Below are positions 1-56,830 of a stretch of DNA of 56,830 nt, one piece after another. The position numbers and the translations under genes are program-made. The notes beneath the pieces are model-generated. The model made no database searches, was not told where the DNA came from, and was given only the letters and a program-made list of their open reading frames with translations. Location: the NCBI RefSeq assembly GCF_030209445.1, contig NZ_JARVSD010000023.1, positions 1 through 56,830 of the forward strand, given 5' to 3'. The stretch comes from Promicromonospora sp. MEB111. GTDB taxonomy: Bacteria > Actinomycetota > Actinomycetes > Actinomycetales > Cellulomonadaceae. Every line of letters begins with the position of its first letter. The stretch's first letter is position 1.

Positions 1-2991
1 GCGCAGGCCCCGGCGAGCACGCCGAGCCCTGAGGCAACCGCGGCCGGTCGCCCGGCAGAGGCCGCGGGTGACACCGCGTCCCCGGCGGCCGCCCCGAGCG
101 CGCCCGCGGTCGAGAAGCCCGCCGCGGCCCCGCCCGTGTCCGACGCTGCGAACCGGCCTGCCGCCCCGGCAGCAGCGGTCCCGAGCGCGTCCGCCGCGGG
201 TACGCCCGACGGCGTGGCGCCCGCACCTGCCAGTACCCCGGAAGCGGGGCGCACGCCTGAGGCCTCGCCCGCCTCCGCGGCGGGCCGGTCCGCCGCCGCG
301 CGCCAGTCCGTCACCGAGGACAAGCCCTCCACCCCGGGCGCCTCGGACGCCGCGACCAAGTCCGCCGCTCCGGCGGGCTCTGCCGCAGCAGGCCCGGCCG
401 CCGCTCCGACGCAGCCGCCTGCTCAGGCACGGCCGGCTGCCCCGACGCAGCCTGCCGCTCAGGCCCGGACCGCTGCTCCGGCCCAGCCCGCCGCTCAGGC
501 TCAGCCAGCCGCTCAGGATGCGCCGGACGCTTCCGCCAAGCCCGCGACGCCGGCCACGTCCGACGCCGCGGCCAGGCCCGCCGCTCAAGGCGCGCCGGAC
601 GCCACGGCCAAGCCCGCACCGGATGCTGCGGCCAAGCCCGCAGCTCCCGGCAACCCTGCCACGGCGGCCGGTGTCGCCGCGGCCAACGCGACTGCGGCCT
701 CGAAGCCCGACGCCGCGAAGGCTGGCGCCACGAAGCCCGACGCCCCGACCAAGCGCGACGCACAGACCGAGCCGACCGTCGACGGCGCCGACCAGGTCGC
801 CGTGCTGCAGACCGTCGTCGCGGAGCTCGCGACGCCGCCGACCAAGGCCGCCAAGCCGCGGAGCGGGTACACCCCGCGCGTCTTCGCGTTCGACCGCCCG
901 CCCAAGACCGGCGCCGCTGCTGCGGCCGCCGCGGCGGCGGGCACGGCGGCGGCAGGTACAGCAGCAGCGGGCACGCCGGCCGCCGCACCCGACGCAAGGA
1001 CGGACGCCACGACCAGCACCGAGTCGGCCACCACGCCGGCGCCCGCGCCGCCGTCGGTCCCGCCGTTCGCCCCGCGCCCCGGCGCGGCGCCGTCGGGCCC
1101 GGGTGCCGTGCCCACGTCCGACGGCGGCCAGATCCCGTTCCTCAAGCCGCTGACCGGCGCGATCCAGCGCGTGGCGCGCCCCTGGGCGCCCGTGCGCCCC
1201 GAGGCGACGCCGCTCGCGGCGTCCGGCCCCGCGGGCCCCGGCGGTCCGGGAGCACCGGGTGGCCCCGGTGGTCCGAACGGTCCGGGTGCCGCGGGCCAGG
1301 ACGGCTTCTTCGGCCTCGCCGGGGACGGCGCGCCGAGCCGTGGCCCCAAGATCGCCCTGTTCTCGGTGCTCGGCGCCGTCGTGCTGTTCGCGAGCTACGC
1401 CTTCGCGGCCTGGGGCGTGAGCGACACGGTGCCGAAGGAGACCACGGTGGCCGGCGTGAACGTCGGCGGCATGACGCAGGCGGCGGCGGCGTCCGCGCTC
1501 ACGGAGCAGCTCGGCCCGCGGCTCAAGGAGCCGATCGACCTCACGGCGGGCGAGGGCAAGGCCCAGCTCTCCCCGGAGCCCAGCGGCCTGGCGATCGACG
1601 CCGAGGCGACGACGGCGGAGCTCACGGGCTTCTCGCTGAGCCTGGCGCGCATGTGGGCGCACATGTTCGGCGGCTCCGAGCAGGAGCTGGTCCTGGCCAT
1701 CGACTCGGAGAAGTTCGACGCCGCGGTCGCGGGCCTGGAGGAGTCGCTCGCCGTGGAGCCCGTGGACGGCACCGTCGGGTTCGTCGACGGGCAGGCGGTC
1801 AAGACGGACGCGAAGGACGGCTCGCGCATCGTCGCGAGCGAGACCTCGCGCATCATCAAGGAGCGCTGGCTGCACCAGGACGGGCCGTTCGACCTGCCGG
1901 TCGAGCCCGTCGACCCGGTGATCACCCAGGCGCAGACCGACAAGCAGTTCTCGGTCGCGCAGAAGATCGTCTCGGCGCCGGTCACGGTCTCGGTGGGCGG
2001 CCAGCAGCCGCAGCTGTCCCCGCAGGTGCTGTCCGGGCTCATCCGCTTCGAGCAGAAGGACGACCAGCTCGTCACCATCGTGGACCGGGAGGCGACCGTC
2101 GCGGCGATCGTCGATGCCACCACGAACCTGCTGGAGGTCCCGTCCGACGCCCACTTCGAGTTCGCGGGCGGCAAGCCGACCGTGGTCGCGGGCAAGACCG
2201 GCACCACGCTCGACCCGGCCGAGGCGGGCAAGGCGGTGCGGATCGCCGCGACGGGCGACGACCGCGAGACGTCGGTCGAGCTGGTCGAGCAGGACCCCAA
2301 GGACACCGTCGAGTCGCTGGAGGCCCTGGGTGTCAAGGAGGTCGTCTCCGAGTTCAGCACGCCGCTGACGAACGAGCCGGTGCGCACCCAGAACCTGGTG
2401 CGCGGCGCGCAGATGGTCACGGGCAACCTCATCAAGCCGGGCGAGACGTTCTCCCTGCTGGAGGCGCTGGCCCCGATCACGCTGGAGAACGGGTACTTCG
2501 ACGCGGGCGTCGTCGAGAACGGCGAGCACGTCGAGGCGGTGGGCGGTGGTCTCTCGCAGATGGCCACGACGTCGTTCAACGCGGGCTTCTTCGCCGGGTT
2601 CGAGGACGTCGAGCACCACGCGCACTCCTACTGGTTCCCGCGTTACCCCGCGGGCCGCGAGGCCACGATCTACGTGGGCGCCAAGGACATGAAGTTCACG
2701 AACGACACCCCGTACGGCGCGGTCATGCAGGCCTTCGTCTCGGGCAACCAGCTGACGGTCCGGATCTGGAGCACCAAGTACTACACGGTGCAGGAGAACA
2801 CGAGCGCGAAGCGGAACATCGTCCCCAAGACGACGATCCACGACTCGTCGGCCGACTGCCAGCCCTACCCGGGCGGCGAGGACGGTTTCTCCGTGACCAT
2901 CTCGCGCAAGGTGCTCCACGACGGCAAGGTCGTCAAGGAGAACTCGTTCAACCACTCCTACAACCCCGACAACCCCGTCGTGTGCGACTGA
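1..2991 (+). CDS. VanW-family envelope protein, 5' end outside the window
   Basis: The reading frame is open from base 1, so the start lies upstream and 996 residues are visible. The first ~440 visible residues are a low-complexity Ala/Pro/Thr-rich stretch. A single transmembrane segment follows at nucleotides ~1348-1420 (IALFSVLGAVVLFASYAF). The external part has YoaR/VanW-type peptidoglycan-binding-like repeats and ends in a VanW domain at ~2340-2800 (FSTPLTNEPVRTQNL, GETFSLLEAL, AVGGGLSQMATTSFNAGFFA). VanW domains occur in cell-envelope proteins of unclear biochemical role. The topology suggests a cytoplasmic or linker low-complexity N-terminus and an outside C-terminal half. No function beyond envelope association can be claimed. 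Confidence 0.85.
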   Translation, partial: AQAPASTPSPEATAAGRPAEAAGDTASPAAAPSAPAVEKPAAAPPVSDAANRPAAPAAAVPSASAAGTPDGVAPAPASTPEAGRTPEASPASAAGRSAAARQSVTEDKPSTPGASDAATKSAAPAGSAAAGPAAAPTQPPAQARPAAPTQPAAQARTAAPAQPAAQAQPAAQDAPDASAKPATPATSDAAARPAAQGAPDATAKPAPDAAAKPAAPGNPATAAGVAAANATAASKPDAAKAGATKPDAPTKRDAQTEPTVDGADQVAVLQTVVAELATPPTKAAKPRSGYTPRVFAFDRPPKTGAAAAAAAAAGTAAAGTAAAGTPAAAPDARTDATTSTESATTPAPAPPSVPPFAPRPGAAPSGPGAVPTSDGGQIPFLKPLTGAIQRVARPWAPVRPEATPLAASGPAGPGGPGAPGGPGGPNGPGAAGQDGFFGLAGDGAPSRGPKIALFSVLGAVVLFASYAFAAWGVSDTVPKETTVAGVNVGGMTQAAAASALTEQLGPRLKEPIDLTAGEGKAQLSPEPSGLAIDAEATTAELTGFSLSLARMWAHMFGGSEQELVLAIDSEKFDAAVAGLEESLAVEPVDGTVGFVDGQAVKTDAKDGSRIVASETSRIIKERWLHQDGPFDLPVEPVDPVITQAQTDKQFSVAQKIVSAPVTVSVGGQQPQLSPQVLSGLIRFEQKDDQLVTIVDREATVAAIVDATTNLLEVPSDAHFEFAGGKPTVVAGKTGTTLDPAEAGKAVRIAATGDDRETSVELVEQDPKDTVESLEALGVKEVVSEFSTPLTNEPVRTQNLVRGAQMVTGNLIKPGETFSLLEALAPITLENGYFDAGVVENGEHVEAVGGGLSQMATTSFNAGFFAGFEDVEHHAHSYWFPRYPAGREATIYVGAKDMKFTNDTPYGAVMQAFVSGNQLTVRIWSTKYYTVQENTSAKRNIVPKTTIHDSSADCQPYPGGEDGFSVTISRKVLHDGKVVKENSFNHSYNPDNPVVCD

Positions 2992-3019
2992 CGGTGCGGC
3001 TCTGAGGCCTCCGCGGCGG

Positions 3020-3025
3020 TAGGTT
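3020..3025 (+). promoter_or_regulatory. -10 box of a leaderless promoter for the ACT-like/pheA/tyrA operon
   Basis: TAGGTT lies exactly 6 nt before the ATG at 3032, so transcription would start at the start codon. No convincing -35 box and no ribosome binding site are visible. The same spacing recurs in front of other genes in the window. Confidence 0.45.
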
Positions 3026-3031
3026 CGGCAC

Positions 3032-3871
3032 ATGCTTGGACGTAGCGAGCGGGAGTCTCCCGCACACGCGGTGCTTGCCGCGCGGATGGCGGGATGGAAC
3101 GACCCGGTCGAGCTGCTCGACCTCGGGACCACGGCGGACACCCTCGCCACGGTCGCGAGCATCGAGGCCCTGGCGGCCGTGGTGCACCTGGGACACCCGG
3201 AGCACCCGGCGCCGGGCCTCGAGCGCGCCCTCCTGGAGGGCGCGTCGTCGCTCATCGTGACGTCGGCGGTGGCCGTGCCCGGCCAGTGGGTCTGGGTCGG
3301 GGCGAACGCCACGGTCGGTCAGGTCGTCATCGACGAGGCGGGCATGCGGGACTGCGCGGGCGTGCTGCGCGGCCTCGGCGTGAGCCCGCGGCTGGTACCG
3401 ACCCGCACGAGCGTCGAGGAGCGAATCGCCCTCGCCGGGGAGGGCGGGTCCCTGGTGATCGAGCGCTCCCGGGTGCCCTCCGGCTTCGCGGAGCTCCCGG
3501 ACAGCCCGGCACTCGCCGAGGGCGGTCCCGTCTGGTACGGGCTGCTGGAGTCCCGCGACGACTGGCCTCCGTTCACCGAGCCGGCCCAGGTGTGGCTCGC
3601 GTTCGGCCCGGCCGACGACCACCTCGGCTCGCTCCAGCCCACCCTCGCGGTCATCGCGGACGCCGGGCTCGACCTGGACCACCTGCGCAGCCAGCCGTCG
3701 TCGGGCGGGCCGCACGTGTTCTTCGCGTCGTTCTCCTGCCCCACGTCGCGGACGCTGAGCGTGCTGGTCGACTCGCTGACCGAGCGCGGCGTCGCGCACC
3801 GCACGCTGGCCGTGCTGCCGGGCGAGGCGTTCGTGCCCGGGCCGGACGCGCTGACCCCCCGATGGGCATGA
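3032..3871 (+). CDS. conserved protein with ACT-like C-terminus, first gene of the pheA-tyrA operon
   Basis: This 279-residue soluble protein has no signal peptide or membrane segment. I do not recognise the N-terminal part. The C-terminal ~60 residues (HVFFASFSCPTSRTLSVLVD, then a beta strand HRTLAVLPGEAFV) have the spacing of an ACT-like regulatory fold, but this is a weak call. Its stop overlaps the pheA start (ATGA at 3868-3871), so it is probably translated together with prephenate dehydratase. A role in sensing or tuning aromatic amino acid synthesis is inferred from position only. The start is placed at the ATG lying 6 nt after a TAGGTT -10 box, which makes the mRNA leaderless. Confidence 0.7.
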   Translation: MLGRSERESPAHAVLAARMAGWNDPVELLDLGTTADTLATVASIEALAAVVHLGHPEHPAPGLERALLEGASSLIVTSAVAVPGQWVWVGANATVGQVVIDEAGMRDCAGVLRGLGVSPRLVPTRTSVEERIALAGEGGSLVIERSRVPSGFAELPDSPALAEGGPVWYGLLESRDDWPPFTEPAQVWLAFGPADDHLGSLQPTLAVIADAGLDLDHLRSQPSSGGPHVFFASFSCPTSRTLSVLVDSLTERGVAHRTLAVLPGEAFVPGPDALTPRWA

Positions 3872-4890
3872 CGGCGCCGGGTGGTCGCCTGGCGGGCGGC
3901 ACCCGGGTGGCGTACCTGGGCCCGGAGGGCACCTTCACGCACCAGGCGGCCCTGGAGTGGGCCCGCCGGCCCGCGCCCTCGGGCGGCCCGGCGGGGCGTC
4001 CCGACGACGGCGCGCCCGACGACGCCGTGTCTACCGCCGAGCCGCTGGACACCGTCAAGGACGTGCACGACGTCGTGGCGGCGGGCGGTGCGGACGTCGG
4101 CGTGGTCGCGATCGAGTCCTCCGTCGAGGGCTACGTGGTGCCGTCGCTGGACGCGCTGCTGTCCAGCGCGGACGTCGTGGCCGTCGACGAGGTGGCGCTC
4201 GACGTGTCGTTCGACGCGTTCGTGCGGCCCGGCCACGGCGACCTGACCGAGGTGTCGGCCCACCCGCACGGCCTGGCGCAGTGCTCGGGTTTCGTGAACG
4301 GCACGGGGCTGGCGACCGCCCCGGCGTCGTCCAACGCGGCGGCCTGCCGCGACGCCGGACCGGGGACGATCGCCCTGGGGCCCACGATCTGCGGCGAGCT
4401 GTACGGGCTTCAGACGTACGCGAAGGCGGTCGAGGACTTCCGGGGCGGCCGCACCCGGTTCCTCGTCCTGACCCGGCGCAGCGCGGCCGCCGCGCACCTG
4501 GCCCGGTCCCGCGCCGCGGGCGCCACGGACTGGAAGACGATGCTGGCGATCACGCCCTCGGTGACCGGTCCGGGCGTGCTGGCGCGGATCACCGCGGCGT
4601 TCGGCGACCGGGGCGTGAACATGTCGAGCCTGATCACCCGGCCGGTCAAGGCCCAGGAGAGCAAGTATGCGTTCGTGGTGACCTTCGACGAGGCGCCGTG
4701 GGACCGGGGCGCGCGGGAGATGCTGAGCGACCTGCTGGCCGCCGGCGACTCCCTCAAGACGCTCGGCCTGTTCCCGGCGGGCGCGGGGTTCCGGGCGCTC
4801 GACGGCGTGCTCGACCCGGACCACGTGCCGGTCGGCTCCGTGTCGGCGAAGGACTCCGCAGAGGACCGCGAGCGGGGCCTGCTGTGGTGA
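3868..4890 (+). CDS. pheA: prephenate dehydratase
   Basis: The enzyme converts prephenate to phenylpyruvate in phenylalanine synthesis. The protein is about 340 residues. It begins with the family signature VAYLGPEGTFTHQAAL and contains IESSVEGYV (usually ENS in this position) and the dehydratase motif GGRTRFLVL. The C-terminal ACT domain (GPGVLARITAAFGDRGVNMS, then QESKYAFVV) is the usual site of phenylalanine feedback control. ATG 3868 overlaps the upstream stop as ATGA; an in-frame ATG at 3862 is an alternative. The GTGA at its own stop starts tyrA, so three genes form a coupled operon. A Gly/Pro/Asp-rich insert after residue ~30 is unusual but small. Confidence 0.95.
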   Translation: MTAPGGRLAGGTRVAYLGPEGTFTHQAALEWARRPAPSGGPAGRPDDGAPDDAVSTAEPLDTVKDVHDVVAAGGADVGVVAIESSVEGYVVPSLDALLSSADVVAVDEVALDVSFDAFVRPGHGDLTEVSAHPHGLAQCSGFVNGTGLATAPASSNAAACRDAGPGTIALGPTICGELYGLQTYAKAVEDFRGGRTRFLVLTRRSAAAAHLARSRAAGATDWKTMLAITPSVTGPGVLARITAAFGDRGVNMSSLITRPVKAQESKYAFVVTFDEAPWDRGAREMLSDLLAAGDSLKTLGLFPAGAGFRALDGVLDPDHVPVGSVSAKDSAEDRERGLLW

Positions 4891-5921
4891 GCGTCGGCGT
4901 CGGCGTCGTCGGCCTGGGTCTGGTCGGGGGCTCGCTCGCCCGCGCCCTGCAGGCGGCGGGCGTGCCCGTGGTCGCGACGGATCCCGTCTCGGGCGGCGAG
5001 GCGCGCGCGGCCGGCCTCACGATCGCGGACGACGTCGCGCACCTGGCCGCCAACCGGCCGGACGTCGTGGTGCTCGCCGCGCCCCTGCGCGCCATGCGGT
5101 CGGTGGCGGCGGAGCTCGCCGAGGCGCTGGCGGACGAGCCGGGCTGGGACCCGACGGTGACCGACGTGGGGTCGGTCAAGGGCCCGGTCCGTGATGCGGT
5201 CGCCGAGGCGGGGCTGGGGGAGCGGTACGTCGGTGCCCACCCGATGTCGGGGACCGAGCACAGCGGGTTCGCGGCGTCGTCGGCGGAGCTGATGCAGGGC
5301 GTCCCGTGGGCGGTGACCGTGACCCCGGCGACCGACCCGGACCGGCTGCTGCAGGTGCTGCGCCTGGTCACGGGACCGCTGGGCGGGACGGCGGCGGTGC
5401 TGACCGACGAGCTGCACGACGAGGCCGTCGCGCTCGTGTCCCACGTGCCGCACGTGCTGGCCAACCAGCTCCTCGGCGCCGTGGCCGGCGCGCCCGTGCG
5501 CGACGTGGCGCTGCGGCTGGCCGCGGGCTCGTTCCGCGACGGGACCCGGGTCGGGTTCACCGACCCGCGGCGCACCGAGGCGATGGTGACCGAGAACGCC
5601 GCGTGGGTGGCCCCCGTGCTGCGGCTGGCGGCCCGGGACCTGGAGCGGCTCGCGGACGAGCTGGACTCCAACGCGCCGACGCACTGGTTCTTCGACCGGC
5701 CCGAACCCGTGCGGGACCGGATCGGCCGGGCCGGGACGGCGCGCGTGACGGGCCTGCGCCCGGGCGACGCGACCGGGGCCGCCGGGGTTGGGGCCGCCGG
5801 GACCGGCCTGGACGTCGAGGCGGTGCCGCTGACGGGCGACTGGCCCGCGGAGCTGCTGTCGCGCTGCACGCGGGGCGCCGTCGTCGTCGCCCTGGAGGAC
5901 GGGACGGCCCTGCTGCGTTAG
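4887..5921 (+). CDS. tyrA: prephenate dehydrogenase
   Basis: The enzyme oxidises prephenate to 4-hydroxyphenylpyruvate (or arogenate to tyrosine) with NAD(P)+. The 344-residue protein opens with a Rossmann motif VGVVGLGLVGGSLARAL. It contains the TyrA signatures VTDVGSVKGPV and GAHPMSGTEHSGF, and the helical dimerisation domain with HDEAVALVSHVPHVLAN. The GTG start overlaps the pheA stop by 4 bases. The last ~50 residues are Gly/Ala-rich and then end in a short conserved-looking strand; no ACT domain is visible. The gene is followed by palindromic repeats and a convergent gene. Confidence 0.93.
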   Translation: MSVGVGVVGLGLVGGSLARALQAAGVPVVATDPVSGGEARAAGLTIADDVAHLAANRPDVVVLAAPLRAMRSVAAELAEALADEPGWDPTVTDVGSVKGPVRDAVAEAGLGERYVGAHPMSGTEHSGFAASSAELMQGVPWAVTVTPATDPDRLLQVLRLVTGPLGGTAAVLTDELHDEAVALVSHVPHVLANQLLGAVAGAPVRDVALRLAAGSFRDGTRVGFTDPRRTEAMVTENAAWVAPVLRLAARDLERLADELDSNAPTHWFFDRPEPVRDRIGRAGTARVTGLRPGDATGAAGVGAAGTGLDVEAVPLTGDWPAELLSRCTRGAVVVALEDGTALLR

Positions 5922-5948
5922 CCGGCTGGGGGGTATGTCACCAACCCG

Positions 5949-6042
5949 CTGACTCGGCCGTCTGAATCTGCCGAGTCAGGAGTGTGGTCGGACCAGCCGG
6001 CTGACTCGGCAGGCATGAGCCGCCGAGTCAGCCAGCCGGTCA
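5949..6042. repeat. palindromic repeat cluster, locus A (two units)
   Basis: Two hairpin units lie between the convergent tyrA and flavoprotein genes. Unit 1 is CTGACTCGGC (5949-5958) / GCCGAGTCAG (5970-5979). Unit 2 is CTGACTCGGC (6001-6010) / GCCGAGTCAG (6022-6031), with further imperfect pairing in the flanks (GACCAGCCGG / CCAGCCGGTC). A GGTCGGACCA box separates the units. The stop codon of the minus-strand gene (6040-6042) lies in the flank of unit 2. The same unit occurs near 22.4 and 23.7 kb. The hairpins could also act as a bidirectional terminator. Confidence 0.85.
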
Positions 6043-7755
6043 CAACGCCGCCGCCAGGGCGCGGCCCGTCGTGCGGCCCGTGAAGAGGCAGCCGCCCAGG
6101 AACGTCCCCTCCAGCGCGCGGTGCCCGTGGGCGCCGCCGCCGCCGAAGCCCGCGGCCTCGCCCACGGCCCACAGGCCCTCCAGCACGTCGCCGTCCGGGG
6201 TCAGCGCCCGGCCGGTCTCGTCGCACCACAGGCCGCCGAGGGTCTTGCGGGTCAGCACCGACAGCCGGACGGCGAGCAGCGGCCCGTCCTGCGGGTCGGT
6301 GAGCGCGCGCGGCGGCGACACCCGGATGGCCTTGTCCACGATGAAGTGCCGCGCGGCCGCCGTCGCCACGACCTGCGGGTCCTTCCCGAGACCGGTGGCG
6401 ACCTGGGCGTCGCGGGCAGCGATCAGCGCGGCCAGGGACTCCCCGTCGACGTGCCCGTGCGACCCGTCGGTGGCCGCCGTCAGCGCGTTCATCTGCGCGG
6501 CGAGCTCGGCCGGGGTGTCGGCCCAGAGGAACTCCTCCGACTGCTCCGCGAAGGTGCGCACCGGCACCGACCGGCCGCGCACCCGCTCCAGGAGCAGCGG
6601 CACGGACTTGCCGGTCAGGTCGGGGTTCTGCTCGGAGCCCGACAGCGCGAACTCCTTCTCCATGATCGTCTTGTTCAGCACGAACCAGGAGTGGTCGTCG
6701 CCGCGGGTGGTCACGTGCTGCAGCGCCCCGAGCGCGTCGAACCCGGGGAAGAGCGGACCGGGCAGCCGGTTGCCGTCGGCGTCGAGCCACAGCGACGACG
6801 GGCCGGGCAGGATGCGGATGCCGTGCCGGGTCCAGACCGGCGAGTGGTTCGCGATGCCCTCCGGGTAGTGCCACATGCGGTCCTCGTGCACCAGCGCCGC
6901 GCCGGAGTCGGCGGCGACCCCGAGCATGAGGCCGTCCGTGGAGTCCGGCACGCCCGAGAGCATGCGCTCCGGGAGGCGTCCGGCGTCGGCGGACCAGCGG
7001 GCGCGCGCCAGGTCGTGGTTGGCGCCGATGCCGCCGCTCGCGACCACGACGGCCTGGGCGGACAGCTCCACCTCGCCGGTCACCGTGCGGCCGGACGGCT
7101 CGCCGCGGCCGGCGTCGTCGTCGGCCAGGATCTCCGCGCGCACCCCGGTGACCCGGCCGTCGGTGACGACCAGGGACGTGACCCGGTGCCGGAAGCGCAG
7201 GTCGAGCAGCCCGGCCCGGTTGGCCTCGTGCGCCGCGGCGACGAAGGGCTCGACGACGGCAGGGCCGGTGCCCCACGTGACGTGGAACCTCGGCACCGAG
7301 TTGCCGTGCCCGCCGGCGGGGTACCCGCCGCGCTCCGCCCACTGCACCAGCGGGAACCAGCGCACCCCCTTGGCGTGCAGCCAGGGTCGCAGGTCGCCCG
7401 CGGCGAACTCGACGAACCCCTTGGCCCAGCGGTAGCCGAACCGGTCCGGGCCCTCGCCGCGGTCGGCGCCCGGCGAGAACTGGGCGGAGCCCAGCCAGTC
7501 CGCGAACGCGAGGTCGAAGGAGTCCTTCACCTTGAGGCGGCGCTGCTCGGGGGAGTCGACCAGGAACAGCCCGCCGAACGACCACCAGGCCTGTCCGCCC
7601 AGCGACGCGGCCGGCTCCTGGTCGAGCAGGACCACCCGCTTGCCCGCGGCGGTCAGCTCGGTGGCGGTGACGAGCCCGGACAGGCCCGCACCGATGACGA
7701 TGACGTCGGTGTTCCCCGTGGTGGCAACGCCGTTGTTGTGGACGGAGTCAGTCAT
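6040..7755 (-). CDS. FAD-binding dehydrogenase, 3-ketosteroid dehydrogenase-like
   Basis: This 571-residue flavoprotein of the succinate dehydrogenase/fumarate reductase flavoprotein superfamily starts with an FAD-binding motif (VIVIGAGLSGLVTATELTAA, then a terminal acidic residue in VVLLDQE). It continues with GGQAWWSFGGLF and ends with GGGAHGHRALEGTFLGGCLF, where KstD-like proteins bind flavin. Proteins of this length and layout are annotated as FAD-binding dehydrogenases in mycobacteria and other actinobacteria; the natural substrate is unknown. There is no signal peptide. The start is the ATG at 7755. GlgX lies 74 bp upstream on the same strand, but a functional link is not obvious. Confidence 0.85.
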   Translation of the reverse strand: MTDSVHNNGVATTGNTDVIVIGAGLSGLVTATELTAAGKRVVLLDQEPAASLGGQAWWSFGGLFLVDSPEQRRLKVKDSFDLAFADWLGSAQFSPGADRGEGPDRFGYRWAKGFVEFAAGDLRPWLHAKGVRWFPLVQWAERGGYPAGGHGNSVPRFHVTWGTGPAVVEPFVAAAHEANRAGLLDLRFRHRVTSLVVTDGRVTGVRAEILADDDAGRGEPSGRTVTGEVELSAQAVVVASGGIGANHDLARARWSADAGRLPERMLSGVPDSTDGLMLGVAADSGAALVHEDRMWHYPEGIANHSPVWTRHGIRILPGPSSLWLDADGNRLPGPLFPGFDALGALQHVTTRGDDHSWFVLNKTIMEKEFALSGSEQNPDLTGKSVPLLLERVRGRSVPVRTFAEQSEEFLWADTPAELAAQMNALTAATDGSHGHVDGESLAALIAARDAQVATGLGKDPQVVATAAARHFIVDKAIRVSPPRALTDPQDGPLLAVRLSVLTRKTLGGLWCDETGRALTPDGDVLEGLWAVGEAAGFGGGGAHGHRALEGTFLGGCLFTGRTTGRALAAAL

Positions 7756-7829
7756 GTGCGCACCTTAGCCAGGACAGTCCCCCCGCGGTGTCGTCGACCG
7801 CGCACAACCCGGGTGAAACGGCCGGTCGG

Positions 7830-10136
7830 TCAGGTGCCCCGCGACAGCAGCACGTTGATGTTCAGCGCGTCCAGCGTGACCGACGTCCGGGGGCCGGTCT
7901 CGTCGTCGGGCACCACGGGTGCGTCCCACGCGGAGTCCCAGACCAGCTCCCACGGCGCGGCGCCGTCGCGGGGCGGCAGGGTCACCTCGACGTCGTCCAG
8001 GCCGCCGTTGATCACCAGCAGCACGTCCGCGTCGCCCCCAGCCGGGCCGGGCCGCAGCATCTGCAGCACGCGCCGGCCGGGCTGGTTCCACGTGTCGACC
8101 TCCATGACCGCGCCGGTCTCGGAGAACCACAGCAGGTCCGTGTCGGTCTCGTGCGGCCGGGGCGAGCCCAGGAAGAACGAGTCGGCCCGCAGGGCCGGGT
8201 GCTCGCGCCGCAGGCGCAACAGGTAGCGGGTGGTCTCCAGGAGGTCGGTCGCGGCGTCGTCCAGGGCCCAGCGCAGCCACGACGTCTCGTTGTCCTGGAC
8301 GTACGCGTTGTTGTTGCCGCCCTGGGTGCGGCCCAGCTCGTCGCCCGCGGTGAGCATGGGCGTGCCGGCGGCCAGGAGCAGGGTGCCCAGCAGGTTGCGC
8401 TGCGACTTGCGGCGCGGCGGCACGATCGCCTGCCACGGTTCCGTCGTCGCGTCGTCGCCCGAGGCGGTGTGTCCCTCCAGCCCGTGGTTCCACGACAGGT
8501 TGTTGTCCGACCCGTCGCGGTTGTCCTCGCCGTTGGCCTCGTTGTGCTTGTGGTCGTAGGCGACCAGGTCGGCGAGCGTGAAGCCGTCGTGCGCCGTCAC
8601 GTAGTTGACCGACGCCACCGGGCCGCGCACCAGCGGCGGGTCGCCCGGCCCGAACAGGTCGGCGCTCCCGGCCAGTCGCGTGGCCAGCTCCCGCAGGCCG
8701 CGCATCTCCTGCCCGCGCACGCCCTGCTTGGGCGCGTCCAGCCAGAACCCGCGCGCCGCGTCCCGGAAGCGGTCGTTCCACTCCGCCATGGGCGGCGGGA
8801 ACGAGCCCGTCTGCCAGCCGCCCGGCCCCACGTCCCAGGGCTCCGCCACGAGCTTGAGCCCCGACAGCACGGGGTCCGTCTGCAGCGCCACCAGGAACGG
8901 GTGGTCGGGGTCGAACCCCACGGCGCCACGGCCCAGCGTCACCGCGAGGTCGAACCGGTAGCCGTCCACACCCACCGTCTCGGCCCAGTAGCGCAGCGAG
9001 TCCAGGGCGAGCTGGATCACGCGCGGCCGCCGGAAGTCCAGCGAGTTGCCCGTGCCCGTGACGTCCGCCAGCGCGGCCGGCGAGGCGCCGTCGTGCAGGT
9101 AGTAGACCGGGTTGTCGAGGCCGCGCCAGGCCAGGTGCAGGCTGTCGTCGCCGCCCTCGCCCGTGTGGTTGTAGACCACGTCGAGCAGCACCTCGATGCC
9201 CGCCTCGTGCAGCAGGTGCACCATGCCGCGCACCTCGTCGAGCACCGCTTCCGCGCCCTGCTCCTGCGCCGCCCGGGTCGCGTAGGCGGCGTTGGGCGCG
9301 AAGAAGCCGAGCGTGTTGTAGCCCCAGTAGTTCGACAGCCCGTGCGCCGCCAGCCGCGGCTCGGCCACGCTCTTGTGGATCGGCAGGAGCTCCAGCGTCG
9401 TGACGCCCAGGCTCTTCAGGTGCTCGACGACGGCCGGGTGCGCCGCCCCCGCGTACGTGCCCCGCAGCTCCTGCGGGATGTCCTCGCGCAGCATCGTCAG
9501 CCCGCGCACGTGCGCCTCGTAGACCACCGTGTCGGCCCACGGCACCCGGGGCCGGGTCAGCGGCGGGGGCGGCGGCAGCGGCCCGACGACGACGGAGTGC
9601 GGCACGTACGCCAGGGAGTCGGTCGCGTCCGGCGGGCCGTACGGGTCGCTGAGCCACCAGCCGTCCTCGCGCTCCGTGCTCACCGCGCCGACCACCTCGG
9701 GCCCGTAGCGCAGCCGGCCCGCGAACCCGCGGGCGTACGGGTCGACCAGCAGCTTGGCAGGGTTGTGCCGCAGCCCCGCGCGCGGGTCCCACGGGCCGTA
9801 CACGCGGAACCCGTAGCGCTGACCGGGCGCGACGTCCGGGACGTGCGTGTGCCACACGCCGTACACCGGCCCCACCATCTCGAACCGGCGCTCGGTGTAC
9901 CGGCCCGGGTCGTGCTCGTCCAGGGCCGGGTCCGTGACGTCGATGAGGCACAGGTCCACCGCCGTCGCGTGGGACGCCAGCACGGCCGCGTCGATCCCGC
10001 CGTCGGGCGTCACGTACACGCCCAGCGGCGGCACGTGGCTGCGGCGGGCCGACGGCCGGATGAGCGGCCGGACTACCGGGCGGGGCACCGGGTCGCCCGG
10101 TGCCCGCTGCGGTTCTGCTCGTCGTGACTGCGCCAT
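7830..10136 (-). CDS. glgX: glycogen debranching enzyme GlgX (isoamylase type)
   Basis: The enzyme hydrolyses alpha-1,6 branches of phosphorylase-trimmed glycogen. The ~768-residue protein has an N-terminal CBM48-like domain (YGFRVYGPWDPRAGLRHNPA) followed by a GH13 barrel. Visible motifs are VVYEAHVRGLT, the nucleophile region DGYRFDLAVTLG, the acid/base region LVAEPWDVGPGGWQTGSFP, the third catalytic Asp in YVTAHDGFTLADLVAYDHKH, and the GlgX-specific NGEDNRDGSDNNLSWNHG. I chose ATG 10136; in-frame ATGs at 10145 and 10181 are alternatives. It is divergent from etfB, with only ~70 bp between them. Confidence 0.95.
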   Translation of the reverse strand: MAQSRRAEPQRAPGDPVPRPVVRPLIRPSARRSHVPPLGVYVTPDGGIDAAVLASHATAVDLCLIDVTDPALDEHDPGRYTERRFEMVGPVYGVWHTHVPDVAPGQRYGFRVYGPWDPRAGLRHNPAKLLVDPYARGFAGRLRYGPEVVGAVSTEREDGWWLSDPYGPPDATDSLAYVPHSVVVGPLPPPPPLTRPRVPWADTVVYEAHVRGLTMLREDIPQELRGTYAGAAHPAVVEHLKSLGVTTLELLPIHKSVAEPRLAAHGLSNYWGYNTLGFFAPNAAYATRAAQEQGAEAVLDEVRGMVHLLHEAGIEVLLDVVYNHTGEGGDDSLHLAWRGLDNPVYYLHDGASPAALADVTGTGNSLDFRRPRVIQLALDSLRYWAETVGVDGYRFDLAVTLGRGAVGFDPDHPFLVALQTDPVLSGLKLVAEPWDVGPGGWQTGSFPPPMAEWNDRFRDAARGFWLDAPKQGVRGQEMRGLRELATRLAGSADLFGPGDPPLVRGPVASVNYVTAHDGFTLADLVAYDHKHNEANGEDNRDGSDNNLSWNHGLEGHTASGDDATTEPWQAIVPPRRKSQRNLLGTLLLAAGTPMLTAGDELGRTQGGNNNAYVQDNETSWLRWALDDAATDLLETTRYLLRLRREHPALRADSFFLGSPRPHETDTDLLWFSETGAVMEVDTWNQPGRRVLQMLRPGPAGGDADVLLVINGGLDDVEVTLPPRDGAAPWELVWDSAWDAPVVPDDETGPRTSVTLDALNINVLLSRGT

Positions 10137-10195
10137 ATGCCCCATCGTCTCAGGCTCGCTCGTGGACCCGATCCGTCCCACGCCGCCCGACGTCG

Positions 10196-10201
10196 TACGG
10201 T
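10196..10201 (+). promoter_or_regulatory. -10 box of leaderless etfB promoter
   Basis: TACGGT ends 6 nt before the ATG at 10208, the spacing expected for a leaderless transcript. No ribosome binding site precedes the ATG. Confidence 0.4.
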
Positions 10202-10207
10202 TACCCC

Positions 10208-11038
10208 ATGCGCATCGTGGTCACCGCCAAGTACGTCCCGGACATCAACACGGAGCGCGGCTTCTCCGAGGGCCGGGTCGTGCGCACCGCCGGGGAGGGC
10301 ACCCTCAACGAGCTGGACGAGAACGCGATCGAGGCGGCCCTGCGGATCGTCGAGGCCGAGCGCGCCGCCGGCCGCATCGGGCCGGACGAGGGCGAGGTGG
10401 TCGTGGTCACCATGGCCGGGCCCGACGGCGACGTCGCCCTGCGCAAGGCGTTCCAGCTCGGCGTGGACCGCGGCATCCGCGTGTCCGACGACGCCCTGGC
10501 CGGCTCCGACTACTTCGGCACCGCCGCGGTGCTCGCGGCCGCCGTCCGCCGGCTCGGCGACGAGGCGCCCGTGGACCTCGTGGTGACCGGCATGGCCGCC
10601 CTGGACGGCCTGGGCTCCGTGGTCCCGACGCTGCTCGGCGCCGAGCTCGGCCTGCCCACGCTGAACCTCGCCAAGAAGGTCGAGCTGGCCGAGCCGGCGG
10701 ACCCGGGGCAGCGCGTGCTGACGATCACCCGCGAGATCGACGACGTCACCGAGTCCCTGACCGCGCCGCTGCCCGCCGTCCTGTCCGTGACGGACGGCGC
10801 CAACCAGCCGCGGTTCCCGGGCTTCAAGCTGATCATGGCGGCCCGCAGTAAGGAGATCGAGGTGTGGTCCCCGGCCGACCTCGGCCTCGACCCCGCCGTG
10901 GCGGGCAGCGCGGGCGCCCGCACCGAGACGCTGACGGCGGCGCCCCGCCCCGCACGCCCGGAGGTAGAGCTCGTCACCGACAAGGGCGAGGGCGGCGTGG
11001 CGCTGGCCGACTTCCTGATCCGCAACGACCTGGTCTGA
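10208..11038 (+). CDS. etfB: electron transfer flavoprotein beta subunit
   Basis: EtfB pairs with EtfA to carry electrons from acyl-CoA and other flavin dehydrogenases to the respiratory chain. The 276-residue protein begins IVVTAKYVPDINTERGFSE and contains NELDENAIEAALRI, the AMP-binding-type segment VVVTMAGPDGDVALRKAFQL, and the ETF-beta region VVTGMAALDGLGSVVPTLLG. The C-terminal tail DFLIRNDLV ends in the arm that packs on the alpha subunit. The ATG at 10208 has no Shine-Dalgarno sequence but sits 6 nt after a TACGGT -10 box. The gene is separated from etfA by a tandem repeat that begins at its stop codon. Confidence 0.95.
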   Translation: MRIVVTAKYVPDINTERGFSEGRVVRTAGEGTLNELDENAIEAALRIVEAERAAGRIGPDEGEVVVVTMAGPDGDVALRKAFQLGVDRGIRVSDDALAGSDYFGTAAVLAAAVRRLGDEAPVDLVVTGMAALDGLGSVVPTLLGAELGLPTLNLAKKVELAEPADPGQRVLTITREIDDVTESLTAPLPAVLSVTDGANQPRFPGFKLIMAARSKEIEVWSPADLGLDPAVAGSAGARTETLTAAPRPARPEVELVTDKGEGGVALADFLIRNDLV

Positions 11039-11305
11039 GCCGGAGGTGAGGCGAAGGGTGGGGGCCGAGGGACGAGGCACGCGCCCGCAGCCGAACCGCA
11101 GGCTCGGACCAACAACCACGGAGTCTGAGCCGGAGGTGAGGCGAAGGGTGGGGGCCGAGGGACGAGGCACGCGCCCGCAGCCGAACCGCAGGCTCGGACC
11201 AACAACCACGGAGTCTGAGCCGGAGGTGAGGCGAAGGGTGGGGGCCGACGGACGAGGCACGCGCCCGCAGCCGAACCGCAGGCGCAGGCCAGCAAAGACA
11301 GAGCG
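11037..11305. repeat. 90-bp tandem repeat between etfB and etfA (three copies)
   Basis: Copies run 11037-11126, 11127-11216 and 11217 to ~11305. Copies 1 and 2 are identical. Copy 3 differs by one base over its first ~70 bp and then diverges into the etfA ribosome binding site. The first copy starts inside the etfB stop codon (TGAGCC). The unit is a multiple of 3 long, so one frame stays open from GTG 11046 to 11327. That frame would encode a 93-residue Arg-rich peptide made of ~30-residue repeats (for example GRGTRPQPNRRLGPTTTE), and its TGA overlaps the etfA ATG (ATGA). Its third codon positions are less GC-rich (about 77% in one unit) and use AGG, CGA and GGA, unlike the flanking genes, so I treat it as a repeat and not a gene. 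Confidence 0.95.
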
Positions 11306-11323
11306 TGAGCGCTCCGAGGAGAA

Positions 11324-12304
11324 ATGATGACCAACCGCACCGTCCAGGTCCTGCTCGACCCCGCGACCGAGGTCCGCACCAGCACGCTGGAGCTGCTCAC
11401 CATCGCCCGCGGCCTCGGCCGGGTCGAGGCAGTCGCCCTGGAGGCGCCCACCGTCGAGGTGCTGGCGCAGCTCGGCGCGTACGGCGTCGAGACCGTGCAC
11501 CAGGCAGAGCCCGCCCGTGACGGCGCCTGCGTGAGCGGCGACGAGCGGCACCTGCCCGCCGTCGTCGCGGCCGCGCTGGCCGCCGCCGTGCGCCTGACCG
11601 ACGCCGACGCGGTGCTGCTGCCCACGTCGTTCGCCGCCAAGGAGGCCGCTGCCCTGGCCGCGCACGACCTGGGCGCGGGCCTGGTCATCGACGCCTCCTC
11701 GCTGCGCGACGTGCACGGCCGCGTCGTGGCCGGCAAGCGGGTCTTCGCGGGATCGTGGGACACCGAGTGCGCGGTGACCGCCGACGTCGCCGTGGTGACG
11801 GTCCGGGCCAACTCCGCCGTCGCGCAGCCCGTCGAGACCGCCGTCGAGCCCGTGACCGAGGGCTACGCCGTCGAGGTGCCGACGTCGCCGGTGGCGCTGC
11901 TGTCCCGCGAGGTCAAGGCCGACACCAGCGGCCGGCCGCCGCTGGACCAGGCGGCCGTGGTGGTCGCCGGAGGACGCGGCACCGACGGCGACTTCGGCCC
12001 GGTGGAGGACCTCGCGGACGCGCTCGGCGCGGCCGTGGGCGCGTCCCGCGACGCCGCGTTCGAGGGCTGGTGGGACTCCTACGTGGGGCAGACCGGCGTG
12101 ACGATCGCCCCGCGCGTCTACATCGGCGCCGGCATCTCGGGCGCGCCGCACCACCGGGGCGGCATGCAGGCGTCCCAGGTGATCGTCGCCGTGAACAGCG
12201 ACCCGGAGGCGCCGATCTTCGAGATCTGCGACTTCGCCGTGGTGGGCCGGCTCGCCGACGTGCTCCCGCAGGCCGCGGCGGAGATCCGCAAGCGCAAGAG
12301 CTGA
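11324..12304 (+). CDS. etfA: electron transfer flavoprotein alpha subunit
   Basis: The 326-residue protein is the FAD-carrying partner of EtfB. The C-terminal FAD domain is clear: VAGGRGTDGDFGPVEDLADALGA in the usual place, then ASRDAAFEGWW, the FAD-binding signature region VGQTGVTIAPRVYIGAGISG, and VIVAVNSDPEAPIFEICDFAVVG. The N-terminal half has the weaker ETF fold (VLLPTSFAAKEAAALAAHDL). GAGGAG ends a few bases before ATG 11324; ATG 11327 is an equally placed alternative. The etf pair has no adjacent dehydrogenase or ETF:quinone oxidoreductase in view. Confidence 0.95.
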   Translation: MMTNRTVQVLLDPATEVRTSTLELLTIARGLGRVEAVALEAPTVEVLAQLGAYGVETVHQAEPARDGACVSGDERHLPAVVAAALAAAVRLTDADAVLLPTSFAAKEAAALAAHDLGAGLVIDASSLRDVHGRVVAGKRVFAGSWDTECAVTADVAVVTVRANSAVAQPVETAVEPVTEGYAVEVPTSPVALLSREVKADTSGRPPLDQAAVVVAGGRGTDGDFGPVEDLADALGAAVGASRDAAFEGWWDSYVGQTGVTIAPRVYIGAGISGAPHHRGGMQASQVIVAVNSDPEAPIFEICDFAVVGRLADVLPQAAAEIRKRKS

Positions 12305-12421
12305 CGCTCGGCCTGCTCCTCTTCGGGGCCCGAACCTCTCCGCTCTCGAGCGTCGCAAGGCGAAGAAACTGACGTCTCGAAGAGTGTGCGCCGAACCCGC
12401 CCGAGGTGGTGGAATGACGTG

Positions 12422-13591
12422 ATGGAGCCGTTCGTGAACCCCGCAGGCGGGCTCGGGCCCGCCGAGCGCCGTCGGGCCGCGCGGCACCTCCTGCTCGACG
12501 GCTTCGGCCTGGCCGCGCAGGAGCGGCTCGCCGCGTCGCGGGTCGTCGTGGTGGGCGCGGGCGGCCTCGGGTCGCCGGTGCTCCAGTACCTGGCGGCGGC
12601 GGGTGTGGGCACGCTTGGCATCATCGACGACGACGTCGTGGAGGCCTCCAACCTGCAGCGCCAGGTGCTGCACTCGGCGGCGGACGTCGGACGCGCCAAG
12701 CCGGACTCGGCGGCCGACGCGCTGCGCGGGCTGGCCCCCGAGGTCGAGGTGATCGCGCACCGCGAGCGGCTGACGCGGGCCAACGCCGCCTCGATCCTGG
12801 CCGGGTACCACCTGGTGGTCGACGGCTCCGACACGTTCGAGACGCGCTACGCCGTGTCCGACGCCGCGGCGCGCCTGGGGCTGCCGGTCGTCTGGGGCAC
12901 GGTCCTGGGCTGGGACGGCCAGGTCAGCGTCTTCTGGTCGGCGGCGCCGGACGGGCGCGCGATCACCTACCCGCACGTGTTCGGCCCGCAGCCGCCCGAG
13001 GGGGAGTCGTGCGCGACGGTGGGCGTGCTCAGCCCGGCGTGCGGCGTGGTGGGCTCGACCATGGCGGTCGAGGCGGTCAAGGTCCTGACCGGTACGGGCG
13101 ACCCGGCGCTGGGCCGCCTGCTCGCCTACGACGCGCGCACCTCCGGGTGGGACACGATCGAGCTGGCCGCGCCGGTGACGGGCGAGGCCGACGGCGCGGA
13201 CGCGGCGGGCGTCGCGGGCGCGGCGGACGTCGGGAGCACCGTCGACGGCGTGACGGTTCCCGTGCCGGCGCCGTCCCCGTCGGTGACGCCCGGCGCGGTG
13301 GAGGTGCCGCCGTCGTCCGGCCTGCCGAGCGAGCCCGACGCGCGGAGCGTCCCCGACGCGCCCGGCGTGCTGCTGCTCGACGTCGGGCTGCGGCCCGGCG
13401 GCGTCCCCGGCGCCGTGTTCGCGCGGCTGGAGGACCTGGCCGCCGGGGTCTTCCCGGCCGAGCTGCTGGACCACCCGGTCGACCGTCCGGTGGTCGTGGT
13501 GTGCGAGCGGGGACTGCGGTCGCGCGGCGCGGAGCAGCTGCTGCGCGCGGAGGGCTGGCGGGACGTCACCAGCCGCGCGCTCGTCGGCTAG
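12422..13591 (+). CDS. ThiF/MoeB-type adenylyltransferase with C-terminal rhodanese-like domain
   Basis: E1-like enzymes of this family adenylate the C-terminal Gly-Gly of sulfur-carrier proteins (MoaD, ThiS, CysO). The ~389-residue protein has the nucleotide-binding loop VVVGAGGLGSPVLQYLAAAG, the family segment NLQRQVLHSAADVG, the catalytic Asp region LVVDGSDTFETRY, and the crossover region ESCATVGVLSPACGVVGS. A Pro/Gly/Ala-rich linker leads to a short rhodanese-like domain (LLLDVGLRPGGVPGAVF) with the persulfide-type Cys in VVVCERGLRSRGAEQLL. The two CxxC zinc pairs typical of E. coli MoeB are not evident. I chose ATG 12422; an ATG 36 bases upstream is possible. The carrier protein substrate is not encoded nearby. 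Confidence 0.88.
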   Translation: MEPFVNPAGGLGPAERRRAARHLLLDGFGLAAQERLAASRVVVVGAGGLGSPVLQYLAAAGVGTLGIIDDDVVEASNLQRQVLHSAADVGRAKPDSAADALRGLAPEVEVIAHRERLTRANAASILAGYHLVVDGSDTFETRYAVSDAAARLGLPVVWGTVLGWDGQVSVFWSAAPDGRAITYPHVFGPQPPEGESCATVGVLSPACGVVGSTMAVEAVKVLTGTGDPALGRLLAYDARTSGWDTIELAAPVTGEADGADAAGVAGAADVGSTVDGVTVPVPAPSPSVTPGAVEVPPSSGLPSEPDARSVPDAPGVLLLDVGLRPGGVPGAVFARLEDLAAGVFPAELLDHPVDRPVVVVCERGLRSRGAEQLLRAEGWRDVTSRALVG

Positions 13592-13619
13592 GGCCGGGCC
13601 CACCTGCTGGACACGTCCC

Positions 13620-13641
13620 GTTCACCTGGGCGTACCGGACC
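13620..13641 (+). promoter_or_regulatory. possible PHO box upstream of the phosphatase gene
   Basis: GTTCACCTGGG followed at once by CGTACCGGACC resembles, in its first half only, the 11-nt direct repeats bound by actinobacterial PhoP. It lies about 30-50 bp upstream of a TAGGTT -10 box at 13669-13674. The second half-site is poor, so this is a tentative call supported mainly by the phosphatase it precedes. Confidence 0.25.
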
Positions 13642-13714
13642 TTTGGTGGCGCAGACATCGCCTGCTCCTAGGTTGACGACGTCCTACCCCCCTTTTCGGA
13701 CCGGAGAGCCTCCG

Positions 13715-15880
13715 ATGACGATCGCCCCTGAGAACCGCCCGCTGCTGACGGTGCACACGCATGCGCGTGGCAAGCGCAGCCCCGTCACCTGTCGCCTCAA
13801 GTGCAATGACGCGTGCCTTCACCCCGCTCCGAACGAGAGCGCCAACGAGTACTTCAAGGACGTCGTGAGCTCGGTGCTGTCGCGCCGCGCGATGCTCGGC
13901 ACGCTGGCCGTCGCCGCCGGCGCCGTGGTGATCGGCGCGCAGGGCGCGGCCGCGCCGTCGGCCGCCGCCGCCACGCTGCCCGAGGGCCGGTTCCCCGGAG
14001 CCGGACACAGCCAGGGTCTCTCCTTCGGCGCCATCGACCCGCAGCCCGTCGACGTCGACGCGCTGGTGGTTCCCGAGGGCTACACCTGGAACCCGATCAT
14101 CCGCTGGGGCGACCCGATCCTGCCGGGCGGCCGCACGTTCGACCCGAACAACCAGTCGCCGGAGCAGCAGGCCAAGCAGTTCGGCTACAACTGCGACTAC
14201 CTCGACATCCTGCCGATCCGTCCCGGCGAGAAGCACCGCGGGACGCGCGGGATCCTGGTCTCCAACCTGGAGTACACCAACCCCGAGATCATGTTCCCGC
14301 CCACCGAGAAGTACTGGGACATCGCCGCGGACGGGAGCCGCACCAAGAACGCCTACTCGCGCGCGATCGAGCGGGCGGCGCACGGCATGGCCGTCGTCGA
14401 GGTGCGCCGCCGCGGCACGGGCAAGCCGTGGGACTACCAGCGCATCAGCGTGCTCAACCGCCGCATCCACCTGGACACCGAGTTCGTGCTCGACGGCCCG
14501 GCCGCCGGCTCGGACCTGCTCAAGACCGCCGCGGACCGCACGGGCCGGCGCGTGCTGGGCACCATGAACAACTGCGCCGGCGGCACCACGCCGTGGGGCA
14601 CCGTCCTGTCGGGCGAGGAGAACTTCAACGGCTACTTCGTGGCCGCGGGGGTCAACCCGACCGCCGACGCCCGCTACGGCATCGGTGCCTCCACCAGCTA
14701 CGGCTGGGAGGCCGACGAGCCGCGCTTCGCGCAGTCCGCGGGCTACGAGAACGAGTCCAACCGCTTCGGCTGGATCGTCGAGCTCGACCCGTACGACCCG
14801 ACCGCCAAGCCCGTCAAGCACACCGCGATGGGCCGGTTCAAGCACGAGGGCGCCAACGTCACGCTGTCCCGCAAGGGCCACGCCGTCGCGTACATGGGCG
14901 ACGACCAGGCGTTCGACTACGTCTACAAGTTCGTCTCCAAGGAGCGCGTGGCCAAGGGCGACTCCCGCTGGGCGCGCACCCACAACAAGACGCTCCTGTC
15001 GGAGGGCGACCTGTTCGTCGCCAAGTTCACCGGCGACTCGCCGGCCGCCCAGATCGACGGCTCGGGCGCGGTCCCGGCCGACGGCGCGTTCGACGGCACC
15101 GGCGAGTGGCTCCCGCTCGTCCAGGACGGCCGCAGCAAGGTTCCCGGCATGTCGGTCGAGGAGGTGCTGATCTACACGCGCCTGGCCGCCGACAAGGTGG
15201 GCGCCACCAAGATGGACCGCCCGGAGGACGTCGAGATCAGCCCGGTCACGGGCCGCATCTACGTGGCCTGCACCAACAACTCGGGCCGCACCCCGGGCAA
15301 CGCGACCGAGGGTGCCACCGAGGCCAACCCGCGCGACCGCAAGGTCGTGAACGGTGTGACCACCAACGGCAACCGCGACGGCCACGTGGTCGAGATCATC
15401 CCGTCGGGCGACCAGACCTCGACCCGGTTCACCTGGAACCTGCTGCTCGTGGCCGGCGACCCCGCCGTCGAGGGCACGTACTTCTCGGGCTACCCGAAGG
15501 ACCGGGTCTCGCCCATCTCGTGCCCCGACAACCTGGCGTTCGACGCCGAGGGCAACCTCTGGATCTCGACGGACGGGCAGCCCAGCTCGTCGGCGATCGC
15601 GAAGTGCGACGGCCTGTTCAAGGTGCCGGTCGCCGGTCGCGAGCGCGGACACGTCCAACAGTTCCTCTCGGTGCCCGCGGGCGCGGAGACCTGCGGGCCG
15701 CTCGTCGACTCCCGCGACGGCATGGTCTACGTGAACGTGCAGCACCCGGGCGAGAACGGCAGCTTCGAGGCGCCGGACTCGTTCTTCCCGGACTATGTCG
15801 CCGCGGGCGCCACCCCGGAGGCCGGCGACTTCCGCGGCCCGCGCCCCACGGTGGTCCAGGTCTACCGCGACCGCCACTGA
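13715..15880 (+). CDS. phoX: Tat-exported PhoX-type alkaline phosphatase (DUF839)
   Basis: PhoX enzymes release phosphate from organic phosphate esters outside the cytoplasm. The 721-residue protein has a long N-region containing a Cys cluster (CRLKCNDACLHP), then a twin-arginine signal SRRAMLGTLAVAAGAVV at about residues 56-72. The mature part carries PhoX/DUF839 motifs: GTRGILVSNLEYTNPE, NNCAGGTTPWGTVLSGEEN, GRFKHEGANVTLSRKG, MDRPEDVEISPVTGRIYVAC, and CPDNLAFDAEGNLWISTDGQ. GGAG precedes ATG 13715; an in-frame upstream GTG/ATG at 13643 is less likely. The gene is monocistronic and is followed by a large inverted repeat. Phosphate-starvation control is plausible because of the weak PHO-box-like site. 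Confidence 0.93.
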   Translation: MTIAPENRPLLTVHTHARGKRSPVTCRLKCNDACLHPAPNESANEYFKDVVSSVLSRRAMLGTLAVAAGAVVIGAQGAAAPSAAAATLPEGRFPGAGHSQGLSFGAIDPQPVDVDALVVPEGYTWNPIIRWGDPILPGGRTFDPNNQSPEQQAKQFGYNCDYLDILPIRPGEKHRGTRGILVSNLEYTNPEIMFPPTEKYWDIAADGSRTKNAYSRAIERAAHGMAVVEVRRRGTGKPWDYQRISVLNRRIHLDTEFVLDGPAAGSDLLKTAADRTGRRVLGTMNNCAGGTTPWGTVLSGEENFNGYFVAAGVNPTADARYGIGASTSYGWEADEPRFAQSAGYENESNRFGWIVELDPYDPTAKPVKHTAMGRFKHEGANVTLSRKGHAVAYMGDDQAFDYVYKFVSKERVAKGDSRWARTHNKTLLSEGDLFVAKFTGDSPAAQIDGSGAVPADGAFDGTGEWLPLVQDGRSKVPGMSVEEVLIYTRLAADKVGATKMDRPEDVEISPVTGRIYVACTNNSGRTPGNATEGATEANPRDRKVVNGVTTNGNRDGHVVEIIPSGDQTSTRFTWNLLLVAGDPAVEGTYFSGYPKDRVSPISCPDNLAFDAEGNLWISTDGQPSSSAIAKCDGLFKVPVAGRERGHVQQFLSVPAGAETCGPLVDSRDGMVYVNVQHPGENGSFEAPDSFFPDYVAAGATPEAGDFRGPRPTVVQVYRDRH

Positions 15881-15905
15881 CCATCCGCTGACCATCCGCT
15901 GACCA

Positions 15906-15976
15906 CGACCGCTGAGTGCGGGATGTTCGCCCTTCCGGACCGTCGGAAAGGGCGAACATCCCGCACTCAGCGGTCG
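15906..15976. terminator. 33-bp inverted repeat downstream of phoX
   Basis: The left arm 15906-15937 and right arm 15944-15976 are complementary except for one bulged base, and enclose a 6-nt loop. The arm begins CGACCGCTGAGTGCGGG. Just upstream TGACCATCCGC is directly repeated (15880-15903), and a third, degenerate copy runs into the arm. There is no T-tract, so it may be a terminator or an intergenic repeat element. Confidence 0.75.
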
Positions 15977-16028
15977 GGGGCGCATAACGGTTCGACATCT
16001 TGCCGGTCGGTATGTCCCCTGCTCGCGC

Positions 16029-16034
16029 TAGGTT
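16029..16034 (+). promoter_or_regulatory. -10 box of leaderless promoter for the nitroreductase-like gene
   Basis: TAGGTT ends 6 nt before the GTG at 16041. There is no ribosome binding site before the GTG. Confidence 0.4.
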
Positions 16035-16040
16035 GCGGTC

Positions 16041-17069
16041 GTGTCGCACACCGAGCCGTGGCTGAGCATCGTCCAGGACGCCCGCCACTACCCGTCCCCG
16101 CACAACTCGCAGCCCATCAAGCTGCGGCCCGTCGACGAGGCCACCGCCGAGCTCTACTACGACCTCGACCTCGGGCTGCCCGCCGAGTCGTTCGGCATCC
16201 CCTTCGGGCACGTCTGCGCCGGCGTGTTCCTGGAGTCGCTCCGCACGGTGGCCGAGGGGCTCGGGTACGGGGTCGAGGAGACCCTCGACCATGGCGAGAT
16301 GGACTTCGGCGGCACCGACCGCCTGCACCACCTGGGCACGGTGCGGCTGGTCCCGCGCCCCGTGTCGGACGACGCCCGCGCCCGGCTCGACCTGTTCCGG
16401 TCCCGCCAGACGTCGCGCCGCCCGTACGACGCCCGGCTGGTGCCCGACGACGTCGTGGCCGCCGCGACCGAGGTGGCGAGCGCCGCCGGCCACACGTTCC
16501 GCACGACCGCCGACCGCGCCGTCGTGCGGCGGCTGGTGCACATCAACCAGGCCACACTGTTCTCCGACCTGCGCAACGACGCCGTCTACGAGGAGATCAT
16601 GACCTGGCTGCGCTTCAGCAAGGACGACGCCCGCGACCGGGCCGACGGCCTGAGCGCCGAGGCCATGCTCATGCCCGGCGGCCTGCTGCGGTTCGCCATG
16701 GGCCACCGCGGCCTGTGGGACGCGCCGGTCGTCGGCGGGGCGATCCGCGCGATGTACCTGAACACCATGCGGGGGGTGCGGCAGCTCGGCTGGCTGGAGG
16801 GCCCGTTCGCGCGGCCGGCCGACCACATCGAGGCGGGCCGCACCTTCATGCGCCTCTGGCTGGAGCTCACCGCGCACGGCGTGCGGCTCCACCCGTTCGG
16901 CACGGTGATCACCAACCCCGGCTCGCACGAGGCCTTCGCGCGGGAGGTGGCCGCCGACGAGAGCGGCGACCGGATGGCCTGGATGCTGTTCCGGTTCGGC
17001 TACAGCAAGACCCCGCCGGTGGCGCACCGCCGTCCGGCCACCTCGATGCTGATCGGAGCCACCGCATGA
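16041..17069 (+). CDS. nitroreductase-like protein
   Basis: This 342-residue soluble protein has sequence features of the divergent FMN nitroreductase/Acg-like superfamily: ARHYPSPHNSQPIKLR near the N-terminus (the usual Arg/Ser FMN-contacting segment), a two-half layout with a central SRQTSRRPYDARLVPDDV that repeats the R-S-x-R-x-Y pattern, and a C-terminal LELTAHGVRLHPFGTVI. Such proteins bind FMN or have lost it; the substrate is unknown. The GTG start fits a leaderless transcript. Its stop overlaps the next ATG (ATGA), so it is co-translated with an acyl-adenylate-forming enzyme, which suggests that both act on one small molecule. Confidence 0.75.
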   Translation: MSHTEPWLSIVQDARHYPSPHNSQPIKLRPVDEATAELYYDLDLGLPAESFGIPFGHVCAGVFLESLRTVAEGLGYGVEETLDHGEMDFGGTDRLHHLGTVRLVPRPVSDDARARLDLFRSRQTSRRPYDARLVPDDVVAAATEVASAAGHTFRTTADRAVVRRLVHINQATLFSDLRNDAVYEEIMTWLRFSKDDARDRADGLSAEAMLMPGGLLRFAMGHRGLWDAPVVGGAIRAMYLNTMRGVRQLGWLEGPFARPADHIEAGRTFMRLWLELTAHGVRLHPFGTVITNPGSHEAFAREVAADESGDRMAWMLFRFGYSKTPPVAHRRPATSMLIGATA

Positions 17070-18646
17070 GGCGCCTGCTCGCGTTCTCGCTCGTCGGCCT
17101 GGTGGACGCCGTCGTGCGCCCGCTCACCTACAGCGTGCACACGCACAAGCTGCTGCTCGGGCCCGGCATCGAGCCGCTGCGCTGGTGGCTCGGCCGGCTG
17201 CGCGCCTGGCGCACGTTCGACCTGGCGGCGCGGCAGGTGCCCGCCTACCGCGCGTTCCTCGCGGAGCACGGCCGCGACGGCCGCCTGCGCTTCACGGGCT
17301 CGCTGGCCGAGACGTTCCGGGGCATCCCGGAGATGGATAAGGAGTCCTACGTCAAGCGGTGGAGCATCCCCGAGCGGTGCATCGGGGGAGCGCTGCCGCG
17401 CCGCGGCGTCGTGGTCGACGAGTCGTCCGGGAGCTCCGGGACGCCCACGAGCTGGGTGCGCGGCAGCGAGGAGCGCGCGGCAACCCGCCAGCTCCTCCAG
17501 GTCGGCTTCGCGCGGACGGCGTCGACCCTGCGCAAGAAGCCGTTCGTGCTGAACGCGTTCTCGCTCGGGGCCTGGGCCACGGGCATGAACGTCACGGCCT
17601 CGCTCACCGAGGTCACGATGATCAAGTCCTGCGGCCCCGACAAGGACAAGATCATCGCCACGATGCAGGAGTTCGGGACCGACTACACGTACATCATCAC
17701 CAGCTACCCGCCGTTCCTGAAGTCCCTGTTCGAGGACGACCGGCTGGACTGGGCCGAGTACGACATCGTGGCCGCGTTCGGCGGCGAGGGCATCAGCGAG
17801 AACATGCGCTCGCACATCCTGAGGTACGCCCACAGCGTCTTCGGCTCCTACGGGGCGAGCGACCTGGAGATCAACCTCAGCATCGAGACCGACTTCACCG
17901 TCGCCCTGCGCCGCGCCATCAGCGCGGACCCCCGTCTGTCCGCGCGGCTGACCAGGACCGGCGAGTACGGCGTGCTCCCGATGATCTTCCAGTTCAACCC
18001 GTTCGACTACCTCCTGGAGACCAACGACGACGGCGAGCTCGTCGTCACCATCGCGCGCGACCGCAACATCAACCCCCGCGTCCGGTACAACATCCACGAC
18101 CGCGGCCACGTCATGCGCGTGCGCGACGTGCTGCCGGTGCTCAAGGAGCTCGGCCACCACGAGGTCGTGGCCGAGAAGTTCCTGGACCTGCCGCTGCTGT
18201 TCCACTACGGGCGCTCCGACCTGTCCGTCGACTACAACGGCGCCGTGATCGGGCCGGACGCGCTGCGCGACGTGGTGCACAGCGACCCCGAGCTCCTGGA
18301 GGCGGTCGAGAACCACCGCCTGATCAGCTACGAGGACGCCCGCGGCGACCGGCAGCTCCACATCGCGCTCCAGCTCACCGCGAGCGCGACCGAGGCGGCC
18401 GCCCTGGACCAGGACCGGCTGCGGGTCTTCGTCGTCGACGAGCTGCGGCGCCGCAACGGGGACTTCCACAACGGCGTCCGCACCGCCCCGGAGGGCACGC
18501 TGCCCACCATCGCGTTCTACGCCCACCGCGCCGGACCGTTCGCCACGGACAGCGGCAAGCTCAAGAACGAGTACGTCTGGCAGCTCCCCGCCGGTGCCCT
18601 GGAGCGCTGGGAGACGGACCTCTCGCACGTGTTCCCCAGGGAATGA
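17066..18646 (+). CDS. PaaK-like adenylate-forming enzyme (phenylacetate-CoA ligase-like)
   Basis: The ~526-residue protein belongs to the AMP-binding superfamily on the PaaK/CapK branch. The phosphate-binding loop is VVDESSGSSGTPTSWVRG. Further motifs are DYTYIITSYPPFLKSL, the adenine-binding-type region VAAFGGEGISENMR followed by FGSYGASDLEINLS, and the hinge region NPRVRYNIHDRGHVMRV. It would activate a carboxylic acid as the acyl-AMP; whether CoA or another acceptor is used cannot be told. The ATG overlaps the stop of the nitroreductase-like gene. The N-terminal MRRLLAFSLVGLVDAVV is hydrophobic but is too short and interrupted for a clear signal peptide. Confidence 0.78.
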   Translation: MRRLLAFSLVGLVDAVVRPLTYSVHTHKLLLGPGIEPLRWWLGRLRAWRTFDLAARQVPAYRAFLAEHGRDGRLRFTGSLAETFRGIPEMDKESYVKRWSIPERCIGGALPRRGVVVDESSGSSGTPTSWVRGSEERAATRQLLQVGFARTASTLRKKPFVLNAFSLGAWATGMNVTASLTEVTMIKSCGPDKDKIIATMQEFGTDYTYIITSYPPFLKSLFEDDRLDWAEYDIVAAFGGEGISENMRSHILRYAHSVFGSYGASDLEINLSIETDFTVALRRAISADPRLSARLTRTGEYGVLPMIFQFNPFDYLLETNDDGELVVTIARDRNINPRVRYNIHDRGHVMRVRDVLPVLKELGHHEVVAEKFLDLPLLFHYGRSDLSVDYNGAVIGPDALRDVVHSDPELLEAVENHRLISYEDARGDRQLHIALQLTASATEAAALDQDRLRVFVVDELRRRNGDFHNGVRTAPEGTLPTIAFYAHRAGPFATDSGKLKNEYVWQLPAGALERWETDLSHVFPRE

Positions 18647-18750
18647 GGCCGGCGTGGGACCCGCGTGAGCCCGGTCCTGCGGGGATCAGGCCCGGCGTGA
18701 GCATCGCGCGGCTCACACCCCGGGAAGCGTTCCCGGCCCGGATGCGTTCG

Positions 18751-18756
18751 TAGACT
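18751..18756 (+). promoter_or_regulatory. -10 box of the cysteine desulfurase-mnmA promoter
   Basis: TAGACT lies 8 nt before GTG 18765, so transcription would begin at or near that codon and the in-frame ATG at 18759 would be outside the mRNA. Confidence 0.35.
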
Positions 18757-18764
18757 TGATGATC

Positions 18765-20045
18765 GTGACCACTCCGCCCCCTGGCCCGGTGCGCACGCCC
18801 CTGACGGCGAGCGGCGCGCACGGTGAGCCCACCCGCGAGCCCGACGCGGCGTACCTCGACCATGCCGCGACCACGCCGATGTCGGCCGCGGCGCTCGCGG
18901 CGTACGTCGCCGAGGCGCAGCGCACGGGCAACGCGTCGTCGCTGCACTCGGCGGGCCGCACGTCCCGGCGCGCGGTCGAGGAGGCGCGGGAGACGCTGGC
19001 GAAGGCCCTGGGCGCGCGGCCCAGCGAGGTCATCTTCACGTCGGGCGGCACCGAGTCGGACAACCTGGCGATCAAGGGCATCTTCTGGGGGCGCCGCGCG
19101 CAGGACACGCGCCGCACCCGCGTGCTGGTCTCCGCAGTCGAGCACCACGCCGTGCTCGACCCCGCGTTCTGGCTGGCGGGCCACGCGGGCGCGGAGATCG
19201 TGCTGCTGCCCGTCGACGCCGAGGGCCGGCTCGACCTCGACGCCCTGCGCGCCGAGCTCGCCGCCCACGCCGCCGAGACGGCGCTGATCAGCGTCATGTG
19301 GGCCAACAACGAGGTGGGCACGCTCCAGCCGGTCCGCGACGTGGTGCGCGCCGCGCGCCCCTACGGCATCCCGGTGCACACCGACGCGGTACAGGCGGTC
19401 GGCCAGACGGAGGTGGACTTCGCGGAGTCCGGCGTGGACGCCATGACGGTCTCGGCCCACAAGCTGGGCGGCCCCGTCGGCGTGGGCGCCCTGCTGGCGC
19501 GGCGTGACCTCGCGCTCGACGCCGTGCTGCACGGCGGCGGCCAGGAGCGCGGCGTGCGCTCCGGCACGCTCGACGCCGCCTCGATCGCGGCCTTCGGCGT
19601 CGCCGCGCGCCACGCCGTCGAGTGCCTGCCCCAGCGTGCCGCGCGCCTGCGTGCGCTGCGGGACGCGCTCGTCGCCCGGGTGAGCGTCGCCGCGCCGTCC
19701 GCGGTGCTGCGCGGCCCGGAACCGGCGTCGGGCGACCGGCTGCCCGGGAACGCGCACTTCACGTTCCCCGGCGCGGAGGGCGACTCACTGCTCTACCTGC
19801 TGGACTCCGCGGGCGTGCAGGCGTCCACCGGCTCGGCCTGCCAGGCGGGCGTGCCGCAGCCGTCCCACGTGCTGCTCGCGATGGGCGTGCCCGAGGCCGA
19901 GGCCCGCGGCGCGCTGCGCTTCACGCTCGGGGCGACGTCCACCGAGGCCGACGTCGACCGGCTCGTGACCGCGCTGCCGCAGGTCGTCGCCCGGGCGCAG
20001 GCCGCGGGCCTGGTGTCGGGCCGCGCGCTGGGCGGCGCGTCGTGA
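18765..20045 (+). CDS. cysteine desulfurase (IscS/NifS-like)
   Basis: This PLP enzyme takes sulfur from cysteine as a protein persulfide; next to mnmA it most likely supplies sulfur for tRNA 2-thiouridine. The ~426-residue protein shows [10 protein letters not shown] near the N-terminus, [36 protein letters not shown], and the PLP lysine in [14 protein letters not shown] (about residue 233). The active-site cysteine is in [18 protein letters not shown] (about residue 359), and the segment RGALRFTLG closes the fold. The extra ~30 N-terminal residues are Pro/Thr-rich. GTG 18765 is preferred because of the -10 box. The gene overlaps mnmA by 4 bases. Confidence 0.93.
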
Positions 20046-21193
20046 GGGTGCTGGCCGCCATGTCGGGCGGCGTGGACTCCGCGGTCGCTGCCGCGCTCGC
20101 CGTCGAGGCGGGGCACGACGTCGTGGGCGTGCACATGGCGCTGTCCCGCAACCGGGACCAGTTCCGCACGGGCTCGCGCGGCTGCTGCTCCATCGAGGAC
20201 GCGGGCGACGCCCGTCGCGCCGCCGACGTGCTCGGCATCCCGTACTACGTGTGGGACCTGTCCGAGCGGTTCGAGGACACGGTCGTGGCCGACTTCCTCT
20301 CGGAGTACGAGGCGGGCCGCACCCCCAACCCGTGCGTGCGCTGCAACGAGCACATCAAGTTCGAGGCCCTCCTGGACAAGGCGACGGCCCTCGGGTTCGA
20401 CGCCGTCGCCACGGGCCACTACGCGCAGATCGTCACCCGGGAGGTCCCGGGCGCGCACGGCCCGCGCACCGTGCGCGAGCTGCACCGCTCGCCGAACGAC
20501 GCCAAGGACCAGTCGTACGTGCTGGCCGTTGCCGGCCCCGAGCGGCTGGCGCGGGCCATGTTCCCGCTCGGCGGCTTCGCGTCCAAGGACGAGGTGCGGG
20601 CCGAGGCCGCCCGGCGCGGCCTGTCGGTCTCCGCCAAGCCCGACTCCTACGACATCTGCTTCGTGGCCGACGGCGACACCCGCGGCTTCCTGCAGTCCCG
20701 CCTGGGGTCGCGCCCGGGCGAGGTGGTGGACGTCGACGGCGAGGTGGTGGGCGAGCACGACGGCGCCTACGCGTTCACGGTGGGCCAGCGCAAGGGTCTC
20801 GGGCTGGGCCGTCCGGCGGCCGACGGCAAGGCGCGGTACGTCGTGGACGTGCAGCCCGCGACGAACACCGTGGTCGTGGGTCCGGCGGAGCTGTTGAGCG
20901 TGGACCGCATCGCGGGGGAGAAGGCCCTGTGGTTCGACGGCGTGCTGGAGCACGAGCCGGACGGGTGGTTCGACGCCGAGGTGCAGGTCCGCGCCCACGG
21001 GGCGCCGGTACCGGCGCGGGTGCGCGCGGCCGGGGACCTGCCGGACATGCCCGGCCCGGCGCTGGAGATCGAGCTGACCGGCGCCCCGCTGCGCGGGGTC
21101 GCGGCGGGGCAGTCGGTGGTGGTGTACCGCGGCTCGCGGGTGCTGGGTCAGGCGACCGTCTCGCGCGCCTGGCGCGCGGCCGCGGCGAGGTAG
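20042..21193 (+). CDS. mnmA: tRNA-specific 2-thiouridylase MnmA
   Basis: MnmA thiolates U34 of Glu, Gln and Lys tRNAs, using ATP and sulfur from a desulfurase. The ~383-residue protein begins with the PP-loop [14 protein letters not shown] (residues ~7-20). It has the catalytic Cys pair: Cys98 in [16 protein letters not shown] and the second Cys in [19 protein letters not shown]. It also has [21 protein letters not shown], and [11 protein letters not shown] in the C-terminal beta domain. GTG 20042 overlaps the desulfurase stop (GTGA). The short CC after RTGSRG is also seen in actinobacterial orthologues from memory, but I cannot verify that here. Confidence 0.95.
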
Positions 21194-21352
21194 CAGCCGG
21201 GTCTCCGCCCGGGGGCCGCGCCCTGGTGGTACCGCCCACGTCGCCTCGTCCGGGAGAATCAGAACCACGGCGGGACGGCGGCGCGGCGACGCGCCCCCGG
21301 CCGCGGCCCGGCGTCGGACGACGCGGGGACCACCCCTGAACGAGGAGAGCCG

Positions 21353-22390
21353 ATGACTGCGGTGAGCGGGCACGGGCCCTGGCCCGGCGGCGAGCGCGAT
21401 GTGCTCGAGGCGCAGCAGACGGCACTGGGCGAGCTCGCGGAGCTCCCGACGGGCGTCGACGCGGTGCTGTTCCTGACACAGCTGACGCAGCGCGGACCGG
21501 GCGCGGACTCCCTGGGGCGCACGTCGGCGCTGCTGACCGAGATGCCCGTCGAGGTCGGCCCGCACGGGTGGAAGCTCACGGAGCGCCCCGGCGCGGACGC
21601 CCGGCGGTCGGAGGCGTTCTGGCGCGAGGACCTCGGCGCGCTCGCGATCGCGGCGCACGGCCACACGGGCGCGCTCACGGTCGAGGTGCTGGGGCCGTGG
21701 ACCCTGGCGGCCCAGCTCTGGTCGGCCCGCGGGGACCGCGTCCTGGCGGACAGCGGGGCCCGCGCCGACCTGGCTCTCGCCCTCGCGGACGGCGTGCGTA
21801 CGCTGGTGGCCGACGTCGTGGCCCAGGTGCCCGGCGCCGAGGTGACCGTGCAGGTCGCGGAACCGCTGCTCGGCCAGGTGCATGCGGGCGTGCTGCCCAC
21901 GTTCTCCGGGTTCTCCCGGCTGCGGGCGGTGGACGGCCCGGGGATCGTCGGCGGGCTGGAGCCGGTGCTCGCGGCCGTGCGCGACGCCGGCGCGCGCTCC
22001 GTGGTGCACCTCGGCAGCACCTGGGTGGGGGTGCCGCCCGTGGTGCTCGCCGGGGCGGACGCGCTGGGGCTCGACCTGGCCGAGGTGGGTCCGGGCGGCT
22101 GGAACGAGAAGGCCTGGGAGCTGATCGCCCGCGCCGTGGAGCGCGGCACCGGGCTGTGGGCGGGGCTGCCGCCCGCGCAGGTCTCGCAGTGCGCAGGGCC
22201 GGCGCTCGGCGAGCTCGCCGACGTGGTGGGGGTGCCGTGGCGCCGGATCGGGTTGCCCGCCGCGCAGCTCGCCGACGTCACGCTGCTGGCCGCGCCGCGT
22301 CGTCAGCTCGGCTCGACGGACGCGCACCGCACGGAGCTGGCCAACCTGGGCCGGGTAGCGGAGGCCCTGGCGGAGAAGGCGGAGGCCTGA
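21353..22390 (+). CDS. methionine synthase (MetE C-terminal domain)-like protein
   Basis: The 345-residue protein has a TIM-barrel layout like the C-terminal half of cobalamin-independent methionine synthase: LTVEVLGPWTLAAQLWSARG, VTVQVAEPLLGQVHAG and SVVHLGSTWVGVPP. The zinc-binding His-x-Cys of MetE is replaced by HLGS, and the late zinc Cys is not evident, so it probably does not make methionine by the MetE reaction. Genes of this type commonly sit between mnmA and ligA in actinobacteria (the same order occurs in mycobacteria), which supports orthology but not a function. GAGGAG precedes ATG 21353. Confidence 0.75.
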   Translation: MTAVSGHGPWPGGERDVLEAQQTALGELAELPTGVDAVLFLTQLTQRGPGADSLGRTSALLTEMPVEVGPHGWKLTERPGADARRSEAFWREDLGALAIAAHGHTGALTVEVLGPWTLAAQLWSARGDRVLADSGARADLALALADGVRTLVADVVAQVPGAEVTVQVAEPLLGQVHAGVLPTFSGFSRLRAVDGPGIVGGLEPVLAAVRDAGARSVVHLGSTWVGVPPVVLAGADALGLDLAEVGPGGWNEKAWELIARAVERGTGLWAGLPPAQVSQCAGPALGELADVVGVPWRRIGLPAAQLADVTLLAAPRRQLGSTDAHRTELANLGRVAEALAEKAEA

Positions 22391-22414
22391 CCACCGGCTG
22401 TCGACCCCGGCCGA

Positions 22415-22548
22415 CTGACTCGGCATCCCGGTTCGCCGAGTCAGCCAGTTGGTCGGACCAACCCGCTGACTCGACACCCCGCGGATGCCGAGTCAGCCAG
22501 TTGGTCGGACCACCCCGCTGACTCGACACCCCGCGGATGCCGAGTCAG
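22415..22548. repeat. palindromic repeat cluster, locus B (three units, two in tandem)
   Basis: Unit arms are CTGACTCGGC/GCCGAGTCAG (22415-22424 / 22435-22444), CTGACTCGACA/TGCCGAGTCAG (22466-22476 / 22486-22496) and the same pair at 22518-22528 / 22538-22548. The last two form a near-perfect 52-bp direct repeat (22445-22496 and 22497-22548). Each is preceded by a second small dyad, GTTGGTCGGACCAAC in the first copy. The cluster separates the MetE-like gene from the AbiEi-like gene. Confidence 0.92.
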
Positions 22549-22616
22549 TAGTGGGGTAGACCTGTTCGCCGACGTGGTCGAGTGACTGTCCACAGGTTGA
22601 TGATCGATGATCAGCA

Positions 22617-23687
22617 TTGCTGGTGAAAGCTGGCGATGATGGGCCGGTGAAGCTTTCTGCTGACCTGACCCGCGCCCTGGAGCGCATCGCCGACTGGCAG
22701 CGAGCCCAGCGGGACGGGACCGATCCGACCTCGCGGTTGTTCTCGGCGGATCGCGAGAAGGCCCCGGCGGTACCTGACGCGCTGCTCTACCGGCGCGAGG
22801 AGCGCAGGGTGCTGGCCGAGGACGCCCGGGCGGGGCGGATCGAGCGGCTCCGACGTGGCGTCTACATGCTCCCGCACGCCCCGACCGGGCTGACCGCCCC
22901 TGACCGCGAGACCAGGGCCCTGCGCCGGGTGCGCGGGGTGGTCGAGGCCTCGGGCACGAACCTGTGCTTCAGCCACACGACGGCTGCGCTGCTGCACGGG
23001 TGCTGGCTCTTCGACGTCCCCGACACGGTTCACGTCACCTACGCCGGCAAGCCTCATATCGCTCGTGCGAAGGCCGACGACGTGCGCAAGCACTGGTCCA
23101 GGCTGGATCGCCGCTACCGGACCGCCGTCGGGCAGGTACCCGTGACCACGCTGGAGCGGACGGCCGTGGACTGCGCCCGCCTGCTGCGGTTCGACAGCGG
23201 GGTCGTGCTGGTGACCTCCGCGTTCCGCCTCGGGGCCGACCCGGTCGTGGTCGGCGAGATCCTCCGCACGTCGGGCGGAGCGCGGGGCATCGTGACGGCG
23301 CGAGCCGTCGTCGAGGCCGTCGACCCCGGGTGCGCCTCGCCCGGTGAGGTGCTGGTCCACCAGGCGGCGCGGCGCCTCCGGCCCCAGGGGTTGGCGACAC
23401 AGATCCCCGTCACGACGCGGCGCGGCGTCTGCTGGGTGGACGCCGGCTGGACCGATCTCAGGATCGGCTTCGAGTTCAGTGGTGCGGTGAAGTTCTCCGG
23501 CGGGGAGTTCGGCGACCCGGATACCCGCAGGACGGAGCAGTCGGCGCGAACACAGTCGCTCACGGAGGCCGGATGGTGGATCGTCGACCTCTCGTGGACC
23601 GACGTGCTCGACCAGGAGGCACTCGATGTCACCCTGCGTCAGTCGCTGGTCGACCGACGACGACACCCAGCCGGACCACCCCGCTGA
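22617..23687 (+). CDS. AbiEi-like / type IV antitoxin-domain protein without a toxin partner
   Basis: The protein is up to 356 residues. The N-terminal part is a short helical segment with a winged-helix-like region (RIERLRRGVYMLPHAP, after VLAEDARAGR), typical of AbiEi-type regulators. It is followed by LCFSHTTAALLHGCWLFDVP and VPVTTLERTAVDCARLL. The C-terminal ~90 residues (PGCASPGEVLVHQAARR, then WVDAGWTDLRIGFEFSGAVK, then SLTEAGWWIVDLSWTDV) have a Vsr/DUF559-like endonuclease-type fold pattern. No AbiEii-like nucleotidyltransferase is adjacent. The start is uncertain (TTG 22617, GTG 22623 or GTG 22647). The stop codon lies inside a palindromic repeat, and repeats flank the gene on both sides. 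Confidence 0.7.
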   Translation: MLVKAGDDGPVKLSADLTRALERIADWQRAQRDGTDPTSRLFSADREKAPAVPDALLYRREERRVLAEDARAGRIERLRRGVYMLPHAPTGLTAPDRETRALRRVRGVVEASGTNLCFSHTTAALLHGCWLFDVPDTVHVTYAGKPHIARAKADDVRKHWSRLDRRYRTAVGQVPVTTLERTAVDCARLLRFDSGVVLVTSAFRLGADPVVVGEILRTSGGARGIVTARAVVEAVDPGCASPGEVLVHQAARRLRPQGLATQIPVTTRRGVCWVDAGWTDLRIGFEFSGAVKFSGGEFGDPDTRRTEQSARTQSLTEAGWWIVDLSWTDVLDQEALDVTLRQSLVDRRRHPAGPPR

Positions 23688-23766
23688 CTCGACATGGCCG
23701 GTCTGCCGAGTCAGCGGGGTGGACCGACCACCACGCTGACTCGGCGAAGGCCGACGGGTGAGTCAG
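23676..23766. repeat. palindromic repeat cluster, locus C (two units)
   Basis: Unit one has 19-nt arms, CCACCCCGCTGACTCGACA (23676-23694) and TGCCGAGTCAGCGGGGTGG (23704-23722), with one mismatch. Unit two pairs CTGACTCGGC (23736-23745) with the degenerate GAGTCAG (23760-23766). TGA in the repeat serves as the stop of the AbiEi-like gene (23685-23687), and TCA in unit two is the stop of the convergent peptidase gene (23763-23765). Confidence 0.9.
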
Positions 23767-25916
23767 CCGGCCAGGCGGTTCCACAGGAACGTCCAGTGCG
23801 TCGCCGCCATGTACGCCGCCTGCGCGTTGTTCGCCGCGCCGCCGTGGCCGCCCTCGATGTTCTCGTAGTACGTCACGTCCTTGCCCGCGGCCAGCATGAG
23901 TGCCGCCATCTTGCGGGCGTGGCCCGGGTGCACCCGGTCGTCCTTGGTCGACGTCGTGAACAGCACCGGCGGGTACTCCCGCGCGGCGTCGAACAGGTGG
24001 TACGGCGAGAACGTCCGCACGAACTCCCAGTCGGCTGTGTCCGGGTCGCCGTACTCGGCCATCCAGGAGGCGCCCGCCAGCAGGTGCGAGTACCGCTTCA
24101 TGTCCAGCAGCGGGACGCCCACGATGATCGCGCCGAACAGCTCCGGGTACTGCGTGAGCATGTTGCCCGCCAGCAGCCCGCCGTTGGAGCGGCCCTCCAT
24201 GCCCAGTCGCCCCGGCACGGTGACGCCCCGCGCGACGAGGTCGCGCGCCACGGCCGCGAAGTCCTCGTAGGCCCGGTGCCGGTCGGCCTTCAACGCCGCC
24301 TGGTGCCAGGCCGGGCCGTACTCGCCGCCGCCGCGGATGTTCGCCACGGCGTACACCCCGCCGCGGTCCAGCCACGCCCGCCCGATCGTGCCCGAGTACC
24401 CCGGCAGGATCGCGTGCTCGAACCCGCCGTAGCCCCACAGCAGCGTGGGCGCGGGACCGGCCTGCCCGGACACGAGGTCCGCCCGGCCGACGACGAAGTA
24501 CGGGACGCGCGTGCCGTCGTCCGACACCGTGAACTCCTGGCGCACCTCCAGGCCCGCCGCCTCGAAGTACGACGGCGCGGACTTCAGCACCTCCGGCACG
24601 TCCTGCGCCGCGCCCACGGTGGTCAGGCCCAGCGTCGACGGCGTCAGGTAGCCCGTGGTCACCACCCAGACGTCGTCGGAGTCGACGACGTCCACCGCGC
24701 CGACGCCCACCGTGAGCAGCTCGCCGCCCACGGGCAGGTCGGAGCGCACCCAGGCGGTCCCGGCGGCCGGGTCCTCGGGCGGCGTCAGCACGTGCAGCAG
24801 GTTCTTCACGTCGTCGAGCACGTTGACCACGAGGTGGTGGCGCGTCCAGGTGGTCCCGGCGAGCGACGTCGTCGGCGTCGGCTCGAAGAGGACCGTCAGG
24901 TCGCGGGAACCGGCCATGAAGGCGTCGAACGGCGCGGCCAGCAGGGAGCCGGCGCGGTACGTCGTGCCGGCCGGCGTCCAGTCGTCGCGCAGCCGCACCA
25001 GCATCCACTCACGGTGCAGGCCCACGTTCGCCGAGTCCGGGACGTCGATCTTCGTGAGGGTCTGCTCGTCCGTGCCGACGCCGGTGGCCAGGTACGTCTC
25101 GTTGGCGTAGAAGCGCAGCGCGCGGTGCACCAGGTCGCGCTCGAAGCCCGGCGTGTGCGATCGGGACGCGCTGATGTACATGTCCTGCTCGGTGCCCTCG
25201 TAGACGAGGGTCGCCTCGGCCAGCGGCGTGCCGCGCCGCCACCGCTTCACCTGCCGCGGGTAGCCCGACGGCGTCATGGTGCCGGCGCCGAAGTCGGTGA
25301 ACACGTAGACCGTGTCCGCGTCGACCCAGGACAGCCCGCCCTTGGCCTGGTCGCGCACGAACCCGCCCTCGTCCTGCGGCACGAACCGCTTGTCGACCAG
25401 GTCGAACTCGCGCGTGACGTCCGAGTCGGAGCCGCCGGGCGACAGATCGACGAGCGCGTGCCGGCGGGGCTCGCCCGCCGCGAGCTGCTCCGGCGTCGGC
25501 CGCAGGACGCTCGCGCCGTGCCAGACCCAGCTCTCGCCCTCCTGCTCGCCGAGCGCGTCGAGGTCGAGCACGACCTCCCACTCCGGGTCGTCGGTGCGGT
25601 AGGAGTCGAGGGTGGTGCGGCGCCACAGGCCGCGCTGGTGCTCGGCGTCCTGCCAGAAGTTGTAGTAGTGCTCGCCCACCTTCGAGACGTGCGGGATCTT
25701 GTCGTCCGAGTCGAGGACCTCGCGGACCTCGCCCTCGACCGTCGTGAACAGGTCGCCGCCGAGCACGGCGGCGCTGTGCGCGTTGCGCTCGCGGACCCAG
25801 TCCAGGGCGGTGTCGCCCTCGACGTCCTCGAGCCAGGCGAACGGGTCGGTCGCGGGGTCGAGGGGGGTCGTCGGGAGAGCGGTTCGGGGGGCGGTCTGGG
25901 TGGGCTCGGCGCTCAT
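23763..25916 (-). CDS. prolyl oligopeptidase family serine peptidase
   Basis: The ~717-residue protein has an N-terminal DPFAWLEDVEGDTALDWVRE typical of the S9A family, a beta-propeller domain, and a C-terminal alpha/beta hydrolase domain. The nucleophile Ser is in LGMEGRSNGGLLAGNML, the Asp region is FTTSTKDDRVHPGHARKM, and the His is in IEGGHGGAANNAQAAY. There is no signal peptide, so it should act on short Pro-containing peptides in the cytoplasm. I prefer ATG 25916 over GTG 25925. The stop falls in a palindromic repeat. It is divergent from the conservon. Confidence 0.92.
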   Translation of the reverse strand: MSAEPTQTAPRTALPTTPLDPATDPFAWLEDVEGDTALDWVRERNAHSAAVLGGDLFTTVEGEVREVLDSDDKIPHVSKVGEHYYNFWQDAEHQRGLWRRTTLDSYRTDDPEWEVVLDLDALGEQEGESWVWHGASVLRPTPEQLAAGEPRRHALVDLSPGGSDSDVTREFDLVDKRFVPQDEGGFVRDQAKGGLSWVDADTVYVFTDFGAGTMTPSGYPRQVKRWRRGTPLAEATLVYEGTEQDMYISASRSHTPGFERDLVHRALRFYANETYLATGVGTDEQTLTKIDVPDSANVGLHREWMLVRLRDDWTPAGTTYRAGSLLAAPFDAFMAGSRDLTVLFEPTPTTSLAGTTWTRHHLVVNVLDDVKNLLHVLTPPEDPAAGTAWVRSDLPVGGELLTVGVGAVDVVDSDDVWVVTTGYLTPSTLGLTTVGAAQDVPEVLKSAPSYFEAAGLEVRQEFTVSDDGTRVPYFVVGRADLVSGQAGPAPTLLWGYGGFEHAILPGYSGTIGRAWLDRGGVYAVANIRGGGEYGPAWHQAALKADRHRAYEDFAAVARDLVARGVTVPGRLGMEGRSNGGLLAGNMLTQYPELFGAIIVGVPLLDMKRYSHLLAGASWMAEYGDPDTADWEFVRTFSPYHLFDAAREYPPVLFTTSTKDDRVHPGHARKMAALMLAAGKDVTYYENIEGGHGGAANNAQAAYMAATHWTFLWNRLAG

Positions 25917-26231
25917 GGTGAGCACCCTACGCGGCCGGTCGCGGCCGCCGCCGACGTCGGGCCCGCTTGCCGTCCGCCTGAACCCTCCGCGCCCGTTTTT
26001 TGCTGATTTGGGGGGCTACCCGGCCACGGGCTCTCCCCATTCCTCACTGGCACATATTTTCGCACTTCGCACCACGGCCGTGCCCTTCCACGGGTGGGAC
26101 GCCCTGTGGTAGAAACTGCACTCCAGGGGGTTGTTCGCCCCCTTCAGCCGAGTTCGAGGTCCAGGTCGCGGTATCCGCCCTGTCCGGACCACCCGAACTC
26201 TGACGACACAACTACTAGGGGGATCGGCTCG
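25917..26231. promoter_or_regulatory. divergent intergenic region upstream of the conservon
   Basis: This 315-bp gap between the peptidase and the conservon has AT-richer patches (CGTTTTTTGCTGATTT near 25994; CACATATTTTCGCAC near 26051) that probably hold divergent promoters. A short hairpin, AGGGGG (26125-26130) / CCCCCT (26138-26143), lies in the likely leader of the conservon mRNA. AGGGGGAT about 8 nt before GTG 26232 serves as its ribosome binding site. No gene is visible. Confidence 0.5.
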
Positions 26232-27917
26232 GTGAGCTCGATGTCTTCTTCTCCTCCGCCCAGCAGGCTGCGCCAGGTCGCGCCCTGGGTGTGCGTCGCC
26301 GGTGTGCTCGCCTACGTCCTCGTGGCACCCGTCCTGTTCACCGCCACCGGCGCCAGCTCCACGTGGCCCGCCTGGCTCGTCGGCATCGCTGCCGTCGGGC
26401 TCGCCGTGGCCGCCGCGCTGATCGCCGCGCGGTCCTCCCGTGACGACCTCGCCTCGCACGAGGACCTGCTCCTCGCGTACCGCCGGGCCGAGGAGCGCGC
26501 CGACGCCGCCTCCGCGGCCCTCGACGCCCTGGCGAAGGAGCAGCTGCCCGCGTTCCTCGACAGCGAGCCCGCTCCGCCGCTCCCGCACCTCCCGGGCGAC
26601 GCCCGGGCCCAGGCGCGCCTGGACGAGGCGGCCGGCATGCTCGCCCGCGTCCAGGAGGAGCGGGTCGCCCGCCGCGACGCGGTCCAGGTCGCCGTCGTGG
26701 CACTGAGCCGCAAGGTCCAGGCCGCCGCGCACCGCATCCAGGAGGAGGCGGCGCGCATGGTGCAGCGCCACCCCACCGACGCGGACATCCTGCAGACCTC
26801 CATGCGCGTCGACCACGCGGCGGCCCAGCAGGCCCGCCAGGCCCAGAGCCTCGCGGCCCTGTGCGGCGAGTGGCCGGGCCAGCAGTGGAGCGAGCCGCTC
26901 CCGCTGCCCGACGTCGTCAAGGGTGCTGCCAGCCGCATCACCGCGTTCCACCGGGTCGAGGTGTCGGGCGACCCCGGCGTCGCCGTCTCGGCGCGCATCG
27001 TCGAACCGCTCATCCACCTCGTGGCCGAGCTGCTGTCCAACGCCACGCAGTCCTCGCCGCCCACCACGCAGGTGCTCGTCGCCCTGCGCCAGGTGCAGCG
27101 CGGCGCGGTCGTCGAGATCGACGACTGCGGTGTGGGCCTCGACCTCAAGCAGCTCGAGCAGGCGCGCGACATCGCCTCCGGCAAGCGCGAGATCAGCATC
27201 ACCGAGCTGGGCGAGATCCCGCAGACGGGCCTCGCGGTGGTCGGCACCTACGCCCGCCGTCACGGCTTCCGCGTGGACGTCACCGAGTCCGTCTACGGCG
27301 GCCTCCGCGCGATCGTCATGATCCCGGCCGAGCTCACCGAGGCCGTGGTGCCGTCGGGCATGCTCACACCCGCCGCCACGCTGCCGAGCGCCAACGTCCC
27401 GTCCACCGGCGTCGCGGCGCTCGCGTCGAGCCGAGCTGCCACCGCCGTCGTGGAGGCACCGCTCCCGCGCGAGCTGCCCACGGCGAAGCCCGCCGAGGAC
27501 GACGAGTGGCCAGCCCCTGCGGCGCCCGACGCCGCGACCGTGCTACCCGTCGAGCCGCTGAGCGTGCCCGGCGACGTGGTCGAGGACGAGGAGGAGACGC
27601 CCGTGGCCGGTGCTCACGTGAAGGCCCCCGGTGAGCTTCCCCTACGCCCTGGGCGAGCCCGCCCTGAGGATGACGAGTTCCCCGAGCCGGCTGCGCTCCC
27701 GCAGCGGCGGTCACGCCGTGGAGAGGCTGACGTGCCCACCGACCGGGCCGAGCCCAGGCCGGAGCCTCGTACCGAGGACGCCGGTCCCGCCCAGACGGCC
27801 GAGGAGGCCGGTGAGTGGATGGGCGCCTTCTTCAGCTCGAGCGAGGCGCGGTTCGGGGACTCACCAGACAGCAGCGAACCGCCGGCTGGTGCCGGCGGAA
27901 CTTCGGAGGACCGATGA
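26232..27917 (+). CDS. conservon sensor histidine-kinase-like protein (CvnA type)
   Basis: This is the first gene of a five-gene conservon. In Streptomyces such operons encode membrane-associated complexes that resemble eukaryotic G-protein-coupled systems. The ~561-residue protein has two N-terminal membrane helices (VAPWVCVAGVLAYVLVAPVL; WPAWLVGIAAVGLAVAAALI) with almost no external domain, and then a helical region with MRVDHAAAQQARQAQSL in the place of a dimerisation helix. An HATPase_c domain follows: N-box ELLSNATQSS, IDDCGVGLDLKQL, and TGLAVVGTYARRHGFRVDV. The last ~200 residues are a Pro/Glu-rich disordered tail. GTG 26232 fits the ribosome binding site; ATG 26241 is the alternative. 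Confidence 0.9.
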   Translation: MSSMSSSPPPSRLRQVAPWVCVAGVLAYVLVAPVLFTATGASSTWPAWLVGIAAVGLAVAAALIAARSSRDDLASHEDLLLAYRRAEERADAASAALDALAKEQLPAFLDSEPAPPLPHLPGDARAQARLDEAAGMLARVQEERVARRDAVQVAVVALSRKVQAAAHRIQEEAARMVQRHPTDADILQTSMRVDHAAAQQARQAQSLAALCGEWPGQQWSEPLPLPDVVKGAASRITAFHRVEVSGDPGVAVSARIVEPLIHLVAELLSNATQSSPPTTQVLVALRQVQRGAVVEIDDCGVGLDLKQLEQARDIASGKREISITELGEIPQTGLAVVGTYARRHGFRVDVTESVYGGLRAIVMIPAELTEAVVPSGMLTPAATLPSANVPSTGVAALASSRAATAVVEAPLPRELPTAKPAEDDEWPAPAAPDAATVLPVEPLSVPGDVVEDEEETPVAGAHVKAPGELPLRPGRARPEDDEFPEPAALPQRRSRRGEADVPTDRAEPRPEPRTEDAGPAQTAEEAGEWMGAFFSSSEARFGDSPDSSEPPAGAGGTSEDR

Positions 27918-28327
27918 CTACGCAGGCCGACGGCATGACGAGCACCGACGGCAACAGCTGGATGCTCGAGCTCATCAGTGGTGTACGGGGGGTCAAGCAT
28001 GTAGTGGTGCTCACCTCCGACGGGCTGATGAAGGTTCGGACCGACCAGACCCCGCTCGACGTGGCCGACAAGGTCTCGGCGGCTTGCGCCGGACTGGCGG
28101 CGCTGGGTATCGGGATGGCGAGGGAGTTCGGGAACAGCGACACCATTCGCCAGGTGATGGTGGAGTACGACGGCGGCTTCCTGTTCGTCCGGGGGGCTGG
28201 CGACGGCTCCCGCCTGGCGGTCGTCACGGACACGGTGATCGACCCGGCGCTGATTGCCCAGCAGATGCAGGCCCAGGTGCTCATGATCGGGGAGCGCACG
28301 CTGGGCACGGAGCGGATCAACAGCTGA
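27914..28327 (+). CDS. roadblock/LC7 domain protein of the conservon (CvnB type)
   Basis: The 137-residue protein fits a single roadblock/LC7 domain: SWMLELISGVRGVKHVVVLT, SDGLMKVRTD, AACAGLAALGIGMAREFGN, QVMVEYDGGFLFVRGAG, and DSRLAVVTD-like strands ending in LMIGERTLG. In prokaryotes these proteins act as partners or activators of small Ras-like GTPases of the MglA/CvnD kind, and one is encoded two genes downstream. The ATG overlaps the kinase-like gene stop (ATGA). Confidence 0.93.
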   Translation: MTTQADGMTSTDGNSWMLELISGVRGVKHVVVLTSDGLMKVRTDQTPLDVADKVSAACAGLAALGIGMAREFGNSDTIRQVMVEYDGGFLFVRGAGDGSRLAVVTDTVIDPALIAQQMQAQVLMIGERTLGTERINS

Positions 28328-28437
28328 TCCCGCCTCCGGCGTCGTCATGGAAAGCAGTACCCGGGCCCACCGCGGCCCGGTCGTTCCAAGCACCACCAGC
28401 TCGACCGATACCTGATCGACCAACAGGGGGCGAGGGG

Positions 28438-28791
28438 ATGGACTCCGAGGAGTACCGCGATCACCCGGTGCGCTCGTACGTGCTCACCTCGGGACGTGCA
28501 CACCCGTCGCGCAACACGCTGCGACCGGAGACGCTCGTGCGCGCCGTCGAGAGCCGGCCTGTGCTCTCGACGGCGGGCCGGCTGGAGCGTGAGCTGGTGC
28601 AGCTGTGCCACGGCACGCTCGCGCTGGCCGAGGTGGCGGCGTACCTGCAGCTACCGGTGAGCCTCGTGGCGGTCATGGTCTCCGACCTGGTCGACGCGGG
28701 GAACCTGACGATTCGTTCCAACCATCAAGCGCACGTCCTGCCCGGCAAGGACATCCTGGAGAAGATTCTCGATGGACTCCGCAAGCTCTGA
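28438..28791 (+). CDS. DUF742 protein of the conservon (CvnC type)
   Basis: The 117-residue protein has the DUF742 layout: HPVRSYVLTSGRAHPSRN at the N-terminus and then a winged-helix-like half (ELVQLCHGTLALAEVAAYLQ, LPVSLVAVMVSDLVDAGNL), ending in ILEKILDGLRKL. The family is found almost only in conservons. The helix-turn-helix-like core may mediate protein or DNA contact; no function is proven. It starts after a 110-bp gap, with GAGGGG just before ATG 28438. Its 3' end overlaps the GTPase gene by 20 bp. Confidence 0.92.
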   Translation: MDSEEYRDHPVRSYVLTSGRAHPSRNTLRPETLVRAVESRPVLSTAGRLERELVQLCHGTLALAEVAAYLQLPVSLVAVMVSDLVDAGNLTIRSNHQAHVLPGKDILEKILDGLRKL

Positions 28792-29383
28792 CCGCACCGT
28801 GCCCGGACAGCACCTTGCGCCGACCGTGGCACGGTCGGTCAAGATCCTTGTCGTGGGTGCCTTCGGGGTGGGCAAGACGACGCTGATCGGTGCGGTCAGC
28901 GAGATCGAACCGCTGCGTACCGAGGAACGCATCACGACGGCGAGCGTGGGTATCGACCCGGGGCAGCCGAACAAGGAGACGACGACGGTCGCGATGGACT
29001 TCGGTCGCATCACCGTGACCGAGGACATCGCGCTCTACCTGTTCGGCACCCCGGGCCAGCGCCGCTTCTGGGACCTGTGGTCCGGTCTGGCGGACGGCGC
29101 CGTCGGCGCCCTCGTCATGATCGACACCCGGCACCTCGAGGACAGCTTCGAGGTCCTGGACCAGCTGGAGCTGCGCACAAAGATCCCGTTCGCGGTGGTC
29201 GTCAACCAGTTCCCGGACTCGCCGGACTACCCGCTGGAGCGGGTCCGCGCGGCGCTGGACCTGCTGCCGGAGACGCCCATCGTCGAGTGCGACGCGCGGG
29301 ACCGGCAGTCGGCCGTGCTGACCCTCATCACCCTGGTCGAGCACGCGATGACCTTCCCGGTCTTCCAGAAGGTCAACGCGTGA
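28772..29383 (+). CDS. small Ras-like GTPase of the conservon (CvnD type)
   Basis: The 203-residue protein has Walker A GAFGVGKTTL (residues 29-38), a switch-I-type threonine segment ITTASVGIDPG, the G3-type motif LFGTPGQRRFWDLW, and VVVNQFPDSPDYPL at the place of the guanine-specificity motif (NKxD replaced). These replacements are usual in the CvnD/MglA-like group. The roadblock protein is the expected regulator. ATG 28772 overlaps the DUF742 gene by 20 bp; a GTG at 28799 would remove the overlap but shorten the N-terminus. The next gene's GTG overlaps its stop. Confidence 0.92.
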   Translation: MDSASSDRTVPGQHLAPTVARSVKILVVGAFGVGKTTLIGAVSEIEPLRTEERITTASVGIDPGQPNKETTTVAMDFGRITVTEDIALYLFGTPGQRRFWDLWSGLADGAVGALVMIDTRHLEDSFEVLDQLELRTKIPFAVVVNQFPDSPDYPLERVRAALDLLPETPIVECDARDRQSAVLTLITLVEHAMTFPVFQKVNA

Positions 29384-30621
29384 CGTTGGCCAACAGACTG
29401 CATCGGCGGCTGGAAGACATTCCGGACCGGATGCAGCTGTCGGACATCACGACCGCGCGCGACCCGCACAAGCTCTACGAGCGGCTGCGGGACGAATGGG
29501 GCCCGGTGGCCCCCATGGACCTGGAGCCGGGTGTGCCCGCCTGGCTCGTCCTCGGGTACGACGAGGCGAGCAGCGTGATGCGCAACGAGCTGCTGTTCTC
29601 GCGCAACTCGCGCAACTGGCGGTACGTCCAGGAGCGCTCCCTGCCCGCGGACTCGGGCGTGTTCGCCGCGCTCGCCCCCCGCGAGAACGCGTACTTCCTG
29701 GACGGGATGCAGCAGCGCCGGCTGCGCGCCCCGCTCGACGACGCCCTCGGCGGCGTCGACGAGAAGCGCCTGGCCCGTACGGTCGCTGTGACGTGCGAGG
29801 CGATCATCGACCGCCTCATGCCGCGCGGCGAGGCGGACCTGGTGAAGGACTACGCGGTGGCGGTCCCCGTCATGGTCATGACCGAGATGTTCGGCATGAG
29901 CCTGTCCGACGGGAACAAGATGCACGAGCTCACCGAGGCCCTCTACGCCGGCAAGGAGAAGGCGCGGGCCGCGGCGATGGAGCAGGAGTCGCTGCTCGCG
30001 GTGCTCGTGGCGACGCACCGGGCCGAGCCCGGCGAGGACCTCACCACGGCCCTGGTGAACCACCCGAACCACGCGAACGACGTCGAGGTCATGGCCTCGA
30101 TCGGCGTGATGTTCAGCCTGGGCCACGACGCCGAGATCGCCTGGATCGCGAGCACACTGCACATGATCCTGACCGACCCGGCGTTCGCGGCCCGCGTGCG
30201 CCGCGGCCGGCTCGACCTCGACGACGCGCTGGACGAGGTGTCCCGGCGTCATCCGCCGGCGCCGCACGTGCTGCCCCGGTTCGCCCGGCAGGACTGCGAG
30301 CTGGGCGGACGCCGGATCGCGCTCGGCGACGCCCTCGTCCCCGCAGTGGCGGCGGCGAACGCCGACCGGGCCATCCGCACGGACGACCCGTGGGAGGAGC
30401 TGGGCAGCCGGTTCCACCTCACGTGGGGTGCGGGCGCGCACTCCTGCCCGGCCCACCGCATCGGCCCGCTCATCGGCCGGATCGCCGTGGACACCCTGCT
30501 GCGCCGCATCCTCGACATGGAGCTGACGGTGGCGTACGACTCGATCAAGATGTCGGTCTCACCGTGGTCGCGCTACCCGCGCAGCCTGCCGGTGCGGTTC
30601 ACGTCCCCGCTGACCGTCTGA
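29380..30621 (+). CDS. cytochrome P450 of the conservon (CvnE type)
   Basis: The 413-residue P450 is translationally coupled to the GTPase gene (GTGA overlap). The heme thiolate Cys is about residue 356 in LTWGAGAHSCPAHRIGPLIG; the residue two after Cys is Ala where Gly is usual. The K-helix ExxR is kept as EVSRRHPPAPH. The I-helix segment FSLGHDAEIAWIAST lacks the usual acid-Thr pair needed for normal oxygen activation. P450s closing conservons in Streptomyces belong to the CYP157 group, which is known for motif deviations. This one may therefore be weakly active or have a different role. The substrate is unknown. Confidence 0.93.
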   Translation: MTLANRLHRRLEDIPDRMQLSDITTARDPHKLYERLRDEWGPVAPMDLEPGVPAWLVLGYDEASSVMRNELLFSRNSRNWRYVQERSLPADSGVFAALAPRENAYFLDGMQQRRLRAPLDDALGGVDEKRLARTVAVTCEAIIDRLMPRGEADLVKDYAVAVPVMVMTEMFGMSLSDGNKMHELTEALYAGKEKARAAAMEQESLLAVLVATHRAEPGEDLTTALVNHPNHANDVEVMASIGVMFSLGHDAEIAWIASTLHMILTDPAFAARVRRGRLDLDDALDEVSRRHPPAPHVLPRFARQDCELGGRRIALGDALVPAVAAANADRAIRTDDPWEELGSRFHLTWGAGAHSCPAHRIGPLIGRIAVDTLLRRILDMELTVAYDSIKMSVSPWSRYPRSLPVRFTSPLTV

Positions 30622-30666
30622 CGGCGCCGGGCCGGGCGTCCGACGCCGCCTGACCACTGCCGGACA

Positions 30667-30707
30667 CACCTCGGGCCCGGCCGGATCTCCCGGCCGGGCC
30701 CGAGGTG
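30667..30707. terminator. bidirectional terminator between the conservon and the monooxygenase
   Basis: This perfect 18-bp stem has arms CACCTCGGGCCCGGCCGG (30667-30684) and its complement (30690-30707) around a 5-nt loop. It lies between convergent genes. There is no strong T-tract. Confidence 0.8.
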
Positions 30708-30754
30708 CGTCCTGACTGTGTCGCAGAAGGACGGCCTGAGGGTGGAGGTGGTCG

Positions 30755-32284
30755 TCAGCTCACGGACGAGTCCGAGCCGACGCGGTCCTTGGGTGCCTGG
30801 GCGCGGATCCGCTCCTTCAGGCGCGGCACCACGTTCTTGTAGACGGACGGGTCGATCGGCAGGAGCCACTGGATCGCCTGGGCGCGCGGGCTGATGTTCA
30901 CGCCGGCCTCGTCCAGGGTCTCGTCGATCTGGTGCATCGAGAACGGGATGACGTTGGTGCCGCGGGCGTGCTTGCCGCCCGTGCGCTGCTCCATCCACGC
31001 CACGCGCTCGGCGACGTGCTTGCGCCGCTCCTCGATCGGGGGCAGGTTCACGACGCCGCCCAGGTACGCGGCGATCCAGATCGCGCCCGCCTCGGCGGAC
31101 AGGGGCGAGAACAGCGACGAGTTGTAGCCGGCGAAGGTCAGGTTCGGCACGCCGTCGGGCAGGATCTGGCGGTAGAGCTTGTAGTTGCCGTCCTCGTCCA
31201 GCAGACGGGCGGCCACGCTGTCGTCCAGGAACGGCACGCGCTGGTGGAAGCCCGTGCCGCAGACGACGAGGTCGGCGGGGATCCGGGAGCCGTCGCTGAG
31301 GACCGCGACCGGCTTGTCGCCGTCCGCCTCGAAGCGCTGGATCTCGGTGTCGCGGTGCACCTTGATCGCGCCGCTCGCGACCTGCTCGTAGAACCCGTCC
31401 GTGGACAGCGACACGGTGCTGTTGGCGATGTCGGCGAACTCGCCCTTGGGCACGAGCCCGAGCTTCTTGAGCTTGAACTGCCAGGTCGCGACCGACCCGA
31501 TGCTGGAGAGCATGCTCGCGCGCACCTTGTCGCCGGGGCCGTGCAGGAACCGCTCCATGCCGTTGTCCAGCTCCTGGTACTTGAACAGGGCCTCGCCGAG
31601 GCGGGACAGCAGCAGGTACTTCATGTTCAGGGAGTTGGCGATGCGCTTGGGCATCTTCCACAGCAGGCGCCGGGCGACGACGGTGGTGGACTCGGCGACC
31701 ACGCCGATCTCGGCGGCGACGTCGCACGCCGACTTGCCGTAGCCGACCACCACGACGTTCTTGCCGCGGGCGTCCTCCAGGTTGTTGAGCTGGCTGGACG
31801 CCACGAGCTTGCCGCCGGCGCGGACCAGGTCGGCGTAGCCCTCGTACTGCGGGAAGACCGGGTCGGAGAAGATGCCGTTGGCCACGACCAGGTGGTCGAA
31901 CCGCTCGGGCGCCGAGACGGGGGCGCCGATGCGGCGCGCCGTCACCATCCAGCCGTCCTCGGCGTCGGTGAGCTCGGCGCGCACGACCTCGGTCGCGAGC
32001 CGGAGGTAGGGGCGCAGCTCGAACTTCGCGACGTACCGCTCCAGGTAGGCCTGGACCTGCTCGCCGGTGGGCCACTCCGGGTAGTCGCGCGGCATCGGCA
32101 GGTCCGAGAACGCGTACGAATCCTTGTTGTTCTGCGTCCGGAGACCGGAGTACCGGCGGGTCGCGCTCCACACCCCGCCGACGTCCGGCGCCTTTTCGAA
32201 GACGGTGACCTCGTGGTCGAACTCGCGGAGGGTTTTCGCGGTGGCGAGACCTGCGAACCCGGCACCGACGACGGCGATCTTCAA
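30755..32284 (-). CDS. flavin-containing monooxygenase (FMO/Baeyer-Villiger-like)
   Basis: The ~509-residue protein has an N-terminal FAD motif KIAVVGAGFAGLATAKTLRE, a NADPH-binding motif VVVVGYGKSACDVAAEIG near residue 180, and VVCGTGFHQRVPF in the C-terminal flavin region. YPEWPTGEQVQAYLERY matches the FMO family. The canonical FxGxxxHxxx(Y/F) fingerprint is not clear (the equivalent segment reads VVANGIFSDPVFPQYEGY). The substrate is unknown. I place the start at TTG 32284, directly before KIAVVG and after GCAGGGG; an upstream ATG at 32416 would add 44 residues of poor quality. Confidence 0.85.
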   Translation of the reverse strand: MKIAVVGAGFAGLATAKTLREFDHEVTVFEKAPDVGGVWSATRRYSGLRTQNNKDSYAFSDLPMPRDYPEWPTGEQVQAYLERYVAKFELRPYLRLATEVVRAELTDAEDGWMVTARRIGAPVSAPERFDHLVVANGIFSDPVFPQYEGYADLVRAGGKLVASSQLNNLEDARGKNVVVVGYGKSACDVAAEIGVVAESTTVVARRLLWKMPKRIANSLNMKYLLLSRLGEALFKYQELDNGMERFLHGPGDKVRASMLSSIGSVATWQFKLKKLGLVPKGEFADIANSTVSLSTDGFYEQVASGAIKVHRDTEIQRFEADGDKPVAVLSDGSRIPADLVVCGTGFHQRVPFLDDSVAARLLDEDGNYKLYRQILPDGVPNLTFAGYNSSLFSPLSAEAGAIWIAAYLGGVVNLPPIEERRKHVAERVAWMEQRTGGKHARGTNVIPFSMHQIDETLDEAGVNISPRAQAIQWLLPIDPSVYKNVVPRLKERIRAQAPKDRVGSDSSVS

Positions 32285-32354
32285 GGGACCCCTGCTCTCA
32301 GTAGATTTGCGGCATTTTGCTCGAATGGTAGCGGGACCCGCTCCTGTGCGATAG

Positions 32355-34733
<2,379 letters not shown>

Positions 34734-34757
34734 GTCGGTGGCCTCCTGACCTCCACA

Positions 34758-34785
34758 CCGGCCGGGTCGACGACGCCCCGGCCGG
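34758..34785 (+). terminator. ligA terminator hairpin
   Basis: CCGGCCGGG (34758-34766) pairs with CCCGGCCGG (34777-34785) 25 bp after the ligA stop. There is no T-tract, as is common in actinobacteria. Confidence 0.55.
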
Positions 34786-34893
34786 CGCGGAGGCCGGCAG
34801 CCATGCCCGCAGACGCCCCCATGTCGTGCACCTACCCGTGCCCGTGCACATACCCGGGAGAAGGCGACATCCCGGTAACGCTGAGCATCTGAC

Positions 34894-34931
34894 AACTTTT
34901 GCTTGACGCCCGACAGAAGTCCTCGTAGGTT
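34894..34931 (+). promoter_or_regulatory. promoter with putative ROK operator upstream of the DUF1080 gene
   Basis: TTGACG (34903-34908), a 17-bp spacer and TAGGTT (34926-34931) form a good sigma-70-type promoter. The -35 box is enclosed by a dyad, AACTTTTG (34894-34901) N12 CAGAAGTC (34914-34921), with 6 of 8 positions symmetric. The same sequence with perfect arms lies in front of the ABC importer at 39294, next to a ROK repressor gene. Confidence 0.7.
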
Positions 34932-34966
34932 CTAGCCGCAAGGTCAACGCCGACCGAGGAGAACTC

Positions 34967-37900
34967 ATGCGTCAACGTGGAACCAGAACCCGCACGAGAC
35001 AGGCAGCCGCGGCCGCGACTGCCGTGGCACTGACAGCGGTAACGCTCGCGGGGACGGTCCCCGCCGCGACGGCGGCGGTCGACGACCTCCCGCCCCAGGA
35101 GCCGGGCGTCACCCTGAGGACCTACGACCTGGCCCGCGACCTCAGCGAGCTGTGCACGCTCCGCTCGGGCCAGACGCCGAACGTCGACCAGCTCAAGCCC
35201 ACCATCGACTACTCGACCGAGGCCGACTTCGGGATGGGCGAGCGCTTCATCGCGCACGCGCTGGCCAACCTGAACGTGCCGGCGGAGGGCAACTACGAGT
35301 TCCGCCTCACGAGCGACGACGGGTCGCGCCTGGTGATCGACGACGCCGTCGTCGTCGACCACGACGGCCTGCACGGGGAGTCCTCGAAGGAGAGCACCGT
35401 CGCGCTCGGCGCCGGGTACCACGACCTGCGCGTGGAGTACTTCGACAACACGAACGACAACATCCTCAGGCTGGAGTGGCGCACGCCGGGCACCAGCGAC
35501 TTCGTCGTCGTGCCGTCCAGCGTGCTGAGCACCGAGGCCGGCGTCGTGCGCGTGACGGCCCCCGGCACCAAGTACTGCGAGGGCCAGGACGACTCGGCGG
35601 GCGACGGCATGCGCCTCGACTCCGTGTACCCGGGCTACACGCTGACCGACCTGCGCCCCGAGGGCTTCGAGCCCATGGTCTCGGGGCTCGACTGGACCGA
35701 CGACGACCGCCTCGCGGTGGTCACCTCCGGCTCCGTGAGCCCCGGCGGCTGGGTCGAGGACCCGGAGCCGGGCGAGGTCTTCCTGCTCGACAACGTGACC
35801 GGCGCGACCTCGAGGGACCAGGTCACGTACGAGAAGGTCGCCACCGACCTGTTCAACCCGATGGGCGTGGCCGTGATCGGGGAGTCGATCTACGTCTCGG
35901 AGCGGGACAAGCTCACCGAGCTCACCGACCCGGACGGCGACGGCTTCTACGACGACCACCGCACCGTGGCCGAGTGGCCGTTCGGCGGCAACTTCCACGA
36001 GTTCGCCTTCGGCCTGCTGTACGACGACGAGAGCTTCTACGTGAACCTCTCGGTGGCCATCAACAACGGCGGCGCCACCACGGACCCGCAGCCCGCCGAG
36101 AACCGCGGCACCGCCATCAAGGTGGACCGCGAGACCGGTGAGGTCGAGTACGTGGCGGGCGGCCTGCGCACGCCGAACGGCATGGTCAAGGGTCCGGACG
36201 GCGAGCTGTTCGTGATGGACAACCAGGGCGCCTGGCTGCCCAGCTCCAAGCTGGTGCACGTCGAGCAGGGCAAGTTCTTCAACCACTTCACCAACCCGTC
36301 CGGGCCGTACGACGCCCAGCCCGTCTCCGCCCCGGCGCTGTGGGTACCGCAGAACGAGATCGGCAACTCGCCGAGCGCCCCGGTGCAGCTCAGCGAGGGC
36401 CCGTACGCGGGACAGCTCGTGTTCGGCGACGTCACCTACGGCGGGCTGCAGCGCGGCTTCCTGGAGAAGGTCGACGGCGAGTACCAGGGCGCCGTCTTCC
36501 GGCACTCGGCGGGTCTGGAGGCGGGCGTCAACCGCACCGTCGTCGGGCCCGACGGCGCCCTGTACGTGGGCGGCATCGGCGAGGGTGGCAACTGGAGCGA
36601 GCCGGGCAAGCTGCGCTACGGCCTGCAGAAGCTCACGCCGAACGGCGAGGACGCCTTCGACATGACCGAGATGCGGGTGACCAAGAAGGGCTTCGAGATC
36701 GAGTACACCCAGCCGCTGTCGGCGGAGACGGTGGCCAAGATCGCGGAGGACCCGAACGCGGCGTTCCGCATGGACCACTGGCGCTACGTTCCCACCCGCG
36801 CCTACGGCGGGCCGAAGGTCGACGAGCGGCCGCTGTTCGTGGCGGGTGCCAAGGTCTCCCGCGACCGCACCAAGGTCACGCTTACCGTGGACGGGCTCGA
36901 GCCCGGCCGCGTGGTGCACCTGCGCAGCCCGCGCCCGTTCGCGGACGCCGAGGGCCGCGAGCTGTGGAACACCGAGGCCTGGTACACGCTCAACTCGATC
37001 CCCGGCTACAAGACGCCCGCCGAGCGTGGCTACCACGAGGCCGAGGAGGCGACGCTGCGCGGCAGCGCGAACGTCGCGACCGAGCACAGCGGCTACTCCG
37101 GCTCCGGCTTCGCGGCCGGCTTCGGCCAGGTCGGCGCGTCCGCGACCTTCACCACCACCGTCAAGCGCGCGGGCACCCAGCCCGTGAGCCTGCGCTACTC
37201 GAACGGTCCCAACCCGTTCCAGGGCACCAAGGAGGTGTCGGTGCTGGTCAACGGCCAGGAGGTCGAGCCGTGGGCGCTGGAGTCCACGGGTGACTGGAAG
37301 ACGTGGGCCACGGCCACACGCGACCTGCCGCTGAAGAAGGGCGTCAACACGATCACCCTGCGCTACGACGAGGACGACGACGGCAACGTCAACCTCGACG
37401 CCCTCAAGGTCGGGGCCGGCGCGGCGGACATCTGCACCCCGGAGCGCTACGAGCGGGGCTACCAGGCCCTGTTCGACGGCACCCTGGACTCCCTGGACGG
37501 GTGGCGCCTGGCCGGTGCCGGCTCGTTCGGCCGCCAGGCCGACTGCTCGATCCGCAGCACCGGGGGCATGGGTCTGCTCTGGTACACGGGCCAGGAGCTG
37601 GAGGAGTACAGCCTCAAGCTGGACTGGAAGCTCGTGAAGGACGACAACGGTGGCATCTTCGTCGGCTTCCCGAACCCGGGCAACGACCCGTGGGTCGCCG
37701 TCAACCAGGGCTACGAGATCCAGGTCGACGCGAGCGACGAGCCCGACCGCACCACCGGGGCGATCTACACCTTCCAGGGTGCGGACCCGGCGGCCGTCGA
37801 GCGGGCGCTCAAGCCCGTGGGCTCGTGGAACTCCTACGAGATCCGGGTCGTCGGGCAGACCATCAAGGTGCTGCTCAACGGCGTGCTGGTGAACGACTTC

Positions 37901-38011
37901 GTCAGCACCGACCCCGCACGTGACCTCGCCCAGGGGTACGTGGGCCTCCAGAACCACGGGGGCGGGGAGACGATCTACTACCGGGACGTCCGGGTGAAGA
38001 CCCTGGGCTGA
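34967..38011 (+). CDS. secreted multidomain protein: PA14-like, beta-propeller, CBM, 3-keto-disaccharide hydrolase (DUF1080)
   Basis: The 1014-residue protein has a signal peptide (RQAAAAATAVALTAVTLAGT, cleavage near AATAA). Residues ~40-190 form a PA14-like sugar-binding module (NYEFRLTSDDGSRLVIDDAV, YHDLRVEYFDNTNDNILRLE). Residues ~205-580 are a beta-propeller like PQQ/membrane-bound dehydrogenases (NPMGVAVIGESIYVSERDKL, GGLRTPNGMVKGPDGELFVM). Residues ~685-830 are a CBM6/35-like module (YHEAEEATLRGSANVATEHS, NVNLDALKVG). Residues ~835-1014 are DUF1080 (YQALFDGTLDSLDGWRLAG, VKDDNGGIFVGFPNPGND, GYVGLQNHGGGETIYYRDVR). DUF1080 is named for hydrolysis of 3-keto-disaccharides. GAGGAG precedes the ATG. 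It is controlled by the predicted ROK site. Confidence 0.88.
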   Translation: MRQRGTRTRTRQAAAAATAVALTAVTLAGTVPAATAAVDDLPPQEPGVTLRTYDLARDLSELCTLRSGQTPNVDQLKPTIDYSTEADFGMGERFIAHALANLNVPAEGNYEFRLTSDDGSRLVIDDAVVVDHDGLHGESSKESTVALGAGYHDLRVEYFDNTNDNILRLEWRTPGTSDFVVVPSSVLSTEAGVVRVTAPGTKYCEGQDDSAGDGMRLDSVYPGYTLTDLRPEGFEPMVSGLDWTDDDRLAVVTSGSVSPGGWVEDPEPGEVFLLDNVTGATSRDQVTYEKVATDLFNPMGVAVIGESIYVSERDKLTELTDPDGDGFYDDHRTVAEWPFGGNFHEFAFGLLYDDESFYVNLSVAINNGGATTDPQPAENRGTAIKVDRETGEVEYVAGGLRTPNGMVKGPDGELFVMDNQGAWLPSSKLVHVEQGKFFNHFTNPSGPYDAQPVSAPALWVPQNEIGNSPSAPVQLSEGPYAGQLVFGDVTYGGLQRGFLEKVDGEYQGAVFRHSAGLEAGVNRTVVGPDGALYVGGIGEGGNWSEPGKLRYGLQKLTPNGEDAFDMTEMRVTKKGFEIEYTQPLSAETVAKIAEDPNAAFRMDHWRYVPTRAYGGPKVDERPLFVAGAKVSRDRTKVTLTVDGLEPGRVVHLRSPRPFADAEGRELWNTEAWYTLNSIPGYKTPAERGYHEAEEATLRGSANVATEHSGYSGSGFAAGFGQVGASATFTTTVKRAGTQPVSLRYSNGPNPFQGTKEVSVLVNGQEVEPWALESTGDWKTWATATRDLPLKKGVNTITLRYDEDDDGNVNLDALKVGAGAADICTPERYERGYQALFDGTLDSLDGWRLAGAGSFGRQADCSIRSTGGMGLLWYTGQELEEYSLKLDWKLVKDDNGGIFVGFPNPGNDPWVAVNQGYEIQVDASDEPDRTTGAIYTFQGADPAAVERALKPVGSWNSYEIRVVGQTIKVLLNGVLVNDFVSTDPARDLAQGYVGLQNHGGGETIYYRDVRVKTLG

Positions 38012-38020
38012 CCGGCCCGA

Positions 38021-38068
38021 ACGTGTCAGACGCTCAGGTCCCCCGGGGGACCTGAGCGTCTGACACGT
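38021..38068. terminator. perfect 48-bp palindrome between convergent genes
   Basis: The arms 38021-38044 and 38045-38068 are perfectly complementary with no loop (centre GGTCCCCC/GGGGGACC). It follows the DUF1080 gene by 10 bp and faces the ROK gene stop at 38081, so it probably ends both transcripts. Confidence 0.85.
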
Positions 38069-38080
38069 GGGGGAGCGGGG

Positions 38081-39262
38081 TCACGCCACGAGGCGGTCCA
38101 CGGCGTCGGAGGACAGCGCCTGGTCCACCGCCATGGCGCTCGCACCGAGCACGCCCGCCTGCGTGCCGGTGCGGGCCGTGACGATCCGCAGGTGCTGGGT
38201 CGCCAGGGGCAGGGACCGCTGGTAGACCACCTCGCGGATGCCCGCCACGATGTGCTCGCCGGCGTCTGCCAGGATGCCGCCGATCACGATCATCGACGGG
38301 TTGAGCAGGCTCACGCTGGTGGCGAGCACGGCGCCGATGTCCCGGCCGGCCTGGCGCACGGCCTGGCTCGCGGCCACGTCGCCCGCCCGGACCAGGGCGA
38401 CGACGTCGGCGGGCGTGGTCGCGCCCTCCAGGCGGCTCGCCACGGCCTGTCCGCTGGCGATGGCCTCCAGGCAGCCGATGTTGCCGCAGCGGCACGCGAT
38501 GTCGGTGACGCCGGGCACGGCGACGTGCCCGATGTCGCCCGCCGAGCCCTGGGCACCGCGCCGCAGCGCGCCGTCCGCGATGATGCCGGCGCCGATACCG
38601 GTGGCGACCTTGACGAACAGCAGGTCGGCCACGTCGGGCCAGGCCGCGCGGTGCTCGCCCAGCGCCATGATGTTCACGTCGTTGTCCACGAGCACCGGCG
38701 CGTGGAACCGGGCGCCGAGGATCGCCGGCACGTCCGCGTTGTCCCAGCCCGGCATGATCGGCGGGTTGTTCGGCTTGCCGGTCGCGTGCTCCACGGGGCC
38801 GGGCAGGCCCACGCCGACGCCGGCGAGCTCGCCGGTGGTCCGGCCCGCCTCGCGCAGCAGCTCGGCGCCGGTCTCGGCCACGCGGTCGAGCACGAGGTCC
38901 GGACCGTCCGTGATGAGCAGCGGCAGGTCGCGCTGCGCCAGCACCGTCGAGGCGAGGTCGGTCAGGGCGAGCCGCGCGTGCGTCGCGCCGAGGTCCACCC
39001 CCAGGACGACCCGGGCGGACGGGGCGAACGCGAAGGTCGCGGGCGGGCGTCCGCCGGTCGACGTCGCCTCGCCCGCGGGCGCGATGAGGCCCGCCGTCAT
39101 CAGCAGGTCGATCCGCGCCGCGACGGTCGACCGTGCCTGCCCCGTGACGGCCGCGAGATCCGCCCGGGTCCGGGGTCGGCCGTCGCGCAGGAGCTGGAAC
39201 ATGTCGCCCGCTCCGGACACCTTGGGTACCTGCTGGAATACTTCCCGTGCCACTTCCACCAT
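38081..39262 (-). CDS. ROK family transcriptional repressor
   Basis: The ~393-residue protein has an N-terminal winged helix-turn-helix (MFQLLRDGRPRTRADLAAVT, ARSTVAARIDLLMTAGLI). A sugar-binding ROK domain follows, with the phosphate-binding motif VLGVDLGATHARLALTDL, the catalytic-type VLVDNDVNIMALGEH, and the zinc-binding ROK signature region IACRCGNIGCLEAIASG preceded by GDIGHVAVPG. Proteins of this build (NagC/Mlc/XylR type) are sugar-responsive repressors. It is divergent from the ABC importer, and a perfect dyad lies between them, so autoregulation and importer control are likely. ATG 39262 is chosen; TTG 39274 adds four residues. Confidence 0.93.
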   Translation of the reverse strand: MVEVAREVFQQVPKVSGAGDMFQLLRDGRPRTRADLAAVTGQARSTVAARIDLLMTAGLIAPAGEATSTGGRPPATFAFAPSARVVLGVDLGATHARLALTDLASTVLAQRDLPLLITDGPDLVLDRVAETGAELLREAGRTTGELAGVGVGLPGPVEHATGKPNNPPIMPGWDNADVPAILGARFHAPVLVDNDVNIMALGEHRAAWPDVADLLFVKVATGIGAGIIADGALRRGAQGSAGDIGHVAVPGVTDIACRCGNIGCLEAIASGQAVASRLEGATTPADVVALVRAGDVAASQAVRQAGRDIGAVLATSVSLLNPSMIVIGGILADAGEHIVAGIREVVYQRSLPLATQHLRIVTARTGTQAGVLGASAMAVDQALSSDAVDRLVA

Positions 39263-39293
39263 GTCCCTAGTCAATCATGGTGGGCGAAGTCGC

Positions 39294-39331
39294 GACTTTT
39301 GCTTGACCGTCGCCAAAAGTCCAACTACGTT
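39294..39331 (+). promoter_or_regulatory. importer promoter with perfect ROK-type operator
   Basis: TTGACC (39303-39308), a 17-bp spacer and TACGTT (39326-39331) form the promoter. The dyad GACTTTTG (39294-39301) N12 CAAAAGTC (39314-39321) encloses the -35 box. The -10 box ends 6 nt before ATG 39338, giving a leaderless mRNA. The site also lies upstream of the divergent ROK gene. It matches the promoter at 34894 base for base over ACTTTTGCTTGAC. Confidence 0.75.
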
Positions 39332-39337
39332 CGATAC

Positions 39338-40876
39338 ATGGTCGACGCGGACCCCCAACCGACAGAGCAGCCGGCGCAGCAGCCCCTGCTGCGGATGCGC
39401 GGCATCGTGAAGGAATTCCCTGGCGCGCGTGCGCTCGACGGCGTGGACCTCGAGGTCCGTCCCGGCGAGGTGCACTGCCTGCTGGGCCAGAACGGGGCGG
39501 GAAAGTCCACCCTGATCAAGACCCTGGCCGGTGCCCACCAGCCCACGGCGGGCGAGATCCTGATCGACGAGGAACCGGTGGTCATCGCGAACCCCGTCGC
39601 CGCCCTGCGGCTCGGCATCGCGACGATCTACCAGGAGCTCGACGTCGTCGACGGCCTGACCGTCGCCGAGAACATCTACCTGGGGCACGAGCTCGCGACC
39701 GGCGGCGTCACCCGCCGGTCCGAGGCGGCCCGGAACACCCGCAAGATCCTCGACCGGCTCGGGCACAAGGAGATCTCCCCGCACCGTGAGGTGGGCTCGC
39801 TGCCCGCCGCGGGCAAGCAGATCGTGCAGCTCGCCCGGGCGCTGTCGCGCGACGCGCGCGTGGTCATCATGGACGAGCCGTCCGCCGTGCTGGACTCCGA
39901 GGAGGTCGGCAACCTCCACCGCATCGTGCGTGAGCTCACCGCCGACGGCGTCGCCGTCGTCTACATCTCGCACCGCCTGGAGGAGATCCGGCAGCTCGGC
40001 GACCGGATCACCGTGCTCAAGGACGGCCGCACCGTCGCGGAGAGCCTCACCGTGGCGGACACTCCGACCAAGGAGCTGATCCAGCTCATGACCGGCCGGT
40101 CGGTCGAGTACGCGTTCCCCGACCGCCCCGGCGTGGCCGAGGACGCGGCACCGGTCCTCCAGGTCGAGGGCCTCGGGCTCGGCGACGTCTTCGCCGACGT
40201 CTCCCTCACGGTCCGCGCCGGCGAGATCGTCGGCCTGGCGGGCCTGGTCGGCTCGGGCCGCTCCGAGATCCTGGAGACGATCTACGGTGCCCGGAAGGCG
40301 ACCTCGGGCACGGTACGCGTGGGCGGCAAGCGCCTGCGCTCCGGCGTGGACGCCGCCGTGAGCGCGGGCATCGGCCTGTGCCCCGAGGAGCGCAAGAGCC
40401 AGGGCCTGATCCTGGACGAGCCCGTCTACCGCAACATCACCTTGTCCACCTTCTCGCGCATGGCGCGCGCCGGGCTGCTCGACGAGCGCGCCGAGCGTGC
40501 CGCGGCCCGCGAGCAGGTCGAGGCCCTCGACCTGCGGCCCGCCGGCGTGGAGCGGAGCGCCCGCACCCTGTCCGGCGGCAACCAGCAGAAGGCGCTGCTG
40601 GCGCGCTGGCTCGTGCACGGCTGCCGCGTCCTGCTGCTCGACGAACCCACTCGGGGCGTCGACGTCGGCGCCCGCGCCGAGATCTACAACCTGATCCGCC
40701 GCCTGGCGGACGACGGCGCCGCCGTGGTCGTCGTGTCCAGCGAGATCCCGGAGGTGCTCGGACTCGCGGACCGCGTGCTGGTCATCTCCGACGGCAAGGC
40801 GGTCCACGAGGGTCCCGCCCGCGAAATCGACGAGCACGCCGTGCTCGACCTGGTCATGGAAGGAAGTGTGGCGTGA
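39338..40876 (+). CDS. sugar ABC transporter ATPase (RbsA/MglA type)
   Basis: The 512-residue protein fuses two ABC domains, as in carbohydrate uptake transporter 2 ATPases. The first has Walker A GQNGAGKSTLI (residues 50-60), Walker B VVIMDEPSAVLDS, a Q-loop ATIYQELDVV and a weakened signature (LPAAGKQIVQLARAL). The second has the degenerate Walker A GLVGSGRSE, the full signature LSGGNQQKALLARWL and LLLDEPTRGVDVGA. It powers import through the permease and lipoprotein encoded next. The start is the ATG exactly at the predicted transcription start. The stop overlaps the permease GTG. Confidence 0.95.
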   Translation: MVDADPQPTEQPAQQPLLRMRGIVKEFPGARALDGVDLEVRPGEVHCLLGQNGAGKSTLIKTLAGAHQPTAGEILIDEEPVVIANPVAALRLGIATIYQELDVVDGLTVAENIYLGHELATGGVTRRSEAARNTRKILDRLGHKEISPHREVGSLPAAGKQIVQLARALSRDARVVIMDEPSAVLDSEEVGNLHRIVRELTADGVAVVYISHRLEEIRQLGDRITVLKDGRTVAESLTVADTPTKELIQLMTGRSVEYAFPDRPGVAEDAAPVLQVEGLGLGDVFADVSLTVRAGEIVGLAGLVGSGRSEILETIYGARKATSGTVRVGGKRLRSGVDAAVSAGIGLCPEERKSQGLILDEPVYRNITLSTFSRMARAGLLDERAERAAAREQVEALDLRPAGVERSARTLSGGNQQKALLARWLVHGCRVLLLDEPTRGVDVGARAEIYNLIRRLADDGAAVVVVSSEIPEVLGLADRVLVISDGKAVHEGPAREIDEHAVLDLVMEGSVA

Positions 40877-41850
40877 GCCAACGATCGGCCCTCATGGGCC
40901 CGGCCCTGCGTATGGGTGGCCTCGTGCTCGCCCTTGTCCTGCTGGTCGTCGTGGGTGTGGCGACCGGCGGTGAGCGGTTCTGGAGCTTCGGCAACTTCAC
41001 CACCATCCTCAGCCTCGCGGCCGTGATCGGCGTCGTGAGCATCGGCATGACGTTCGTCATCACGTCCGGCGGCATCGACCTCTCGGTCGGCTCCGTGCTC
41101 GGCCTCGCGTCCATCTGGGCGTCGACCCTGGCGACCCAGTACGCGGCCGAGGACTACGGCTGGTGGGTCATCGTGGTCACGGCGATGGCCGTCGGCCTGG
41201 GTGCGGGCCTCGTCAACGGCGCGCTCATCGCGTACGGCAAGGTCCCGGCGTTCATCGCGACGCTGGCCATGCTGGCCGCGGCCCGCGGCCTCGCCGAGAT
41301 CATCGCCGGACGGCGTACCCAGGTCGTCCAGGTGGACGCGTTCTTCGACGTCTTCCAGGCCAAGCCGCTGGGCCTCCCGGTGATCGTCTGGATCTTCGTC
41401 GTGGTCGCCGCCGCCGGCTGGTTCCTGCTGAACCGCACCACGTTCGGCCGCCGCACCGTCGCGGTCGGCGGCAACCCCGAGGCGTCGCGCCTGGCGGGCA
41501 TCAAGATCAAGCGGCACACCCTGTACCTGTACGCGCTCTCCGGCCTGGCGGCGGGCATCGGCGGCGTGATGATCCTGGCCCGGACCACCGCCGGTTCCTC
41601 CACGAACGGACTGTTCTACGAGCTGGACGCCATCGCGGCGGTCGTGGTCGGCGGCACGCTGCTGGTGGGCGGCCGCGGCACCATCACGGGCACAGTGCTG
41701 GGCGTCCTCATCTTCGCGACGCTCACCAACGTCTTCGTCATCAACAACATCGACAGCTCGGTCCAGGCGATCGCCAAGGGCGCGATCATCGTGTTCGCCG
41801 TGCTGCTGCAGCAGTGGTTCGCCTCGCGCGAGCGCGTCTCGGCCACCTAG
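40873..41850 (+). CDS. sugar ABC transporter permease (RbsC type)
   Basis: The 325-residue membrane protein has about eight to ten hydrophobic helices (for example MGGLVLALVLLVVVGVATGG, VIGVVSIGMTFVITSGGIDL, VIVWIFVVVAAAGWFLLN). The RbsC family segments GGIDLSVGSVLGLASI and NPEASRLAGIKIKRHTLYLY (the cytoplasmic loop that meets the ATPase) are present, as is AVVVGGTLLVGGRGTITGTV. GTG 40873 overlaps the ATPase stop by 4 bases. It should form the translocation channel for a monosaccharide or small sugar derivative. Confidence 0.95.
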   Translation: MSQRSALMGPALRMGGLVLALVLLVVVGVATGGERFWSFGNFTTILSLAAVIGVVSIGMTFVITSGGIDLSVGSVLGLASIWASTLATQYAAEDYGWWVIVVTAMAVGLGAGLVNGALIAYGKVPAFIATLAMLAAARGLAEIIAGRRTQVVQVDAFFDVFQAKPLGLPVIVWIFVVVAAAGWFLLNRTTFGRRTVAVGGNPEASRLAGIKIKRHTLYLYALSGLAAGIGGVMILARTTAGSSTNGLFYELDAIAAVVVGGTLLVGGRGTITGTVLGVLIFATLTNVFVINNIDSSVQAIAKGAIIVFAVLLQQWFASRERVSAT

Positions 41851-41901
41851 CACCTCCACAAGCCAACCCAGCATTTCCACCCCGGATCAAGGGAGATCAC
41901 G

Positions 41902-42954
41902 ATGACCTCGTCCATTGTTCGCACACGCCGGGTCTCCGGCGCCGTCGTCGCCGCGGCCTGCGCGGCGCTCGTCGTCGCCGGCTGCACCAGCAACGAGCCC
42001 CGCGAGAGCGAGGAGACCGCCACCGGTCCCGTCACGGTGACCGAGAACGACGCGCCCGGCGACGAGGTCGTCATCGGGTTCTCCGCCCCTGCCGCCGACC
42101 ACGGCTGGATGGGTGCCATCACCAGCGCCGCCCGCGCCGAGGCGGACAAGTACGAGGACGTCGACCTCCAGGTCGCCGAGGGTACGAACGACGTCAACGT
42201 GCAGATCAGCCAGATCGAGGGCTTCATCGACCAGGGCGTCGACGCGATCGTGCTCCTGCCGTTCGACGGCGCCGCCCTGACCGACGTGGCCCTGGAGGCC
42301 ATGGAGGCCGGCATCCCGGTGATCAACGTGGACCGCGAGTTCACCAGCCCGTTCGCCGCCCGCGCCACGGTGCTGGGCGACAACTACGGCATGGGCGTGA
42401 GCGCCGGCACCTACATCTGCGAGCAGCTCGGCGACAACCCGGACGCCGTGGTCGCCGAGATCGCCGGCATCGACTCGCTGCCCCTGACCCAGGACCGCAG
42501 CGAGGGCTTCAAGGACGCCCTCGACGACTGCGGGCTCGACGTCGACGCGCGTGTCGCCGCAGAGTTCACCGTCGAGTCGGGTGAGGAGCAGACGGCGAAC
42601 CTGCTGTCGGCCGAGCCGCAGATCGACGCCATCTGGAACCACGACGACGACCAGGGCATCGGTGTCCTGGCCGCCATCGAGAACGCGGGCCGCGACGAGT
42701 TCTTCCTGGTCGGCGGTGCGGGCTCCAGCAACATGATGGAGGAGATCCAGGACCCGGAGAGCGTCGTCAAGGCGACGGTCATCTACCCGTCCACCCAGGC
42801 CGCGGACGGCGTCAAGATGGCTCGACTCATCGCCCAGAACAAGACGGTGAGCGACCTCGCCTCGATCGGCGTCCCCCGCACCGTGCAGCTCTACGCGCCC
42901 GTCGTCACGGCGGACAACGTGGAGGAGTACCTGCCCATCGGCTTCGACTCCTGA
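41902..42954 (+). CDS. sugar ABC transporter substrate-binding lipoprotein (RbsB type)
   Basis: The 350-residue lipoprotein has the lipobox VVAGC with the lipidated Cys at residue 28. The periplasmic-binding-protein type I fold follows: VVIGFSAPAADHGWMGAITS, QISQIEGFIDQGVDAIVLLP, AGIPVINVDREF, TQDRSEGFKDALDDC and IDAIWNHDDDQGIGVLAAIE. It is the ligand-capturing part of the importer; the ligand cannot be deduced. AGGGAG precedes the ATG. A small hairpin (ACGCCCG at 42975 / CGGGCGT) lies between it and the dehydrogenase gene and may reduce read-through. Confidence 0.95.
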   Translation: MTSSIVRTRRVSGAVVAAACAALVVAGCTSNEPRESEETATGPVTVTENDAPGDEVVIGFSAPAADHGWMGAITSAARAEADKYEDVDLQVAEGTNDVNVQISQIEGFIDQGVDAIVLLPFDGAALTDVALEAMEAGIPVINVDREFTSPFAARATVLGDNYGMGVSAGTYICEQLGDNPDAVVAEIAGIDSLPLTQDRSEGFKDALDDCGLDVDARVAAEFTVESGEEQTANLLSAEPQIDAIWNHDDDQGIGVLAAIENAGRDEFFLVGGAGSSNMMEEIQDPESVVKATVIYPSTQAADGVKMARLIAQNKTVSDLASIGVPRTVQLYAPVVTADNVEEYLPIGFDS

Positions 42955-43029
42955 CGCTGTGACGCATCGGGACGACGCCCGCTCGGGCGTGCGACAAGGC
43001 GGGGAGACGACAGTGGGGGGAGGCGCGGT

Positions 43030-44208
43030 ATGAGTACGGGAACGAGCGAGCTCGGCGTCGGCATGGTCGGCTACGCGTTCATGGGTGCGGCGCACTCGCA
43101 GGCCTGGCGCACGGCGCCGCGGTTCTTCGACCTGCCCATCGTGCCGCGCATGCGCGCGGTCGCGGGGCGGGACGGGGCCGCGGTCCGGGCGGCGGCCGAC
43201 CGGCTGGGCTGGGACGAGGCCGTCGTCGGGTGGCAGGACCTGCTGACCCGGGACGACGTCGGGCTGGTCGACGTCTGCACGCCGGGCGACACGCACGTGG
43301 AGATCGCGGTCGCCGCCCTGGAGGCGGGCAAGCACGTCCTGTGCGAGAAGCCGCTGGCGAACACCGTGGCCGAGGCGGAGGTGATGGCCGCCGCCGCCGA
43401 GGCCGCGGCCGAGCACGGCGTGCGCGCGATGGTGGGGTTCACCTACCGTCGCGTGCCCGCCGTGGCGCTCGCCCGGCAGCTCGTGCAGGAGGGGCGCATC
43501 GGCCAGGTGCGGCACGTGCGCGCGCAGTACCTCCAGGACTGGCTGGCGGACCCGCAGGCGCCCATGTCCTGGCGCCTCGACAAGCAGAAGGCGGGCTCGG
43601 GCGCCCTGGGCGACATCGGCGCCCACGTGGTCGACATGGCGCAGTTCGTCACGGGCGAGTCGCTCACCGGGGTGAGCGGCCTGCTCGAGACCTTCGTCCA
43701 CGAGCGCCCGGAGGCGGTGTCGTCCTCGGGTCTTTCGGGGGTGGCCGACGCCGGCCGCACGGGCCAGGTCACGGTGGACGACGCCGCGGTGTTCCTCGGC
43801 CGGCTGTCGGGCGGCGGGCTTGCGACCTTCGAGGCGACGCGCTTCGCCTGGGGCCGCAAGAACGCGATCCGGCTGGAGGTCAACGGGTCGAAGGGCTCCT
43901 TGGCCTTCGACTTCGAGGACATGAACCTGCTGCACTACTACGACGCGACGGACGAGTCGGCGATCGCGGGCTTCCGCCGGATCGTCGTCACGGAGCCGGA
44001 GCACCCCTATGTGGCCGCGTGGTGGCCGCCGGGGCACGGCCTCGGCTACGAGCACGCGTTCACGCACCAGGTCGTGGACCTGATGGGTGACCTGGCCGCC
44101 GGCCGGCAGCCGACGCCGTCGTTCGGCGACGGCCTGCGTGTCCAGCGGGTGCTGGACGCCGTCGAGCGGAGCGCCGCCGGCGGAGGGGGGTGGGTCTCGC
44201 TGGTCTGA
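43030..44208 (+). CDS. Gfo/Idh/MocA family oxidoreductase
   Basis: The 392-residue NAD(P)-dependent sugar dehydrogenase has an N-terminal Rossmann motif VGMVGYAFMGAAHSQAW (residues 10-26), DVCTPGDTHVEIAVAALEAG, and the family EKP motif in HVLCEKPLAN (residues 106-108). It also has GDIGAHVVDMAQFVTGE with the usual catalytic Asp/His. No signal peptide is present. Family members oxidise sugar or cyclitol hydroxyls, including C3 of glycosides (as reported for ThuB in rhizobia). Within this locus a cytoplasmic 3-dehydrogenase acting on the imported sugar is a reasonable inference. A weak GGGGAGG precedes the ATG. Confidence 0.93.
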   Translation: MSTGTSELGVGMVGYAFMGAAHSQAWRTAPRFFDLPIVPRMRAVAGRDGAAVRAAADRLGWDEAVVGWQDLLTRDDVGLVDVCTPGDTHVEIAVAALEAGKHVLCEKPLANTVAEAEVMAAAAEAAAEHGVRAMVGFTYRRVPAVALARQLVQEGRIGQVRHVRAQYLQDWLADPQAPMSWRLDKQKAGSGALGDIGAHVVDMAQFVTGESLTGVSGLLETFVHERPEAVSSSGLSGVADAGRTGQVTVDDAAVFLGRLSGGGLATFEATRFAWGRKNAIRLEVNGSKGSLAFDFEDMNLLHYYDATDESAIAGFRRIVVTEPEHPYVAAWWPPGHGLGYEHAFTHQVVDLMGDLAAGRQPTPSFGDGLRVQRVLDAVERSAAGGGGWVSLV

Positions 44209-44232
44209 CCGGCGGGATCGGACCGGCGACGC

Positions 44233-44268
44233 GGACCGGCTTGAGCGAGGGGCTCGGGCCGGTCCTTC
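44233..44268 (+). terminator. terminator hairpin after the oxidoreductase gene
   Basis: GGACCGGC (44233-44240) pairs with GCCGGTCC (44258-44265). An inner GAGC/GCTC pair extends the structure, and TTCCCC follows. It separates the importer operon from the secreted ThuA protein gene, which probably has its own promoter; TAGTAC at 44304 is a weak candidate -10. Confidence 0.55.
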
Positions 44269-44335
44269 CCCAAGACCTGTGCACGAGCAGTCCCGCAACG
44301 CACTAGTACTGACCCGACTCAATGAGGAGCTCCAG

Positions 44336-47300
44336 GTGAGAAACGTGCTACGAACCGGCCGCGTGCTGCGGTCTGTGGTCGCGGCAGCAGCCGTGACCGC
44401 GCTCGGCGTCCCAGCCATGGTGGCGGCCGCCGCGCCATCGGTCGCATCCCAGCGCGTGCCGGCCGAGGCCGCCGTGGCATCGGCCGCCAAAGCCGCGGCC
44501 GAACCCTTCGACGCCCTGGTGTTCTCCAGGACGGCCGGCTTCCGGCACGGCTCCATCCCCGCGGGGATCGAGGCGATCACCCAGCTCGGCGCGGCGAACG
44601 ACTTCACGGTCACCGCCACCGAGGACGCGAGCGTCTTCTCCGACGAGGGGCTGGCCGACTACGAGGTGGTCGTCTTCCTGTCCACCACCGGTGACGTCCT
44701 GGACGAGCAGCAGCAGGCCGCGTTCGAGCGCTACATCCAGGGCGGTGGCGGCTACGCCGGCATCCACGCGGCGTCCGACACGGAGTACGACTGGCCGTGG
44801 TACGGCGAGCTCGTGGGGGCCTACTTCAACTCCCACCCGGCCAACCAGGACGCCACCGTCAAGGTCGAGGACGACGTCCACGCCTCGACGGCCCACCTGC
44901 CGCAGCGGTGGGAGCGGCACGACGAGTGGTACAACTACCGCACGAACCCACGCGACCAGGTGCACGTCCTCGCCTCCCTCGACGAGACCACGTACGACGC
45001 CGGGACGGGTGCGATGGGAGCCGAGCACCCGATCGCCTGGTGCCAGGTCTACGACGGCGGCCGGTCCTGGTACACGGGCGGCGGTCACACCGACGCCTCG
45101 TACGGCGAACCGGAGTTCCTCGAGCACCTGCTGGGCGGGTTGCAGACCGCGGCCGGCGTCGTCGACTCCGACTGTGCCGCGACCCAGAGCGACAGCTACG
45201 AGATGGTGCCCCTCGACGAGGACACCGCCAACCCGATGATGCTGGACGTGGCCGATGACGGCACCGTCTTCTACGTCGAGCGGGACGGCCGCGTCCAGCT
45301 GATCGACCCGGACTCGAACACCACGAGCACCGCGATGACGCTGCCGGTCACTCAGTCCAACGAGGACGGCCTGACCGGCGTCGTGCTCGACCCGGACTTC
45401 GCGGCCAACGGGTGGGTCTACCTGTTCTGGTCCCCGCAGGACGTCGGTGACGACGGCCCGCACAACCGCGTCTCCCGCTTCGACTACGACGCCGCCTCCG
45501 GCACGATCGACCAGGCCTCCGAGGAGACCGTGCTGATCATCCCGACGCAGCGCCAGACGTGCTGCCACGCGGGCGGCGACATGGTCTTCGACGGCGACGG
45601 CAACCTGTACGTGGCCACCGGCGACAACACGAACCCGTTCGAGTCGCAGGGGTACGCACCGTTGGACGAGCGGGCGGGGCGGGCGAACTTCGACTCCCAG
45701 CGCACGTCGGCCAACAGCAACGACCTGCGCGGCAAGGTCCTGCGGATCACGCCGCAGGACGACGGTTCGTACACGATCCCCGAGGGCAACATGTTCGCCC
45801 CGGGCACGGCGGACACGCTGCCCGAGATCTACGCGATGGGGTTCCGCAACCCGTTCCGGATCGGCGTCGACCCGGCGACCGACAACGTGCTCGTGGCCGA
45901 CTACGGCCCCGACGCCGGAGCGGCGAACCCGGACCGCGGCCCGGCCGGAACCGTCGAGTGGAACGTCGTGAGCGAGCCGGGGTTCTACGGCTGGCCGTAC
46001 TGCACGGGCGCCAACAACGCCTACCGTTCCTACGACTTCGCCACGGGCCAGTCGGGCGCGGCGTACGACTGCGCCGGCGGCGCCGTGAACGACTCGCCGA
46101 ACAACACCGGCATCACCCAGCTGCCGCCCGCGGCGGAGGCCGAGGTCTGGTACGGCTACGGGACCAACCCGCTGTTCCCGGAGATCGGGGGCGGTGGTGC
46201 GCCGATGGGCGGCCCGGTCTACACCTATGACCCCGAGCTGGAGTCCGACACCAAGTGGCCGGCCTACTGGGACGGCAAGGCGCTGTTCGGCGAGTGGAAC
46301 CAGGGGCGGATGTACTCCTTCCAGCTCGCGGGGGAACAGCGGGACGACCTCGTGGACATCAACCGGGCCCTGCCGGGGATCTTCGACCCGAGCGCAGGGT
46401 TCGACCGGCCGATGGACTTCGACTTCGGCCCCGACGGTGCGCTGTACGTCGTGGACTGGGGTTCTGGTTTCGGCGGCAACAACGACACCTCGGGTGTGTA
46501 CCGGGTCGACTACGTGGAAGGCGATCCGGCACCCATCGCCCGGGCGGCCGCCGACGTGACCGACGGCCTGGCACCGCTGACCGTGCAGTTCTCCTCGGAG
46601 GGCACCCGGCACCCTGCCGGTGAGCCGCTCAGCCTGCAGTGGACCTTCGGCGACGGCTCGGCGCCGAGCACCGAGGCCAACCCGACCCACACCTACACCG
46701 AGAACGGCCGCTACACCGCCCAGCTGGTCGCCACCGACCCGGCCGGGCAGACCGGCGTGGCGAACGTGACGATCGTGGTGGGCAACATCGCTCCCGAGGT
46801 GTCGATCACGTTCCCGGAGAACGGCGGGTTCTTCGAGTGGGGCGACCAGGTGCGCTACGAGATCGAGGTCGACGATCCCGACGGCGAGGTGAGCTGTGAC
46901 GACGTCACGCTGTTCACCTCGCTCGGCCACGACTCCCACGCGCACCCGTTCGAGGAGCTGACCGGCTGCTCGGGTGTCATCCAGACCGCCCGGGACGAGG
47001 GCCACGGCATCGAGTCGAACATCTTCTGGGTGATCGAGGGCTTCTACACGGACGACGGAGGCGCCGCCGGCGCACCCCTGACGGCGACCGACCTGCAGGT
47101 GCTGCAGCCCAAGCTGGTCCAGTCGGAGTTCTTCACCGGCACGGGCCGCGTGGGCGGTATCGGTGACGGCGCGGGCGACCCCGGCGTCCAGATCGAGCAG
47201 ACGGGCGACTCCGCCGGTGGCGGCCAGAACATCGGCTTCATCGAGCCCGGTGACTACTGGGCGCACGAGCCGGTGAGCCTGGCCCAGGTCGACTCGATCT

Positions 47301-49957
47301 CGTTGCGCGCCGCCTCGCAGGGCGGCGGCGGAGAGGTGTCGCTGCGCTGGGACGCGCCGGACGGTCCGGAGATCGGCCGCATCACGGTGCCCGGCACGGG
47401 CGGCTGGCAGCAGTACGTCGACGTCGGGACCGAGCTGCACGACGTGCCCTCGGGTTCGGGCTCGCTGCACTTCGTCCTGCTGTCGGGAGGCATCAACGCC
47501 AACTGGATGGAGATCGACGGCCGCGGTGTCACCGACAACCAGCGGCCGGAGGTCGAGCTGACGGTCGACCCGGTCGCGGGTGACGCCCCGCTCACCGTGA
47601 CCGCGTCCGCCGCCGCCACGGACCCCGACGGGACCGGAGACCTGACCTACGCCTGGGACGCCGGTCTCGGCGACGGGTTCGTCGACGGGACGCCGGCGTT
47701 CGAGCACACCTACGAGACGCCGGGGACCTACCGGCTCCAGGTGCGTGTCACCGACGAGGGCGGCGCCTACGCCGTCGAGTACGTCATGGTGGAGGTCACC
47801 GGGATCGTCACGGAGCCCGCGCTGTGCCTGTCGGGGCGGTCGGACGACTTCCTCGGTGACGAGCTCGACCCGGACCGCTGGACCGTGCTGGACCGCAACC
47901 AGGACCTGCGGGTCGCCGACGGGGTGCTCACCATCCCGGCGAGCGTCACGGACTTCTACGGGACGGGGAACTCCACCGTGCCGAACCTCGTGCTGCAGGA
48001 CCTGCCGGACGGCCCCTTCACCGCCACGGCCAAGGTCACGATCCCTGCCTACGCGCAGTACCAGCAGGCCGGACTGCTGATCTACGGCGACGCGGACAAC
48101 TACGCCAAGATGGTGATCGAGGGGCGTTCGGCACCTGCCGACCCGGCCACGCGCATCTTCCAGTACATCCGTGAGGAGGCCGGCGTGCCGAACGAGGTCG
48201 GTGACTCCAACACCGCCGCCCTCGGCCAGGCGTACCCGGACACGGTGTACGTGCGTCTGTCCAGCAGCGACGGCGAGGACCTGACGGCGGCGTACTCGGA
48301 CGACGGGGTGGACTTCACGGCCATGCCGCAGACCAAGTCGCTGTCGGGCATCGACGACCCGCAGATCGGGCTCTTCGCGCTCGCCGGCAGCGGTTCGGCG
48401 GCCGAGGTCGTGGACGCGCGGTTCGACTGGTTCCACATCACCCCGGACGACACAGCCACGGCCCCCGGCCCGGACGACGAGTTCGACGGGGACGGGCTCG
48501 ACGCCTGTCGCTGGGACGTCGTCCGCGACGACCCGACGGGATACCGGGTGACCGGGGGCGCGCTGGAGATCGACACGACCGCCACGGACATCTACACCGG
48601 CTCCAACACCGGCACGCCGAACATCGTCGTGCAGGACCTGCCGGAGGATGACTGGACGGTCGAGACGCTGGTGGACGGCTCGGACTTCGACCAGCAGTAC
48701 CAGCAGGGCGGGCTCATCGCCTACGGCGACGACGACAACTACGTCAAGCTCGACCTCGTGACCGACAACGCGGTGGGCAGCCCCGTCGCGCAGCGCCTCG
48801 AGCTGCGCAGCGAGGTCGACGCGGTGGTGCAGGAACCGCAGCCGAACGTGAACGGCCTCACCTCGGGCACGTGGCACCTGCGGCTCTCGAAGGAAGGTTC
48901 GACCTTCACCGCGGCCTACAGCGCCGACGGTGAGGAATGGACCGCGTTCGACGAGTCCGTGACCCATGACGGGCTGCAGGACGCCCGGGTGGGCCTGTAC
49001 GCGCTGGGTGCCTCCCAGCAGTCGGTCGCCACGGCGTCGTTCGACCACTTCCGGGTGGTCGGTGCCGCCGAGCCGCTCGCGGTGAGCGGCACCGTGTCAC
49101 CGGCCGAGCCGGACGGCCCGGACGGGCAGTGGCTCGGGCCGGTCACGGTCACCGTGGAGGCCACGGGCGGTCCGGACGGCGCCACGGTGTACCGGGAGGT
49201 CAACGTCGACGACGGCGGCTGGACCGAGTACACGGCACCGGTGGAGATCTCGGCGTCCGGCGCCCACACCGTCCAGGTGCGGGCGTCGGCGGACGGCGAC
49301 ACGGTCGTCGGCGAGACCCTTCGGTTCACGATCGCGGAGCCCGAGGTCAGCGAGGCGACGCCGGCGGTCGAGATCGTCCAGCCGACGTGCTCCTACGACC
49401 GGTCGGGAGACGAGGTCGTCACCGGCGGTGCACTGGTCACCGCCGAGGTGGAGGGCGTGCGGTCCTACGTCGTGCGGGAGTGGGTCGACGGCGCGGCCGG
49501 TGACGTCGTGACCGACCTGGACGACCTCGCTCCCGGTAGGTACCGGGTCGCGGCCCGGCCTGCCGACGGGTACGTCCTCGTCGCCGAGGGAGACTGGAAG
49601 GTACGCGACAACGGGCTCGCCGTGCTCTTCGTGACGCTCGAGGAGCCCGAGTGCCCCGACCCGAACACGCCGGACGTCGTCGTCACGGCGGCGACCTGCG
49701 ATGCCGGGGGCTCGATCGATCCGGTCGAGCTGCCGGGCGTGCGCAGCTACGTCGTGCACCGCTGGGTCGACGGCAAGGCCGACGGCAAGCCGCGTGACCT
49801 GGGGAACCTCGCGGCCGGTGACTACCGCGTCATCGCCACGCCGGAACCCCGCACGAAGCTGACGGTGGCGGGGGACTGGCAGCTCAGCCCCTCCGGCAAG
49901 GCGTTCGTCGTCGTGACCGTCGAGGACGGGTGCGCGACGAACCAGGGGGCCGTGTGA
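44336..49957 (+). CDS. giant secreted ThuA / PQQ-type sugar dehydrogenase / PKD / CBM / concanavalin-like protein
   Basis: The 1873-residue protein has a signal peptide (SVVAAAAVTALGVPAMVAAA). Residues ~57-275 are a ThuA domain (DALVFSRTAGFRHGSIPAGI, GGGYAGIHAASDTEYDW, SWYTGGGHTDASY). Residues ~285-730 are a glucose/sorbosone dehydrogenase propeller (CCHAGGDMVFDGDGNLYVAT, MGFRNPFRIGVDPATDN). Then come PKD (~735-820), a CBM6-like module (~920-1060), a second PKD (~1068-1155), and two homologous concanavalin-like modules (~1165-1372 and ~1380-1578, each with YQQ[AG]GL[IL][AI]YGD[AD]DNY). An Ig-like domain and two ~90-residue Cys repeats with GVRSYVV..WVDG close the chain. No LPXTG or membrane anchor is seen. 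GAGGAG precedes GTG 44336. Confidence 0.9.
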   Translation: MRNVLRTGRVLRSVVAAAAVTALGVPAMVAAAAPSVASQRVPAEAAVASAAKAAAEPFDALVFSRTAGFRHGSIPAGIEAITQLGAANDFTVTATEDASVFSDEGLADYEVVVFLSTTGDVLDEQQQAAFERYIQGGGGYAGIHAASDTEYDWPWYGELVGAYFNSHPANQDATVKVEDDVHASTAHLPQRWERHDEWYNYRTNPRDQVHVLASLDETTYDAGTGAMGAEHPIAWCQVYDGGRSWYTGGGHTDASYGEPEFLEHLLGGLQTAAGVVDSDCAATQSDSYEMVPLDEDTANPMMLDVADDGTVFYVERDGRVQLIDPDSNTTSTAMTLPVTQSNEDGLTGVVLDPDFAANGWVYLFWSPQDVGDDGPHNRVSRFDYDAASGTIDQASEETVLIIPTQRQTCCHAGGDMVFDGDGNLYVATGDNTNPFESQGYAPLDERAGRANFDSQRTSANSNDLRGKVLRITPQDDGSYTIPEGNMFAPGTADTLPEIYAMGFRNPFRIGVDPATDNVLVADYGPDAGAANPDRGPAGTVEWNVVSEPGFYGWPYCTGANNAYRSYDFATGQSGAAYDCAGGAVNDSPNNTGITQLPPAAEAEVWYGYGTNPLFPEIGGGGAPMGGPVYTYDPELESDTKWPAYWDGKALFGEWNQGRMYSFQLAGEQRDDLVDINRALPGIFDPSAGFDRPMDFDFGPDGALYVVDWGSGFGGNNDTSGVYRVDYVEGDPAPIARAAADVTDGLAPLTVQFSSEGTRHPAGEPLSLQWTFGDGSAPSTEANPTHTYTENGRYTAQLVATDPAGQTGVANVTIVVGNIAPEVSITFPENGGFFEWGDQVRYEIEVDDPDGEVSCDDVTLFTSLGHDSHAHPFEELTGCSGVIQTARDEGHGIESNIFWVIEGFYTDDGGAAGAPLTATDLQVLQPKLVQSEFFTGTGRVGGIGDGAGDPGVQIEQTGDSAGGGQNIGFIEPGDYWAHEPVSLAQVDSISLRAASQGGGGEVSLRWDAPDGPEIGRITVPGTGGWQQYVDVGTELHDVPSGSGSLHFVLLSGGINANWMEIDGRGVTDNQRPEVELTVDPVAGDAPLTVTASAAATDPDGTGDLTYAWDAGLGDGFVDGTPAFEHTYETPGTYRLQVRVTDEGGAYAVEYVMVEVTGIVTEPALCLSGRSDDFLGDELDPDRWTVLDRNQDLRVADGVLTIPASVTDFYGTGNSTVPNLVLQDLPDGPFTATAKVTIPAYAQYQQAGLLIYGDADNYAKMVIEGRSAPADPATRIFQYIREEAGVPNEVGDSNTAALGQAYPDTVYVRLSSSDGEDLTAAYSDDGVDFTAMPQTKSLSGIDDPQIGLFALAGSGSAAEVVDARFDWFHITPDDTATAPGPDDEFDGDGLDACRWDVVRDDPTGYRVTGGALEIDTTATDIYTGSNTGTPNIVVQDLPEDDWTVETLVDGSDFDQQYQQGGLIAYGDDDNYVKLDLVTDNAVGSPVAQRLELRSEVDAVVQEPQPNVNGLTSGTWHLRLSKEGSTFTAAYSADGEEWTAFDESVTHDGLQDARVGLYALGASQQSVATASFDHFRVVGAAEPLAVSGTVSPAEPDGPDGQWLGPVTVTVEATGGPDGATVYREVNVDDGGWTEYTAPVEISASGAHTVQVRASADGDTVVGETLRFTIAEPEVSEATPAVEIVQPTCSYDRSGDEVVTGGALVTAEVEGVRSYVVREWVDGAAGDVVTDLDDLAPGRYRVAARPADGYVLVAEGDWKVRDNGLAVLFVTLEEPECPDPNTPDVVVTAATCDAGGSIDPVELPGVRSYVVHRWVDGKADGKPRDLGNLAAGDYRVIATPEPRTKLTVAGDWQLSPSGKAFVVVTVEDGCATNQGAV

Positions 49958-49992
49958 GGCCTCGACGGCAGGGCCGGTGACCACCGGCCACC

Positions 49993-50036
49993 ACCCTCGG
50001 CACGGGAGGGAGTCGCTCCCGCCCCGTGCCGAGGGT
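49993..50036 (+). terminator. terminator hairpin after the giant ThuA gene
   Basis: A 14-bp stem, ACCCTCGGCACGGG (49993-50006) with its perfect complement (50023-50036), has an inner GGGAG/CTCCC stem. The small downstream gene starts 40 bp later, so some transcription may pass through. Confidence 0.6.
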
Positions 50037-50075
50037 CCTCCCGGGCCGGCGGCCCCTGAATCGAGAGGGACGGAC

Positions 50076-50678
50076 ATGCAGAGGTTCACGCGCCTCGGTG
50101 CGGCGCTGGCACTGGGGCTCGGACTCGCCGTCGGGCCGCTCGCCGCGGCGCCGGCGTCGGCGCACGGCGGGAAGATCGACATCGAGCTCGGCACGGACGG
50201 CGCCGGCGGCATCTCCGCCGCACTGGTCTGGGCAGGCGACCAGCACCCCGTCGAGGAATCGGCCGTGGTGGAGGTCCGGGCGGTCTCCGACGCCGGTGAC
50301 GAGGTGGGCCCGATCACGCTTGTCTCGGCGTCCGAGGGCGTCGGCTGGTACCGCTCGGAACCCGCGGTGCTCGACGAGGGGCACTGGACGGTGACCGCGC
50401 GGGTCAAGGAGCCGGCCAAGGCGAAGGTCGAGACCGAGGTCGACGTGGTGGCACCGCCCGCCGCCGAGCAGGCAGAGCCCGAGCAGGCAGAGGCCGGGGC
50501 GAGCAGCTCGCAGCCGGCCGAGACCACCACCGGGGCGGACGGGGCAGGCACGGCAGCACGGACGGACGACGTCGCATCGGCGTCGAGCGGTCTGCCGGGC
50601 TGGACCGGCTGGGTGCTGGGCGCGCTCGTCGTCGCGGGAGCGGCGACGGCCGTTCTCCGGCGCAGGCGTACTCCCTGA
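50076..50678 (+). CDS. small secreted protein with C-terminal membrane anchor
   Basis: The 200-residue protein has a clear signal peptide ([20 protein letters not shown]) whose likely cleavage after APASA would leave His as the first mature residue ([10 protein letters not shown]). A ~100-residue Ig-like/CopC-sized beta domain follows ([37 protein letters not shown]). After an acidic, Ser/Thr-rich linker there is one membrane helix ([19 protein letters not shown]) and a RRRR tail, so it is anchored with the domain outside. I do not recognise the family. The position inside the sugar locus suggests an accessory role, possibly metal binding because of the N-terminal His, but this is speculative. 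Confidence 0.75.
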
Positions 50679-50734
50679 CCGAACACCGATGGGCACGACC
50701 GGCGAAGCCGGATCGTCACGCACAGGAGGAAACC

Positions 50735-51736
50735 ATGGCACGACCGATCACCCTCTTCACCGGCCAGTGGGCCGATCTGCCGCTCGAGGAGGTGGCACGC
50801 CTCGCGTCGGAGTGGGGCTACGACGGGCTGGAGCTCGCCTGCTGGGGCGACCACCTGGACCCGTGGCGCTGGGACGACGACGAGTACGTCGCCGGACGCC
50901 TCGAGCTGCTGGAGCGGTACGGCCTCAAGGTGTGGGCGATCTCCAACCACCTCAAGGGCCAGGCCGTCTGCGACGACCCGATCGACCAGCGCCACCGCGA
51001 CATCGTCTCCGACCGGGTGTGGGGCGACGGTGACCCCGAGGGCGTGCGGCAGCGCGCAGCGGAGGAGATGAAGAACACCGCGCGGCTGGCCGCGAAGCTC
51101 GGCGTCAAGACCGTGATCGGGTTCACCGGTTCCGCGATCTGGAAGTACGTGGCGATGTTCCCGCCGGTCTCCGACGCGGCGATCGAGGCCGGCTACCAGG
51201 ACTTCGCCGACCGCTGGAACCCCATCCTCGACGTGTTCGACGAGGTGGGGGTCAAGTTCGCCCACGAGGTGCACCCCAGCGAGATCGCCTACGACTACTG
51301 GACCACCGTCCGCACGCTCGAGGCGATCGGCCACCGCGAGGCGTTCGGCCTCAACTGGGACCCCAGCCACATGGTGTGGCAGGACCTGGACCCGGTCAGC
51401 TTCCTCTGGGACTTCAAGGACCGGATCTACCACGTGGACTGCAAGGACACGAAGAAGCGCATGACGAACGGCCGGAACGGCCGCCTGTCGTCGCACCTGC
51501 CGTGGGCCGACCCGCGTCGCGGCTGGGACTTCGTGTCGACCGGGCACGGCGACGTCCCCTGGGAGGACGCGTTCCGGATGCTCAACACGATCGGCTACGA
51601 CGGCCCGATCTCCGTGGAGTGGGAGGACGCCGGCATGGACCGCCTCGTGGGCGCGCCGGAAGCCCTCCAGTTCGTGCGTTCCCACGCGTACGACGCGCCG
51701 GACTCCGCGTTCGACGCCGCGTTCTCGACCCGCTGA
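50735..51736 (+). CDS. cytoplasmic sugar phosphate isomerase/epimerase-like TIM barrel
   Basis: The 333-residue protein of the xylose-isomerase-like/AP-endonuclease-2 superfamily starts with [20 protein letters not shown] and [19 protein letters not shown]. Likely metal ligands are Glu178 ([10 protein letters not shown]), Asp209 ([13 protein letters not shown]), His233 ([10 protein letters not shown]) and Glu295 (PISVEWED). No signal peptide is present. Relatives next to Gfo/Idh/MocA enzymes act on keto-sugar intermediates, for example in inositol, C-glycoside or 3-keto-glycoside breakdown; which reaction applies here is unknown. AGGAGG stands just before ATG 50735. Confidence 0.92.
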
Positions 51737-51894
51737 CCCGCACCCGCTGACCAGGAGGTACGTCACCGAGCCACCCGCACCACACCGGTGTCGCCGTACG
51801 GCACCGGACCCGCAGGAAGACCGGGCCCCGGACGAATGGGATGCGCACGAGGCCCGGCCGGCGTGACCAACTCGACGAGGAGCTGCATCACGAG

Positions 51895-54561
51895 ATGAAG
51901 ACTATCGAGACGCGCGTTCACGCGCGCCAGAAGAGAACGCTGGCGGCGCTCGCGGCCGCCGCGCTGGTCGGGACGGCACTCGTGGCCGCGCCGACGGCGT
52001 TCGCGCACGACGGCCACGACGCCGCCGGCCCCGCGGACGCGGCGGCCGCCGCGGACACCGACTGGGGCAACTACGAGAAGATTCTGCTCACCAAGGACGT
52101 GGGCGAACCGATCGACATGGCGGTCCTGCCCGACCAGCGGGTGCTCCACACCGCCCGCAACGGCGACGTCCGGCTGACCGACCCGGCCACGGGCGTCACC
52201 CGCGTCGTCAACACCCTGGACGTGTACGCCAACTCGGAGGACGGCCTGCAGGGCATCGCCCTGGCGCCCGACTTCGCGGAGAGCAACCAGGTCTACCTCG
52301 TGTACGCGCCGCGGGACGCGGACGGCGACGGCGTGACGGACACACCGGCGGGCAACGCGCCCAACACGCTGCCCGCGGGCGAGGACGAGAGCTACTGGGA
52401 CCAGTGGGTGGGCGTGAACCGCCTGGCCCGCTACACCTGGACCGGCGACGGGCTCGACCTCGACTCGGAGCAGGCGATCCTCGACATCGAGGTGCAGCGC
52501 GGCCAGTGCTGCCACGTCGGCGCCGACATCGACTTCGACGGCGAGGGGAACCTCTACCTCTCGACCGGCGACAACACCCCGGCCGGCACGCCGGGCGCCA
52601 ACGGCTACGCCCCGAACAACGACGCCCCGAACATGAACCCGGGCTTCGACTCGCGGCGCGGGGCGGGAAACACCAACGACCTGCGGGGCAAGATCCTGCG
52701 GATCGACGTGAAGGACGAGATCCCCGCCGGCACGGCGCCGGGCGAGGGCAGCACCTACGACGTCCCCGCGGGCAACCTGTTCGCCCCCGGCACGGAGGGT
52801 ACGCGCCCCGAGATCTTCGTGATGGGCGTGCGCAACCCGTTCCGCATCGAGGTGGACCCCCAGACCAACTCCCTGACCTGGGGCGACTACGGGCCCGACG
52901 CCGGCGCCGCGAACGCGGACCGCGGGCCGATGGGCTACGTGGAGTGGAACGCCGTGGGCCTCGACGACCCGCACAACTCCGGCTGGCCGTACTGCCACGG
53001 CCCGAACGCGGCCTACAACGAGTGGAACTTCGAGACCGCCACGCCGCGCGAGTTCTTCGACTGCGCGGCGCCGGTCAACAACTCCCGCTGGAACACGGGC
53101 CTGACCAACCTGCCCCCGTCGCGGGCGGCCACCCTGTACTACGGCGACCAGGCGGGCCAGCAGCCCCGGGACGAGCTCGTGAGCTTCGGCTCGGGCAGCG
53201 GCCAGGCGCCGATGGGCGGCCCGGTCTACCACTACGACGCCGACAGCACGGCCCCGGGGAAGTTCCCCGAGTACTGGGACGGCAAGGCGTTCTTCGGCGA
53301 GTTCTCCCAGGACTACTACGCCGCGTTCAGCGTGGACTGGTCCACGTTCGAGGTCGGCGAGATCGAGGACTTCTTCCCCAACTCGGCGCTCACCGCCGCC
53401 GGCATGCCGATCAACGACAACCCGATCGACCTCGAGTTCGGCCCGGACGGCTCGCTGTACGTCCTGGAGTACGGCGACGGGTTCTTCCGGCAGAACCCGG
53501 ACTCCGGGCTCTACCGCATCGATCACGCCGAGGGCAACAAGGCGCCGCAGGCGCAGTTCACGGCCACGCCGGAGTCGTCCCCGTCCGCGCCGGTGGAGGT
53601 CGCGTTCGACGCGTCGGGCTCCAGCGACCCGGACGGCGACACGCTCACCTACGAGTGGGACGTCGACGGTGACGGCACCTTCGACCTGACCGGCCCGGAG
53701 GTCACGCACACCTATACCGAGCTCGGCGTCTACACGGCCCGCCTGCGCGTCACCGACGGCAGCGGCAAGCGCACGCTCACCTCGACGTCGATCAGCGTCG
53801 GCAACGAGGCGCCCGAGATCACCGTCGACTTCCCGGCCGACGGCGGTTTCTTCGACTGGGGCGACGAGGTCGCCTTCCAGGTGACCACGAACGACGCCGA
53901 GGACGGCACCGAGACCGTCTGCGAGCGGGTCGCCTGGTCGTACGGCCTCGGCCACGACGAGCACGCGCACCCCGAGGTGTCGGGCACCGGCTGCACCGGC
54001 GTCTTCCCGACCGACCCCAACTCCCCGGAGCACGGCGCCGGCGCGCACCTGTACGGCGCCGTCGTCATCACCTACACCGACAACGGGGCCAACGGCCTGC
54101 CGCCCGCCGCCGGCGAGGCGACGCTGCGCCTGAACCCCAAGCTGCAGCAGGCGGAGCACGCGACCCTGAAGGGCGTCGAGGTGGTCCAGGACGAGACGGC
54201 CTCGGCCGGCGCGTACGTGACCGGCCTCGGCAAGAAGGACTCGCTCGCCCTGGAGCGGGTGAGCCTGTCCGGGATCGACAGCGTGACCGCGACGGTGCGC
54301 GGCAAGGGGCAGCTCCAGCTCCGCTGGGGCTCGCCCACGGCCAGGCCGTTCGCGAGCGCGAAGGTGAACGCGCGCACGTGGAAGGACGTCGACCTGTCGT
54401 TCCGCGACCGCGACCAGACGGGGACGCTCTACGTCACGGCGACGGGCACCCTCGACGTGGACGCCCTGACGATGGTCGGCGAGGGCGTCGGTACGCCCCC
54501 CGCTGCCGAACAGAACTCGACCGGCCCGTCCGGGGCCGCTCGGACCGAAGGAGAGCAGTGA
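51895..54561 (+). CDS. secreted PQQ-type glucose/sorbosone dehydrogenase with PKD and CBM-like modules
   Basis: The ~888-residue protein has a signal peptide (TLAALAAAALVGTALVAAPT) cleaved probably after AFA, leaving HDGHD at the mature N-terminus. Residues ~56-549 form the GSDH propeller (EDGLQGIALAPDFAESNQVY, QCCHVGADIDFDGEGNLYLS, VMGVRNPFRIEVDPQTN, DLEFGPDGSLYVLEYGDGFF). A PKD domain follows (SSDPDGDTLTYEWDVDGDG), then the same EITVDFPADGGFFDWGDEV segment as in the giant ThuA protein, and a degenerate CBM6/35-like end. Whether it oxidises sugars with PQQ or binds another ligand is unproven. ATG 51895 is chosen because it directly starts the signal peptide; ATG 51841 adds 18 residues. Confidence 0.88.
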   Translation: MKTIETRVHARQKRTLAALAAAALVGTALVAAPTAFAHDGHDAAGPADAAAAADTDWGNYEKILLTKDVGEPIDMAVLPDQRVLHTARNGDVRLTDPATGVTRVVNTLDVYANSEDGLQGIALAPDFAESNQVYLVYAPRDADGDGVTDTPAGNAPNTLPAGEDESYWDQWVGVNRLARYTWTGDGLDLDSEQAILDIEVQRGQCCHVGADIDFDGEGNLYLSTGDNTPAGTPGANGYAPNNDAPNMNPGFDSRRGAGNTNDLRGKILRIDVKDEIPAGTAPGEGSTYDVPAGNLFAPGTEGTRPEIFVMGVRNPFRIEVDPQTNSLTWGDYGPDAGAANADRGPMGYVEWNAVGLDDPHNSGWPYCHGPNAAYNEWNFETATPREFFDCAAPVNNSRWNTGLTNLPPSRAATLYYGDQAGQQPRDELVSFGSGSGQAPMGGPVYHYDADSTAPGKFPEYWDGKAFFGEFSQDYYAAFSVDWSTFEVGEIEDFFPNSALTAAGMPINDNPIDLEFGPDGSLYVLEYGDGFFRQNPDSGLYRIDHAEGNKAPQAQFTATPESSPSAPVEVAFDASGSSDPDGDTLTYEWDVDGDGTFDLTGPEVTHTYTELGVYTARLRVTDGSGKRTLTSTSISVGNEAPEITVDFPADGGFFDWGDEVAFQVTTNDAEDGTETVCERVAWSYGLGHDEHAHPEVSGTGCTGVFPTDPNSPEHGAGAHLYGAVVITYTDNGANGLPPAAGEATLRLNPKLQQAEHATLKGVEVVQDETASAGAYVTGLGKKDSLALERVSLSGIDSVTATVRGKGQLQLRWGSPTARPFASAKVNARTWKDVDLSFRDRDQTGTLYVTATGTLDVDALTMVGEGVGTPPAAEQNSTGPSGAARTEGEQ

Positions 54562-55583
54562 TGGAATCACGCACTGACGTCAACCGCAGGAACTTTCTGA
54601 GGCTGGCCGGCGGCACCGTGGCCGTGGGTGCGGCGACGCTGGCCGGTGCCGGTCTCGCGGGCAGCGCCGCCGCGGCGACGCTCGCCCCGGCGACGGCGGC
54701 GACCGGGGCAGCGGCCGCCGGCCGGGGCGGGGGCCGCGTGCTCGTGCCCGCCGGCCACATCGGCATCCAGCTGTACTCGATCAGGGACAAGGTCTCCTCG
54801 CTCGGCTTCCGCACCGTCTTCGAGCGGCTGGCCGACATGGGCTACGCCGAGGTCGAGTTCGCCGGGTACACGCAGGGCCAGGTCGGGGCGATCACGCCCC
54901 AGGAGATCCGGCAGCTGCTCGACGACAACGGCCTGAGGGCCGTGGGCTCCCACCGCGGGATCTCGGACTTCGCCAACAACATGGAGCAGGAGCTCGACAT
55001 CGCCGAGACCCTCGGCATGGAGCACGTGGGCACCGCGCAGGCGCCCACCAGCAACCGCACGGTGGCCGGCTACCTCGCCGCCGCCGAGCAGTTCAACGGC
55101 TTCGGCGCGGCGGCGCGCGCCCGCGGCCTGAAGTTCTACCAGCACAACCACGACGGGGAGTTCGGCTTCGCCACCGACAACCCCGACGTGCGGCTCTACG
55201 ACGTCTTCTACGACAACACCGACCCCCGGAAGGTCTTCCTCGAGATGGACGTCTACTGGGCGTTCGTGGGGCAGCACCGCTACCCGGGCTTCGAGCCGGT
55301 GGACTACGTCAAGCGCAACCCGCACCGCTACCCGCTCCTGCACCTCAAGGACGGCGACGCGAACCCGGCGAACACCGGTGGCTACGACATCGTGGAGTTC
55401 GGGGCCGGCGACCTGCCGTACACCGAGTTCCTGTCGGCGCTCGCGGGCTCGGGCCGGCGGCACGGCATCTGGGAGCAGGACAACGCCGCCTCGGTGGCCG
55501 CACCCGGCTACCCGGTCGACTCGTTCGGCAACGCCGAGCGGTCGTACGTCGAGATCCGCTCGCTGCGGGCCGAGCGCTGCTGA
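54561..55583 (+). CDS. Tat-exported sugar phosphate isomerase/epimerase-like protein
   Basis: The 340-residue protein begins with a twin-arginine signal NRRNFLRLAGGTVAVGAATL (RR at residues 9-10) and an Ala-rich linker, and then a TIM-barrel isomerase/epimerase domain (HIGIQLYSIRDKVSSLGFRT, GYAEVEFAGYTQGQVGAITP). Likely metal-site segments are KFYQHNHDGEF, VFLEMDVYWAFVGQ, LLHLKDGDANP and HGIWEQDNA. Tat export suggests that it folds and loads its metal in the cytoplasm and then works outside, with the secreted ThuA/GSDH proteins. ATG 54561 overlaps the upstream stop by one base, so the two genes are coupled; GGAGAG precedes it. Confidence 0.92.
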   Translation: MESRTDVNRRNFLRLAGGTVAVGAATLAGAGLAGSAAAATLAPATAATGAAAAGRGGGRVLVPAGHIGIQLYSIRDKVSSLGFRTVFERLADMGYAEVEFAGYTQGQVGAITPQEIRQLLDDNGLRAVGSHRGISDFANNMEQELDIAETLGMEHVGTAQAPTSNRTVAGYLAAAEQFNGFGAAARARGLKFYQHNHDGEFGFATDNPDVRLYDVFYDNTDPRKVFLEMDVYWAFVGQHRYPGFEPVDYVKRNPHRYPLLHLKDGDANPANTGGYDIVEFGAGDLPYTEFLSALAGSGRRHGIWEQDNAASVAAPGYPVDSFGNAERSYVEIRSLRAERC

Positions 55584-55632
55584 TCCGGCGCGCGCAAGAG
55601 GGCTCGCAGCAGGGCTCGCAGCAGGGTGAGTG

Positions 55633-55668
55633 AGGTGTGGCCGACGCCGGAGGGCGCCGGCCACACCT
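55633..55668. terminator. bidirectional terminator between the isomerase and acetyltransferase genes
   Basis: AGGTGTGGCCG (55633-55643) pairs with CGGCCACACCT (55658-55668) and is followed by TT. It lies between convergent genes, 14 bp from the stop of the minus-strand gene. Confidence 0.8.
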
Positions 55669-55681
55669 TTCTGCCGGCGGA

Positions 55682-56302
55682 CTACGCCTGCGCGCGCAGC
55701 AGCACGAGGTCGTCGTGATCCAGGTCGCCCACCCGCTTGGTGCGCCTGCCGACCACCTCGAAGCCGCTCTTGCCGTAGAAGGCCTGGGCGCGCTCGTTGC
55801 GCGCGTTGGTGCCGAGCCAGAACGGCAGCCCGGGACCGAGCTGGGCCGCGGCGTCGACGGCGCTCCGCATGAGCGCGCCGGCCACCCCGCCGCCCAGGAC
55901 GTCGGGGTGCACGTAGATCTTGGACAGCTCGACGTAGGGCGCCTCGCGCCCGGTGGCCGCCAGGACGGCCTCGGCCTCGGCCGCGCCCTCGGGCCGGCCC
56001 AGGACGAGGAGCGCGTAGCCGAGCAGGCGCGTTCCGTCGTCGTGGACGAGCAGTGCGTGCTCCGCGCTGGTGGCCCACTCCCGGAAGTGGCCGGGCGTCA
56101 GCTTGTGCGCGATGTGTGTGGCCATGTCGGACGGCGGCGTGCCGGGCGGGCAGGCCAGGGGAAAGGTGAGGGCGGCGAGCCAGGCGGTCTCGGCCGCGTC
56201 GTCGATGCCCGCCCGGCGGACGCCGCCGGGGCGCGCTCCCGGGGCGGTGCGCCGGTCGGTCAGGTTCCCGGCGGACGGCGCCGGTGAGTGCTCAGGTGTC
56301 AC
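55682..56302 (-). CDS. GNAT family N-acetyltransferase
   Basis: The ~206-residue protein has the GNAT fold: GVRRAGIDDAAETAWLAAL at the N-terminus, LLGYALLVLGRPEG, and the central strand VELSKIYVHPDVLGGGVAGALM containing the acetyl-CoA pyrophosphate loop (V-x-P-x4-G-G-V-A-G, a slight variant of the Q/RxxGxG/A loop). FWLGTNARNERAQAFYGKSGFEVVGRRTKRVG follows as two adjoining segments with the usual AxxFYxKxGF. The substrate is unknown. I place the start at GTG 56302; an ATG at 56476 would add 58 residues of low-quality Arg-rich sequence. Confidence 0.88.
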   Translation of the reverse strand: MTPEHSPAPSAGNLTDRRTAPGARPGGVRRAGIDDAAETAWLAALTFPLACPPGTPPSDMATHIAHKLTPGHFREWATSAEHALLVHDDGTRLLGYALLVLGRPEGAAEAEAVLAATGREAPYVELSKIYVHPDVLGGGVAGALMRSAVDAAAQLGPGLPFWLGTNARNERAQAFYGKSGFEVVGRRTKRVGDLDHDDLVLLRAQA

Positions 56303-56745
56303 GACACGAACGTAGTACGCGGCCTCGGTACGCGGCCTCGACGTGCGGACGAGGCACGGGGAGCGGAAAATGATCGTGCGGGAGCGGCAACGGACGGCAC
56401 GTCGAGGTGTGCGGGCCAGGGGCTTGTGCCTCAGGTGCGTGGCCCCGGTCACAAGCGCTGTCCGATGTTTGCTCATGGGCTATTCAAATACGTCCTGACC
56501 TGCGGAAACATGGTGTGCCGCAGGCCACTGCGCCCGAGTTGGCGTGTACGCGGGATCGTGTGTAATGTTCTCCAGGTCAGCCCGACGGGCAGACGGACAC
56601 CGGGTAGGAAACGAACCGAGTGGCCGCGCCGGGGTTGAAACCCACATCGCAGGATCGAGGAACTTTGTGTTCCCCGGAATCGAGTGGGTCGCCATATTCG
56701 GCAAGCAGGTTGCAATTCCTTCCAGTTCTGAGAAACGGAAGCGAA
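56303..56745. promoter_or_regulatory. gene-free region with a possible upstream rRNA promoter
   Basis: No convincing gene is present in these 440 bp, and base composition becomes AT-richer to the right. TTGGCG (56539-56544), an 18-bp spacer and TAATGT (56563-56568) form a candidate promoter on the plus strand, possibly the distal one of tandem rRNA promoters. The left part must also contain the promoter of the minus-strand acetyltransferase. Confidence 0.4.
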
Positions 56746-56774
56746 TTTGATCGGCCGAAAGAATCTGGTAAGCT
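56746..56774 (+). promoter_or_regulatory. probable rRNA operon promoter
   Basis: TTTGAT (56746-56751), a 17-bp spacer and TAAGCT (56769-56774) form a promoter in an unusually AT-rich stretch for this genome. The gene-free sequence that follows to the window edge reads like an actinobacterial 16S rRNA leader, where purine-rich sequence precedes the boxA antitermination element. Confidence 0.6.
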
Positions 56775-56830
56775 AGAGGAACTGCCCCGGACAGGGAAGC
56801 GAACGAAAAGGTCGCGGCTCTGACGGTGTG
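56775..56830 (+). other. probable rRNA leader, cut by the window end
   Basis: The sequence after the promoter has a CCCCGGACAGGG-type small stem, then AGCGAACGAAAAGG, and ends GACGGTGTG. From memory, Micrococcales 16S leaders often continue from GTGTG into a boxA-like GTTTGAGAACTCAA. No coding frame with actinobacterial codon use is present. Confidence 0.5.

Follow-up and report, generated by a model that had tools for sequence, protein, structure and literature searches.

The locus analyzed here probably forms the core of a regulon under ROK repression that serves to catabolize a glycoside or oligosaccharide by oxidation, elimination, hydration and reduction, with the steps split across the cell envelope. 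It lies in a 56,830-nucleotide stretch of Promicromonospora sp. MEB111 DNA, which we call the window, and comprises the following features:

34895..34920, + strand: palindrome ACTTTTG-N12-CAGAAGT upstream of the DUF1080 gene, candidate ROK operator
34967..38011, + strand: P0001, exported protein with PA14, a propeller-like middle, CBM35/CBM6 and PF06439 (signal peptide judged by eye)
38081..39274, - strand: P0002, ROK-family repressor (start probably at about 39262)
39295..39320, + strand: perfect palindrome ACTTTTG-N12-CAAAAGT between ROK and rbsA
39338..40876, + strand: rbsA, RbsA/AraG-type ABC importer ATPase
40876..41850, + strand: rbsC, RbsC-type permease (BPD_transp_2)
41902..42954, + strand: P0004 (rbsB), sugar-binding protein (Peripla_BP_4; lipoprotein signal judged by eye)
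43030..44208, + strand: P0005 (gfo), Gfo/Idh/MocA dehydrogenase, near 4h3v and next to levoglucosan dehydrogenase 6a3f
44336..49957, + strand: P0006, exported protein with ThuA, GSDH propeller, PKD, CBM6, PKD and two DUF1349 domains
50076..50678, + strand: P0007, small secreted beta-sandwich protein with a C-terminal membrane anchor
50735..51736, + strand: P0008 (iso1), cytoplasmic AP_endonuc_2 barrel with relatives 2zds and 8ro4
51841..54561, + strand: P0009 (GSDH2), exported GSDH propeller with PKD (start probably at 51892)
54561..55583, + strand: P0010 (iso2), Tat-exported AP_endonuc_2 barrel with relatives 8tcd/8tcr and, more weakly, 8bvk

Each domain and family listed in an earlier note on this DNA was found at these coordinates by Pfam and NCBIfam. 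PF06439 of P0001 scored 130.7 bits against a cut-off of 26.8; this family is DUF1080, whose present Pfam name is "3-keto-disaccharide hydrolase". The propeller-like middle of the same protein matched the PVC/DUF7133 models, but below cut-off. In P0006, read from the sequence as starting at GTG 44336, the ThuA domain (PF06283) scored 269.8 bits and the fused GSDH domain 121.3 bits, and the C-terminal modules are also GH43_C2-like (DUF1349/GH43_C2). The twin-arginine signal of iso2 was read by eye. Four large exported proteins had been said to carry carbohydrate-binding modules. This holds for P0001 and P0006 but not for P0009 or P0010, in which no such module was found by Pfam at E <= 0.01 and E <= 0.001, respectively. 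The P0007 gene, absent from the earlier note, is present in 23 of 29 locus-bearing relatives (8/12 within the genus and 15/17 outside it), and our guess is that its mature chain starts with His-Gly-Gly.

The clustering is real and conserved and is not due to chance. A core of ROK, RbsABC-type importer, Gfo/Idh/MocA dehydrogenase, ThuA-GSDH and cytoplasmic barrel occurs in all 17 relatives outside the genus, genomes that were picked for having a ThuA-GSDH match. Within the genus, the cluster is kept across 12 other genomes: ThuA, iso1, GSDH2 and iso2 are present in 12/12, and ROK, rbsABC and gfo, like the GSDH1 domain, in 11/12. The DUF1080 gene is at the locus in 10 of these genomes and on a separate contig in one. 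In the genome without ROK, rbsABC and gfo at the locus, the contig begins at ThuA, and the ROK-rbsA portion is located on a different contig.

The outside and inside parts also share a palindrome. The motif ACTTNTG-N12-CANAAGT has 49 sites in 13 genus genomes and none in the control, and 47 of the sites stand at five targets: the importer, the DUF1080 gene, a copper-oxidase gene, an exported barrel and the gene at the head of the ebo operon of the MEB111 genome. A TTGAC box overlaps both palindromes of the window, and a sigma-70 scan detected no promoter at the palindromes. Upstream of its copper-oxidase operon, MEB111 has a site with two mismatches, and no strict site precedes the copper-oxidase gene in 6 of the 13 genomes. 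In MEB111, this multicopper oxidase gene is followed by genes for a ThuA-GSDH-DUF1080 protein and for a protein with a plastocyanin-like domain. The candidate operators before the ebo-heading and copper-oxidase genes are absent from the earlier note. The position and conservation of the palindrome support the ROK control that had been proposed, and a common regulation of the genes acting outside and inside the cell; we infer that P0002 is the repressor acting at it.

For the inside enzymes, homology points to keto-sugar chemistry. At E <= 0.001, the solved relatives of iso1 are 2zds (568 bits), which has no assigned function, and 8ro4 (122 bits, E 3.4e-34, residues 17-328), which is named 2-hydroxy-3-keto-glucal hydratase, is the only one with a named function and is, we presume, AtHYD. 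Gfo had been taken as ThuB-type; instead, its nearest enzyme of named function is levoglucosan dehydrogenase 6a3f (298 bits), and with the levoglucosan dehydrogenase model NF052479 it reached 366.6 bits, below the curated cut-off of 650. It also fell below the cut-offs of the BT_2158/BT_2159 models (46 bits against 750 for BT_2158_fam). Gfo could act as an oxidase rather than a reductase. Among the exported proteins, iso2 matched 8tcd/8tcr with 107.6 bits (8tcd, E 6.9e-30) and 8bvk with 34.1 bits (E 1.4e-7); 8tcd, a barrel, and 8tda, a DUF1080 protein, presumably stem from the Bacteroides BT2156-BT2160 pathway. The structure 8bvk is that of the beta-eliminase AtOGE (PMC10628242). The relationship to 8ro4 and 8bvk is a distant one, so that iso1 may instead act as an eliminase, an epimerase or a dehydratase, and iso2 may have some other function. 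The keto-sugar chemistry suggested earlier is partly supported by the homology of iso1 to 8ro4, of Gfo to levoglucosan dehydrogenase and, more weakly, of iso2 to 8bvk, and by the PF06439 domain; the reactions themselves are what we infer from these.

Other iso1 loci bear on the role of the inside pair. In Arthrobacter globiformis (A. globiformis, locus L154), gfo-iso1 adjoin a GMC oxidase that matches 7qf8 across all 519 residues. A further barrel at this locus, C-glycoside-deglycosidase-like, is 76% identical to another (L127), for which the 7dnm/7dnn chain is the best match among solved structures. The structure 7qf8 is that of the glycoside 3-oxidase PsG3Ox (PMC10646112), and 7dnn, AgCGD2, has been used as a C-glycoside deglycosidase structure (PMC10628242). 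Because oxidation and cleavage are done by other enzymes at this locus, hydration and reduction are left for the gfo-iso1 pair. This finding argues against a reading modeled on the levoglucosan pathway, in which a small glycoside or anhydrosugar enters the cell intact, Gfo oxidizes it there at C3, and iso1 both eliminates and hydrates; the exported proteins would then have a different and more loosely connected role. That the exported genes are fronted by the same palindrome also counts against it. On the other hand, the kinship of Gfo favors import first, and LgdB2 has been described as probably bifunctional (PMC7676230). Among 80 iso1 loci, gfo is present in 72 and rbsB in 59, and ThuA in just 17; the other 63 have no ThuA within the sequence stretch examined, which also speaks for import first and means that the inside part often does without ThuA. 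Taken together, we regard import before oxidation as unlikely, although it is the strongest of the alternatives to the envelope-split pathway.

The neighboring genes point to glucosides or xylosides as the substrate. By tblastn, XylA was present in 21/80 iso1 loci and XylB in 6/80, XylA is positioned between gfo and iso1 in several loci, and three XylA and one XylB representatives passed the NCBIfam cut-offs. Together with the CBM6/CBM35 and GH43_C2-like domains at the locus, these genes would suit a xylose or xyloside system of importer and ROK, in which Gfo and iso1 convert 3-keto-xylose products to xylose for XylA/XylB. We consider this quite improbable. XylA was not identified within the window, and of the sugar models among the 25 NCBIfam models listed, the importer ATPase reached the cut-off of none. 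XylA also acts on glucose, and as an enzyme that takes free aldoses it counts in favor of the envelope-split pathway as well. Moreover, 3-oxidases of the neighbor type act on glucose or on C-glycosides such as mangiferin (PMC10646112, PMC10807413).

The exported GSDH proteins had been called PQQ-type dehydrogenases, a label that we now find doubtful. The fold fits: the model is a six-bladed propeller (pLDDT 82) whose best PDB matches are sGDH and Asd, with 1cq1, 2ism and 3das among the top structures, and the catalytic His and the Arg-Asn pair are retained. However, the equivalents of K377, R406 and R408, which we take to be the PQQ ligands in soluble glucose dehydrogenase numbering, are mostly lost in an alignment of sequences only (MAFFT, against the canonical Asd of MEB111). 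Of 12 window-type or paralogous sequences, none keeps the R-x-R and two keep the first Arg, and the Lys/Arg position is altered. In searches that had no positive control, neither PqqC nor an above-cut-off PqqE was found in any of 29 genomes, the host's own included; weak PqqE-model matches below cut-off occurred in 28 of them, as we would expect of radical-SAM proteins. Uptake of PQQ from outside by the host is possible. Lacking most PQQ ligands, the propellers may not be oxidases at all.

The window-type GSDH is tied to Ebo. Among 394 genomes of the class, EboE is present in 78 of the 83 with window-type GSDH and in 8 of the 166 with only canonical GSDH. Behind the palindrome, the MEB111 row is headed by an INO1-like cyclase gene and includes EboE (437.4 bits, cut-off 250), an EboA domain (130.2 against 50; EboA family model 50.9 against 320), an EboC-like UbiA protein (SCO3242 family prenyltransferase 316 against 260; EboC model 152.1 against 250) and a TatD-type gene. 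In Nostoc, Ebo has been linked to scytonemin precursor export (PMC6282210), and it has been proposed to produce an isoprenoid-cyclitol compound (PMC5133447). In the portions of the ebo literature searched, no link to sugar oxidation was found, and those of the ebo papers contained neither "3-keto" nor "sugar dehydrogenase". We speculate, tentatively and with more doubt than confidence, that Ebo makes the redox group of the window-type GSDH, an isoprenoid-cyclitol cofactor replacing PQQ in extracellular sugar oxidation, and delivers it across the membrane. If so, the widespread ebo operon would gain a function. The cofactor might also explain why all Nostoc ebo mutants make no scytonemin and accumulate its monomer, as does a mutant in ScyE, a periplasmic oxidase. 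The published Nostoc localization data favor transport over this cofactor. The published link to scytonemin precursor export and the isoprenoid-cyclitol proposal would also suit a non-catabolic GSDH/ThuA/Ebo set, one for producing or altering a surface glycan or a secreted metabolite whose sugar is recycled by the importer, Gfo and iso1. We consider this very unlikely, as the presence of a ROK repressor beside the sugar importer, the CBMs and the copies beside C-glycoside catabolism genes fit catabolism.

We return to the envelope-split pathway as our putative model. Outside the cell, the GSDH-type propeller proteins would oxidize a hydroxyl of the sugar, presumably at C3, one of them kept on the substrate by its CBM. 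Cleavage of the keto-glycoside, whether an elimination or an apparent hydrolysis, would fall to iso2, the exported barrel, and to the DUF1080 domain, and the ThuA domain may contribute to some step. The freed keto-sugar or keto-glycal would be imported by the RbsABC-type importer; inside, iso1 would hydrate the 2-hydroxy-3-keto-glycal to the 3-keto-sugar, which Gfo would reduce to an ordinary aldose of the glucose or xylose type. Electrons removed outside would probably reach oxygen by way of the regulon's own copper proteins.

Several known systems resemble parts of this locus. The levoglucosan pathway of Bacillus smithii and Paenarthrobacter (LgdA-LgdB1-LgdB2-LgdC), which proceeds by C3 oxidation, elimination, hydration and reduction (PMC7676230, PMC10066097), shares a Gfo/Idh/MocA protein, an AP_endonuc_2 barrel and a sugar ABC importer. 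In contrast, MEB111 has a single Gfo, scoring below the LevoglcsnDh cut-off, a single cytoplasmic barrel and, in addition, the large exported ThuA/GSDH/DUF1080 proteins. The Agrobacterium AtOGE/AtHYD pathway is related through both barrels, and the actinobacterial 3-oxidase/C-glycoside deglycosidase pathway through the A. globiformis cluster; these two use FAD oxidases or other dehydrogenases, whereas the outside candidates in MEB111 are GSDH propellers. The Bacteroides BT2156-BT2160 pathway, reportedly of broad specificity and said to have appeared in Nature in 2024, has a PF06439 domain, a barrel and the Gfo family in common with MEB111, which differs in its Gram-positive host, in the fusion of DUF1080 to PA14, propeller and CBM, and in its Gfo. 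With trehalose utilization by ThuA/ThuB, the locus shares the ThuA domain of P0006. Soluble PQQ glucose dehydrogenase and aldose sugar dehydrogenase share the propeller fold and catalytic residues with the window-type GSDH, which is set apart by its altered ligand positions, its ThuA fusion, a vicinal Cys-Cys preceding the His in the closest relatives and, usually, Ebo in the genome. The MEB111 ebo row likewise has the EboE, EboA-domain, EboC-like and TatD-type genes of the eustigmatophyte/bacterial Ebo operon, but it is led by the cyclase gene, and neither EboD nor EboF was identified in it. If our model is correct, the locus represents a Gram-positive, envelope-split version of non-hydrolytic sugar breakdown in which oxidation takes place outside the cell and reduction within it. 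The 2zds barrel and the ThuA-GSDH giants, families with no function in the records examined, would thereby receive candidate roles. The ebo operon is also tied to a specific group of exported propeller proteins, which makes its role testable through extracellular sugar oxidation.

The genome of Promicromonospora sp. MEB111 comprises 6.23 Mb in 35 contigs, and the window is its complete contig C17. Genes were read from frame and GC3 and named with Pfam and NCBIfam, and the inventory of the earlier note proved right, with one omission, a small secreted gene (P0007) between the ThuA-GSDH giant and the cytoplasmic barrel iso1. Its carbohydrate-binding modules on four exported proteins were recognised by Pfam on the PA14/DUF1080 protein (P0001) and the ThuA-GSDH giant (P0006) but not on the other two. 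The ThuA-GSDH query matched in 45 of 119 genomes, MEB111 included, and stretches from 30 relatives were compared with the window proteins. Within the genus, ThuA, iso1, the second GSDH protein (GSDH2) and the Tat-exported barrel iso2 were present in 12 of 12 genomes, and both the GSDH1 domain of the giant and the ROK-rbsABC-gfo group in 11; the remaining contig for that group begins at ThuA, with its ROK and rbsA genes on another contig (L225). DUF1080 lay at the locus in ten of the 12 and on another contig in one more (L229), and P0007 was found in eight. In all 17 out-of-genus genomes, which had been picked by their ThuA-GSDH match, ROK, rbsA, rbsC, rbsB, gfo, ThuA, GSDH and iso1 were found, and P0007 in 15. 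The expected co-occurrence in other actinobacteria held for the core of ROK, importer, gfo, ThuA-GSDH and iso1 but not for iso2 (3/17 at the locus), DUF1080 (2/17) and GSDH2 (1/17), which, being rare there, are mainly additions in Promicromonospora. One further stretch (G089) carried only GSDH2- and iso2-like genes.

Among the fetched stretches, those of seven genomes (G042, G058, G022, G068, G053, G034 and G018; L081-L082, L084-L085 and L090-L099) carry a second gfo-rbsA-rbsC set directly after iso1. Of these seven, G022, G053 and G018, whose stretches are the longest, have one or two more ThuA-GSDH genes after that set. In L068 (G009:C149), ROK matches at about 4587-5907 fall in two pieces separated by a gap of ~140 bp, and the gene may be broken or misassembled. 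Elsewhere in the window, HATPase kinase-like, Roadblock/LC7 and ATP_bind_1 genes are grouped at 26094-29383, a make-up that we take to be that of an actinobacterial conservon.

The gap between the ROK gene and rbsA contains a palindrome, ACTTNTG-N12-CANAAGT, that is conserved within the genus. With up to three mismatches, the window has two copies, against 0.06 expected, although one of 100 shuffles also reached two:

39295-39320, perfect copy
34895-34920, copy with one mismatch, before the DUF1080 gene

The strict pattern yielded 49 sites over all 13 genus genomes, MEB111 included, and the reversed control none. Sites with three mismatches in the MEB111 genome were discarded, as the reversed control gave 14 sites there against 12 for the pattern at up to three mismatches.

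Genes at the 49 strict palindrome sites in 13 genus genomes
rbsA/ROK: 13 sites
INO1-like gene: 12 sites
DUF1080 gene: 11 sites
Multicopper oxidase gene: 7 sites
Exported barrel with F5/8 domain: 4 sites
Others: 2 sites, one near an alpha/beta hydrolase gene of MEB111 and one in G011 preceding a frame with weak similarity to rbsA

In MEB111, the INO1-like gene is the first of a row that also holds an EboC-like UbiA gene, a barrel gene, EboA, a TatD-type gene and EboE; in the other genus genomes, the INO1-like gene alone was read behind the palindrome. The multicopper oxidase gene of MEB111 has a palindrome with two mismatches and encodes a Tat-exported protein (signal by eye), followed by genes for a ThuA-F5/8C-GSDH-PKD-DUF1080 protein and then for one that has OmpL47 repeats and a plastocyanin-like domain (L210, C5:113000-128000). 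A homologue of the ThuA-GSDH-DUF1080 protein follows the oxidase gene in four fetched genus stretches long enough to show it. We infer that this ROK protein binds the palindrome sites. Because the palindrome is common to exported and imported parts, it suggests that they form one system.

The earlier note had called the exported propellers PQQ-type dehydrogenases. A predicted model of the ThuA-GSDH core (34 sequences; mean pLDDT 82) had its best PDB matches among soluble glucose dehydrogenase and aldose sugar dehydrogenases, which points to a fold of this kind. We aligned the canonical GSDH of MEB111 (Asd) with 12 sequences, namely both window GSDHs, two paralogues from this genome and eight relatives. 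The catalytic His was kept in all of them and the Arg-Asn pair in nearly all. None of the 12 had the R-x-R motif, only two kept its first Arg, and the Lys/Arg position was altered; a Cys-Cys pair preceded the catalytic His in both window GSDHs and four of the eight relatives. Moreover, neither PqqE (over cut-off) nor PqqC was found in 29 genomes, in gene searches run without a positive control. With the PQQ ligands mostly lost and these genes not found, we set aside a strict PQQ dehydrogenase identity, although PQQ might be taken up from outside.

The window-type GSDH is closely associated with Ebo. Of 394 class genomes, 90 had EboE above its cut-off (98 had it at E <= 1e-30) and 83 had a window-type GSDH (E <= 1e-40). 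Both occurred in 78 genomes, GSDH alone in 5, EboE alone in 12 and neither in 299; at the looser EboE threshold, these figures were 81, 2, 17 and 294. The Fisher p of about 1e-63 ignores relatedness. A strict one-to-one need between Ebo and GSDH is disfavoured by the 12 of 90 EboE genomes that lack the window-type GSDH (G124, G156, G183, G196, G255, G283, G288, G364, G399, G401, G450 and G459); all are iso1-negative at the thresholds used, two belong to genus g80, and Ebo may have other partners in them. The explanation that the link merely reflects phylogeny was partly tested in the 141 iso1-positive genomes, where 75 had both, 5 GSDH only, none Ebo only and 61 neither. The two traits co-vary in five mixed genera (both/neither: g80 25/2, g95 7/3, g100 4/6, g52 2/6 and g45 3/3), but three genera do not fully fit: GSDH stands alone in two genomes of g123 (against three with both), in one of g135 (against one with both) and in two of g159 (against one with neither). 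Three of the five GSDH-only genomes have an EboE match below cut-off. As a control, canonical GSDH, searched with the Asd query at E <= 1e-25 (this query is shorter than the window-type one, searched at 1e-40), was found in 246 genomes, 83 of them with EboE (odds ratio 10); among the 166 genomes that have Asd but lack the window type, just 8 carry EboE, and Asd does not track Ebo in g45, g52, g95 and g100. EboE lay no more than 15 kb from the GSDH in 43 of 74 genomes compared and from iso1 in 48 of 73. Among the open-access papers listed, none was found to connect ebo to 3-keto sugars or sugar dehydrogenases.

Inside the cell, iso1 is highly conserved (mostly >=70% identity) and occurs in 141 of the 394 class genomes and 50 of 138 genera. 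A scan of named genomes gave at least 597 iso1 stretches, and the best 80 were analysed, contig-end misses being counted as absences: gfo was present in 72, rbsB in 59, rbsC in 55, rbsA in 52, ROK in 49, ThuA in 17, GSDH1 in 15 and iso2 in 12. Among the same best 80, Ebo or INO1-like genes lay within the stretch examined in 14, XylA in 21 and XylB in 6. Two stretches, from records titled Planococcus sp. (L177) and Bacillus sp. (L188, UNVERIFIED_ORG), hold actinobacterial-type clusters and are possibly mislabelled assemblies; L188 resembles a Blastococcus locus (L186). The assignment of Gfo to the levoglucosan dehydrogenase family was rejected, as it fell below the curated cut-off.

Solved relatives of iso1 are 2zds and 8ro4, the latter named 2-hydroxy-3-keto-glucal hydratase and presumably AtHYD. 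For AtHYD, preliminary evidence is reported for hydratase activity of this type, followed by a Gfo reductase that yields glucose (PMC10628242). In L127, L154 (Arthrobacter globiformis NBRC 12137) and L164, gfo-iso1 is accompanied by a GMC oxidase gene and one for a deglycosidase-like barrel. The A. globiformis oxidase matches 7qf8, which is the glycoside 3-oxidase PsG3Ox (PMC10646112), over all 519 residues, and the L127 barrel has as its top solved match the 7dnm/7dnn chain (185 bits), 7dnn being AgCGD2 (PMC10628242). This context is the best functional anchor for gfo-iso1, because it has separate enzymes for oxidation and cleavage. Additionally, several loci of Kribbella and Nocardioides have an actinobacterial-type XylA gene placed directly between the two, and three XylA representatives and one XylB representative scored above the cut-offs of TIGR02631 and TIGR01312, respectively. 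Given the separate enzymes and the neighbouring XylA and XylB, the gfo-iso1 pair probably delivers a normal aldose.

On the exported side, iso2 bears a twin-arginine signal by eye, and its structure matches were 8tcd/8tcr (107.6 bits), of which we take 8tcd to be a Bacteroides barrel, and 8bvk (34.1 bits). The latter is AtOGE, which eliminates 3-keto-O-glucosides (PMC10628242), and PF06439, the DUF1080 family, is that of BT2157, termed a 3-ketotrehalose hydrolase (PMC9007349). The small anchored protein P0007 (50076-50678) has His-Gly-Gly at its guessed mature start, as do its aligned homologues (26/26); the segments were cut at this motif before alignment, so that the agreement shows the motif and not the cleavage site. 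A fold search with P0007 gave no matches at E <= 0.001; several of its weak top matches, such as FetP and CrdA, are copper proteins and others are not. P0007 is at most a candidate copper carrier.

Assigning reactions by homology and gene context, we propose a route that is the simplest to give almost all parts a role. The GSDH propellers would oxidize the substrate outside the cell, and iso2 and DUF1080 would cleave it. The product would be imported, hydrated by iso1 and reduced by Gfo, and the copper proteins of the regulon could serve as the electron sink. Sampled bacteria with window-type GSDH nearly always carry Ebo, and our boldest reading is that Ebo makes or delivers the GSDH cofactor. 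The ebo operon has been proposed to make an isoprenoid-cyclitol compound (PMC5133447). The scyE mutant and every ebo mutant reportedly share one biochemical phenotype, lacking scytonemin and accumulating its monomer, while microscopy and fractionation pointed to transport as the role of ebo (PMC6282210).
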